Shown: positions 1 to 64,000 of the stretch, one piece after another
How the letters are laid out: every line of letters begins with the position of its first letter
Numbering within the stretch: the stretch's first letter is position 1
Assembly (NCBI RefSeq): GCF_963675165.1
Contig: NC_087385.1
Coordinates: 4,946,412-5,010,411 of the forward strand
DNA length: 64,000 nt
Direction of reading: 5' to 3'
Source: Halichondria panicea
Taxonomy: Eukaryota; Porifera; Demospongiae; Suberitida; Halichondriidae
Translations under genes and position numbers: made by a program
The notes under the pieces: generated by a model
The model's database searches: none
Told to the model about the DNA's origin: nothing
The model's input: the letters and a program-made list of their open reading frames with translations, nothing else

Positions 1-30
1 AGTTGAGTCAGTGACTGACATATGTCTCAC

Positions 31-4499
<4,469 letters not shown>

Positions 4500-4816
4500 G
4501 GTGATTATTGAGGGTGGTTGATTCTAAATAAACCACAACAATTGGTAATAAGTAAATGTAGGTGTGTATAGTGTACATCTTCTCACCTAGTTCCAGTTCT
4601 AAGGCATAGATACTATAGTATAAGGATTTGGCCCAGACGTACTCGAACTCTGGGACGTACAAGCAGTAGTAACAGGGATGGGACTTCGTAATTTAGGTAA
4701 AGATCATTAACATTGAAAACTAATTTAAGTGGTGCTGAAATCTTATCAAGGGCGTCTACAGACTGAGTTATATATGGAAGCCCTATATACACATTGTAGA
4801 TTGGAGTGTGTACTGA

Positions 4817-5241
4817 CAGTGGAGTAGGAACAGGGGGGCCAGGGGGCCAGTGGCCCCCCCAACTTCAGAGCAAGGGGGGGCCGCCAGGCCCCCCCCCAAC
4901 ATTGAATGGGCCTACCCTTCCTGAGTTGGATAGGTGTTCTAAGCAGAATGAATTAAAGAAGGAATTGAATGATAATACTCTTGTAACATGTTTTATTTTG
5001 AACGCAATTTTGGAATTATTATACAACTTGAATGTATAACAAACTTCAGTGTGTATGTGTGTGGGTTTTGAGAGTATGGAACTAATAATCTTGTAGTTTA
5101 GAATTATGATGTCATAATGAGAAGGTATGGCTTCCTGCCTTAAATTTTCCGGCGCTCCGTGCCAGGGGAAGTCCCACTTAGGTGGTGTTTTTACACCACC
5201 CAAGTGGCCCCCCCAACCTTTTAACTGTTCCTACTCCACTG
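4817..5241. mobile_element. Short non-autonomous inverted-repeat element, 5-bp duplication
   Basis: The ends are inverted copies of CAGTGGAGTAGGAAC (4817-4831 and 5227-5241), and ACTGA flanks both sides (4812-4816 and 5242-5246). Just inside each end are runs of G or C with GGCCCCCCC tracts. No transposase is encoded in its 425 bp. The five-base duplication is seen directly; the superfamily is not assigned. Confidence 0.75.
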
Positions 5242-5246
5242 ACTGA

Positions 5247-5976
5247 GTGTGTTGATACGGAGTGTGTGTGTGTGTGTGCATGTAGCTAGATATAATTATA
5301 CATGTATATACATGGATGCATGTACTCAAACATTTAACTACACTCAGTTTTAATAGGCTAGCTTATGATTTATGCAATAAATACATAAATATACGTACGT
5401 ACAACCCTTCTCAAACGAGAAATTTCTCTTGGAAGCAACAGCTATATGCCGGACCCCATGCAGGTATATAGAATAGGGTATTGGGAAGAATAATGACTCT
5501 TTACACATAGCTAGACCCTAAACCTAGTGGGCAAGTTGTGTGTATTTCAACTGAGGGGAAAGCTATATGGCTATGACATACATGGTATAGATGTATCTAC
5601 AGGGAAGTAGATCTATGTATCTGCTCCTGGTATATACAGTAGCTATAGTCACATCATAGATAATAGAGCACTATGCATGCATGGTCACATGCACATCAAT
5701 TGAAACTACATGCTTGTATATGGCCCGTTATAATCACATGTTTTTATTAGACACAATTAGAACTGTGAATTAAGTAGTAAAACAAACAAGATTCATTGTT
5801 TTGTGTACAATAATGAACTGCACATTCCAGTAGATTCATTGTTGCATGCCCACCAAATCATGTGCAATGGGTGTAAAACTAAGGGTTGCCATTCTGCATA
5901 AACTTGTCATAGTTTGCAGCCATCAACTAACACTGACTCTTCGTCTACTAGCATCAAGTACTGCGCCTAGGTCTAT
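5247..5976. other. AT-rich intergenic DNA upstream of caveolin-like copy 1
   Basis: No gene is supported here. The last 250 bp resemble the 5' flank of caveolin-like copy 4 in reverse (around 21770-22080), including the shared stretch TTGATGCTAGTAGACGAAGA read on the opposite strand. This region therefore probably holds the duplicated promoter and leader of the caveolin-like genes. Confidence 0.5.
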
Positions 5977-6651
5977 ATGACTGAAATGGAGACCAAGCTT
6001 CCCATGTATCAACAAGGTGTCTATCAAGAAGCCTCACCCACTGCCCCGGCCGGATCATATCAGCCATATCAGTCGAACGCTCAGCAGCTAGAGGTACAAC
6101 ACCATGACGAGAGAAACGATGATGACAACAATCCGCAGTCCAAGAATGACTCCGACATAATACTTCCAATAGACCCAGGAGATGTCCCACAACAAAAATA
6201 CCTCAGTGTAAGCCATAGCACTGCATGCGATTTCAGATACCTATACCATCTACTTATTACTCACTATACACCATGCACACACACGCAGCTTGAGTTTGAC
6301 GCGGCCTTCCACGAGCATAAGAAGACCAGTTTGGTGAAGCCAATGCATGATATCCTTGGAATTGTCTACAAATGGACGAAGCTCATCACTTATCACGTCT
6401 TTGTGATTATCATTGGGATTCCACTAATGATAGTCTGGGCTCTGGTAAATGGCATAACGGCATTCACCTACTCGTGGCTTTGGAGTCCTGCTATGCGTAT
6501 CACTATCTTCTGGATTGCAGCTACACTACCTCTGGTTACCATGCCACTGGTGACCATCTTTAGGCCTTTGACAGATGTGGCAGCTCGCTGCTTCAGTCAG
6601 ATCCGTGTAAAAGTAGCCCTCGATGGAAAAGGATTTGTTCAAAATGTCTAA
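5977..6651 (+). CDS. Caveolin-like protein, copy 1 (197 aa, two exons)
   Basis: Exons are 5977-6207 and 6289-6651, joined in phase 0 (AGT|GTAAGC, then CAG|CTTGAG). The acidic, disordered N-terminal 77 residues precede a caveolin-type core. Residues 112-170 are almost continuously hydrophobic and include GIPLMIVW (120-127), then WSPAMR (141-147), and end with FRPLTDVAARCFSQIRVK (168-185). Human caveolin-1 has the same order: a GIPMALIW turn, a W-P-K segment, then DPLFEAVGKIFSNVRI. By family knowledge this would be an oligomeric inner-leaflet membrane scaffold. The strict caveolin signature FEDVIAEP is not kept. The only cysteine in this copy is C178. It is the only cluster copy on the plus strand besides copy 9. 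The leader and exon 1 resemble copy 4 while the intron resembles copy 7. Family call fairly strong; membrane role inferred. Confidence 0.75.
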   Translation: MTEMETKLPMYQQGVYQEASPTAPAGSYQPYQSNAQQLEVQHHDERNDDDNNPQSKNDSDIILPIDPGDVPQQKYLSVSHSTACDFRYLYHLLITHYTPCTHTQLEFDAAFHEHKKTSLVKPMHDILGIVYKWTKLITYHVFVIIIGIPLMIVWALVNGITAFTYSWLWSPAMRITIFWIAATLPLVTMPLVTIFRPLTDVAARCFSQIRVKVALDGKGFVQNV

Positions 6652-6864
6652 CGAGGAATTTCACTGCCGTAATATATAATCAATGGTACTGTACACTTAG
6701 CTTAGAATTTTATGTGATTGCCACAATCCCTTCCTGTATCTAAATATGAGGAGCTATTTTGATCTGAATGCATGTGTATAGATCTATATAGCTCTCTGTA
6801 CTAATTATACCTATAGTATATAGAATTCCGAATTAATCCGTGTGCATGGTGGTGCAGCTGATAG

Positions 6865-7067
6865 ACAACAAAATTCATTGTTAGTGCACAATTAATACAT
6901 GTGATGTCGATGAGCTTGATCCAGTAAATTCATTTATCCATCCAATCATGCATGTGATGAACTGCAATGGGTGTGGAATTTTAAAACTATGGTAAGCAAC
7001 AAAATTCATTGTTAGTGCACAATACATGTGATGAGCTCGATCCAGTAAATTCATTATCCATCCAATC
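6865..7067. repeat. Imperfect direct repeat of about 75 bp
   Basis: Two copies (about 6865-6948 and 6996-7067) share CAACAAAATTCATTGTTAG, a block with ACATGTGATG, and CCAGTAAATTCATT. They abut the left end of the transposon at 7068. Otherwise 6652-7067 shows no gene. Confidence 0.7.
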
Positions 7068-8198
7068 TAGCCTCGATCCCAGGCCGAGTTTTCGCTTTTA
7101 TAACGGTTACTCGATCCCAGGCCGAGTTTTCGCTTTTATAACGGTTAGGCGAACAACTGGGCCTGGTACTAGTTGTCTGCGCATGCGTCAGTCGTTCGTC
7201 AGATTCTGACGAATGGATATTCTCGTTCACTTTGGTGACATTTATATTTGTGTACTATCGTGTACTAGAAGTCAGTTCCCGTTTTATCATTATTGGAATC
7301 GATTGGAATGGCTCTTAGCTGAAGCTTCTCTCTTCTCTGAAGCTTATTCTGAAGACTGAACAACAAGGGAAGAGGTATAAAGCTTTGTCAAGCTTGTTAA
7401 GGTCAGATATTTTTGTGTGGGCCCTATGGCCGGCTAGGCTATGCTATCAAGTCTTGTTCATGTTTGGCAAGAATGTAGGTAGACTATAGTTTCATCATTA
7501 ATATGGTGGATCAAGTGAAGAGTGTGAGCTAGAGAACTTGGTGCTGCCATCATCAGCTCGTCGACAATGACACTATAACCGAGAAATTTAATATGTATAG
7601 ATCTACACGTATTTAAAATGTCTACTTCTCTGTACAGGAGCAATGGCTAATATCCAGCTATCCCAACAGTGCTCCTCTTGGCTATACTAACGGACGAGAC
7701 TGGACAGTTTGAGGTAAGGGTTTAACCGTCTTTGGTTTCTTTTAATATTGTCCTATACTCACAGACACAGGACTGGAGTATGACCTGCTCATTCGAGCGT
7801 TGCTGGGTAGCTCAGAGACATCAAGAGAATCTACGTTTTCTCAAGTAATGAGTTACGAGTTGGGGCCTAGAATCAGAGAAGTCCAGCAGCCTGCTAAATC
7901 TTTTTGAAACGTAATTTGAAGGCATTCAATCATCCTGAAGTTGCCCTGGGTCACTGTAATTGTGCTGCAGCACAACTGGCAACTCCCCAGGCCTTTGTGA
8001 AGCAGCTCCCTATGTGCATCTTTTGTGTACTCACTCTGTGCATTTTCTGTGTACAATTTTCTATTATTGATTTATTAAATATTTTTGCCGACCACAAATA
8101 TACAATGAAAATTTGACGCATGCGCAGACAACTAGTACCAGGCCCAGTTGTTCGCCTAACCGTTATAAAAGCGAAAACTCGGCCTGGGATCGAGGCTA
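7068..8198. mobile_element. TAGCCTCG-family DNA transposon, copy a (about 1.13 kb)
   Basis: Long terminal inverted repeats start TAGCCTCGATCCCAGGCCG and run to about GCATGCGTCA. They are shared with copy b (15605-16692), which lies in the opposite orientation. The left repeat carries a tandem duplication of about 37 bp. No transposase frame is recognisable, so it looks non-autonomous. Copy a lacks an evident target duplication, which may mean a rearranged flank. Confidence 0.85.
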
Positions 8199-8835
8199 CA
8201 CGTACACAAGCATTAACTGGAGCGGTAAGGATCGACAGTACAAAACACCACTGTTGCTATGGACCTCAAGTGGTTGCTAAGATCAGAGGGGTGTGGCCAT
8301 GCTATCTGAGCATGCTCAGTAGGAAAACAATGGCGACCTCACCTCTGTACCTATTAAAGAGGGCGTAGCTTCCACCCTAACAAATTTAACTTCGAAGGAA
8401 ATAGATTAGTTACTGCACTACCCAAGGCGACAGAGAACAGTACGATGCCATTAGTTTGTCCTGTGGACCTACAGTTCTCTAGATTATCTGACTGAAGAAC
8501 CTGAGGAGAAGAATGACAAAAAGTTGTTGTTTTTTTACTTTTGCTGTTTTTATAACTTTTTCGTACAAAGTTCAATTCAGTTCATATTTCACACAAATGT
8601 CACAAATGATATGGGCAACAGATATATAAAGTCAAAATAACTTTGTCTTGCTTCTTGGGTGAGATCCAGAGGGGGGCTTTTTGCTGTTTTCGACCCAACC
8701 CTACTATTAGCACTACCGTGCTAATGATTATAATTATGGGCGTTTAAACGTATTGGTTAACGGAGTTAATCAGGGAGACTCCTCATACCCCAAAGATTTC
8801 CACATAATCCTGCGCATGCGTACCGCTGCGTAATA
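8199..8835. other. Spacer between DNA transposon and retroelement
   Basis: No gene is recognised. The last 100 bp directly precede the retroelement's first ATG and may hold its 5' untranslated or terminal-repeat sequence. No clear terminal repeat was found by eye. Confidence 0.4.
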
Positions 8836-11269
8836 ATGGCCACAGGCACAATTTTAGTGCGCAGGCGCGGTTACGGGGGTGACAACATTACTTTCGCATT
8901 CGCTGCAACTCAAGCAAGCTCTGAGAGACGCTTCTGCTATCTGAATTCAATTCAAAGTCAAATGATGGCTAAAGGCTCAACTCCTGCAATTCTAGGCACG
9001 CTCAACTCACTCTTCGCCATTCCACAAGTGCAGGAGCACCTCAACAGTTCTGGCTCAGTTAGTACTCCCAACAGTTTGGGACCAGCTACCAGCACTACCA
9101 GCAGTACTGCCGTCTCAACAGTTGCTGTTGCAGCTGGTACAGCTAACCCCACTCAACCTTCTCTCCCTTCCACCTTAGGAACGGCTGTTTCCTTGGAAGG
9201 TGAGAGAAATAAATTGTTTTGGTGTTTGTTTTTGGCAAGTGTCAAAAGTTGTGTGCGTACTATAAGTGTTGCTATATATGTGCTTGGCTGAGTGTTGCAA
9301 ATGGAGCTTCTTCTTTTGCACCATTCAGCTCAGTCACTAGCATGGGAGCAAAAAAGCAAGCCCAGCAGGGACAATCCAGCAAACACCACTGCAGGTGTAG
9401 GGTGTTGCAAAAAGAGCTTAGTATTGCACAGCTCAGCTCCAGCCACTAGCAAGTGAGCAAAAAGCAAAAAAACCCAGCATGGGAAAGTCAGCAAAAACAC
9501 CACTGCAGGTGCAGGGTGTTGCAAAAAGAGCTTAGTATTGCACAGCTCATGCAGTTTCAGTCACTAGCAAGTGAGCAAAAAAGCAAACCCAGCTTGGGAA
9601 ATTCAGCAAAAACACCACTGCAGGTGCAGGGTGTTGCAAAAAGAGCTTAGTATTGCACAGCTCAGCTCCAGCCACTAGCAAGTGAGCAAAAAGCAAAAAA
9701 ACCCAGCTTGGGAAATTCAGCAAAAACACCACTGCAGGTGCAGGGTGTTGCAAAAAGAGCTTAGTATTGCACAGCTCAGTTTCAGTCACTAGCAAGTGAG
9801 CAAAAAAAAGCAAACCCGGCTTGGGAAATTCAGCAAAAAACACCACTGCAGGTGCAGGGTGTTGCAAAAAGAGCTTAGTATTGCACAGCTCAGCTCCAGT
9901 CACTAGCAAGTGAGCAAAAAGCAAACACAGCTTGGGAAATTCAGCAAAAACACCATTGCAGGTGTAGGGTGTTGCAAAAGAGCTTAGTATTGCACAGCTC
10001 AGCTCCAGTCACTAGCAAGTGAGCCAAACAGAATGCATTATAATTATTACTGGGCAATTCAGCAAAACACCTCTACATGCAGAGGTGTAGGGTGTTACAA
10101 AAAGAGCTTAGTATTGCACACATGCAGCTCAGCAGTCATGCATGCACTATATATAGCAAGCGAGCAAATAGTATAGCAGTGAGTGTTTCTGGCATTTTCA
10201 GCAAAAAGGCGATCAGAGTATTTGTATACTTCGGCAGTGCAAATAATATACAGCTATAGCTGCATAGGTGGAATCGCAAAATGCATGGAGGATATTGGCA
10301 CTGCAGTCCGCTTTATGTATTAATTCCATTGCAGGCACGATTGCGGGACTAGGGGTGCTACCCCCTTTGCACACAGTCGCATCATTGCTGCCATCCGGTG
10401 CCGGGACACAAGGCATGTGCATCCAACCATCAGTCCCACTCATATCTCAACCAGCTTCAGCAATACCCAATGCATCGACAATATGGCGAGCAGCTGAGGC
10501 TCAGAGTAACTATCTACCCCAACAGTCTATCAGTCACGAGGGATTGGTAGCAAGTTTATACCTCGGTGATGGGGTTGTGCCCGTACCTGAAAAGCTAATG
10601 AAAAAAATATGGTCTTTGGAATACATCGAAATGAACCAGCTACTACCCGAGGCTTGGGTGCAAGATAGCTATTCAGAATCATCGTCACATTGTTGCCACA
10701 ATGCAAGTGCGAGCAAGCCTAAGAAGGGAGTTTCTTCTATATTCTCGTGGATACAGTGCTACAGCACTCTGGTGAGCATACTCGCTCACAAATTCCCGTC
10801 TAAGGTGCCTCAATTGATGGCCTACCAATCCATCATTGTAAGATGCTACACGGATTACGAAGGAGACGGTTGGTTGGCATATGACAGAGCATATCGGCGG
10901 AAAGCGGCATACGAAAAGTGCCTGGACTGGTCGAAGTTAAATGTTGCATTTTATCAATTCTGCCTCGCAGGCAATGCAAAGAGGAACGCGGTTTGCAGAA
11001 TTTGTTTGAGACACGACCACCAGACAGCCGACTGCAATGAAGCAGATAAAAACTACCTGAGGTCAGGGTATCCCACACCCGATGTGGGATTCAGCAGACC
11101 GGTAAATTCAGGGGTGGAGATTTGCAGGCTCTACAATGCAATCGGCGAATCCAAGTGTAAGTATAAAGAATGCAGATTCGCGCATTTATGCAAATTCTGC
11201 AAAAAGCCACATCCAGCCCCAAAGTGCCAAGGATCGGGAAAGACTGCAAAACGTAGTAGGCCATTCTAG
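8836..11269 (+). CDS. Gag-like protein of the retroelement, spliced
   Basis: Exon 1 (8836-9199) starts with ATG and encodes a Ser/Thr-rich segment. It ends in phase 1 at GAAG|GTGAGA. The second exon (from 10335, after TTGCAG) continues in the same frame to the stop at 11269. The long frame upstream of 10335 has no suitable ATG, which supports splicing. The C-terminal half has a zinc knuckle CX2CX4HX4C (CRICLRHDHQTADC), a CX10CX4CX3H finger ending CRFAH and a last CX2CX3HX4C cluster. These are expected for nucleic-acid binding by Gag. The intron of about 1.1 kb is mostly tandem repeats. Splicing is inferred from sequence only. Confidence 0.65.
9330..10175 (+). repeat. Minisatellite of about 7 units (110-118 bp) in the gag intron
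   Basis: Each unit contains GAGCTTAGTATTGCACAGCTC followed by GTCACTAGCAAGTGAGC and CACCACTGCAGGTG. Units start near 9409, 9519, 9631, 9747, 9860, 9973 and 10094, with a decayed one before them. Each unit can pair internally around CACTGCAGGTG. Such tandem arrays are often untranslated control or size-variable regions of retroelements. Confidence 0.9.
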
Positions 11270-11641
11270 AGAGACAAACAAGCAAAAAACTGAGAACTCA
11301 ACGAACTATATTACTATATATACATATCTGAGTGTGCTTAGTCATTAATAATTATTATGCTATAATTATTATTACTCATCTCAGCTGTTTATGCTTATCA
11401 GATTGCTCATGGGCCGCTTGCTTTAAATGCGCATGTGGTGAACAGCATTTTGTATTATTATGTGCATGCAATGTCACATTTGCAGCATGCTTGCAGGAAG
11501 TCTGTATCCATCAAGGTGGCTCTAAATCAGTTGTTCAGTTCATTTATGTCTACCCTTGCGGTATGACCTTGAGAGCATTCAGTAGTGATACTGTTTGTTC
11601 TCACACTTCCTGACAATGGCTTTCTTATTTGCTTGCTGCAG

Positions 11642-13275
11642 GCTATCAATACACAGCTGATTTAGTCGCCCTGGAGCAATTCAGGCAGTCTGAGCATACT
11701 GTTGTGACATCAGCAGAGCTGAGTCGAATTGTCACACCACTAAATGCTGAGGCCTGGGAAGCCTGTTTGCTGAACCATCCGGATAGGTTGTTTGCTTATT
11801 ACATCAGCAATGGTGTTCGATGCGGTTTTCGTTTGGGCTACAATCGAGAGTCTAAGGTAATCTCGGCAAAATCAAACATGATCTCAGCTGCTGCACACCC
11901 CTCAATTGTAGCAGATTATATTGCAAAAGAGCTTGTTAAGGGTCGTACCATTCCTTGGCACTCATTACCGGCTCAAGTCAGTCGATTTGGGGTAATACCG
12001 AAAAAGCATCAGCCAGGCGAATGGCGGTTGATTGTTGATCTCTCAGCACCAGAGGGCAAAAGTGTAAACGACGGTATTCAAAAACAACTTTGCTCGCTGC
12101 AATATATAAAAGTCACTGACGTTGCAGCTCAGGTTTATAAGGCCGGCAAAGGAGCATTAATGGCAAAAATGGATGTTAAAAGTGCGTTTAGAACAATTCC
12201 AGTGCATCCAGATGATCGGCTACTACTCGGCACTTTTTGGGAACGACAATATTACGTGGATACAGTCCTTCCTTTTGGCCTCCGATCGGCTCCCAAGATA
12301 TTCAATGCAGTGGCTGATGCTCTGCAGTGGATCGTGAAGCAAAACGGTGTCACGTACCTTGAGCATTACTTGGATGACTTTATAACAATTGGGGGAGAAG
12401 ATACGGAGGAGTGTGCAGACAATTTGTCAATGCTGCTGCAGATGTGTGCCACTCTGGGCATTCCGGTAGCACCCGAAAAGACAGTCACTCCTACGCCAAT
12501 TATTACATTCTTAGGCATTGAGATAGACTCGATTGCCCAGCAACTTCGCCTCCCGGCAGAGAAAATGGCACGAATATTAAAGATGCTACGTTCGTGGTCT
12601 AGCAAAAAGAATGCAACGAAAAAAGATCTCCAGTCTTTGGCTGGTACACTGGAGGACGCAGCTCGTATCATAAAGCCAGGAAAGGCATTTTTGAGGCGTA
12701 TCTACACGGCTGTAGGGGGTTTATTCAAGCCTCATCATCACGTACGTCTAAACGAGGCAGTTCGATCCGATTTAGCTTGGTGGTTAGCATTTATGGAGAA
12801 ATGGAATGGCATCACCCTGTTCTCTACCTGTTGCACAACAATTCCGTCGGTGATTGTTACGTCGGATGCTTCGGGTTCCTGGGGCTGTGGTGCATATACC
12901 AGGCATCACTGGTTTCAGATCCCATGGGCTCTATATGAAAGTTATGCCGCTGAAAATATCGCAACCAAAGAAATGCTCCCCATTATAGTTGCAGCAGCTT
13001 TGTGGGGTAGTTGTTGGCAAGGGGACAAGGTCCTCTTTCGGTGTGACAATATGGCAGTAGTCGCAGCACTTTCAAAACGGTTTTGCAAGGACAGACAGAT
13101 GATGCATTTGCTCCGTTGTTTGCATTTTTTCGAAGCTTACTACAGGTTCAATCTTATTTCTGAACATATTTGTGGTATCGATAATGATTTAGCTGATGAT
13201 CTGTCACGTGACAATCTCTCTGCTTTCTTACAGAAGTCCAACCTCTCGGCAACAGCGGTATCGGCAATACCTTAG
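11642..13275 (+). CDS. Reverse transcriptase / RNase H of the retroelement (pol)
   Basis: This polymerase copies the element's RNA. Motifs visible are the palm residues MAKMDVKSAFRTIPVHPDD, the YLDD catalytic box (HYLDDFITIGG), then an RNase H domain with TSDASGSWGCG, a later glutamate in ATKEMLPI and FRCDNMAVVAAL. The frame has no ATG near its start. At 11641 a pyrimidine-rich tract ends in GCTGCAG, a good acceptor. A strong donor (AAGT|GTAAGTA) at 11156 in gag joins it in phase. I therefore infer that pol is made as a spliced Gag-Pol fusion that skips the last two Gag zinc fingers and the gag stop. Confidence 0.9.
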
Positions 13276-14287
13276 AAATGTTGATGGGCTCCAGGCCAGA
13301 TTGGATGTCACAACATTGGAGGCGGATGTTCAACGCTACTTTGAACAAGGTTTAGCTCAGTCCACCCAAAAAACTTACAAAAGTGGAATTAAAAAGTTTT
13401 ATGAGTTTTGTGCTAGGTTACCCCCTCAGTTTGTGTCACTCCCTATTACTCAATCTATGCTTTGCTTATATGTATCATATTTAGCTCGCAGTGGTCTATC
13501 ATATTCCACTATCAATTCTTACCTCTCGGCATTGCGTCACCTGCATATCCTTCATAATTTTCCCGAACCTCAGCAAGCGGCTTGGCAAAAATTCATGCTA
13601 GTCAAGAGAGGCATTAGAAAAGAGAAAGCAATCTCTCACCCCCAAAAACCTAGGCTGCCTATTACCCCAGACATTTTGAGGCAGATAAAAGCACTATGGT
13701 CTGTTGAACCAATACAACCAGATACAGTCATGCTTTGGGCTGCGAGCTGTTTGTGCTTTTTCGGTTTCTTCAGGTTGGGAGAAATTACTTGCTCGTCTGC
13801 CAATGCAGTCAATCACAAGGACCTGCTCCTTGCTGATCTGGCAGTTGATAGCCATGCTGGCCCGACCTACATCTCGGTCACCTTGAAGCAGTCCAAGACA
13901 GACCAATTCCGGAGAGGTGCGCTTGTGATAATTGGCAGAACAGATGACGATTTATGCCCTGTAGCAGCCCTCTTACAATACATCGCGGTTCGAGGTACAC
14001 ATTCAGGCCCCTTGTTTATTTACGCCGATGGGAAGTTCCTGACAAAACAGAGCTTTGTTCCACGCATCAGGGAAGCCTTATCGGCACTCGGCTTGAATAA
14101 TACTCACTACGCTGGCCACAGTTTTCGTATCGGGGCAGCTTCAACCGCTGCCAAAGCGAATATTGAAGATTCAATGATAAAAACGTTAGGAAGATGGGAA
14201 AGCAGTGCCTTCCTGACGTACATTCGTACTCCACCAGCTCTGATAGCAAGGATGGCAAAAACACTATCATCCCCTACCACGGACTAG
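13196..14287 (+). CDS. Tyrosine recombinase of the retroelement
   Basis: The frame overlaps the end of pol by 80 bp in another frame. It encodes a phage-integrase-fold recombinase of about 363 aa. An N-terminal SAM-like core-binding domain (LAQSTQKTYKSGIKKFYEFC) is followed by the catalytic set: R in FFRLGE, K in LKQSKTDQFRRG, HxxR in GHSFRIG and the tyrosine in LGRWESSAFLTYIR. All residues of the R-K-H-R-Y set appear present. By analogy with DIRS-type elements it would integrate a circular DNA intermediate without a target duplication. The start codon is uncertain; a second in-frame region begins near 13275. Confidence 0.88.
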   Translation: MICHVTISLLSYRSPTSRQQRYRQYLRNVDGLQARLDVTTLEADVQRYFEQGLAQSTQKTYKSGIKKFYEFCARLPPQFVSLPITQSMLCLYVSYLARSGLSYSTINSYLSALRHLHILHNFPEPQQAAWQKFMLVKRGIRKEKAISHPQKPRLPITPDILRQIKALWSVEPIQPDTVMLWAASCLCFFGFFRLGEITCSSANAVNHKDLLLADLAVDSHAGPTYISVTLKQSKTDQFRRGALVIIGRTDDDLCPVAALLQYIAVRGTHSGPLFIYADGKFLTKQSFVPRIREALSALGLNNTHYAGHSFRIGAASTAAKANIEDSMIKTLGRWESSAFLTYIRTPPALIARMAKTLSSPTTD

Positions 14288-14852
14288 ATCTAAGTCATGT
14301 TTTATTTATTCATTTAATCACACTTATTTTTGTTGGAGGAATGGTACCGTATTCACGGTACGGTGGACTCACGTTGTCTATAATGATTAGATTTACACAA
14401 CTTTGGCATTCCTTATCAAAAAATAGACGTTATTGACCGACTGAGTTAGCTAATGCTTAACATGCTAGCAGTGCGATTCTCAGTCAGTCAGGGTAGTGTG
14501 ACGTTTAACTAGCCTCGAGGCTCAGCCGCTTTAAAATAAGTCGTGACTCGAGGCTAGGCTTTTGTGCCTTGCATGATGTTGTGTATTTGAGTCTAGTGCT
14601 CAGCTTTCCTCCAATACTCTTCAAGCTTAGCCCTAGAGGGCGGGCAATCAAGCTAAACCAGCACATTCAACAGGATGTAGACCGTAGATTAATCCGGACA
14701 CTTCGCATGCTCTATAAAAATCTGTTCCAATTATACAATTTCCAAAATAATTATTTATTGCTGTCCGATAAATTAGAAGATATACGGTATTCATAATTAT
14801 TGTTTAAGACTGTCTCAAAGTATTATTGATTTATACAGAAAAAGAGTCCCTA
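14288..14852. other. 3' flank of retroelement with a short inverted-repeat remnant
   Basis: No gene is seen. At 14510-14556 the ends TAGCCTCGAGG and ACTCGAGGCTA form a 47-bp imperfect palindrome related to the TAGCCTCG transposon family, without a clear target duplication. Near 14766-14793 the stretch AGAAGATATACGGTA recurs at about 36815, at the border of the TMCO3 arm. Confidence 0.5.
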
Positions 14853-15505
14853 TTATACATTTTGAACAAATCCTTTTCCATCGAGGGCTGCTTTCATACG
14901 GATTTGGCTGAGGCAGCGAGCTGCCACATCTATGAAAGGCCTGTAGATAGTCACAAGTGGCATGGTGATCAGGGGTATAATGGCTGCCATCCAGAAAATA
15001 TAGAGACGAAAAACAGGGCTCCAAATCCACGAGTAGAGGAATGCTGTGAAACCATTTAGCAGAGCATAAACTATCATTAGTGGAATACCAATCACAAAGA
15101 CAAAGGCGTGATAGGTGATGAGCTTTGTCCACTTGTAGACAATTTCGGTGATGTCATGCAACGGCTTTGCCAAACTAGTCTTCTTGTGCTCATGGAAGAC
15201 CGCATCAAACTCGAGCTGTGTGTATGTGTATTGAGATAGATGTAGTTGGGAATTTCAGCGTGTATATATGGTTATACAGGTGGTCCAAAGCTTACATTGA
15301 GATATTTTTGTTGTGGGACATCTCCTGGGTCTATTGGAAGTATTATGTCTGAGTCATTCTCGGACTGCTGATTGTTGTCATCATTATTTCCCTCGCCACG
15401 GTTTTCTAGCTGCTGAACATTTCCCAGATATGGGTGGTATCCAGGGGCAGTGGGTGAGGCCACTTGATGGACACCTTGTTGATATACAGGAGGCCTGGTC
15501 TCCAT
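14853..15505 (-). CDS. Caveolin-like protein, copy 2 (190 aa, two exons)
   Basis: Exons on the minus strand are 15505-15296 (70 codons) and 15215-14853 (120 codons plus stop), with a phase-0 junction AAT|GTAAGC. The core keeps GIPLMIVYALLNG, WSPVFRLYIFW and YRPFIDVAARCLSQIRMK, so it is the same caveolin-like fold as copy 1 but a distinct subtype (IRMKAAL, LAKPLHD). It is nearly identical to copy 6 (27231-27885), which marks the equivalent position in the second duplicated block. The frame is intact. The upstream DNA on the right carries transposon copy b. Confidence 0.75.
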
Positions 15506-15604
15506 TTCGTGCTTAATGCTTGATGCTAGTAGATGCAGCCCTAGTTCTAATTGTCATCACATGATTTGGTGGGCAATGAAGCTATATAAATACATGTTCC
15601 TTGT

Positions 15605-16692
15605 TAGCCTCGATCCCAGGCCGAGTTTTCGCTTTTATAACGGTTAGGCGAACAACTGGGCCTGGTACTAGTTGTCTGCGCATGCGTCAAATTTTCATTG
15701 TATATTTGTGGTCGGCAAAAATATTTAATAAATCAATAATAGAAATTTGTACACAGAAAATGCACAGAGTGAGTACACAAAAGATGCACATAGGGAGCTG
15801 CTTCACAAAGGCCTGGGGAGTTGCCAGTTGTGCTGCAGCACAATTACAGTGACCCAGGGCAACTTCAGGATGATTGAATGCCTTCAAATTACGTTTCAAA
15901 AAGATTTAGCAGGCTGCTGGACTTCTCTGATTCTAGGCCCCAACTCGTAACTCATTGCTTGAGAAAACGTAGATTCTCTTGATGTCTCTGAGCTACCCAG
16001 CAACGCTCGAATGAGCAGGTCATACTCCAGTCCTGTGTCTGTGAGTATAGGACAATATTAAAAGAAACCAAAGACGGTTAAACCCTTACCTCAAACTGTC
16101 CAGTCTCGTCCGTTAGTATAGCCAAGAGGAGCACTGTTGGGATAGCTGGATATTAGCCATTGCTCCTGTACAGAGAAGTAGACATTTTAAATACGTGTAG
16201 ATCTATACATATTAAATTTCTCGGTTATAGTGTCATTGTCGACGAGCTGATGATGGCAGCACCAAGTTCTCTAGCTCACACTCTTCACTTGATCCACCAT
16301 ATTAATGATGAAACTATAGTCTACCTACATTCTTGCCAAACATGAACAAGACTTGATAGCATAGCCGGCCATAGGGCCCACACAAAAATATCTGACCTTA
16401 ACAAGCTTGACAAAGCTTTATACCTCTTCCCTTGTTGTTCAGTCTTCAGAATAAGCTTCAGAGAAGAGAGAAGCTTCAGCTAAGAGCCATTCCAATCGAT
16501 TCCAATAATGATAAAACGGGAACTGACTTCTAGTACACGATAGTACACGAATATAAATGTCACGAAAGTGAACGAGAATATCCATTCGTCAGAATCTGAC
16601 GAACGATTGACGCATGCGCAGACAACTAGTACCAGGCCCAGTTGTTCGCCTAACCGTTATAAAAGCGAAAACTCGGCCTGGGATCGAGGCTA
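15605..16692. mobile_element. TAGCCTCG-family transposon, copy b, with 9-bp target duplication
   Basis: The inverted-repeat termini match copy a, in the opposite orientation. GTTCCTTGT is duplicated on both sides (15596-15604 and 16693-16701). The unoccupied target survives in paralogous DNA near 19282 and 32985 (ATGTTCCTTGTGCATTTAA), so the 9-bp duplication is real. Nine-base duplications with long inverted repeats fit a Mutator-like superfamily, but no transposase is present to confirm it. Confidence 0.9.
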
Positions 16693-16701
16693 GTTCCTTG
16701 T

Positions 16702-18074
16702 GCATTAAATAGCCATACATAAACAATGAATGTTTTTATTGTCTTCCCACTACTTTCTCTTACTAATGCATGGCCGATGTATAACTTATTACTGCTCTGC
16801 ACATTACAGATGGAGTTCGATCTGATACGTACCTCTACATTACTCTAAAATCTACCATTAATCTTTTCACCTCACTTGACATACAGAGCTTGTTCAGTTA
16901 CTATGGAAACTGAACTATTTTGCCACTATTCGGTGGAACCAATTATGGCTATGTGTAATGGTAGCTACTATATATATACGAGTAGGGGAATGCCGTTATG
17001 CCATTGACATGTAAAAGCGGTCCTCCGATGGAAAAGGGAAGGATTTGTTCTAATGAGCCATATAGATAGAAGGCACGGTAAGGAGCTAGTAAGCAAGCCC
17101 TTAGTCTCGAATTCCACGGTTCTCTTGTAAGCGTGGGAGGGAGAGAACCTTCTCTCCCTCCCACGCTTACAAGAGAAATTCGAGCAAGCCGGCCCTGTGG
17201 TTTGGCTACAGGTACAAGGTGTTTATTAATTTTTACATACAGCACATGCAGGCGGTATATTGTAGGTATATTGTATGGTCTTGCAACTCGCTGAACTTTT
17301 TAACATTAACCGGCTCTAGATCTAGTATTTTCTGATTGTGTGCATGTCTGGAAAAGGTAGAAGGATATACCAGCACGGAATGGCTGTACCCATAACCTAG
17401 CTGACTTCATTCAGAGAGAAAGTGAATGTACAGAGGATGTCTACCATGATGTACAGCCGGCCAATGCATGATTGTTTTGTGACATCATAAAATTATGCAT
17501 TTAAATGGGCGTGTTCCTGACATTTTTCGGCGCGCAATTAAGCGCGCACTATTCCAGCCACTGGATCCACCTCTGTTGAGTACGTGCTACACTAACAAAC
17601 CTCCATAAAACGGAAACCATTGGGAATAGCCTTTTTTGTCCGTTTTAGAGAGTTGTTAGTTGGGAGGTTTCAATTACAATTTTAATACATGTATGAGTCG
17701 ATCCTATAAGTGTATCTTGGAGCTATATAGTAACGGAGTAGAAAGGTGGCCGTTCCTGAGAGGTTGCTTTACATTCAGTGTAGTCTAGTTTCAATCCGGA
17801 CTTGAGCTGAGGTTGGTTGCTCTTCAGAGTTATAGACGTTATGGAGGTTCCACTGTAGCAATTGCATGCTAACTAGAAACTAGCAACTACGAGTTGAGTA
17901 GAAGTCAGGGCCATCGACTCAGTTGTAACTTCGAAAGAAAAGTAATGCAAAACTCATATAAAAGCTACATACTACAAAAAACTCATTATAATTGAGAGGA
18001 TCAGGAAGGGAATTGTGGCAATCACATAACAAGATGCGTGTACAGTATACCGTTAGTAACATTAAAAGTCCTCA
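16702..18074. repeat. Caveolin-cluster spacer unit with hairpin and relic
   Basis: No intact gene. It contains an inverted chimeric caveolin relic (about 16975-17055). Next is a hairpin at about 17110-17172 whose arms read CTCTTGTAAGCGTGGGAGGG and its complement. A block with AACCTCCATAAAACGGAAACC and its partial inverse follows. The same series recurs at 19540-20890, 27990-28720 plus 30290-30700, and 33270-34430, so this is one member of a dispersed cluster unit. Confidence 0.75.
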
Positions 18075-18753
18075 TTATACATTTTGAACAAATCCTTTTC
18101 CATCGAGGGCTGCTTTTACATAGATCTGACTGAGGCAGCGAGCTGCCACATCTGTCAAAGGCCTGAAGATGGTCACCAGTGGCATGGTAACCAGAGGTAG
18201 TGTAGCTGCAATCCAGAAGATAGTGATACGCATAGCAGGACTCCAAAGCCACGAGTAGGTGAATGCCGTTATGCCATTTACCAGAGCCCAGACTATCATT
18301 AGTGGAATCCCAATGATAATCACAAAGACGTGATAAGTGATGAGCTTCGTCCATTTGTAGACAATTCCGAGGATATTGTGCATTGGCTTCACCAAACTGG
18401 TCTTCTTGTGCTCGTGGAAGGCCGCATCAAACTCAAGCTGCATGTGTGTATCCATGCATGGTGAGTAGCTAATAACAAGAATAACATGCATGCACCATAA
18501 TATAGGTATCGGGGATTGCAGTGCTATGGCTTACACTGAGGTATTTTTGTTGTGGGACATCTCCTGGGTCAATTGGAAGTATTATGTCTGAGTCATTCTT
18601 GGACTGCTGATTGTTGTCATCATCATTTTTCTCGCCATGGTGTTGTACCTCTAGCTGCTCAATGTCTGCCTCATATGGCTGATATGATCCGGGGGCAGTG
18701 GGTAAGGTTTCTCGATGGACACCTTGTTGATATAGGGGAAGCTTGGTCTCCAT
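18075..18753 (-). CDS. Caveolin-like protein, copy 3 (193 aa, two exons)
   Basis: Exons are 18753-18535 (73 codons) and 18437-18075 (120 codons plus stop), phase 0. The N-terminus begins METKLPLYQQ; the upstream ATG used in copies 1 and 4 (MTEMETK or MTETETK) has become CTG. The core has GIPLMIVWALVNG, WSPAMRITIFW and CLSQIYVK. Tyrosine replaces the usual arginine of SQIRVK, and asparagine replaces aspartate in KPMHN. It pairs with copy 7 by exon 1 sequence. The frame is intact, so it is probably expressed if its promoter survives. Confidence 0.74.
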
Positions 18754-19076
18754 TTCAGTCAGATCTATTATAGGTGCTTGATGCTAGAAGAAATGGTGTT
18801 GATTGGCTACAAACTATGCAGCCTGCAGAATGACCAAAGTAGCATAGTTTTATAACCATTGCAGTTCATCACATGATTAATGAATTTACTGAAGCTCATC
18901 ACATGTGTATCATTATTGTACCAACAATGAATTTTATTTTACCTCAGAAGTAATATATACGTGGCCCTGAGTGCTATATACTCATATTCAAACATGTATA
19001 TAGTTTCTAGTTTGCATGCAGTTGCTTTATAGTATATAGAGTTGCATGGCAGTTGGCAGTTTGCAGTTGGTACTTC

Positions 19077-19195
19077 ACATTCCCCAGATATGGGTGGTAT
19101 ATCCAGGGTTAGGGTTAGGGTTAGGGGTTAGGGTTGGCAGTGGGTGAGGCCACTTGATGGACACCTTGTTGATATACAGGAGGCCTGGTCTCCAT
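19077..19195 (-). pseudogene. Relic caveolin-like exon 1 interrupted by telomeric repeats
   Basis: Minus-strand similarity to exon 1 of copy 2 runs from CCCAGATATGGGTGG to the METRPP start (ATG at 19195). No matching exon 2 lies downstream; the sequence runs straight into the 5' flank of copy 3. The exon is split by about 30 bp of TTAGGG-type repeat (19106-19135). A second relic with the same structure but no telomeric repeat is at 31850. Confidence 0.8.
19106..19135 (+). repeat. Interstitial telomeric repeat, about five TTAGGG units
   Basis: The sequence is (TTAGGG)-like, with one TTAGGGG variant, inside the relic exon. In intact copies the same point reads TATCCAGGGGCAGTGG. The repeat is therefore an insertion rather than ancestral sequence. 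Confidence 0.9.
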
Positions 19196-19229
19196 TTCGT
19201 GCTGCTTGATGCTAGTAGATGCAGCCCTA

Positions 19230-21112
19230 GTTCTAATTGTCATCACATGATTTGGTGGGCAATATGAATATCTAAATACATGTTCCTTGTGCATTTAATA
19301 GCCATAATTATGCATAGAATGTTTTTATTGTCTTCCCACTACTTTCTCTTACTATACAATTAATGAATGGCCGATGTATATAACTTATTACTGCTCTGCA
19401 CATTACAAGTGGAGTTCGATCTGATACGTACCTCTACATTACTGTAGATCTAATCTTTTCACCTCACTTGAAATACAGAGCTTGTTACTACGGAAACTAA
19501 ACTATTTTGACCACTATTCGGTGGGACCAATTAGGCTATGTGTAATGGTAGCTACTATATATATACGAGTAGGGGAATGCCGTTATGCCATTGACATGTA
19601 AAAGCGGTCCTCCGATGGAAAAGGGAAGGATTCGTTCTAATGAGCCATATAGATAGAAGGTAGGGTAAGGAGCTAGTAAGTAAGCCCTTAGTCTCGAATT
19701 CCACGGTTCTCTTGTAAGCGTGGGAGGGAGAGAACCTTCTCTCCCTCCCACGCTTACAAGAGCAGGCCGGCCATGTGGTTTGGCTATACATGTACAAGGT
19801 GTGAAATAGATTATTAATTTTTACAGGCGGTATTATGGTATCACTATGATCTTGCAACTCGCTGAACTTTTTAACATTAACATCTAGATCTGATTGTGTG
19901 CATGTCTGGAAAAGGTAGAAGGATATACCAGCACGGAATGGCTGTACCCATAACCTAGCTGACTTCATTCAGAGAGAAAGTGAATGTACAGAGGATGTCT
20001 ACCATGATGTGTACAGTACAGCCGGCCAACTTTCAATGAACTTGTGTTTTGTTGTGACATCATAATTAATGTAGATACCTAGTAAGGGGGTATTATGGGT
20101 CTCTTTGATAAAATGCTTCCAAAGTTCAAAAAGATAACCTGATTTTCATAATCACCATATTTAGGTGACTCATTGTACCAACATTTACCTTAAGCTGTTG
20201 AGAATGCATGGTTGTGGTCAATTAGTGGTAATTTGATTAATTGATTATTAATTTATACTTTCTACGGTAGTTCATGCTTGTAGTACAAGCCTCTACACCT
20301 CTTTTTTTTAGTGACCCATAATACCATCGTTCCCCAAAATTTGCATTTAGTAAAATTTATTTAAGTGACAATTGGAAAAAATAACCTGATTTTCATAATC
20401 CACCATATCTTAATTGTATTATGGCGTAAATTTTACTTTTTTCAACGATTATCTCCAGAGAAATTTATAATTAAGCTTAGGTGACTCATTATATCAACAT
20501 TTACCTTATGCATTTAAATGGGAGTGTTCCTGATATTTTTCGGCGCGCAATTAAGCGTGCCCTATATATCCCAGCCACTGGATCCACCTCTGTTGAGTAC
20601 GTGCTACACTAACAAACCTCCATAAAACGAAAACCATTGGGAACAGCCTTTTTTGTCCGTTTTAGAGAGTTGTTAGTTGGGAGGTTTCGATTACAATTTT
20701 AATACATGTATGAGTCGATCCTATATAAGTGTATGTTGGAGCTATATGGAGTAGAAAGGTGGCCGTTCCTGAGAGGTTGCTTTACATTCAGTGTAGTCTA
20801 GTTTCAATCCGGACTTGAGCTGAGGTTGGTTGCTCTTCAGAGTTATATAGACGTTATGGGTTGACCGTTCCACTGTAGCAATTGCATGCTAACTAGAAAC
20901 TAGAAACTAGCAACTACAAGTCGAGTAGAAATCAGGGCCATCGACTCAGTTGTAACTTCGAAAGAAATGTGAAATGAAAAGTAATGCAAAACTCATATAA
21001 AAGCTACATACTACAAAAAACTCATTATAATTGAGAGGATACAGGAAGGGAATTGTGGCAATCACATAACAAGATGCGTGTACAGTACCGTTAGTAACAT
21101 TAAAAGTCCTCA
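19230..21112. repeat. Second caveolin-cluster spacer unit
   Basis: Same order as 16702-18074: relic (19557-19637), hairpin (about 19710-19762), then the AACCTCCATAAAACG block. It has an added AT-rich insertion at about 20080-20510, which contains CCTGATTTTCATAATCCACC and repeats itself partly in tandem. A shortened form of that insertion recurs at 33720-34010. No gene is supported. Confidence 0.7.
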
Positions 21113-21764
21113 TTATACATTTTGAACAAATCCTTTTCCATCGAGGGCTGCTTTTACACGGATCTGACTGAGGCAGCGAGCTGCCACATCTGTCAAAGGC
21201 CTGAAGATGGTCACCAGTGGCATGGTAACCAGAGGTAGTGTAGCTGCAATCCAGAAGATAGTGATACGCATAGCAGGACTCCAAAGCCACGAATAGGTGA
21301 ATGCTGTTATGCCATTTACCAGAGCCCAGACTATCATTAATGGAATCCCAATGATAATCACAAAGACGTGATAAGTGATGAGCTTCGTCCATTTGTAGAC
21401 AATTCCGAGGATATCATGCATTGGCTTCACCAAACTGGTCTTCTTGTGCTCGTGGAAGGTCGCGTCAAACTCAAGCTGTGTGTGTATAAGAACAAGATAA
21501 AAACACCAAAATAATATAATTATAGGTATAGGTATGGCTTACACTGAGGTATTTTTGTTGTGGGACATCTCCTGGGTCTATTGGAAGTATTATGTCGGAG
21601 TCATTCTTGGACTGCGGATTGTTGTCATCATCGTTTCTCTCGTCATGGTGTTGTACCTCTAGCTGCTGAGCGTTTGGCTGGTATGATCCGGCCGGGGCAG
21701 TGGGTGAGGCTTCTTGATGGACATCTTGTTGATACATGGGAAGCTTGGTCTCCGTTTCAGTCAT
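21113..21764 (-). CDS. Caveolin-like protein, copy 4 (194 aa, two exons)
   Basis: Exons are 21764-21543 (74 codons) and 21475-21113 (120 codons plus stop), phase 0. It begins MTETETKLPMYQQ, most like copy 1, and its 5' flank also matches copy 1 in reverse. The caveolin-like core is unchanged (GIPLMIVWALVNG, WSPAMR, CLSQIRVKAAL). Its 67-bp intron is almost the same as that of copy 8, although exon 1 of copy 8 belongs to the copy 3/7 type. The frame is open. Confidence 0.75.
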
Positions 21765-22088
21765 ATAGACCTAGGTGCAGTACTTGATGCTAGTAGACGA
21801 AGAGTCAGTTGAAGTGTTAGTTGATGGCTGCAAACTATGACAAGTTTCTGCAGAATGGCAACCCTTAGTTTTAAAAATTTCCACACCCATTGCACATGAT
21901 TTGGTGGGCATGCAACAATGAATCTACTGGAATGTGCAGTTCATTATTGTACACAAAACAATGAATCTTGTTTGTTTTACTACTTAATTCACAATAGGTG
22001 TAGTTCTAATTGTGTCTAATAAAAACATGTGATTATAACAGGCCATATACAAGCATGTAGTTTCAATTGATGTGCATGTGACCATGCA
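21765..22088. other. 5' flank of caveolin-like copy 4
   Basis: Shares leader and upstream sequence with copy 1 (inverted), for example AATGAATCTTGTTTGTTTTAC. No separate gene is seen; it probably holds the promoter. The right edge is the start of the TMCO3 inverted-duplication arm. Confidence 0.5.
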
Positions 22089-22151
22089 TGCATGTACTGT
22101 ATTTACAGCAGTAGTACAATCCTTTGATGTTTGACCACAATGAGCAATAAT

Positions 22152-23116
22152 TACCGTATATGCTCGATCAGAGGCCGCTCTCAAATAGTATCCTAAAATG
22201 AAATGTTTAGTAGCCGCTCTCAAATGGTAGCAGTGAACTTTGACTCCAGTATTTCTGCACGTGGCAGCCATATTAATGCTAGCCTAGCAGCTAGGTGGAA
22301 GCTAGCCTCGATTCCAGGCCGCTCTTCCTCGAAGAGAGGGCCTGGTATCGACTGCTTGCGCATGCGCTAACCATTAGCCAGATACCGGCTAACACAGGAT
22401 AACAACGTGTATGCTCAGTAAAACAAAGACGTCACAACGAACGGAAGTGGATTGAAGGAAGTAGATAGAAAGTTCGATTGAAGGTTTCTAGCCCATCTCT
22501 GAGAAAGAGCTGATAGCTACCCGTAGCCTGCTATGCTAACAAAAGACCCACAGCCTGCAACAGTGTGGATGACAATCGTCTGAAGGGAGTGAAAGCTGAC
22601 AATAGCCTAATGGACAGGCCACGCCCATCTAATACTAACTTTGGTGAAAGTCTACTATACTGCTACTGGCTCTATCAGAAAGAAAATAGTTGTGCATAGC
22701 TGTACAACAAAACTACAGCTTTGTCTCTAGCTAGCTAGCTAGCTGGCTAAATAGCTCTGTGTATGACTTCAATACTTTGTCAGAATATTTTCGTGATAAA
22801 TTCAGTATTATAGGACATTTTACGGGAACAAATATCCAATAATGTTGCGCATGCGCAAGCAGTTAGTAGCAGGCCTTCTCTTCAGGGGAGGCTAGTGAAG
22901 GAGGCTAGGTGGAAGCTTGTTAGTGCTTCACAAAGACTTTCTCATGGTAGAGTTGAGTTTATGCAGGTGATAAAAACTTTTGATGACATACTAAAAGTTG
23001 TTGAATTAGCTGGAGCTAGCTCTTGAACAGTGGTCTTTCTCGAATTGTAGCCTAGCTCCTCTGCCAGCAAAATGAAACATTTAGTAGCCGCGGTCTCTGA
23101 TCAAGCATATACGGTA
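22152..23116. mobile_element. TACCGTAT-type inverted-repeat element in arm A
   Basis: The ends TACCGTATATGCTCGATCAG and its inverse (ending AAGCATATACGGTA) enclose subterminal repeats with TTTAGTAGCCGC. The shorter version in arm B (about 40385-40732) lacks the nested 605-bp insertion. No coding sequence. Confidence 0.75.
22303..22907. mobile_element. TAGCCTCG-family element, copy c, with 9-bp duplication
   Basis: Ends TAGCCTCGATTCCAGGCCG and an inverted GGAGGCTA form; a GCATGCGC motif lies subterminally on both sides. GGTGGAAGC flanks it at 22294-22302 and 22908-22916. Arm B retains the single-copy empty target near 40590 (CTTCCACCTAGC), so insertion happened after the arm duplicated. Confidence 0.9.
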
Positions 23117-23667
23117 TGTGTACAGCATGTGTTCCCTCTGCAAACATTTTATTATGCCTCGCTGTACAGGGTGTGTATGGTTGTGGATGTGTATGCATTA
23201 ATCAGAGTTTGGTGGAGAAGTGTAAAATTTTGATCTGAGCAAAGTTTGTGAGTTGAGTATTAACAGGAGCCCATAAATAAGATAAGGAGCGGCTAACTTC
23301 AACGTATACTCGGGGATCACGTTTCGTAATTGCCGGTGAAACCGCACAGCTTGTATGGAAGCGACTAAGTGCTTGCAAACCGCAGCCCTGTATTGTGTAT
23401 AACACGTGTAGGGATTCAACCACTTAAGTGACTCTGCATATATGGAAGTGCGGTCATAACAACTTACAAAACGTGATCCCCGTAATCAGGCTCCTGGTAT
23501 TAATTAGACTTGTTTCTTTCTCTTTAGGGTTCTTGAGACTACTCTGAACAAGTCTGCCAATCTACTCATTGGCTCTCTGGCTGTATGTTTTATTTTGTTT
23601 CTGGTGAGTGTTTCCACTGTGCACATTGTTTTACAGTGCACCAACACTCGTCGCAAATGGATGTGTG

Positions 23668-24591
23668 TACCGTATTTACTTGATTAAACGCCCGGGTGTT
23701 TATTTCATATCGAAGTCTGTAGAGAGGGCGTTTAAACGAGACGGGCGTTTGTTCGAAACGGGCGTTTATTGTTAAGTCTACTCCAAACTCTTGCACAGCA
23801 ACAGTTATTATGCTCTTTTTGGCTGCTGCCACAGCTCTCAGCTTAAATTTAAGTCGTAGGAGTGATGTTCCTCCCTCTGTGTCGGTATCTCTCTCTCTGC
23901 CATCATAAATAGTATATATTATTCTATGCTACCATAGATTGAAGAGAGAGGGATAGGAAACGGAGTGGTGCACGTGATGATTTTACATTGAATCTGCAGT
24001 GGAGCCTCGAAAATTATCCGCGCTACGCCCTATGAACGAGGCTATTAAGCACACTTTTGCCGGGTAACTCCCAAAGCTGTGTTTCCTCGAGACATAATCT
24101 CTTTAGCAACTTAAAACACGCCTAGTCCATGAGCCATGTGTAGTACTTGCTAATGACTGACCACACCCAGTAAAAAGAGACTTTCCAATAAAGTTATATG
24201 TTCCCAAGGCTGTTTTAGAGCTATTGGAACATGTAACGTGTAAGCGTGCTGGTTATGACTACTACAATAGGTATAGACCTTGAAATATAAGTGAGTTGCA
24301 CGGACTAAGCACAGTTACTTGTAGTTTATTATGCACTGAGTGTAGAAATAGATATTGCTGTGATGGCCTCGATTAAACCGCACCGTAGCGCGGATGTTAC
24401 TCGAGATACAAACCGTTTCCTATCCCTCTAACTCTTCAATCTATGATGCTACCATGCTTGCAACTGGTTCCACGTGCTAATTCAGCTCCACCCACAGTGC
24501 CATGCCCCACACATGGGTAATTATTTAAGATGGGTGTTTATTGACAAAGACAGAGCTTTTACAGTGGGCGTTTAATCAAGTAAATACGGTA
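23668..24591. mobile_element. TACCGTATTTACTTGATTAAACG inverted-repeat element in arm A
   Basis: The terminal repeats read TACCGTATTTACTTGATT at the left and the inverse at the right. Extra GGGCGTTT motifs occur inside. The arm B counterpart is about 39429-39832. In arm A a second element (23933-24445) is nested inside it. Confidence 0.8.
23933..24445. mobile_element. 513-bp inverted-repeat insertion with ATGCTAC duplication
   Basis: Termini CATAGATTGAAGAG and CTCTTCAATCTATG are perfect inverses. Flanks repeat ATGCTAC (23926-23932 and 24446-24452), or up to ten bases (ATGCTACCAT) if the ends are drawn shorter. Arm B preserves the empty site (CTATGCTACCATGCTTGC on its minus strand), which gives an exact boundary. 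No coding capacity. Confidence 0.88.
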
Positions 24592-25397
24592 TGGTTCATA
24601 CTGTGCAGTTGTGTAGCTACTGTTGTAGTGTGGATTTGAAGTACATTTCTATATAATTATGTGATATTATCCTCCACTAGATTACAGAGATGTTGGGAGC
24701 CTCGCTGGAGTTGGGTGGTTTCCTAGCTGGTGTGGCCGTGAGCTCTCAGGGAGCCAGTGCTAACAGGGTACGGTTTCATAGCATAGCTCTCTTGTCACTA
24801 TAATAATACAGACATGCCGGTCATAGTCTACGCACATGTTTACTTTGGGTGTAATGTGATGCTGTCTGTGTTGTTTTTGTAGGTCAGAAAGTTGGTGAAG
24901 CCACTTAGAGACCTTTTTGCAGTGTTTTTTTTGCATCTCTAGGTCAGTGTAATTAATACATGCATTTCTGTGTTGTCTGTTTACCCTAAAAGCTGTTTTG
25001 TTGTTCTTGGTGTTGCTGTTGTATTGATTTAGGCATTATCACCTTCTGCTTACCATGGCTCGCTCTCTGCATTACTAATACTGAATTGACTTAAAATTTC
25101 GTTTTCTATAGGATTCCATGTATTCCCAACATTCTTGAGGTCGGAGTTTATCACTGTTTGTGCTGTCACACTGTTCATTATATTCCTCAAAGTAAGCCCC
25201 GAGGAGTTGTGAGATGTGGGCACACCCCACGCAATTAATTGGTGTGTCCACACAACTAAGTGGATGCTTAACCAATTAATGTGCTCAACCTGAATGTTTA
25301 AAAGACCCACACATATAAATGTATGTTTAACTACAGAAATTATAATGCCTTAATGCCCTCAAATACTTTCACCATGAGAACATTAATAGCCACTTAT

Positions 25398-25684
25398 CAG
25401 TGGCGTAGGCAGAGGGAGGCTGACGGGGCTAGAGCCCCCCCCCCCCTTTTTGTGCTCCATCAACTCCAACTTAGCTTGAATCACTGATCTGTCGATCTAT
25501 TTTGCATGCCTATAGTTACTAGAATGATGTCATTCAATATATATGTGGGCAGGGCCATCTAATACGCATGCTGACTGCTGAGGATAAGTGATGACCTTGG
25601 TAAAATTTCATGTTGTTCAGCGCCTGGTCTGGCTGCTCAACTGATTTGAGCCCTTCCCTTCCCAAAATCCTGGCTACGCCACTG
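25398..25684. mobile_element. CAGTGGCGTAG-ended short element in TMCO3-duplicate intron
   Basis: The ends CAGTGGCGTAG and CTACGCCACTG are inverted. A poly-C tract and GGGCTAGAGCCCCCC lie near the left. The same element occupies the equivalent intron of arm B (about 38335-38622), so it predates the duplication. Confidence 0.8.
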
Positions 25685-26073
25685 CTTACCCTACACACAC
25701 GCACACACACACACACACAGTTCTCGCTGACGGTGGGGGTCCTGGGGCTGTTCCTCGGTCCCTGTCAGCCCAGTACGTGGACTCTCTCCCTCAGTCTGGC
25801 TCAGATGAGTGAATTCTCCTTCGTTCTGGCGAGCAGGGGGCGGAGACTCGGTATCGTATCCAGAGAGGTAAGTTACAGTGCCTTATAGTAGTACCTAACC
25901 ACATTGCACACACTAGCATTGCAACAGCATTCACATATGAAAGTATAATACCTATAAACAGTATACATGTATATATGGCTATAAAAAGGATTCTTTGCTA
26001 GCTTAATTCTAGTATACTACATGTATATACCTACCCTAATTGTTAGTTTTTTAATTGTCAGTTGGAGTAATTC

Positions 26074-26711
26074 TTAGACGTTCTGCACGGCATTCTGCAC
26101 AAATCCTTTTCCATCGACGCCTGCTTTGCAACGAATCTTGCTGAGGCAGCGAGCTGCCACATCTATCAAAGGCCTGAAGATGGTCACCAGTGGCATGGTA
26201 ATCAGGGGTAGTACAGCTGCAATCCAGAAGATAGTGATACGGAGAGTAGGGCTCCAAATCCACGAGTAGATGAATGCCATTATGCCATTTAGCAGAGCCC
26301 AGATTATCATTAGTGGAATACCAATCACAAAGACAAAGATATGATAGGTGATGATCTTTATCCACTTGTAGATTATTCCGAGAACTCCATGCACTGGCTT
26401 GATCAAACTAGTATTCTTGTGCTCGTGGAAGGTTGCAGCAAATTCAAGCTGCAAATAATGTGTTAGAAATGTAACGTGTCGCATCTACTTAATGCAAACT
26501 TACATTGAGGTATCGTTGGTGGTACATCTCTTGGTGACTTATGATCTACTACATCCAATTCTGACTCATCATCTCTGATACTGTTAGTGTCGTGGTGCTG
26601 GACCTCAGGCACCTCAGGCACTTCTGTCTCCTTTGTAGTCATGGGAATCGTAATCTCGTAGTTGTGAGGCTGGGGATCAGGGTAGACGGCAGACTCAGAT
26701 TCAGTAGTCAT
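26074..26711 (-). pseudogene. Caveolin-like copy 5, frameshifted at the end of exon 1
   Basis: Exon-like segments are 26711-26504 and 26448-26074. Exon 1 is 208 nt, one base over a whole codon number: it reads GTACCACCAACGATACC where copy 9 has GTACCATCACGATACC. Splicing at the normal donor would shift exon 2 out of frame and reach a stop at once. Exon 2 alone is intact and encodes the copy 5/9 subtype with the longer tail GKGFVQNAVQNV. It lies antisense in the last intron of the TMCO3 duplicate. A shifted donor could in principle rescue it. Confidence 0.8.
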
Positions 26712-27230
26712 GGTTGATTTTGATAGGGTGCTATAGAGTGCTAGTTTATCTAGCTTACCTTGCTTTTATAGTCGTGGAGCTATCTTGTGTAGGAGGGCTC
26801 AGAGTTATGCTCTTGTTACCAATTATCATAGTCGCTGCTTGCATGTGTAATTACTGGCTATGGTTAGTTCCTCTGTTGGGGATGCACCGAAGCCTGTGGT
26901 GGGTAGACTCACTGCACTATATAACACTTTGACCATAATTATTCTAATAAAGTTTTCAATCACGGTTTAAATGCAGTACTATTCCCATGCAGGTGTACTT
27001 GGTAATACTGAGCACAGCGACTGTGAGTCTCCTCATGGCTCCCCTCCTGTGGCATCTCTTCCGATCCAGACTGAGGAGAGTAAGTCCTCTAATGCTGATA
27101 CGCTCTCTGTTCAGACTGCCTAGAGCTATACTCTCTAAAATCAGACATTCATCATCTAGATCTGTATAGCTTATGGTATTCATAATTATTGTTAAGACTG
27201 TCTCAAAGTATTACAGAAAAAGAGTCCCTA

Positions 27231-27885
27231 TTATACATTTTGAACAAATCCTTTTCCATCGAGGGCTGCTTTCATACGGATTTGGCTGAGGCAGCGAGCT
27301 GTCACATCTACGAAAGGCCTGTAGATAGTCACAAGTGGCATGGTGATCAGGGGTATAATGGCTGCCATCCAGAAAATATAGAGACGAAAAACAGGGCTCC
27401 AAATCCACGAGTAGAGGAATGCCATTATGCCATTTAGCAGAGCATAAACTATCATTAGTGGAATACCAATCACAAAGACAAAGGCGTGATAGGTGATGAG
27501 CTTCGTCCACTTGTAGACAATTTCGGTGATGTCATGCAACGGCTTTGCCAAACTTGTCTTCTTGTGCTCATGGAAGACCGCATCAAACTCAAGCTGTGTG
27601 TATGTGTATTGAGATAGATGTAGTTGGGAATTTCAGCGTGTATATATATGGTTATACAGGTGGTCCAAAGCTTACATTGAGATATTTTTGTTGTGGGACA
27701 TCTCCTGGGTCTATTGGAAGTATTATGTCTGAGTTATTCTCGGACTGCTGATTGTTGTCATCATTATTTCTCTCGCCACGGTTTTCTAGCTGCTGAACAT
27801 TTCCCAGATATGGGTGGTATCCAGGGGCAGTGGGTGAGGCCACTTGATGGACACCTTGTTGATATAAAGGAGGCCTGGTCTCCAT
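27231..27885 (-). CDS. Caveolin-like protein, copy 6 (190 aa, two exons)
   Basis: Exons are 27885-27676 (70 codons) and 27593-27231 (120 codons plus stop), phase 0. It starts METRPPLYQQ and is the close partner of copy 2, with the same intron sequence (TTGGGAATTTCAGCG inside). The core contains GIPLMIVYALLNG, WSPVFRLYIFW and YRPFVDVTARCLSQIRMK. It begins only about 60 bp after the TMCO3 duplicate stop at 27169, so the two 3' ends converge. The frame is open. An in-frame ATG 48 nt upstream (27933) could extend the product by 16 residues. Confidence 0.75.
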
Positions 27886-27989
27886 TTTGTGCTGATACTT
27901 GATGCTAGTAGGATGCAGCCCTAGTTCTAGCATTCATCACATGATTTGGTGGGCAATGAAGCTATATAAATGCATTACATGTACATGTA

Positions 27990-28717
27990 GCCATCATAAA
28001 CAATGAATGTTTTTATTGTCTTCCCACTACTTTCACAATTAATTCATGGCTGATGTATAACTTATTACTGCTCTGCACATTACAGGTGGATCGATCTGAT
28101 ACGCATAATACGTATCTCTACATTACTATAAAATCTACCATGCTATAAGTCTACCATTACCTCACTTGTAATACAGAGCTTGTTACTACGGAAACTGACC
28201 ACTATTCAATTATAGCTATGTGTAATGGTAGCTACTATATATATATACGAGTAGGGGAATGCCGTTTATGCTATTGACATGTAAAAGCGGTCCTCCGATG
28301 GAAAAGGGAAGGATTTGTTTTAATGAGCCATATATAGAAGGGTACGGTAAGCAGCTAGTAAGCAAGCCCTTAGTCTCGAATTCTCTTGTATAAAGCGTGG
28401 GAGGGAGAGAACCTTCTCTCCCTCTCACGCTTACAAGAGAAATTCGAGCAAGCCGGGCCCTGTGGTTTGGCTACATAAATAAGGTGTGAAATATTTTTAC
28501 ATACGGCAAGGCGGTATATTGTATGATCTTGAAACTCACTCAGCTGAACTTTTTAACATTAATTAACATCTAGATCTATGATTGTATGCATGTCTGGAAA
28601 TGGTACTCATTGGTAGAAGGATATACCACATTACCAGCAGGGAATGGCTGTACCCATAACCTAGCTGACTTCATTCAGGGAGAAAGTGAATGTACAGAGG
28701 ATGTCTATCATGATGTA
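27990..28717. repeat. Third caveolin-cluster spacer unit (left part)
   Basis: Holds the inverted chimeric relic (28248-28325) and a decayed hairpin (about 28378-28440), as in the other spacers. It is cut by the long fold-back element at 28718 and resumes after 30231 (AACCTCCATAAAACGG near 30397). No gene is supported. Confidence 0.7.
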
Positions 28718-29247
28718 TACAGTTCATTTAGTCTAGAGAGTAGATTACCACAAATGTGTGAGTAGTTGTACTTAAATGTAAATATCTTTTGATTGGGGCA
28801 TTTCTAAGAAATGGTGTTGATACCCGTGTGTAGATGAATGACTGAACTACAACATATCCAAAAATGTTTCCATGGAAACATAAGATGGTGGGTTTGTGGT
28901 GATTAATAGAACAACAGCAAATTGTTATAGTGGGTAATCGGTTAGAGTAATAAAACACTAACCTTAAACAGCTAAGGTCTTAGACTTTTATCACACAATA
29001 GTTTAATGGTTTAGGTATCCTGACCATCTCTTTATGGGTCTTACATATGCTCACAGTGTCTATAATTCATGATTTACCGATTTTTAGATACACTTTTGGT
29101 TAGAGTAATATCTTCTGAAAATTTTATAGCTTAGCTTTAAAAGTTCTCTGGTAAGTTTACAAATAAATGGGCTACATTTTGATACCAAGAACATCCTTTA
29201 TGCTTATTCCATTGTTGAGATATCACTGAAAAACTACATATTCTACT

Positions 29248-29487
29248 ACCATATAGCGCGAAATTTTCGAGTGGCTTAATTTTCGCGGATTTCGTGGGTT
29301 AGAATTCTACACGAAAATTAAGTCCACAAAAAGTGTTCTTTAATTAGAATTACCTGCTATCATGCAAAGATTTAAAGGCGTGGCTTCCGGTAAGCAGCTA
29401 TTCCGCGAACATTGTGCAACGAAAATGGTTTTTAGAGGCCAATCCACGAAATATAAGTGCCTCGAAAATTTCGCGCTATACGGTATT
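29248..29487. mobile_element. Inverted-repeat element nested in the fold-back arm
   Basis: Ends read ATAGCGCGAAATTTTCGAG and its inverse CTCGAAAATTTCGCGCTAT, then ACGGTA. The left arm of the fold-back element resumes directly after it, so it inserted into an existing arm. Same TACCGTAT-type end as elements in the TMCO3 introns. Confidence 0.85.
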
Positions 29488-29604
29488 TTCTACTGTTTTG
29501 ATGACATCACAAGCTGCTAACCACAAATCGATGACACTCAAATTAACCACGTAAGTGGGCGTACAATAACTGTACGCCCACTTTTAAGTACGTTTGTGGT
29601 TGAT

Positions 29605-29651
29605 TAGCCGCGATTCAAGGCCGTATTTTAATCGGCCTGGAATCGAGGCTA
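29605..29651. mobile_element. 47-bp TAGCC mini-element (copy d) with 9-bp duplication
   Basis: Only the terminal repeats remain: TAGCCGCGATTCAAGGCCG meets CGGCCTGGAATCGAGGCTA across a short loop. GTGGTTGAT occurs on both sides (29596-29604 and 29652-29660). This is an extreme deletion derivative of the TAGCCTCG family, near the centre of the fold-back element. Confidence 0.9.
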
Positions 29652-30861
29652 GTGGTTGATTAAAGCATCATTGGTTTATGGTCAGCAGCTGCTGATGTCA
29701 TCAAAACAGTAGAAATTATGTAGCTTTTCAGTGTTATCTCAGCAATGGAATAAGCATATAGGATGTTCTTGGTATCAAAATGTAGCCCATTTATCTGTAA
29801 ACTTACTACAGAAATTTGAGAGCTAAGCTATTAATTTTTTAAAAGTTATTACTCTAACCAAAAGTGTACCTGAAAACCAGTAAATCATGAATTATAAACA
29901 CTGTGAACATTTGTAACACCCATAAAGGGATGGCCAGGATACTTAAACCATTGAACAATTATGTGATGAAGTCTAGGACCTTAGCTGTACAAGATTACTG
30001 TTTTATTACTCTAACCGATTACCCACTATAACAATTTGCTGTTGTTCTATTAATCACCACAAACCCACCACCTTATGTTTCTATGGAAACATTTTTGGAT
30101 ATGTTGTAGTTCAGTCATTCATCTACACACGGGTATCAACACCATTTCTTAGAAATACTCCAATCAAAAGATATTTACATTTAAGTACAACTACTCACAC
30201 ATTTGGGGTAATCTACTCAATGAACTGTACAGCCAATGAACTTGAGTGCATAAAAAGAGGCGTGGTCCTGACATTTTCGGCGGGCAAATAATAATAAGGC
30301 GTGTTATAATAATAAGGTGTGTTCTTGGCATTTTTCGGCGCGCAATTAAGCGCGCCCTATTCCTGGATCCACCTCTTGAGTACGTGTTACACTAATAAAC
30401 CTCCATAAAACGGAAACCATGGGGGAACAGCCTTTTTTGTCCAGTTTAGAGAGTTGGTGTTAGTTGAGAGGTTTCGATTACCATTTTAATACATGTATGA
30501 GTTGATCCTATCTTGGAGCTATATAGTAACGGAGTAGAAAGGTGGCCGTTCCTGAGAGGTTGCTCAGTCTACATTGTTCAATCTGGACTTGAGCTGAGGT
30601 TGGTTGCTCTTTAGAGTTATGGAAGTTCCACTGTATAGCAATTGCATGCTAACTAGAAACTAGCAACTATGAGTCGAGTACAAGTCTGGGCCATCGACTC
30701 AGTTGTAACTTCGAAAGAAAAGTAATGCAAAACTCATATAAAAGCTACATACTATCTACAAAAAAAACTCATTACAATTGAGAGGATACAGGAAGGGAAT
30801 TGTGGTAATCACATAACAAGATGTGTGCACAGTGTACCGTTAGTAACATTAAAAGTCCTCA

Positions 30862-31525
30862 TTATACATTTTGAACAAATCCTTTTCCATCGAGGGCTGC
30901 TTTTACACGGATCTGACTGAGGCAGCGAGCTGCCACATCTGTCAAAGGCCTGAAGATGGTCACCAGTGGCATGGTAACCAGAGGTAGTGTAGCTGCAATC
31001 CAGAAGATAGTGATACGCATAGCAGGACTCCAAAGCCACGAGTAGGTGAATGCCGTTATGCCATTTACCAGAGCCCAGACTATCATTAGTGGAATCCCAA
31101 TGATAATCACAAAGACGTGATAAGTGATGAGCTTCGTCCATTTGTAGACAATTCCGAGGATATCATGCATTGGCTTCACCAAACTGGTCTTCTTATGCTC
31201 GTGGAAGGCCGCGTCAAACTCAAGCTGCGTGTGTGTGCATGGTGTATAGTGAGTAATAAGTAGATGGTATAGGTATCTGAAATCGCATGCAGTGCTATGG
31301 CTTACACTGAGGTATTTTTTGTTGTGGGACATCTCCTGGGTCAATTGGAAGTATTATGTCTGAGTCGTTCTTGGACTGCTGATTGCTGTCATCATCATTT
31401 TTCTCGCCATGGTGTTGTACCTCTAGCTGCTCAATGTCCGCCTCATATGGCTGATATGATCCGGTGGCAGTGGGTAAGGTTTCTCGATGGACACCTTGTT
31501 GATATAGGGGAAGCTTGGTCTCCAT
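30862..31525 (-). pseudogene. Caveolin-like copy 7, frameshifted at an A-run
   Basis: Segments are 31525-31306 and 31224-30862. Exon 1 has 220 nt, one more than a multiple of three: the run before the donor has six A where copies 1, 3 and 4 have five (QQKYLS becomes QQKIPQ). Normal splicing would put exon 2 out of frame. Exon 2 itself is intact and close to copy 1. Exon 1 pairs with copy 3 (METKLPLYQQGVHRETLPTA), while the intron is nearly that of copy 1. A homopolymer sequencing error is a real alternative to a mutation. Confidence 0.75.
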
Positions 31526-31849
31526 TTCAGTCAGATCTATTATAGGTGCTTGATGCTAGAAGAAATGGTGTTGATTGGCTACAAACTATGCAGCCTGCAG
31601 AATGACCAAAGTAGCATAGTTTTATAACCATTGCAGTTCATCACATGATTAATGAATTTACTGAAGCTCATCACATGTGTATCATTATTGTACCAACAAT
31701 GAATTTTGTTTTACCTCAGAAGTAATATATACGTGGCCCCTGAGTGCTATATACTCATATTCAAACATGTATAGTTTCTAGTTTGCATGCAGTTGCTATA
31801 GTATATAGAGTTGCATGGCAGTTGGCAGTTTGCAGTTGGTACTTCACAT

Positions 31850-32894
31850 TCCCCAGATATGGGTGGTATCCATGCAGGGGCAGTGGGTGAGGCCACTTGA
31901 TGGACACCTTGTTGATATCTCTTTCCTTGGCAATCTGTTGTAGAAATTACAACAACGGTAACGAATCGTTATGATGAATTAGATGAAGTTGTATGTGAGC
32001 TCCTCCCTGACAAACAAACTGTAGTCTAGGTAACGGCCTTATCAGTCAAGTAGGCTAAAAATCTGTGTCCTTTGATGTAAGCTTTGATGTCTCTTTGTGC
32101 ATAAAAAAAAAAAAAAAAAAAAAGAAACCTTTGACTAGCTAGGAAGAGTAGCAGCAGTAGTAGTAGGAAGAGTAGCAGTAGTAGTAGCAGTGCAAGCAGG
32201 ACTCACTGACTAGACTAGATTAAAAAGTTGGTGGAACGAATAACTGACCGTTTGGACGTCACCTGGCTGCCAGACTTTCATCTGGACTCTTCCCCCTGAG
32301 TAGCTGGCCTTTCTCTAAGCCACAAAACTGAGCAAGAAGCTGAAGAAGCAGCTAGACAGAGACATGTACCTAGCCTTGAGAATTGGGAGGCGTGGCTCAA
32401 CTAGTTAGCCCAGCCCAGAGGAATTGTTACCGTGGGTACTGAACAACCGTAGAAGTAGGGCTACCCCTGGCTTTACTGAATTAACTAGCTGTGTCTGCTG
32501 TCTAGTTGGACCAGATTTAGCTAGATAATGGGGTAGAGAATAGTTGAGCGGTGCTGTGTGTAGCTTGAACTGTACTGGCTGGCAAGAATCTAGTAAGCAC
32601 CCTATGCACTGATAACTCGTCAGAATGGAGGGTATGTTCTAGGGATCTGGACAGCTGTACATCCAAAGGAGCCAGGGAGTGCCAATCATCTTCTCCCAGT
32701 CTCTGACACGCTAAACAAAACGAGCTAGAACTGGGAGTCCCAGCTAGAATTGCTAGCCGGATCTAGACTAATAGAATGACATGGAGGCGTGGTGAGGCCG
32801 GATCCACACTAATTGATCGACCTAAAGACGCTCCTGTTCCAGACTTTCACGAATGGTAAGGAAAGGGTTATACAGGAGGCGGCCTGGTCTCCAT
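31850..32894 (-). pseudogene. Relic caveolin-like exon 1 split by a 950-bp insertion
   Basis: Minus-strand exon 1 similarity (ATG at 32894) is broken between codons that read GTTGATATACAGG in intact copies. Equivalent to the relic at 19077, with the same absence of exon 2, which supports a block duplication that included the relic. Confidence 0.85.
31919..32868. mobile_element. 950-bp insertion with TAT flanks in the relic exon
   Basis: Ends CTCTTTCCTTGGCAA and (inverted) ACCCTTTCCTTACCA resemble each other, and TAT occurs on each side. It contains a run of about 21 A (from 32102) and a stretch of AGTAGCAGTAGTAG repeats. No open frame of note. Class uncertain. Confidence 0.7.
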
Positions 32895-32942
32895 TTCGTG
32901 CTTAATGCTTGATGCTAGTAGATGCAGCCCTAGTTCTAATTG

Positions 32943-34629
32943 TCATCACATGATTTGGTGGGCAATATGAATATCTAAATACATGTTCCTTGTGCATTTA
33001 ACATAAACAATGAATGTTTTTATTGTCTTCCCACTACTTTCTCTTACTATACAATTAATGAATGGCCGATGTATATAACTTATTACTGCTCTGCACATTA
33101 CAAGTGGAGTTCGATCTGATACGTACCTCTATACATTACTGTAGAATCTACCATGCTATAAATCTACCATTAATCTTTTCACCTCACTTGAAATACAGAG
33201 CTTGTTACTACGGAAACTAAACTATTTTGACCACTATTCGGTGGGACCAATTATGGCTATGTGTAATGGTAGCTACTATATATATATACGAGTAGGGGAA
33301 TGCCATTATGCTATTGACATGTAAAAGCGGTCCTCCGATGGAAAAGGGAAGGATTTGTTCTAATGAGCCATATAGATAGAAGGGTACGGTAAGGAGCTAG
33401 TAAGTAAGCCCTTAGTCTCGAATTCCACGGTTCTCTTGTAAGCGTGGGAGGGAGAGAACCTTCTCTCCCTCCCACGCTTACAAGAGCAGGCCGGCCCTGT
33501 GGTTTGGCTACACATATACAAGGTGTAAAATAGATTATTAATCTTTACAGGCGGTATTATGGTATCACTATGATATTGCAACTCGCTGAACTTTTTAACA
33601 TTAACATCTAGATCTGATTGTGTGCATGTCTGGAAATGGTAGAAGGATATACCAGCACCGAATGGCTGTACCCATAACCTAGCTGACTTCATTCAGAGAG
33701 AAAGTGAATGTACAGAGGATGATTAATTGATTATTAATTTATACTTTCTACGGTAGTTCATGCTTGTAGTACAAGCCTCTACACCTCTTTTTTTTAGTGA
33801 CCCATAATACCATCGTTCCCCAAAATTTGCATTTAGTACATCGTTACAATTAAATTAAAATTTATTTAAGTGACATAATTGGAAAAAATAACCTGATTTT
33901 CATAATCCACCATATCTTAATTGTATTATGGCGTAAATTTTACTTTTTTCAACGATTATCTCCAGAGAAATTTATAATTAAGCTTAGGTGACTCATTATA
34001 CCAACATTTACCTTATGCATTTAAATGGGCGTGTTTTTCGGTGCGCAATTAAGCGTGCCCTATATATCCCAGCCACTGGATCCACCTCTGTTGAGTACGT
34101 GCTACACTAACAAACCTCCATAAAACGGAAACCATTGGGGAACAGCCTTTTTTGTCCGTTTTAGAGAGTTGTTAGTTGTTTTAGAGAGTTGTTAGTTGAG
34201 AGGTTTCGATTACAATTTTAATACATGTATGAGTCGATCCTATAAGTGTATCTTGGAGCTATATAGTAACGGAGTAGAAAGGTGGCCGTTCCTGAGAGGT
34301 TGCTTTACATTGTAGTCTAGTTTCAATCCGGACTTGAGCTGAGGTTGGTTGCTCTTCAGAGTTATAGACGTTATGGGTTGACCGTTCCACTGTAGCAATT
34401 GCATGCTAACTAGAAACTAGCAACTACGAGTCGAGTAGAAGTCAGGGCCATCGACTCAGTTGTAACTTCGAAAGAAATGTGAAATGAAAAGTAATGCAAA
34501 ACTCATATAAAAGCTACATACTACAAAAAACTCATTATAATTGAGAGGATACAGGAAGGGAATTGTGGCAATCACATAACAAGATGCGTGTACAGTGTAC
34601 TGTACCGTTAGTAACATTAAAAGTCCTCA
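32943..34629. repeat. Fourth caveolin-cluster spacer unit
   Basis: Relic (33288-33365), hairpin (about 33430-33487), the AT-rich insertion in short form and the AACCTCCATAAAACG block, in the same order as at 19230-21112. A local tandem duplication of GTTTTAGAGAGTTGTTAGTT lies near 34160-34198. No gene is supported. Confidence 0.72.
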
Positions 34630-35275
34630 TTATACATTTTGAACAAATCCTTTTCCATCGAGGGCTGCTTTTACACGGATCTGACTGAGGCAGCGAGCTG
34701 CCACATCTGTCAAAGGCCTGAAGATGGTCACCAGTGGCATGGTAACCAGAGGTAGTGTAGCTGCAATCCAGAAGATAGTGATACGCATAGCAGGACTCCA
34801 AAGCCACGAGTAGGTGAATGCCGTTATGCCATTTACCAGAGCCCAGACTATCATTAGTGGAATCCCAATGATAAACACAAAGACGTGATAAGTGATGAGC
34901 TTCGTCCATTTGTAGACAATTCCGAGGATATCATGCATTGGCTTCACCAAACTGGTCTTCTTGTGCTCATGGAAGGCCGCGTCAAACTCAAGCTGTGTGT
35001 GTATAATAACAAGATAAAAACACCAAAATAATATAATTATAGGTATAGGTATGGCTTACACTGAGGTATTTTTGTTGTGGGACATCTCCTGTGTCTATTG
35101 GAAGTATTATGTCTGAGTCATTCTTGGACTGCTGATTGTTATCATCATGTTTCTCGCCATGGTGTTGTACCTCTACCTGCTCAATGCCCGCCTCATGTGG
35201 CTGATATGATCCGGGGGCAGTGGGTAAGGTTTCTCGATGGACACCTTGTGGATATAGAGGAAGATTGGTCTCCAT
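34630..35275 (-). CDS. Caveolin-like protein, copy 8 (192 aa, two exons)
   Basis: Exons are 35275-35060 (72 codons) and 34992-34630 (120 codons plus stop), phase 0. It starts METNLPLYPQGVHRETLP, the copy 3/7 type, yet its intron matches copy 4 almost base for base. The caveolin-like core is intact (VFIIGIPLMIVWALVNG, WSPAMR, CLSQIRVKAAL). The leader is followed upstream by a 42-bp perfect palindrome (35289-35330) and an AT run, which may affect its promoter. Confidence 0.75.
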
Positions 35276-35288
35276 TTCAGTCAGATCT

Positions 35289-35330
35289 GTATATAGGTGC
35301 TTGATGCTATAGCATCAAGCACCTATATAC
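35289..35330. repeat. 42-bp perfect palindrome in the copy 8 leader
   Basis: The 21-base arm containing AGGTGCTTGATGCTA is repeated as its exact inverse with no spacer. The arm is the conserved leader of caveolin-like copies 3 and 7. It is followed by an AT dinucleotide run. Confidence 0.9.
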
Positions 35331-35456
35331 ATATATATATATATATATATATAGTAGATAAAGACACGGTGTTGATTGATGGCTACAAACTATGCAGCAG
35401 AATGGCAATGCAATAGTTTTAAAATTCCACACCCATTGCAGTGCATGATTGGATGG

Positions 35457-35559
35457 TAGCCTCGATCCCAGGCCGAGTTTTCGCTTTTATAACGGTTAGG
35501 CGAACAACTTGTTCGCCTAACCGTTATAAAAGCGAAAACTCGGCCTGGGATCGAGGCTA
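35457..35559. mobile_element. 103-bp palindromic TAGCCTCG mini-element (copy e)
   Basis: Two terminal repeats of the TAGCCTCG family, each about 50 bp, are joined directly (AGGCGAACAA facing TTGTTCGCCT). The arms match copies a and b exactly for TAACGGTTAGGCGAACAA. No target duplication is visible. Confidence 0.92.
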
Positions 35560-36018
35560 GTGTACGTTGAAGCATTTGAAGCTCTTCATTCTGAGGCTCC
35601 GAGCTTGTGCATGTGGTTAAAAAACTTCATGAAAATTATCATGACAGACACAAACTGCAACAGTGCAAATAAAAATTCAGTATAGTTAGCTAGATCTTTT
35701 ATCATAGTAAAGGTGGATTGCCACCTACTGAAGATATTATTTTGATCTAGCTAGCAACCATAGACAAATCTATGCTGGTACCTGTGAAGAAAAAAGTGTA
35801 GGTACAAACAAGTGTAAAAAAACTTTTGTGAAAAAAGAATTGTGATAAGTACGGTTGCATGTTGGATGAGCCACTCAAACGGACGTGAACAAGATGATGG
35901 GTAACCCTAAAAGGAACGCCCCGATTACAAAACGTCATTACTTAAAATATTGTACGTGTTTTCCAGGACCACTTATAAAATGTATAAATAATACATGCAG
36001 TGAAAAAAGTTTACAAAC

Positions 36019-36547
36019 AAGTGCAAAAAACATTTTGTGAAAAAATGGGGAAGAGTAGGGTTGGAAGAGCATGCGCACTGAAGTAACAAAAAGTTCGAAA
36101 ACAAGATTGTGGGTTGGTATAGTCTTGCATGCTCCAACTAGTTGGGGGTGGGGTGCAATCTTTAACAGTTGGGTCCAGCACTACTTCGAGTTTTTGGTGG
36201 GCAGGGCTCATCTGTAGAGTCTCAAATTTAATATTATTTTACACTTGTGTTTCGGTGCTGTGGCAGAAAGAAAAGTTAATTCAAAAAAGCCTCATTCATT
36301 CTTATGTAGAAACACATGCAATGGTAAAATAGGTGATTGAGCGTCTCAAATAAAGAAAGAGGTGTAACGATCGAGAAGTAGTGCTGGACCCAACTGTTAA
36401 AGATTGCACCCCACCCCCAACTAGTTGGAGCATGCAAGACTATACCAACCCACAATCTTGTTTTCGAACTTTTTGTTACTTCAGTGCGCATGCTCTTCCA
36501 ACCCTACTCTTCCCCATTTTTTCACAAAATGTTTTTTTGCACTTGTT
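36019..36547. repeat. Inverted repeat with arms of about 170 bp
   Basis: Left arm (36019-36190) and right arm (36372-36547) are near-exact inverses, including GGAAGAGCATGCGCACTGAAG. The loop of about 180 bp is unique. A diverged partial copy lies at 35785-35850. Probably a fold-back transposon. Confidence 0.85.
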
Positions 36548-36832
36548 AGAACAAGCAAGCAGCTGCATGCGAGCTAGCTAAGTTTAATAGAACAGGGTAC
36601 GACTGAATAGTTGCACTAGCTATCTAAAACTAGCTACTCAAAGCTATCTAACTGCAGCACTCTAAGTCTTACTTGCCGTCAATGAATGATAACTCAATTT
36701 TTTAAGGTATTGTCCAGTTTAGAACAAATGTAATATTAAAGTACTGGAGTGTCCGTTGTATTAGAACAACGAAAATTGCCCAAAAGAGTGTCCGGGGTAA
36801 TTAGAAGTGTCCGATAAATTAGAAGATATACG
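36548..36832. other. Intergenic DNA beside TMCO3 arm B
   Basis: Contains short reiterated motifs (GTGTCCG with TTAGAA) and ends with AGAAGATATACGGTA, also found beside caveolin-like copy 2 (about 14775). It may be a decayed transposon end marking the duplication junction. No gene. Confidence 0.45.
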
Positions 36833-39800
36833 GTACCATAAGCTATACAGATCTAGATGATGAATGTCTGATTTTAGAGAGTATAGTTCTAGGCAGTCTG
36901 AACAGAGAGCGTATCAGCATTAGAGGACTTACTCTCCTCAGTCTGGATCGGAAGAGATGCCACAGGAGGGGAGCCATGAGGAGACTCACAGTCGCTGTGC
37001 TCAGTATTACCAAGTACACCTGCATGGGAATAGTACTGCATTTAAACCGTGATTGAAAGCTTTATTAGAATAATTATGATCAAAGTGTTGTATAGTGCAG
37101 TGAGTCCACCCACCACAGGCTTCGGTGCATCCCCAACAGAGGAACTAACCATAGCCAGTAATTACACATGTAAGCAGCGACTATGATAATTGGTAACAAG
37201 AGCATAACTCTGAGCCCTCCTACACAAGATAGCTCCACGACTATAAAAGCAAGGTAAGCTAGATAAACTAGCACTCTATAGCACCCTATCAAAATCAACC
37301 ATGACTACTGAATCTGAGCCTGCCCTCTACCCTGATCCCCAGCCTCACAACTACGAGATTTCGATTCCCATGACTACAAAGGAGACAGAAGTGTCTGAGG
37401 TGCCTGAGGTGCCTGAGGTCCAGCACCACGACACTAACAGTATCAGAGATGATGAGTCAGAATTGGATGTAGTAGATCATAAGTCACCAGGAGATGTACC
37501 ATCACGATACCTCAATGTAAGTTTGCATTAAGTAGATGCGACACGTTACATTTCTAACACATTATTTGCAGCTTGAATTTACTGCAACCTTCCACGAGCA
37601 CAAGAAAACTAGTTTGATCAAGCCAGTGCATGCAGTTCTCGGAATAATCTACAAGTGGATAAAGATCATCACCTATCATATCTTTGTCTTTGTGATTGGT
37701 ATTCCACTAATGATAATCTGGGCTCTGCTAAATGGCATAATGGCATTCATCTACTCGTGGATTTGGAGCCCTACTCTCCGTATCACTATCTTCTGGATTG
37801 CAGCTATACTACCCCTGGTTACCATGCCACTGGTGACCATCTTCAGGCCTTTGATAGATGTGGCAGCTCGCTGCCTCAGCAAGATTCGTTGCAAAGCAGG
37901 CGTCGATGGAAAAGGATTTGTGCAGAATGCCGTGCAGAACGTCTAAGAATTACTCCAACTGACAATTAAAAAACTAACAATTAGGGTAGGTATATACATG
38001 TAGTATACTAGAATTAAGCTAGCAAAGAATCCTTTTTATAGCCATATATACATGTATACTGTTTATAGGTATTATACTTTCATATGTGAATGCTGTTGCA
38101 ATGCTAGTGTGTGCAATGTGGTTAGGTACTACTATAAGGCACTGTAACTTACCTCTCTGGATACGATACCGAGTCTCCGCCCCCTGCTCGCCAGAACGAA
38201 GGAGAATTCACTCATCTGAGCCAGACTGAGGGAGAGAGTCCACGTACTGGGCTGACAGGGACCGAGGAACAGCCCCAGGACCCCCACTGTCAGCGAGAAC
38301 TGTGTGTGTGTGTGTGTGCGTGTGTGTAGGGTAAGCAGTGGCGTAGCCAGGATTTTGGGAAGGGAAGGGCTCAAATCAGTTGAGCAGCCAGACCAGGCGC
38401 TGAACAACATGAAATTTTACCAAGGTCATCACTTATCCTCAGCAGTCAGCATGCGTATTAGATGGCCCTGCCCACATATATATTGAATGACATCATTCTA
38501 GTAACTATAGGCATGCAAAATAGATCGATAGATCAGTGATTCAAGCTAAATTGGAGTTGATGGAGCACAAAAAGGGGGGGGGGGGCTCTAGCCCCGTCAG
38601 CCTCCCTCTGCCTACGCCACTGATAAGTGGCTATTAATGTTCTCATGGTGAAAGTATTTGAGGGCATTTTAGGGCATTATAATTTCTGTAGTTAAACATA
38701 CATTTACATGTGTGGGTCTTGAATGGTACATGTATTTTAAACATTCAGGTTGAGCACATTAATTGGTTAAGCATCTACTTAGTTGCGTGGGGTGTGCCCA
38801 CATCTCACAACTCCTCGGGGCTTACTTTGAGGAATATAATGAACAGTGTGACAGCACAAACAGTGATGAACTCCGATCTCAAGAATGTTGGGAATACATG
38901 GAATCCTATAGAAAACGAAATTTTAAGTCAATTCAGTATTAGTAATGCAGAGAGCCATGGTAAGCAGAAGGTGATAATGCCTAAATCAATACAACGGCAA
39001 CACCAAGAACAACGAAACAGCTTTCAGGGTAAACAGACAACACAGAAATGCATGTATTAATTACACTGACCTAGAGATGCGAAAAAAAACACTGCAAAAA
39101 GGTCTCTAAGTGGCTTCACCAACTTTCTGACCTACAAAAACAACACAGACAGCATCACATTACACCCAAAGTAACTATGTGCGTAGACTACGACCGGTAT
39201 GTCTGTATTATTATAGTGACAAGAGAGCTATGCTATGAAACCTTACCCTGTCAGCACTGGCTCCCTGAGAGCTCACGGCCACACCAGCTAGGAAACCACC
39301 CAACTCCAGCGAGGCTCCCAACATCTCTGCAATCTAGTGGAGGGATAATATCACATAATTATATCATAAAGAAATGTACTTCAAATCCACACTACAACAG
39401 TAGCTACACAACTGCACAGTATGAACCATACCGTATTTACTTGATTAAACGCCCACTGTAAAAGCTCTGTCTTTGTCAATAAACACCTATCTTAAATAAT
39501 TACCCATGTGTGGGGCATGGCACTGTGGGTGGAGCTGAATTAGCACGTGGAACCAGTTGCAAGCATGGTAGCATAGAATAATAGATACTATTTATGATGG
39601 CAGAGAGAGAGATACCGACACAGAGGGAGAAACATCACTCCTACGACTTAAATTTAAGCTGAGAGCTGTGGCAGCAGCCAAAAAGAGCATAATAACTGTT
39701 GCTGTGCAAGAGTTTGGAGTAGACTTAACAATAAACGCCCGTTTCGAACAAACGCTCATCTCGTTTAAACGCCCCCTCTACAGACTTCGATATGAAATAA

Positions 39801-40792
39801 ACGCCCGGGCGTTTAATCAAGTAAATACGGTACACACATCCATTTGCGACGAGTGTTGGTGCACTGTAAAACAATGTGCACAGTGGAAACACTCACCAGA
39901 AACAAAATAAAACATACAGCCAGAGAGCCAAGGAGTAGATTGGCAGACTTGTTCAGAGTAGTCTCAAGAACCCTGAAGAGAAAGAAACAAGTCTAATTAA
40001 TACCAGGAGCCTGATTAACGGGGATCACGTTTCGTAAGTTGTTATGACCGCACTTCCATATATGCAGAGTCACTTAAGTGGTTGAATCCCTACACGTGTT
40101 ATACACAATACAGGGCTGCGGTTTGCAAGCACTTAGTCGCTTCCATACAAGCTGTGCGGTTTCACCGGCAATTACGAAACGTGATCCCCAAGTATACGTT
40201 GAAGTTAGCCGCTCCTTATCTTATTTATGGGCTCCTGTTAATACTCAACTCACAAACTTTGCTCAGATCAAAATTTTACACTTCCCCACCAAACTCTGAT
40301 TAATGCATACACATCCACAACCATACACACCCTGTACAGTGAGGCATAATAAAATGTGTGCAGAGGGAACACATGCTGTACACATACCGTATATGCTTGA
40401 TCAGAGACCGCGGCTACTAAATGTTTCATTTTGCTGGCAGAGGAGCTAGGCTACAATTCGAGAAAGACCACTGTTCAAGAGCTAGCTCCAGCTAATTCAA
40501 CAACTTTTAGTATGTCATCAAAAGTTTTTATCACCTGCATAAACTCAACTCTGCCATGAGAAAGTCTTTGTGAAGCACTAACAAGCTTCCACCTAGCTGC
40601 TAGCATTAATATGGCTGCCACGTGCAGAAATACTGGAGTCAAAGTTCACTGCTACCATTTGAGAGCGGCTACTAAACATTTCATTTTAGGATACTATTTG
40701 AGAGCGGCCTCTGATTGAGCATATACGGTAATTATTGCTCATTGTGGTCAAACATCAAAGGATTGTACTACTGCTGTAAATACAGTACATGC
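36833..40792 (-). repeat. Arm B of the inverted duplication (original TMCO3 3' half)
   Basis: Reverse complement of arm A (22089-27180). It is continuous with TMCO3 exons 1-4 to the right, so it is the parental arm. It contains caveolin-like copy 9, short transposons at about 38335-38622, 39429-39832 and 40385-40732, and empty sites for the two insertions found only in arm A. Confidence 0.92.
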
Positions 40793-43609
40793 CTAGGTGA
40801 TATTGATATTACCCAGGATGCGATGCAACCTAAAGCACCACCCACCAGATTGGCTTGCATTGCTTATGCATTGATGCATGACGAATCCTAATACAATCCT
40901 GCAATCTGATTGGTCCATAGGTAATGATAAATAAGTAGGTTATTACATCATGCCCTCGTGCTGTACTGCGTTGCATTAGCAGTACATCCCTCTTGCATTA
41001 GTAATAACCTATACTTATATTGCTGATGAAAAACTTTAGCGAATGAGCCAAATCAGCAGAAAAATTGACCCTTCGTGATCTAACTATTGTGTCTGGCAAG
41101 GATCGTGTGTATTTACCAGTACTGATTTAGGTTTTGCGATTTTATTGCTGCGAAGTGATCAACCATCGCAAAGTTTGATGCTCACAAACATTAGTAATAC
41201 GGTGCATATAATTATATACACTACATATTCAACAGATAAGCTCAGGCTTACTTGTAGAACATCTCCAGTAGTCTATAAGTAAGTCCTCTGGTGAGGAAGA
41301 GAAGTAGGGGGAACCCAAAGATGACCTGTATCAACTGTAACGCCCAGAATAGCCAGCTGGAGTCCGAGCCCCTCATGAACGGCATGAGGGCCACCAGTAA
41401 GCCAAGCTGAATGTCCTGAACCACTAGGAGGCCGGCAAGGGGTGTGGCCAAGTCGGAATGGGAACGGGACTCTGTCAGCTCATGTACTGAGGGGGAGGAA
41501 TAATTATGAGAGGTGCACGGAGATGAAAGAATTCACTTACAATCTTTTGAAGAACTGGTAGTTTTCAATTCACCAGTTGGTTTACAGTCATGGTCAACAT
41601 CACCTACACAGAATGAGAAGTCACGGATTGAATATACACACACAAAGAGATTACTGTATGCCACAACCCCGGGCATCTAGCATCCCCCTAGACTATAACA
41701 TGTAAAGTACGTAGCATTACATGGACACTTGACTGTATATTCAATTCACCTATGAGCCGCTGTGCGAGGGGTCCACTGGAGAGAGAGAGACAGGCAGCCA
41801 CAAACAAGCTATGAACAGGGTGTACACTCAGAACCAGTCCCACTAACACTGCCAGGACCATGCTGCAGACAAACATCAGGTTGCCACCATACACTGCAAT
41901 GCTCCACACCTGAATTAATGTACAGTGTGTAGTTAAGCATGGTTTGCATCAATACGGTACAGGGCACACGGGTGCTTGTGGGATATTTTGCAAACATACA
42001 CACAATGTGTGAATGAACTTTAAACTAGCATCAACAAACCATAACCAATAGAGCCATAGACAATAAAGTCATAGAGCATTCACCCCGTACGTTAGGCTTC
42101 ATTGCACGCACACAGCGCACAGTAACGTACAATAACTATTTTTCCGTATGACCTTATTATAATATTATAATTCTGGGGAAAGATCAAAGCAACGATTAGA
42201 AAACAGTGTTTTTTGTCGCCTTCGAAGATCGCCTACAAGTTATAACAAGCCTATTATTTTTCAACCACTGTCTCATTAGCAGCAGTCCATGAAAGTGTCT
42301 AGTTCGCTCAAACAGCTCATTTTTGTGTCCACACACAAACTAGTCACTCTACCCTTGCTGCGCGCTATGCATGCACAGGGTAATTATTATAACAGGGCAT
42401 TGTCCATTATGTTAATAACGCTGTTGGAATTACCGCGTTTACAAACCTTCTTCAACTTACACAAGAATCAAGTAGTAGCCTTAAAAAAGTCACTACTTAA
42501 TACCTATTTGGTACAATAACGAGACTAAAATAAAATCTTACCTTTCTGAGTTTCTCTGGTGTGAACTCTAACCCCACCACAAACACAATGAACATGACTC
42601 CAAACTCTCCAATGGTCTCCACCTGTACTACAGATTCTATGCAGTTGTAGCCGGTCGGGCCGAGGAGGGTACCCGCAAATATGTAGCCAAAACTCGAGGG
42701 AACTTTGAACAGAGATGAGATGCCTCCAAAAAGGAACGAAAGTAGGATAAGGTATACAATGTCATAGATTAGGTTGTGGTCTTCTATCGGTATGGTAACA
42801 TCATGATGGTGTGATAAGATGTACTGATTACTGGACGAGTCTATTAGTATGGACATGCCCTCTTGTAGATCGATTGGTTTCAACTTGCCATTATAATCCT
42901 TGGCCATATGAAAGAGACCATGATTATACCACCTCGAATCCTTCACTTTGATCACTGTCTCTATTTCTGCGCCCACAGATTTCTTTGAGTAGCTGAATAA
43001 GTGTTCTTGTAGCGTGTTCTCAAGGTCATCTGCAGCGTGAGATATCTCCTTAAATATGCCATTGATAACGTGGTAGTGTGTTTGCATACTACTATTATGG
43101 TCAAGGGATTTCATTTCTTTCTCTAATTCCACTATTATATTATAGTCTTCTTCCACTAGAACGGCAGCGTTTCGAATGTCATTCAATCGCACAAAGCAGC
43201 TATTTTTAATTGTCTCGAGTGATCGATAATCACTGCTCAGTGTTTGGCTCAGGTCGTTGAGAACTGTACTAAGAGATTTTTCTGTCGCTTTCAACTCGTT
43301 CTTGAACACTTTCAACAAATCCAGTTTCAGTTTCAGCTCTGATGATATCTCCGGCTGGCTAGATAATGATTGAATGTGCTCTTCAAGTGTATTCAGTAAT
43401 CGAGTCTTCTTATTCAGAATTAGAAATAAATCACTTGAAGAGAAATTACTGCTCCCCAACTTTCGAGAATACCATAGATTGTTATTCGAATGGTGTTTGC
43501 GATTTGTCCCGTAAAGGGGCTGGGGCAAAACAGCATCTTTGATACCTTCCAGCAGGAGAATTTGAGAGAGTAGCAGAACTGTGAACAGTAGTCTTGAGTA
43601 CAGAAGCAT
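36843..43609 (-). CDS. TMCO3: TMCO3-like cation:proton antiporter (717 aa, ten exons)
   Basis: Probable CPA2-type Na+/H+ or K+/H+ antiporter of intracellular or surface membranes. Exons on the minus strand are 43609-42542, 41909-41750, 41603-41541, 41486-41252, 39972-39897, 39333-39247, 39131-39071, 38905-38826, 38299-38153 and 37019-36843. Lengths sum to 718 codons including stop; human TMCO3 is about 677 aa. Residues 1-23 are a signal peptide and about 55-220 are coiled-coil-rich. From about 265 the exchanger domain follows: SSFGYIFAGTLLGPTGY, TIGEFGVMFIVFVVGLEFTPEKLRK, then PLAGLLVVQDIQLGLLVALMP and MLGASLELGGFLAGVAVSS. The conserved acidic ion-site residues are in LVVQD and GLEF. Head-to-head with ANKMY1, 147 bp apart. 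The last intron contains caveolin-like copy 9 on the opposite strand. Confidence 0.92.
37301..37946 (+). CDS. Caveolin-like protein, copy 9 (196 aa), nested in TMCO3
   Basis: Exons are 37301-37516 (72 codons) and 37572-37946 (124 codons plus stop), phase 0 (AAT|GTAAGT). The frame is intact, unlike its duplicate copy 5. The N-terminus begins MTTESEPALYPDPQ and differs from the other subtypes. The core is caveolin-like: IGIPLMIIWALLNG, WSPTLRITIFW, FRPLIDVAARCLSKIRCK. The tail is four residues longer (GKGFVQNAVQNV). An additional cysteine (IRCK) could be an acylation site; that is speculation. It lies wholly inside the last TMCO3 intron, antisense to it. It is a good candidate for an older cluster member, because it is the most diverged. 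Confidence 0.78.
40793..41251. other. Unique part of TMCO3 intron 4
   Basis: No gene. A stretch near 41038-41066 (GCGAATGAGCCAAATCAGC) recurs inverted near 61489-61517, so it is part of a dispersed repeat. The remainder of intron 4 is inside arm B. Confidence 0.6.
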
Positions 43610-43756
43610 TGCATATGTCTAATCAGAGGCAGAGGAATGTACAAGGCAGCTCTTTTTAAATCTGTAGTCTTCCTGAATGCAATGATCTCCTCTGCTTCTT
43701 GCTCCAAACTCTATGGGGTACACATTATTGTGAAATGAACGATCCTTACCAACAAA

Positions 43757-46700
43757 TTGGCAGCCGTCGCTAGCCTCAAGCCATTAAAATGCTCAAGCTT
43801 CTGTGAGTTGTTGAGCTCTATAATGTCCACCAGCAGTGAGTGCAGCTTGTTACCACTGACCCAATCCCTTCGGTTCAAAAGTGGCTCTCTCTCCAAACCA
43901 TCAACTGATCCTTTGTCTGGAGGTACGTATTCTCATACACTGTCTTGTTTGTATGCTCTGTAAAAGTAAACAATAGTTTCGATCATAAAAAATTCACACG
44001 TCTGCAGCTAATGTATTTGTTTTGTTAAGGTGACGGTGTCTTTGAGTGGCCCTCAGGACTCCAATACATAGGGGAGTATGTGGAGCGGAAACGCCATGGT
44101 TACGGGGTGCAGCTGTGGCCTAGTGGTGCAAAATATGAAGGTTATTTCCAAGAGGACCAAAGGCACGGCTCAGGACGACACATCTGGGAAAATGGAGAGG
44201 TACCTACCTGCATGTTGGACAAATACAGGTGCTAAGTTTTCATACCATTAACACTCTTGCCAGAGGCTAATGCTAGGTATACCGTATATATCTAGCCGTT
44301 ATTTTCGTATGGTGGAAATGTTCATAGATTTCGTATTGAAGAGTATCATATAAAACTACGAAATTATTCTACCGCAATAGATTCAACGTCACTATCCTGA
44401 GCTGTACGAAAATTAAAACTACGAAAAATTTTAAATGGGTTGTTCGTACGAAAATTTGCACCAACGAAAATTACCCGCTATACGGTACATTGCTCCCCAA
44501 CGCCCATCATTGAAACCATAGATATGCTGCCTTTGTATACATTATTGTGATCTTTAGGGGAGCCAGTCGATGATACCACTGACATTCTCCCCCCTCCCCT
44601 CTAGGAGTATGAAGGGGAGTACCAGCGTGACAAGAAGCACGGCCTGGGGACATACAGGTGGCCGAATGGGGCACACATGACGGGCAGATTCAGACAGGAT
44701 TGCAAGGAAGGACACTGTGTCTATGTGTCAGCATGTGGGGAGAAGTTTGAGGTAAGTGAAAACGAGCATGTGCAGTGTGTGGGCTAGCTACTGCTTTTAA
44801 CTCTATCATTTATACAGTACAGTACAGCAATGACTTAATTACTGCTGCTCTATGATGCACAGGGCATGTACCATGGTGATGTGAGGGAGGGGGAGGGTGT
44901 CCTCACTTACCCAGGGGGCAGACAAGATGTCGGTACTTGGAAAGGAACCAAACTGATCAAGCTGAGGTTCATAGTCAAAGAAGCGTACTTTAATCCTGAT
45001 CTCCCTTCGAAGTCTCCTGAGGAGTATAGTCTCGGATCACCTGACCTCAAAGAAAGGGCAAGCTTTGGCCCGAAAGGACAATTAGAGGTACACATGTACT
45101 TAATGCTACAACGGAGTACTTGAAGTACACATTTTTCATGTAGATTGCATCAGAAGAGCTAATCCAGGCAGCTGGGATTGGCGATGTTGCCAAGGTAACC
45201 AGTCTGGTGAAGACTGGAGCCGTCCATGTGGATGTGTCGGACAGAAATGGCCACACTGCACTCTTTGCAGCAGCTGTAAGCAATTATTGTATTAATCATT
45301 GTATTTAGACACTGAGTGTGTATTTAATCATTGACACTGAGAGTGTATTTGGCTCTAGATTCACTGCCATCCCGATGTGATCAATGTGCTATTGGACAAC
45401 TGTGCCAATGTGAACAAATTAGATGACATAGGAGTTACACCACTCAACGCTTGCTATCACATTCTCTACTGCTCAACGCGTCAGGTAAATAATTATCTTC
45501 CATATCCATGGGAAATATTTACACTGTTATCTTCTGCAGGTGAGGGCTCTGCTGAGACTGCTCCCTCGATTGGAGTACCCCTTATCTGACACCTCTCCTC
45601 CACTCTCTACCACACTCACTGACTGCACACTGCACACAGCCGACTTTATGTCCACCCCTCACAACTCACACACCTCTCACACCCCTTGCTCTCACGGACA
45701 TCATCACGACACCATCTCCACTGAAAAATGCTCCGAATGTAAGAGCCTTTGTGGAATACAGGTATCTCAGACGCACAATTTTCAACACACAAACACAAGC
45801 GACTTACAGAAGGTCCGCTCTTACCCTTTCCTTGAAGCACAAAACACTGGGAAAGTCACGTTCGGATCACTTAGCAACTTGTCTATAGAGCAAGAGCAAA
45901 GACTTAGCGACGGGATTCTGGAAAATCGAAGTGGAGAAAAATCGAAATCTCAAAACAACACAACTTTTGTCGAGAATGAGCCTGTTGCAACCTTCAATAT
46001 GGGTCTAGCGATTGTGGAACAGCCTGTTGACTTAGCCGACAATCTCAATCACTTACATGTATATCCTCCGAGCAGTCGGCCAATGTCTAGCAGTCGGCCA
46101 ATGTCTAGCAGTCGACCAATGTCTAGCAGTCAACCGATGTCTAGCCTGCTGGATAGCACACTTCTGAATAGTGCCTTGGGGGATCTGAATGCTGGGTACT
46201 CGGCCACTGCCAGCGTGAATAGCGATATTCTCGGAGTGAGTGTTGCCAGCACAGATTTCTTCTCACCCAGTGCCTGCTTCCCCGAATATGAAGTCAGGGC
46301 AATAAGTCAAGAATCTAGCTCCTCTCAAGAAAGCCTACATGATGTCTCTTTAGCTGTGGAACCTCCTGAGAAGAATGACGAAACTATAATCTTCAAAACC
46401 GACAAACTCGACAAACTCGAAACACACTTACAAGTCTCTCAAAAAACCTCCCCACGTCTGCTTCTGTTGCCCAACCAATTACACTCTGTAGGATTCAAGT
46501 CCCCTCTGGTCAGTTCCAGTGTGTTCTCGTCAACACAGTACGGGCCGATTGTGAGTGCTGCACAGAGCACCAGCCTCTCCTGCAGCTCTGGGAGTCTGGC
46601 CGAGTGCTCAACTCTCTCTGATATCACAGAGGGCAGTCTGGTTGAACTTAGGTAAGAAATGAACTTATTTGTTTGTAGCACTTCAAAAAGCATAATTATG

Positions 46701-49647
46701 TACTCTAACTCCAGTATGCATGTATGCACACTTGTATTCGAAAGCTCTTTGCTGCACTGCAGTACATGTGTATATTATTGTAGGCCCAGTTACCAGTTAG
46801 CATGCGTACATGTAGTAAGAACTTTCACAACTTGTGCAGTGTGAGAAGCTTCACAGTTGAGGAGACTATAGATATACTGCTGAAGAGAGGAGCTGACCCC
46901 AATGCATCCAGTCTCCCCCTCACACCGCTGGTCTATGCTATACGGTCTGGTGATGTGCAGGCAGTGGAACGACTGGCAGAGAGAGGGGCAGACGTCAACC
47001 AAACCTTGCCACTTCAGGTGGGTCATAACATAGCAGCTTGAGGACCACTTAACCTTACGTAGCTAACACTGTGAGTGTAGTATTATCTTAGCTAACTTAT
47101 TGACTTATTAACTTATGGCAGCTGAAAGAGTCCCCAAAACATTGATTGGAGGGGGGTTTGTTTAACATCTTTACCGTTGATCGAATATCAACAATGTTCC
47201 AGAAAATTTTCGAGAGCAAACTTTAGTGGGCAATGTTGATACCATAATTATTTGAATTGGGGAGGCTAGCCCCTCTAATTCCCCCCTGAAATTAACCCTG
47301 CTCTTCTTCTGTGGGCTTGAACGCTTTCTATTTTTAGGCATAATTGACATTTTCCCCACTACCTACCTAGGTGGGTGGTCACTCTTCGCTGATGGAGGCT
47401 ATTCGTCTGGTGGGACCCAACCCAGTCTGCATTATTGAGGTCTTGTTGAGGTACGGGGCTCTTGTCAACATACCTGTACATGCCTACAGTCTGGACCCAA
47501 CCAGGTAGGTAATGAAAGTTGACTTACTTACAGTGTTTAGTAGTCTATGTAGGTGCATGACATTAGGTGCATGACATCAAAATTATAGTCTCGATAATTA
47601 TGATCAGTGTAATTGCCATTGTTTCAGTAATCCTGAAGAAGCTTCTGAGAGTGGCTTGAGATCAACAGATGAGCCGTATAGAGTAGTGGACAAAGGAGCT
47701 ACAAGTATTGAATGCAGTGTGTTGGCTGGTCAGAATAAGGGGGAGGGCAAGTACACTCCACTGCACATTGCCTGTTCACATAGAGAGCTCTCAGACACCA
47801 CACATGAGGAGGTAAACACACACACATGCATGGGAAGGATTTGCTTACATGTGGTTCTCTTCTCACAACAGTTGTCAAGCACAGTACTGGCTATGGTCGA
47901 CCTGTTGCTAGGAGCTGGAGCCAGTGTCAATGTGGTTGCTATGGGACACTCGCCTCTTTCACTGGCCATCATAAATGGTCATGACAAGGTAAGTACATGT
48001 ACACACATAGTGTTGTGAATGCCCATACATTGACTTCAATTAGCATTCTGTACTTGTTTAGGGATGTCTTCAATTGACATAGAGTGTGTGTTTTGATCGA
48101 TGACTTATGTGCAGGTGGTTGAAAGACTACTGGAACATGGTGGTGATCCGAACCTCCGGCTGGGTGCAGGAGTGGGCACAGCACTCTGCTCCCTCACCAC
48201 ACAGCAGGCTCTCAAGTGGAGGGATGGTACCACTTCCCTTCGAATGGTGAGTGGGCAGCCGGCTTTTATAAATGATTGTGTGTGTGTGTGTGTACTTTCT
48301 CATTTGATCATTTCATTGTCTTCTTGTGCTGTTAGGTTGGAGAGCTCTTGCACCATGGAGCCAGTTTCACTCAGCCAGTCAAAGTGGCTGTCAAAGTGGT
48401 TGGCTCTGTGACTGACTTTGCCCATGCTGCACTCAAACAAGTGGGTTTACCATCATACTCCTTTATTGTATGTACATGATTGTACTCTTTCACATAGGAA
48501 CCTTTTGTATGATTGTATTCTTTCACATAGGAACCTTTTGTATACACACTCATTGTGATTACATGTGTGCTACTTCCACACAATGTCTTGCACTTAGTCC
48601 TGTACTTTGCACTGTATATCCTCCATAGGACAAGAAACTGTCCTGCCTCAAGTACAGTGCCCTGAACAAATCCGAGCGAGCTCGTTACATGGCCTGGAAA
48701 AAGTTACTGGACAACTTTGTGAACCTCTTCAAATGCAGAGCATTGTTCTCAATCTCTCTCACCGGTCAGTTGTCTGCAGGATCATGTATGTACAATATCT
48801 AGTACAAGTATTTGTTCGAGTAGACTACTTGTTTTTTTATTAATTGCCATATAATTATAGCTATGTACACAAGTTTGTTTGCTTCAGTATTGTTATTGCC
48901 ATTTAATGTTGCAATTTGGAACATGATTTGCCTTTCAACACTGTACAATCTATGACTAATTACACACCCACACACACAGAGTATGCGTGGGTTCAGGTTC
49001 AAATTGATGCAAAAATGGACAACAAGCTCCAAGTGATACGAGAGAGACCATCCTCAGCCATCCACTTCAAGCACCCCTCATTCCACAAGAGAACGAGGCA
49101 CATACGTAGTGCAGGGGGTATGCCGTGTAAGAGGAGGGGCAAAGCCGAGCTACTCCCTACCTTCCCTCTACACACACTCGGCAGAGCACTTGCGAAGGTT
49201 ACCAAACATCATGGGCCCACTCTGAATGGTGGTGGCAGCAAGATAGTGCTAGAAGAAGAAACTGCTCAAACTCTGAGCTCCAAAAAATCGCAGGAAAAAC
49301 GATTGCTACAATTGAAAGATTTGTTTGGTTCAGCTTTGGAGATGTTTCGACTCAGTACTACTACTACTATTGAAGGGACTGCCTCAGAGGATCATACGTC
49401 CGCCGCAAACTACTCACCCCCCAAACAAGAGCAATGGACCCTATCGTGTTTCTGTTACGAGTGTGGACGGAGTGGGGTGCGACTGATCAAGTGCCCTGGG
49501 TGTTGTTACTTATACTATTGCAGTCAGGCATGTCGAGTGGAGGGCTACAAGAAGGGGCATAAAGAAGAGTGCTCAGGGGGATTCGTCAAACCAGCCAGCA
49601 AAACACCAAAACAGCCACGTAGTAGACAGATTTACAGGGCTTTTTAA
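43757..49647 (+). CDS. ANKMY1: MORN/ankyrin-repeat and MYND-finger protein (1243 aa, 15 exons)
   Basis: Scaffold-type protein of the ANKMY1 family. Exons are 43757-43922, 44030-44199, 44605-44751, 44863-45087, 45144-45275, 45359-45484, 45540-46651, 46840-47017, 47371-47504, 47628-47811, 47872-47988, 48115-48246, 48336-48440, 48629-48764 and 48980-49647; all junctions are in phase. MORN repeats come first (YIGEYVERKRHGYGVQLWP, YEGEYQRDKKHGLGTYRWP). Ankyrin repeats then flank a long disordered exon 7. Examples are DRNGHTALFAAA, DDIGVTPLNACYH, LLKRGADPNASSLPLTPL and KYTPLHIACSHREL. A C-terminal MYND zinc finger (CYECG, CPGC, YYCSQACR, HKEEC) is complete. Exon 7 carries an 18-bp coding repeat and a His-rich patch. 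The start at 43757 is chosen because exon 1 ends in the phase exon 2 needs. The opposite strand of exon 1 is also open. Confidence 0.9.
44277..44488. mobile_element. TACCGTAT-type inverted-repeat element in ANKMY1 intron 2
   Basis: Ends TACCGTATATATCTAGCCG and CCCGCTATACGGTA are loosely inverse, with internal CGAAAATT motifs on both sides. Same end type as the elements in TMCO3 introns. No coding capacity. Confidence 0.65.
46077..46146 (+). repeat. Coding 18-bp minisatellite (four units) in ANKMY1 exon 7
   Basis: Four near-identical units of AGCAGTCGGCCAATGTCT encode repeats of Ser-Ser-Arg/Gln-Pro-Met-Ser. The reading frame is kept because the unit is a multiple of three. It lies in the low-complexity linker between ankyrin repeats. 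Confidence 0.95.
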
Positions 49648-49901
49648 TGCGTTTTCCTGTGTACAGTCCATTTTAATCCTGTTGTCAATCTGTTGTCATG
49701 CCATTATAACATTTTTATTTGATATTGCTTCTGAAATTGGTTTCAGTTTACAAGGGATAATTTTTGAGTGCAACATAAAACATAATAATATTTTCTAGTA
49801 CATGATCTAAAACAAAACAATACTGACAATATTAATTGTGCATACTTATGGGAGCAAATCACAAACTAACAACAAATGAATATGTAACAAAGTCACCATA
49901 G
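49648..49901. other. Tail-to-tail spacer of ANKMY1 and the AMPK gamma gene
   Basis: Only 254 bp separate the two stop codons, so both 3' untranslated regions and polyadenylation signals must share or overlap here. Nothing else is recognised. Confidence 0.6.
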
Positions 49902-52900
49902 CTAGGAATCCCTGTGAGGTTTCATGACGAGGAATTTAAGGATGTCCGAGAGTGAGACCACACCCACCACATGGTGCCCAATGTCGACCACCACCAGTCT
50001 GTGCACCTGCACCAAGATGAGAACGCATGTAATTGTATTGCCAACTATTACTTATGGTAGGAATCAAGTCACTAAAAATAATACCGTATATATATAGTGT
50101 GTAAATTGGCGAAGTTTTTGGCGATAATTATAACGATCATGCTGCATGTGTCAATATTCAAAATTATTCGCCGCCAAATTTAACCTGTTACACTGTATTA
50201 TTAACCAGAAGAGCCACATGCAACAACACGGACGTACATATACCTTAGTGGTGATCAGCCTTTGCACTATCGTGTAGAGGGACTCGTGTAAGAAGCAGGT
50301 GTGGACTCCCTCAAATCCCTGCAGGGAAAGAATCCACAATATTTAAACAAATAATAGTTATGAGGGATTACCGTGGAGCGATGCTGGAGGGCATCTCTGA
50401 GGTTAACGTCCAGGTTGTTGTAGGTCCTCTCAGCGGCAAGGTTCTGTGGGTGGAGCATGTGAAACAGGCAGCCACAACACAATCAGGGTACACGGAGGAT
50501 AAATAGCATACGACTGCAACACGTTGTATTAAGCTAACCCTAACCCTAACTACATGTACGTATGAGTAAAGATACAGCAAGATATTATACTGTATACTTA
50601 CAATGACGTCAAACTTGGCGTAGATGTCAATCACTTTGTTGTTTGAGTCCACAATGGGCAGGGCAGACACTCTGTTCTCATGGAAGAGGTTCAGAGCAGT
50701 GATAATGGGTGTGTCTTGAGAGGCCTGGACAGAATCAAAGCGCATGAACACCACCAACCTTAACATCAAATAATGTACGGAATTATGCTGCTAGAGTGTT
50801 TGACATTACACTGGCTCACCGTGACGATTTTCTCGTAGGTCCCCAACCCGAGCTCTTCCAAGCTTTTGAACATATACTGTGGCTGGGACTCCTCTGGGAT
50901 CTGGCGGGGGACAGAACAAAGATTTAAATATCAACTACCTGCGGCCATTCTAACCGATGACAATCACTTTCTAGCTCAGAGGCAACATTGAAGAACGTAC
51001 CTCACTACAGTTACAAGCACAGTGAGCCTCAACCTAATCATCAGACTACAAAAATAATTTGGCCCCTAAATACCTCACAATCAACGACCCCGTTGCTACT
51101 AGTGTGAACTGATAATTTATTGGGATAGGTTAGGTTATCAACAGAGGCTGGCTGCTTCATAGAATCACCTTCTGCATGATAATCTCCAGTATTCTCTTAT
51201 GAGTAAGGATGTAGAGAGCGTTCCCAGTGACCGGGTCGATGACGGGCAGTCTATGGATCTTATGCTCCACTAGCACCTTGATGCCCTCGTACAGACTGTT
51301 TGTGTGGGGCGAGAAAACATTAGTAGGGCTTGCCAAGGAAATAGAGACATCCTGCTTTCCCATGATAATATCATAGGCTCTCTAGTCAAGGTTAATGTAT
51401 TTGATTTCAGTGGAATTGTACCCAAAAGCAATCATACACATCATCTATGAAGGAACTACATGTATTAAAACAAATTTGAGTATATTAGTTGGGCCTCAAA
51501 AAAATTGAGAGAAAAAAGGCTTTGCCTGTTCTAGTCTCACCTCTCCTCAGGGCCTATCTGTATGAGTGAGGACTGGATGTTGACCACCTTTTTCTCAAAG
51601 TCCCTCCACTCCTGAATTGTCTGGTTCTCCAGCTCGTCCATACCCACCTGTGAGGGGTGTGAGTGTGTGTGTGTGTGTGTGTGTGGGAGGGGGGTGTACT
51701 CACAATTGGAGAGCGGTAGTGGTGTCTCAGGATGTTGATGAAGTCAGTGATAGTCAGCATGCCTATGTAAACACAAAGGTACATGAACCCATTGAACCAA
51801 AACAAAGCAACCACTATAATTATTGTATATACCAGAGGGTGAGACAATTGATCAATTGAACCTATTAGATGGTTAATTGTACTAGACATTTACCGACAAA
51901 CTTCTGTTTGGCACTGTCCCACAGTGGGGCAGCTCTAATCCCATTGGCCACCAGTGCAAAAAAAGCTTTCTTCACCTGGAGGAAGGAGGAACATTCAAGT
52001 TGGCAATACAGTTAGAACTACTACTTCCTTGATATACTCAGAGTTTTTACTTAAATAGCATATATACATGCAAACATACACTCACCCTAAGTCTTGTGTC
52101 AAACACCACTATCTTTGTGCTGCTGGGGATAAAGTCGTAGCAAACTCCGCTCTTGGTCAGCTCAGCATAAGCCTCCTCACTGATACCTGAGAGTAGTGAG
52201 CCATGGTAACCAGACATGACATGCAGCTGTAAGCACTATTATACCTTTGTCCTCAAGACTGCAGAGATCAACAGAACTACCTTGAATCTGTGTAACAAAA
52301 TCACTAATTTAGTAACGTGTGGTTGTAATAAGAACAACATTCTTTATGTGGGATAAACGTGCCATTGTTCAATTCGCATGAACAGTATTTTAAACACACA
52401 CACTATACTTACAGAGGTAGTTGAGGGAGCAAGGGATGCTTTGCGAAATGACTTCTTGGCCACTGATGAACCTCTCCCACTATCACCAGAATCAGGTACA
52501 GACGAGCTTAGGTAGGAAGCCAGTCCAAGACAAACTCCAGAGTCATCTCGAAATTTACCAGGTATCGGATTCTTTGTCATTCCCGGAGCATAATTCTTGT
52601 TCCGGCTATTAGCTTCCTCTATGGATTTCGCTCTTGGACGCTCGCCTATAACTTTTGACCCTGGAGGTGCTGTAATCACGGGTCTTCGACTTCCCGGCAA
52701 TTCGGTGGGATTTGTAGTGTCAAGTGGCGTAGTGGTTGGAAAAAACCCCACCTGAACTTTGGTATCATCAGCGCGTACAATACCAGCACCTGAGGGCACA
52801 TTCCTATCTCCTTTGAGCTTGTTGCTATTACGGCTGTTTGAGGCTCCGGTATTGGCCATGTCTCTGTTACCAATGTGTGTGGGTGGCTTCTGTTCTGGTC

Positions 52901-53545
52901 CGCTCTCCTTGGTGACGGGCACTTCTCTTGTCTCGTTTCCAGATGTGTTCCACTCCCAAAGTGCGTCGGAATTGATAATGGCTTTTTCGTAACTATTGAT
53001 GCTAGAATCTGAATAATTTGGCTCTAAAATACCCTTTTCTTTAGCGACAGGCGTGCTGGGAGCAGTAGACCATGAAACGTCACCTGCATAGTATTATTAC
53101 TATTATAATACAATGTAGCAGGAGTATAGTACTGGAACAGACCCAATTGTGGGCTTGTGGTAAAGCAGGTGATGCAACAAGCAGTGACCTCTTATTATAA
53201 ATGTCTACATCACCTACACTGTACATGCACCAATGCATCTGTTCATGTACATAATAATAATAGGCCCAGTAAAATCCTATCCTAGATCCTAGGTACGTAT
53301 ACGTACGTACCTGACTTGAGTGATGATGAACTTTTGTTGGCCTCTAACTGGTCACTGGATTCGGCTGACAATGGGAGATTCAACTCTTCTCGGACCTGAG
53401 CAAGTCAGAGGTGAGAGATATTAAATGGATCCGGTACCCAGCTAGCTATTAATTCTGATATTATCTAATCAAGGGCACGATAAATTAACTGTAGTCTAGT
53501 ATAGTCTAGTTAGCTGGATCTAAAAAATAGGCATACCTTGCTCAT
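49902..53545 (-). CDS. PRKAG: AMP-activated protein kinase gamma subunit (579 aa, 14 exons)
   Basis: Energy-sensing regulatory subunit that binds AMP/ATP in the AMPK heterotrimer. Exons on the minus strand are 53545-53537, 53395-53311, 53083-52413, 52287-52245, 52186-52086, 51975-51894, 51762-51704, 51647-51541, 51295-51169, 50900-50820, 50724-50602, 50443-50372, 50318-50244 and 50006-49902. The lengths total 580 codons. Four CBS repeats fill the C-terminal half. Nucleotide-binding residues are retained: R in [11 protein letters not shown] and R in [11 protein letters not shown] in LGTYEKIV, D in [10 protein letters not shown] and R in VHRLVVVD, and S/D in VSLSDIL. The first 270 or so residues are a Ser/Pro/Asn-rich extension, as in long PRKAG2/3 isoforms. 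Exon 1 encodes only MSK. Confidence 0.93.
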
Positions 53546-55626
53546 AACAGTAAGGTCTCGGTCCTGCAGCGTAGATCTTGTTCGCAGCAGGACCTAGCGC
53601 CTCGGGTCTTTGAATTGCATAGATCGATCGGTGATAATCGAATCATACATGAACTTAATTAACTAAGGGTTGAGGTTAGGTCAAGGTTCAGGTCAGCCAT
53701 TCGCCCCCACTAGCCTCCTACGCAATTAATAAGGAGCGGAAGTGGGCGTGGAGACAAGATTAGGTTTTTAGACAATAGACTGACTGCACATGCGCAAACA
53801 CACATAGCCTGTCTTGGCAAAGGGGGAGATAACCCAAGACATTTTAGGCCTAAAACGTGCACACAGACTGACTAAATTGCATGAACAGCACAATGACATT
53901 GCAGTGACATCTCTGTGCCAGACCAGTTTCTTTCCAGACAGTAAAACTTACTGAAGCCTAGATTTGGATATTGAAAAGACTAGGTTCAGAGAGCTATTGT
54001 GCACAAACACTGTGGGATGGATCCAATGGATGTATACAATTATACAGGTAGCTTGTACAGCTATAATTATGTAATATGTAATCTGGTACTTGTTATTGGA
54101 TTTACCAAGTTGTGTGTGTTGTGGTTATTCCTAAGTGAATGTGGGGTTTTTGAAGGTACTGAAGCCTTAGTAAGTCTGAGTACATTATGTTCCTTTTGTG
54201 AAGAGAGTCACTTCCTCTCTATCGCTTCAATGTACGTGTTTTCTTTAACAATGCTCATTAACATTACAGCTGGCAATTCACCGTGGGAACTGTGGGAGTC
54301 AAGGCAGCAGAATGTCAACAGTTTGGGTACACTTTAACCTCGTCATGTTGAGGTACAATATGTGTGTGTGTACCTACAGCAATACACAGTCACATAATTA
54401 TATTCTCTTTACAATTCCCCTGTGTCAACGTTTCACACTTAAATGGGATGTATGAGTAGTATGCTGTGTAGTACTATGCTGAAAGCAACTACTACTTTAT
54501 TGGGTGTAGAGCATTGTCTCTAAACCAACATTTCCACGTTGAAGTTACTGGAATTGACTGCATGTTCCGTGCAGTGTATGTCTATCCAGTGTAGGCCTAG
54601 TGTATTCTTGGGTACACTTTCATCCCTATATGGCTTGGCGTTTTGTGGCTTTGGTATTAAACCATGGGAATCGATAATCAACAAATCAGAATCAATACCT
54701 ACATGCGCCCAAGGCCAAAGTTCTGCTAGTGTACTGTTAAATATTTAACAATATTCGCTAGTAACTGAATGATTTCCGGTGTATGTGTACTGTCATATAA
54801 CTCCATATATGATGACAATGGCATGTACACTTCATTCCTTTTGCATCTAGCTTGTAAACACCAAGACTGTTGCAGCCATTACAGCTGAACTTGTAGCTTG
54901 CAAGAAATCTTGCAAGATTTCAGGTTTGTTATAATCATATTTTGATATTCAGCTTGCAGTGTAGCTGTAGCAACTATAGATTGATACAGTAACATTTTTT
55001 TGCATCTTACCCATGCTGTAGGTTTCAGAACTTGCTCTCTTGCTCGCAAAAACTGCTGTCTGTTCCTGAACTGAGCATAGGAGCTAGTGTGCTGGTCTGC
55101 AACTGCTTATTGAAAGCACCTAAAAACCACAGGTATGGATCAAGTTGTTTCATTCTTCTGACCAGTATAGTGGGGCATTTACATCATGGAGATTTGTTGG
55201 AAGGGGCAGCATGCAGAATACCACAAAATGCAACTATAAGCTCAAGTGTTTGTAGGGGACTGCTGGTTATCATTAATGAAAACTAAAAAACCGCAATATG
55301 GCTTTAGTTTAGTTGTGGGTATTACCTTCATCATGTTAATTTCCTTACGCCCACAACTAGCCTTGTTTGTTATCTATGTGCAGGGAAACTTTGCTTGAGG
55401 GCTATTTGAATCTCATTAACCGTTTCACATCAGATTCTATCAGAGGAAGTCAGAAGAAGTCAGTTTTTCATCCCCCCACACAACCAAATTCCATGATGTA
55501 AGTGTTTTATTCAAGGGCTGTGTGCACACATTAGGGTAGTTCCAATGTATGGGATATCTTGTCGATCATATAAATATGATTGCAAACTTGTTGTTCACAT
55601 AACTCAAACTTTCCTCAGACTAGAGA
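53546..55626. other. Spacer between the AMPK gamma and TNF-like genes
   Basis: The two genes diverge from here, so both promoters are expected in this 2.1 kb. Some stretches look exon-like with splice-type borders (about 54271-54325, 54850-54922, 55025-55132, 55382-55498), but their phases do not join into one frame. I therefore call no gene. A decayed gene or unspliced 5' untranslated exons are possible. Confidence 0.4.
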
Positions 55627-56991
55627 ATGGACAAAGAACGACAGTTGCCTACTAACAGGACCACCTGCAGCAAGATGGGTCTCCTCATTGCCGCTATCCT
55701 TGTTCTCTGCATGCTCTTCTCCGCTGTCGCCATGGTGATGTCAATACTGACATTCAACAACCAAAGCTGGACAACAACAGAAGATGTTATCGTTGTTGAA
55801 GATGACCCAATTTGGGAGAGAGAAACACTATCTGAGGTCAGCCACTAATTAATTGATTGTATCCAACCAGATTTCCTCCCCTTTCCAGTTTTAGTGCATG
55901 CGCATGTGCACTGTATTTGGTTTCTCTCTTGATAGTTATGTGGTACGTTGCTCTATTTCAATCCTTCTTCCCATGTATACAGCTGGAGAATATGCTGGAG
56001 AAAGATGGTCTCATGAGCTTTTCCAAGTATCGTCCTAACAAGACACACCCTGCTGTTGTTGGCATAGAAACTGTACGTGTGCAGAGAGAAGATCGTGAAG
56101 CTTTGTTTGATGGTGAGTTTGTGCCCAATTTCGTATGTTTTCTAAATTTTAAACTCTCATTTTTCTTACATTTACAGATATGTGCAATTCCACCAAATCC
56201 AATTATTCGGTGAGAACTTGCAAAATTTGATAAGGTTTCTAATTTCCTAAATCACATTAGTATTAGTATTTTCTTTCAGTTTTTGATTGATTACGAATCT
56301 TCTTAAATTACTTTCACTCCCACACAGGGTTCCTTACCGTTTGCTCACATTGTGCCTAATGAGGAAATACATGAAGGATTACTAGCTAGTACTATTGGGG
56401 AAAGTAAGTAAATCTCATAATTATATCCAGCTTATTATTAGCGGAAAATTAAACTGTTGTCTTTAATTAGAGGGCCACCGAGATCCCTATGTTGTGATAA
56501 CTCGATCCTGGAAATGTGGAGCCCACCGAAAGAACAATCCGTTTGGGATAATATCTGGAGGAATGGTCTTCAATCGATCGTCTGGCTACCTCATTCTACC
56601 CAAAGATGGTGTGTACTATATCTACTCACATGTGCAGTTCAAGCTACAAGATTCAGACAAGACGTATGAGACAGCTGCTCGAATGGCCGCTTGTATTCCC
56701 GGGGAGGAGTGCACAATGGATGAGTTTTTCTACACCAAACTAACGGAATCTGGAGGAACAGTGACACAACACAATTACAAGCGAACGCCCGGTGAAGGGG
56801 AGCATGGTTTATACCAAGGTGGTCTCTTCCATTTTCCAGCGGGAACTCGAATCATGATTCTGGCAAAGGACCCAAAGTTTAGGCTTCCCAGACGAGAGCA
56901 AAACTTGCCTGATAAACTGTTAACCAGTGTGCTGAAGGAGAAGTCCTACATGGGCGCCTATCTTGTTCAAGAAATAGACTATGTTTTCTGA
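55627..56991 (+). CDS. TNF-superfamily ligand-like type II membrane protein (322 aa)
   Basis: Probable membrane-bound signalling ligand. Exons are 55627-55836, 55983-56112, 56178-56209, 56328-56403 and 56471-56991, all in phase, 323 codons with stop. The 16-residue cytoplasmic start is followed by one membrane segment (residues 17-41, LLIAAILVLCMLFSAVAMVM) with no signal peptide. A stalk follows, and the TNF homology domain runs from about residue 125. Key strands are PFAHIV, GGMVFNRSSGYLILPKDGVYYIYSHVQF, YQGGLFHFPAGTRIMI and the C-terminal SYMGAYLV. These match the family's aromatic-rich beta sandwich and predict a trimer. Cysteines in CGAH and CIPGEEC may form disulfides. The receptor and subfamily cannot be told from sequence alone. 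Confidence 0.85.
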
Positions 56992-57527
56992 TCACGATCA
57001 TTGTAAGAACACTTTTGTTTTTATGTGCACATTGTATCACATTGTATCTATGTATGTATTGTTTATGTGCACATTGTATCTATATGTATGTATGTACACA
57101 ACAAAACTTTTGTAAAATAATGATGATGTAATTGAAATACAAAGGTGACTTGAATTGAATCAATAATAAAAACACACAATATAACTATTGTCGGGGTTTA
57201 GGGGCTAGCATTGGTTTCATTAATCACATGTACAGTTACTCGCAGTTTGTTCATTGTCTGTGCTTTCGGTTTAAAGTGGGTGCCTCAAAGTGATCTGGCT
57301 GACCCACTCCTTGTTCAACTATGTTTTCTGATCATCATTATAATGAATTGTTGTATTGGGAATACTTTTGTTTATGTGCAAGCATATTGTACCAGGATAT
57401 TTACAATTAATTTTATTGCACAACAAAACTTTTAGTGCAGGCGATGTCATTGAAAACACACTTCATGAATTAGTACAAAAGTGACTTGAATTGAATTAGT
57501 GAAGCATAATAAAAACACACAATATAA
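56992..57527. repeat. Tandem duplication across the TNF-like / BAR-like 3' ends
   Basis: A unit of about 330-360 bp occurs twice (about 56970-57305 and 57318-57690). It starts with the TNF gene's last codons (ACTATGTTTTCTGATCA) and ends in the last codons of the BAR-like gene (GGGTTTAGGGGCTAGCA). The first copy of the BAR-like tail and the second copy of the TNF tail are relics. Both 3' ends use the shared AATAAAAACACACAATATAAC region. Confidence 0.85.
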
Positions 57528-60500
57528 CTACTGTCTGGGTTTAGGGGCTAGCAAAGGTTTCTTGGTTCCATTAATCACAGTTCCATTAATCACAGTTCCA
57601 TTAATCACAGTTGCTTGTCCCGAATGCAGTTTGTTGATTCTCTGTGCTATCGGCTTAAAGTGGGTGCCTCGAAGTGATCCGGCTGACCCACTCCTCACAA
57701 AGAACTTTGGATTGCTCTCACCCTGATCAACTGGCTGTGTCTTCTTCGTCTCTAGCTCAATAAGAACATGTGTCTTATTTCCTGGGATGACAACATCAGG
57801 AGGCACAATCGAAGCGGGCAGTTTTTTATACTTCTTAGCACTTAAGCATCTTCCTAATGGTGGTCTTGCAGGAGGTGATAAGTTTTCTTCGTCAGTTTTT
57901 CCGTTGGCTTGGTGCAGTGATTTCACTGCTTTCTCATTTGGGAATCTTCCAGTCGATCTTGGTAATATAGGTGGGGCCACAATCACTTGGTTCTTTGTCG
58001 ACTCTGTTGACACTTTCAGAGGACTGTTACAGCTGATAGCATCAAATGGCTTTGAGTAAATGTGCTCATCACTCTCCTGAAGTTTCTCCGACATCTTTTC
58101 TTGCTCCATTTTCAATTTTTTTTGCTGCTCTTTCTTTAGTTTCTGAATATTGTTGATTGATTCATACGGAGAGACACTCCTTCCTTCAGGTATTGGTGGA
58201 CTGGCCATGTTCCTCTTGCCGATTCGATGCTGCCTGTCCCAGTTGTAATTTAGTGGTTCGAAAGGGACAACATCGGCAGGTCTAGCGTAGCCATTGCAGT
58301 TGTCAATATCGGGACTGGTTGATGTGCTGCTCTTTGCCGAAGGGGAGGGGAGTATGGTTATTTGAGCGTATCCTTGATCCAACTCTTCATCACAAGGTAA
58401 GTCCTCCGAGCTTGTGTCTGGTATGGAGATTGTCTCTGAGTCTGTGTCGAGAGGAACAGCTGCTCCTAATAGCCCGTCACTAGGCTCCTTGTATGTGTCC
58501 ACGAGTATGGCACTTCGGTGCTTCTCTGGCATGACTCGACAACTAGTTGCAGGACTGGAGCTCGCTGCAGATGAAGAAAAGGATAATGGCTCACGATAGA
58601 GTTAGTTTTCTGCCAGCTACAAATCTTTGTGTTCGAGAATATGGACCCTCAAAGTAAGCTAACTAAAAACACATGTTGTCACATACTTACATTGCGACCT
58701 CCTCATGGGAATAGGGCTATTGTGGACGGTGGGGAAGGCACTACTGGAGCCTGGTTCAGGGATCATTATCTCACAGTACATGCCCTTTGTGTAGTTGGCC
58801 TCCGGTCGAACTACCTCTTCTTTCAGTTGGGACTTGGGCTCCACTGTCCCAAGATTCTCTGCTGACTTGTGACGCTTCAAGAGCACCCTGAAAAACAAAC
58901 CACATACATAAAACAAACCACGTACATACACTGGCTACAATCTTGTTCACTTCAAGCTAAACAAAGTCTGAGAATCCATGCTTGTAAGGGTAAAGTTTAA
59001 AAAATGATGGTTACGAATGTTATAGCCACACACGTACCCAAATGCAGAGAGGGGGATGGTCTTGTCGGAGTTCTCAGTGGGGGGGCTCTGGTCCATACCA
59101 ACGTGGGGGGGAGGTTGAAAGTCCAGCAAGTTTGACACCCTTTTCACAACGTCTGTCATGCGACGGTTAACCTCTGCAGGACGGGAAAAAGTGTATCTAA
59201 ATGATATGTCACATCCCAGGTAGCTAGATAAGCTACAAATAACAATGTAAACAATTAGCAGACTTTGATACAAAGCACTGTAATTATACAAACCCTCAAG
59301 TGTAAATTGAATTGAGTGTGAGAGAGCTAATTGAATGATTGTAAGTTTTCTAAGCTAATTAAGAGGTAATACAAATACAGGTGGGGCAAACTACAAATCA
59401 TTGGAAGTCTGTGTAAGTTTTGCATTAGACTGACAGTTGCATTAGACTAGCTGTTGAGCTACACAACGCAAAACATCGACTGTAAAGAATTATAAAATCA
59501 ACACTGAAAGTAAATAACATTCCAGCATGCAACATCTCCTTGGCAACCAACTTAAAAGAAAGGTTAAACATGGCATTCACCACACCTCATGTACTTGTAC
59601 AATCCCTATAATTACATTGCATCAAAGACGAGAAATCATTTCGTAGACAAATATTTGGCTAAGAACTGAAGCAAACAAACTCTCAGCAAGTGACAATGTG
59701 ACTTATCAGTGACTTGACGTTAACTAAGGCCTGAGGCAATGTCTATAAGAGAATTTATTTGAGATAGTGCACAATCCTTACAAAACTTGTTAATGAGGAT
59801 GCCCCTTTAATCTTATACTCACCCTCTGCCATCATGTCTGAGCTCTCTAGGGGTGTGTCCGGCAGTAGGTCGATGAGCTGCATCTGTGAGGCGTACAGCT
59901 GCTGACAGTGGCCAGAGAGAGTGATAACTCCCTCCGCTTGACACACGAGCGCTTTCTTCAACTGACTAATCTGCAGGAAACAGAGTGCTATATGGTCTCA
60001 GCTGCACACTCGATAATTATGCATGCACAATAGTTTAGCACAAATCAGAGGCATTTAATGGAAGTTTGTACCATACAGCACATTTAAGGTGTCAGGTATT
60101 GTTCACCCAAGAATAGCTCGATACACATGTATGTACTGTAACGCTACAGCTGGTGATGTGTTCATAGTGTCCATAAAGGAAGGTGGTCATGTTAGACCAG
60201 ACAAGTGGTAAACAAACAAAACCAACCTTGTACAGCTCGTGTTTTTGGGCCTTGATCTCAACAGCTGCAGTGAGGCTCTCACACGAAGAAGTTTGCTGTG
60301 GACAAACACATTGATTTGAAGGCCAGGCTACAATGTATATATAGGAATGTTTATCTACACTTACAGTGTTTAGGTCTGCTTCCAGTGACTGCTTCTTCAG
60401 GTGGTCACCCTTCTTACTAGCAACATCAACCTGGCATTCAAAATAAACCAGCACTCTAAAAGTCTAATCACACAACTACCATATTACATATATTATATTA

Positions 60501-60931
60501 TTTTAGAACACTATATATTTCAAGTGGTGTACCAACGTATAGAGTTATTACCTGTTTCTGAAGTTTGGTTATTTTTGCTGATGACCCTTGTAACTCTTTC
60601 CTTGATTCCTCCAGCACTTTTTCCTCTTGGAAGATCTGCTTGAAAGCTTTACTCAATCGCAAATGCTATAATAGGGGAAACAGAAACCACTGAAATTGAT
60701 TTACCCCAGGCCACAATAAAAAAGCAAGATTCAAGTGCAATTTGATAATTCAATAAAGCCTTTGCCAAAATAGTTATAATAATTATGTAGTTTACATGGG
60801 TAGATGTACCTTCTCAGCCATTTGCTTTGTAGCTTCATTGTACATCCATTGAATGTCAGCCAACCTCTTGAAGAGTGAGAAGATGAGAGAGTTATCCTCG
60901 CCACTGGCCCATCTCAACAGCAGAGTGTGAG

Positions 60932-60980
<49 letters not shown>

Positions 60981-62929
60981 GGGGGGGGGGGGCATAACAT
61001 ATATAGGAGGAAAGATATCCGATTGTGTGAGCTGACATACAAACTGTGAATAGTAACAGACACATGCAACACTTGTGCAGTATATATTATATATAAATAG
61101 ACACAGGTGCATAACTTAGCAACTACAACACGGCTCTAAGAAACCAACCATGTACACAAAACTATACAACAGCATGACTGATTGTTGGTATACAAGTTTA
61201 TAGAGTCTTGCTATAAAGTTTCCAAACTTTAGAGTCACAGTGTGTACACAAGTGTGCAGCCAATCCATATAAATACTAACAGGATCTACTGCTGAATGAA
61301 GTTACATTTGAAGGCTTTCTGATCAGAAGGCTACATGAAGCACACAAGTGTGAATCACTGCATACAATATTACTAGAATGTTTTGCGAGCAACAAACATA
61401 AGTGAGCTTTGATCACAATAAAATCGTAACACCTACATTAGTACTGGTACACACGATTCTTGCCAGAATGCAATTAGATTGCAAAGGGCCAATTTTTCTG
61501 CTGATTTGGCTCATTCGTAAAGGTTTTTACCCACAAAATATTCTAGTAATACAGTCATTTAAAGTATGGTGCAGCTTCGTACAATCATAATTTATCTTAA
61601 TGCTATTGTAGTTTACACAAATTGGTAACAAATGGGGATCTTGTGCCAGATAATGAGGATAATTATAAGCTGTTGTTTGATCAATTATATTATTATCTCT
61701 ACATAATTGAATTTAGCACTTTCACTGTGGGCAGAGATTACGAGTTGCTATGGTACTTAATACAAAAGGAAGAAAGGACTGCGTATGAAAGAGACTCGGG
61801 ACTTCTTGAAGGAATGGCAGGAAATAATGTAAAACCACATATACATCATAGTTTGGTTTCAAGAAGGGATGGTAAGCTTGCTTAATTAATACACGATGTT
61901 CAGAATTATACTGAAACTACAGGATCTTTGCAACATCAACAATAGAGTTGAGCGTTCCATATACTTTGCACCACTGGTCTTCCATTATAACACTCAACCC
62001 TCAACGCTTTTTGTTGATGTTGCAAAGATTCTGCAAAACACACTGTATGGCTGGCTACCTTACAGGGAATAAGTTTGTAAACCACCTTAGTTTACAATCA
62101 TATTAATAACACAATGCGTGTGTAATCATGAACTAGTATAGAACAATATCTCGGTAGTAAGAGTGCATCATTGCGAAAGGTACTAAAATGGTAACCTAGC
62201 AATGATTAAGGAAAGTGTGGAGTAAGCACAAAGGAGGGAGCATAGTGCTGCTCAGCTGCAGTAAATGCTCAGCTGCAGTAAATAGCCAGATGTTGTACAA
62301 GTGTGCATGATCTTAGGGGGCCCTCCACTAATGTGGTAATAGTTGCTAAGCAATTATGTGCTTACACACGTCACAGTGCTCACACCATCCTTTCATGATA
62401 ATATGATGATAACCAGAAGTACACCAATCCACCCTAATCCAGAAGCTAACAGCCATGATTTCACCTACCACGTAAGTAGGAAATCACATTCTACTATGAC
62501 TGCCACTGTAATGGCTCTCTTAGACTAGTGCATGCTCACTTTGATATACAGAGGATTTCAGGTTGGTTGACTGTTAGTCACGACCACACTGTGTGTTTCT
62601 TCCTACTAATGCAATAGTGGTACTTTTAATTAACTAACAGTCAACCAACTTGAAATCCTCTGCACTGTAAACTGCTGCAGAATGCACTGCACAAGTATGT
62701 GTGTGCCGAGTACTTTACAGTGATGGCCATGTTTGCAATAATCACAGCAGCTAGCTGAACAAGCATGGTTTGGTGGTATACTGGAAGTATGGTTTGCTAG
62801 CTGGTTAATTGTTTACAAAGCTAGCTCACCTTTTGTTCTGGAAGATGACACTTTGATAATAGCATCATGCACAGCTTGCTCTCCCTGCAAGAGGTCCTCC
62901 GTTAAGTCTAGAGCTCTGCGCTTAAACAT
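57528..62929 (-). CDS. BAR-like coiled-coil adaptor with tyrosine motifs (662 aa, 9 exons)
   Basis: Not matched to a named vertebrate gene. Exons on the minus strand are 62929-62830, 60931-60810, 60665-60552, 60430-60365, 60295-60227, 59970-59823, 59173-59038, 58887-58691 and 58564-57528; lengths total 663 codons. Residues 1 to about 210 are helical and charged (FKRLADIQWMYNEATKQMAEK, HLRLSKAFKQIFQEEKVLEE, ALVCQAEGVITLSGHCQQLY), the pattern of a membrane-curving BAR domain. The C-terminal half is disordered and proline-rich. It has several tyrosines in SH2-type settings: GMYCEI, GYAQI, NGYARP, SPYESI and EHIYSKP. The end is KPLLAPKPRQ, with a PxxP-like motif. I infer a membrane-linked signalling adaptor. 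A 15-bp coding repeat (VINGT three times) lies near the C-terminus. The start at 62929 is the first in-frame ATG. Confidence 0.75.
57569..57613 (-). repeat. Coding 15-bp tandem repeat (three units)
   Basis: TTCCATTAATCACAG is repeated three times; on the minus strand it encodes Val-Ile-Asn-Gly-Thr near the C-terminus of the BAR-like gene. The duplicated relic upstream at about 57210 has a single copy, so the expansion came after that duplication or was lost there. Confidence 0.95.
61920..62034. mobile_element. Short hairpin element in BAR-like gene intron 1
   Basis: Inverse arms GATCTTTGCAACATCAACAA and TTGTTGATGTTGCAAAGATT enclose about 70 bp, with a second inverted pair of GTTGAGCG and CCTCAACGC inside. 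Probably a miniature inverted-repeat element. Confidence 0.7.
62549..62661. mobile_element. Miniature inverted-repeat element in BAR-like gene intron 1
   Basis: CAGAGGATTTCAGGTTGGTT and its near-inverse AACCAACTTGAAATCCTCTG bound about 113 bp; total arm length is about 29 bases with one mismatch. No coding capacity. Confidence 0.8.
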
Positions 62930-63413
62930 CTCACTTGCTGCAACAATCTGTATTTACTTTAATGGTTGGTTCCTGAATCCTGAGGTTAACAGTATATATG
63001 GCAAATTGATGATCTCTAACCACGTGTAGACTGGAGGCAACGCCTTCTTTTATCAAAAGGGGTGTGTCCGAAAACAAATTTCGCTAAGATAGAAATGTAA
63101 AGTGCAAATTTCGGAGGTGTGGCAGCATGCATGCCTGGGCTAGCTGGTCTGCTGGTACATGGTAAACATAGAAGCTCATGAGCTAGCTAGCTGTGAAGAG
63201 GAGACACTATAAACAATTGAATATTGGCTGCTCTACTGAATGTGCTCCCCAGGATCCACTCAAGATGCATGTGTGATTGTCAAGCTGGGCACATTTATAA
63301 CATTAATAAAACTTTGACCTGAGATAATTAAAAGTGGGTGAGTTTGGTGCACCTACTATATTTGTCGTCTGTTTTAGTCACTGTTGTGGGTTATGCATCC
63401 TTGTGGTTGATTC
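62930..63413. other. Divergent promoter region of the BAR-like and RCBTB-like genes
   Basis: The two genes start away from each other across this 484 bp, which is expected to hold both promoters. No repeat or other gene is seen. No TATA box is confidently identified. Confidence 0.5.
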
Positions 63414-63959
63414 ATGACATGCAGCTTGGAAATGGATTGGTCCATGAGAGAGTCAAAGTTGCTGATGTGGCCAATATTCAGTCTACTTGATATCAACTTT
63501 TTACAGAATGTCAAATTGGCATGTGTGTTTGGCTCGGCAGCTAATGAAGCCCTACTAGTGACCAAGGACAACGAGGTGTATGCTCTCGGGGCTAACGACA
63601 ACGGTTGCCTTGGTATCGGCGACTCTAGGAGCTCTCTGTTACCACAGAAAGTGGAGCAGCTCTGTAATAAAGGTATGACATCATTTTCATACCACGAATA
63701 CACTCGTCAAAAAATAATTTTCTCACCAGGTATTTCTCAGTTTGTGTTTGGAAGTGGACCGCATGTGATTGGCATAACTACGGATGGACAACTTTATAGC
63801 TGGGGGCATAACGGATATGGACAGTTGGGGCAGGGAGTGTCAATCATAATTGGACAGGGATGCACTCCCGAGAGAATCCAGGGGGTGCTTGAGGGGGTCA
63901 AGGTGACGAAAGTTGCGTGTGGGGGTCACCACACTCTGGCTCTCACGCAAGGAGGGGAC
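63414..63959 (+). CDS. RCBTB: RCC1- and BTB-domain protein (first two exons, partial)
   Basis: N-terminal part of an RCBTB1/2-type protein: an RCC1 beta-propeller followed, outside the window, by BTB and BACK domains used in cullin-3 ubiquitin ligases. Exons seen are 63414-63672 and 63730-63959, in phase, with a donor GTGAGT after 63959. WPIFSLL, ACVFGSAANEALLVTKDNEVY, GANDNGCLGIGD, FGSGPHVIGITTDGQLYSWG, HNGYGQLGQG and VACGGHHTLALTQGGD match the first RCC1 blades of human RCBTB1. Alternative in-frame starts exist at 63432 and 63444. The rest of the gene lies to the right. Confidence 0.9.
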
Positions 63960-64000
63960 GTGAGTGATGAAATGATCTAATGCAATCAGAAACCATTCTT

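Follow-up and report, generated by a model that had tools for sequence, protein, structure and literature searches.

A mosaic tandem array of nine probable caveolin genes in a siliceous demosponge

The window analysed here, a stretch of 64,000 nucleotides, contains nine similar two-exon units, and it raises the question of whether these are genuine caveolin genes and, if so, how the copies multiplied and diverged. The best explanation, to which we give a probability of roughly 0.88, is that nine caveolin genes of a siliceous demosponge form a tandem array, which was duplicated segmentally and has been kept partly alike by exchange between the copies. The family is already known, and the new part is the size of the nine-gene array together with its mosaicism. 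The main text of PMC12330381 does not mention a caveolin gene cluster in sponges, nor does any of the titles listed in our literature searches on sponge caveolins describe one.

Splice signals and reading frames placed the nine units between the ATG of copy 1 at 5977 and the stop codon of copy 9 at 37946 (Table 1). The putative introns, inferred from splice signals and frame, are 55–97 nt long, lie in phase 0 between exon 1 and exon 2, and have GTAAG as the donor and CAG as the acceptor in 9/9 copies; in copy 1, the frame also stays open across the intron (226-aa frame). The second exon, of 363 or 375 nt, is open in every copy. The first has a length divisible by three in the seven open copies; in copy 5 (208 nt) and copy 7 (220 nt), its end is shifted out of frame by one base. 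Each intact gene would most likely encode a protein of 190–197 residues. Coordinates, two-exon structure and frames agree with the first-pass annotation, which had described nine units of the same architecture within 32 kb, seven of them open. Its account of the first 70–77 residues as acidic also holds, because in the seven open copies the first exon codes for 9–17 D/E against 3–5 K/R, and so does that of nearly absent cysteines, since six of these seven copies have one and copy 9 has two. The GIPxxxxW turn, described as kept, is present in seven of the nine copies, but copies 2 and 6 read GIPLMIVY.

Table 1. Caveolin exons and exon fragments located in the window
Feature	Position	Strand	Basis
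Copy 1 exon 1 (77 codons, N-terminal variable region)	5977..6207	+	ATG, open frame, GTAAG donor
Copy 1 exon 2, caveolin domain	6289..6651	+	PF01146 43.3 bits
Copy 2 exon 1	15296..15505	-	Splice-signal and frame analysis
Copy 2 exon 2, caveolin domain	14853..15215	-	PF01146 44.4 bits
Copy 3 exon 1	18535..18753	-	Splice-signal and frame analysis
Copy 3 exon 2, caveolin domain	18075..18437	-	PF01146 40.9 bits
Copy 4 exon 1	21543..21764	-	Splice-signal and frame analysis
Copy 4 exon 2, caveolin domain	21113..21475	-	PF01146 42.9 bits
Copy 5 exon 1, one base out of frame near end	26504..26711	-	208 nt, mod 3 = 1
Copy 5 exon 2, caveolin domain	26074..26448	-	PF01146 43.3 bits
Copy 6 exon 1	27676..27885	-	Splice-signal and frame analysis
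Copy 6 exon 2, caveolin domain	27231..27593	-	PF01146 46 bits
Copy 7 exon 1, one base out of frame near end	31306..31525	-	220 nt, mod 3 = 1
Copy 7 exon 2, caveolin domain	30862..31224	-	PF01146 42.7 bits
Copy 8 exon 1	35060..35275	-	Splice-signal and frame analysis
Copy 8 exon 2, caveolin domain	34630..34992	-	PF01146 41.8 bits
Copy 9 exon 1	37301..37516	+	Splice-signal and frame analysis
Copy 9 exon 2, caveolin domain	37572..37946	+	PF01146 42.8 bits
Exon-1 fragment (caveolin relic)	19077..19195	-	60 nt 100% to copy 2 exon 1, plus 32-nt piece 91%
Exon-1 fragment (caveolin relic)	31846..31918	-	73 nt, 93% to copy 2 exon 1
Short exon-2-like fragment	16978..17008	-	28–32 nt class, 87.5–93.5% identity
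Further short exon-2-like fragments	19565–19595, 28247–28278, 33288–33315		28–32 nt, 87.5–93.5% identity

Judged by their sequence, the array genes are caveolins, as had been proposed, and they most likely belong to the sponge ('atypical') class. All nine second exons matched the Pfam family Caveolin (PF01146) at 40.9–46 bits, above its curated cut-off of 25 bits, and these matches are not a matter of chance because their E values lie between 2.5e-10 and 6.5e-12; no other Pfam family was found in the nine exons at E<=0.001. When a profile of the nine copies was compared with 177635 distinct PDB sequences, only three appeared at E<=1, all of them caveolins: those of sea urchin (9DN0, 1.6e-4), human (CAV1, 7SC0, 2.2e-4) and S. 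rosetta (9DN1, 7.7e-4). Identity to the solved caveolins is low. In the three copies compared with human CAV1, the ungapped identity was 18/86 residues for copy 9, 18/86 for copy 1 and 16/86 for copy 6, values reached by 0, 1 and 5 of 20000 shuffles, respectively. The profile alignment to the solved caveolins is collinear over the hook, scaffolding helix and spoke region, with models too weak to compare shapes.

It is very improbable that the units are not functional caveolins but two-helix membrane proteins of some other family whose profile score resembles that of a caveolin. AlphaFold2 was run twice on the nine exon-2 proteins as monomers, with copy 9 and copy 6, respectively, as the first row. 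Both models were of low confidence (pLDDT 69.0 and 69.8; pTM 0.29 and 0.45), and in both, long helices are broken between residues 61 and 67, as that reading would have it. It could also appeal to the single stretch with a maximum mean Kyte-Doolittle value of 2.2–2.5 over 19 residues, but the solved caveolins peak similarly over their aligned parts (1.99–2.44), the AlphaFold2 input was a weak alignment of nine near-identical rows, and both the Pfam and the PDB searches returned caveolins only. Foldseek found no PDB match at E<=0.001 for either model and none at E<=10 for the first; nine matches of the second at E 5–9.6 were all unrelated proteins and were rejected. With such low confidence, we count the monomer models neither for nor against the caveolin reading.

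The genome is that of a siliceous demosponge, because it carries a silicatein-type gene (C2:659062), two separate pieces of which have silicatein alpha (6ZQ3) as their best PDB match. A search of the same genome for mitochondrial COX1 found a 64-residue nuclear fragment only. A tenth caveolin-like frame on C4 scored 26.8–27.2 bits with the Pfam Caveolin profile against the cut-off of 25, and its sequence suggests a probable divergent caveolin, with no caveolin among the five PDB sequences that it matched at E<=10. Adiponectin (PDB E 4.6e-8) was rejected as an identity for this frame, as three weak stretches within a single three-repeat chain, with i-Evalues of 1.8–1.9 each, add up to this score. 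Cavin (PF15237) had no match in this genome, and none in the control genomes either. Outside this genome, none of 109 pattern matches in genome contigs and 151 in viral contigs was confirmed as a relative, which is no surprise for an animal gene.

The array would have grown by segmental duplication, both direct and inverted, and the expansion, which at first pass was proposed to be lineage-specific, is borne out as a tandem one by the nine units and by the duplicates around them. Self-comparison of the window showed that the blocks around the genes are 92–99% identical; for example, 24446–27178 is repeated in inverted orientation at 36834–39574 with 96.8% identity. Exon fragments lie at six places in the window. 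Weak tblastn matches to exon 1 or 2 at 2784–2873, 31184–31393, 41810–41857, 49902–50039 and 57562–57657 (E 1e-4 to 0.05, 22–62% identity) had no blastn match at E<=1e-3, and were dropped as unproven. Several blocks reach 97–99% identity, as might be seen if haplotypes had been collapsed or duplicated in the assembly. Such an artefact is nevertheless hardly credible, as all copies lie in one contig of 7.05 Mb and differ in their flanks, orientations and introns.

The copies are mosaics. Upstream DNA and exon 1 group them as {1,4} and {3,7}, whereas the introns group them as {1,7} and {4,8}: in exon 1, 14 informative sites fit the former grouping and 0 the latter, and in the intron the counts are 0 and 21. 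The observed clustering of sites was reached in 0 of 10000 shuffles. As counter-evidence, 3 of the 50 informative sites upstream fit {4,8} and not the two main groups. Exon 1 and its upstream DNA vary; in copies 1, 3, 4, 7 and 8 both have recombined against the following intron, and therefore the copies differ mainly in the tail and probably in the promoter. Gene conversion or unequal exchange may keep the copies partly alike.

Exon 2 is under purifying selection, and exon 1 much less so. The dN/dS ratio for exon 2 was 0.07–0.47 in 35 of 36 pairs (the remaining pair has no synonymous change), and that for exon 1, compared among the seven open copies, was 0.41–1.03 in 20 of 21 pairs, both blurred by exchange of sequence among copies and the former including exon 2 of the out-of-frame copies 5 and 7. 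These values bear on a second reading, which we regard as possible but doubtful, namely a mostly decaying repeat cluster with one or two genes that matter, the others being recent duplicates nearing loss. In its favour, two of the nine copies are out of frame and exon fragments lie at the six places described above. The recent pair 5/9 differs in exon 2 by 0 synonymous and 5 other changes, and the pair 2/6 in exon 1 by 0 and 3, respectively; with blocks 92–99% identical, the copies may therefore be too young to tell. On the other hand, exon 2 is open in 9/9 copies, comparisons among the three exon-2 groups give a dN/dS of 0.25–0.47, and the Fisher test on exon 2 of copies 1 and 2 gave p 1.6e-6 with rounded counts.

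If the array is expressed as a set of caveolin genes, exon 1 would supply an acidic, variable N-terminal tail, and exon 2 the hook, scaffolding helix, spoke region and short C-terminus, that is, a conserved disc module. The proteins would insert into the cytoplasmic leaflet, and by homology the protomers should pack into an amphipathic disc that bends the membrane or buffers its tension. Three solved caveolins form an 11-mer disc, and for the array the first pass had suggested a possibly altered oligomer size. An Amphimedon caveolin has been expressed in E. coli (PMC12330381, figure legend). As described in passages of PMC12330381, the one Amphimedon queenslandica caveolin studied by EM formed complexes that its authors called less regular and stable, and no disc of its own was predicted for one of the five caveolins of that sponge; therefore, regular discs cannot be taken for granted in sponge caveolins. 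The same paper (PMC12330381, Fig. 4 legend) gives a predicted mixed disc of two Amphimedon caveolins.

It is attractive, albeit unlikely, to speculate that the array is a modular caveolin system, in which interchangeable promoter-plus-tail cassettes, made up of upstream DNA and exon 1, are recombined through gene conversion against one conserved disc exon with the phase-0 intron as the joint. If this were true, a single sponge could assemble mixed discs with a different cytoplasmic face in each cell type, and its caveolin coat would be combinatorial, without cavins and without the vertebrate palmitoylation sites. Sponges hold a position close to the root of the animal tree, and we know of no established role of caveolins in them. 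With its conserved disc exon and exchanged tails, the array offers a natural series of variants in which the role of the N-terminal tail and the possible formation of mixed discs can be studied.

Compared with human caveolin-1, with which it shares GIPxxxxW, the array lacks both FEDVIAEP and the cysteines opposite C133, C143 and C156, the palmitoylation sites of the human protein; by these features, it falls outside the Type II class of human CAV1/2/3. The signature place reads EFDAAFHEH, EFDAVFHEH, EFDATFHEH, EFAATFHEH or EFTATFHEH, with the strict form in 0/9. In ungapped register, none of the nine copies has a cysteine at the corresponding exon-2 positions 68, 78 and 91, and the exon-2 cysteines lie at position 101, and also at 107 in copies 5 and 9. 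The altered lipidation suggested at first pass could be checked to this extent. The absence of FEDVIAEP was also noted correctly, but it is not distinctive, as the aligned stretches of the sea-urchin (FADTFKES) and S. rosetta (FDDSFPEV) caveolins lack it too. Nor does the scarcity of cysteines set the array apart, with 1 in 104 aligned residues of the sea-urchin and 0 in 115 of the choanoflagellate caveolin. The array suggests that lasting selection on the disc exon can go together with loss of the signature and of the vertebrate cysteines. The acidic N-terminus had been regarded as new, whereas a variable N-terminus is listed among seven general caveolin elements in a passage of PMC12330381. 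The 'atypical' features of the array are ordinary for non-vertebrate caveolins.

Among the solved proteins, the S. rosetta caveolin shares the ending S-x-I-x-V with 5/9 array copies, and the (D/E)GK that follows this place with all nine. Discs have been solved for this protein and for the sea-urchin Type I caveolin, whereas that of the array, at low identity, is predicted by homology. The intron of CAV3 presumably lies two residues before the signature F, which is the intron place in the array genes. CAV3 also has two exons, as do the array genes, according to a passage of PMC2805812. The closest setting is that of sponge 'atypical caveolins', already named in 2025 in passages of PMC12330381, which describe five caveolins in A. 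queenslandica (e.g., A0A1X7UHP5) with 11–19% identity to human CAV1. These resemble the array in being Pfam-annotated sponge proteins of low CAV1 identity, with several genes per genome; Amphimedon has five genes, whereas the present genome carries nine in one array and one caveolin-like frame elsewhere.

The first-pass annotation had proposed a cluster of nine caveolin-like genes in this region, and the Pfam profile search it had suggested bears out the family assignment. Exon 2, which encodes the caveolin domain, scored 40.9-46 bits against Pfam Caveolin (cut-off 25) in all nine copies, and no other Pfam family matched the nine exon-2 proteins at E 0.001. When a profile built from these proteins was searched against 177635 distinct PDB sequences, only three were retrieved at E<=1, all of them caveolins: 9DN0 from a sea urchin, human caveolin-1 (7SC0) and 9DN1 from a choanoflagellate (the two non-human sources as given in PMC12330381). 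The shuffle test against human caveolin-1 in an ungapped register covered copies 9, 1 and 6, with 18/86, 18/86 and 16/86 identical residues, values matched by 0, 1 and 5 of 20000 shuffles, respectively. Because of the Pfam scores, the PDB matches and the identity to human caveolin-1 over shuffles, we accept the nine genes, on sequence evidence, as members of the caveolin family.

The nine two-exon units are also present as described, with exon borders assigned from the splice signals that the copies share, a GTAAG donor and a CAG acceptor. The putative introns are 55-97 nt long and lie between codons in the seven open copies (1, 2, 3, 4, 6, 8 and 9), where exon 1, the variable N-terminal tail, encodes 70-77 residues. 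Copies 5 and 7 each have an exon 1 that is off frame by one base near its end; all nine copies have an open exon 2. We infer that exon 1 is spliced to exon 2; in copy 1, the reading frame stays open across the putative intron as well. Two genome-wide searches found at least ten caveolin-like places, the nine array copies and one on another contig. The latter is a divergent, cysteine-rich frame, with which a PDB search found no caveolins.

The features that had been called atypical are mostly not odd. The strict FEDVIAEP signature is indeed absent from the nine copies, but its absence is not distinctive, as the sea urchin and choanoflagellate caveolins also lack it in the aligned stretch (FADTFKES and FDDSFPEV, respectively). 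Cysteines are few (one or two per exon-2 protein), but similarly low in the aligned residues of the sea urchin (1/104) and choanoflagellate (0/115) caveolins, the human count being 3/86. None of the nine copies has a cysteine opposite C133, C143 or C156 of human caveolin-1, which we take to be the palmitoylated residues. The N-terminus is new as a sequence but of a known kind, since a variable N-terminal region is counted among the general caveolin elements in PMC12330381, where the pin motif is ascribed only to Type II caveolins.

Pairwise dN/dS (Nei-Gojobori) was 0.07-0.47 for exon 2 in 35/36 pairs of the nine copies, the remaining pair (5/9) having 0 synonymous and 5 other changes, whereas the seven open copies gave 0.41-1.03 for exon 1 in 20/21 pairs, with 0 synonymous and 3 other changes in pair 2/6; exchange between copies blurs both sets of values. 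Exon 2 is therefore, judging from these ratios, kept by purifying selection, and exon 1 weakly or hardly.

Self-comparison of the window revealed direct and inverted duplicated blocks (see table), and exon 2 divides the copies into {1,3,4,7,8}, {2,6} and {5,9}. In the retroelement between copies 1 and 2, a reverse transcriptase frame (PF00078, 69.1 bits) is followed by one matching the phage-integrase SAM-like N-terminal domain, an order that we take to be that of tyrosine-recombinase (DIRS/Ngaro-type) elements.

Features of the window and of two other contigs of the same genome (plain positions are those of the window)
Feature	Position	Partner	Identity	Remarks
Nine caveolin units	5977-37946			copies 1, 9 on +; copies 2-8 on -
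Duplicate pair	24446-27178	36834-39574	96.8%	inverted
Duplicate pair	17508-19100	30316-31869	92.2%	
Duplicate pair	20234-21763	33720-35283	92.1%	
Duplicate pair	14783-15595	27172-27975	95.5%	
Exon-1 fragments	19077-19195; 31846-31918			self-comparison
Exon-2 fragments	four places			28-32 nt each; self-comparison
Inverted pair	7110-8198	15605-16688	99.1%	1089 nt; flanks retroelement and copy 2
Retroelement	10268-14287			
Its first frame	10268-11266			no Pfam match
Long (CA)n-type microsatellite	1394-2022			
TNF-family domain	56467-56988			PF00229, 37.3 bits; ~19 kb from array
Tenth caveolin-like frame	L010:3554-3964 (contig C4)			Pfam Caveolin 26.8 bits, cut-off 25
Nuclear mitochondrial COX1 fragment	L009:1501-1692 (contig C1)			two TGA codons, tryptophan in code 4

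Within {1,3,4,7,8}, the gene parts give conflicting relationships. Upstream DNA is 97% identical (ungapped columns) between copies 1 and 4, 100% between 3 and 7, and 51-65% in the remaining pairs; exon 1 likewise pairs 1 with 4 and 3 with 7 (98% each), copy 8 being closest to 3 (95%) and 7 (94%). The introns, in contrast, are 100% identical between 1 and 7 (81 nt) and 99% between 4 and 8 (67 nt), with 58-82% elsewhere. Exon 2 is 97-99% identical in every pair, with differences too few to tell which gene part accompanied it, and the downstream DNA of copy 1 is 57-59% identical to that of the other four (mutually 93-98%). The 91 informative sites are distributed accordingly: upstream, {3,7} 33, {1,4} 14 and {4,8} 3; exon 1, 14 for {1,4} or {3,7} and 0 for {1,7} or {4,8}; intron, 0 and 21, respectively; exon 2, a single site favouring {1,7}; downstream, 5 over four groupings. 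Agreement of adjacent sites exceeds all 10000 shuffles, and the Fisher value of 4e-10 overstates the evidence, because the upstream, intron and downstream parts align poorly between groups and adjacent intron sites may stem from single indel-linked events. The plainest sign of the mosaic is the identical introns of copies 1 and 7, which accompany exon 1 and upstream DNA from different groups. The pattern is explained by gene conversion or by unequal exchange, the breakpoint lying close to where exon 1 ends. From the differing upstream DNA, one might guess that the copies are used in different cells via different promoters.

Elsewhere in the genome, a pattern that we take to be the silicatein motif matched once (reversed control, 0), and the surrounding frames read like silicatein. 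Two separate pieces of this silicatein-type gene had silicatein alpha 6ZQ3 as best PDB match, ahead of cathepsins for one and as the sole match at E<=1e-8 for the other. To our knowledge, silicateins are known only from siliceous sponges, so the gene points to a siliceous demosponge as the most likely host. A cavin search of the genome, run without a positive control, gave no match.

By homology to the solved caveolins, the proteins would be monotopic membrane proteins packing into an amphipathic disc that would bend or buffer the cytoplasmic leaflet, with the acidic exon-1 tails on its cytoplasmic face. AlphaFold2, run twice on exon-2 proteins as monomers, yielded long helices (mean pLDDT 69.0 and 69.8; pTM 0.29 and 0.45), and Foldseek against the PDB returned no match at E<=10 for the first low-confidence model and none at E<=0.001 for the second. 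Such weak results are expected from an alignment of nine near-identical rows, and the predicted monomers speak neither for nor against a disc.

No report of a sponge caveolin array was found among the matches listed from the open-access literature, and the paper on the Tethya genome (PMC11347921) has 0 occurrences of "caveolin" in its main text. The kind of caveolin itself is already known (PMC12330381); the nine genes are new members, whose array and mosaic history we did not find reported within that literature. Five caveolins, termed atypical, occur in the sponge Amphimedon queenslandica; the complexes of the one studied by electron microscopy are described as less regular and stable (PMC12330381). 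By analogy, a regular disc would be less certain here, which argues against a tidy picture. As the prediction for one of the five was that it joins a disc solely in company with another (PMC12330381), mixed discs of different copies are thinkable in H. panicea.
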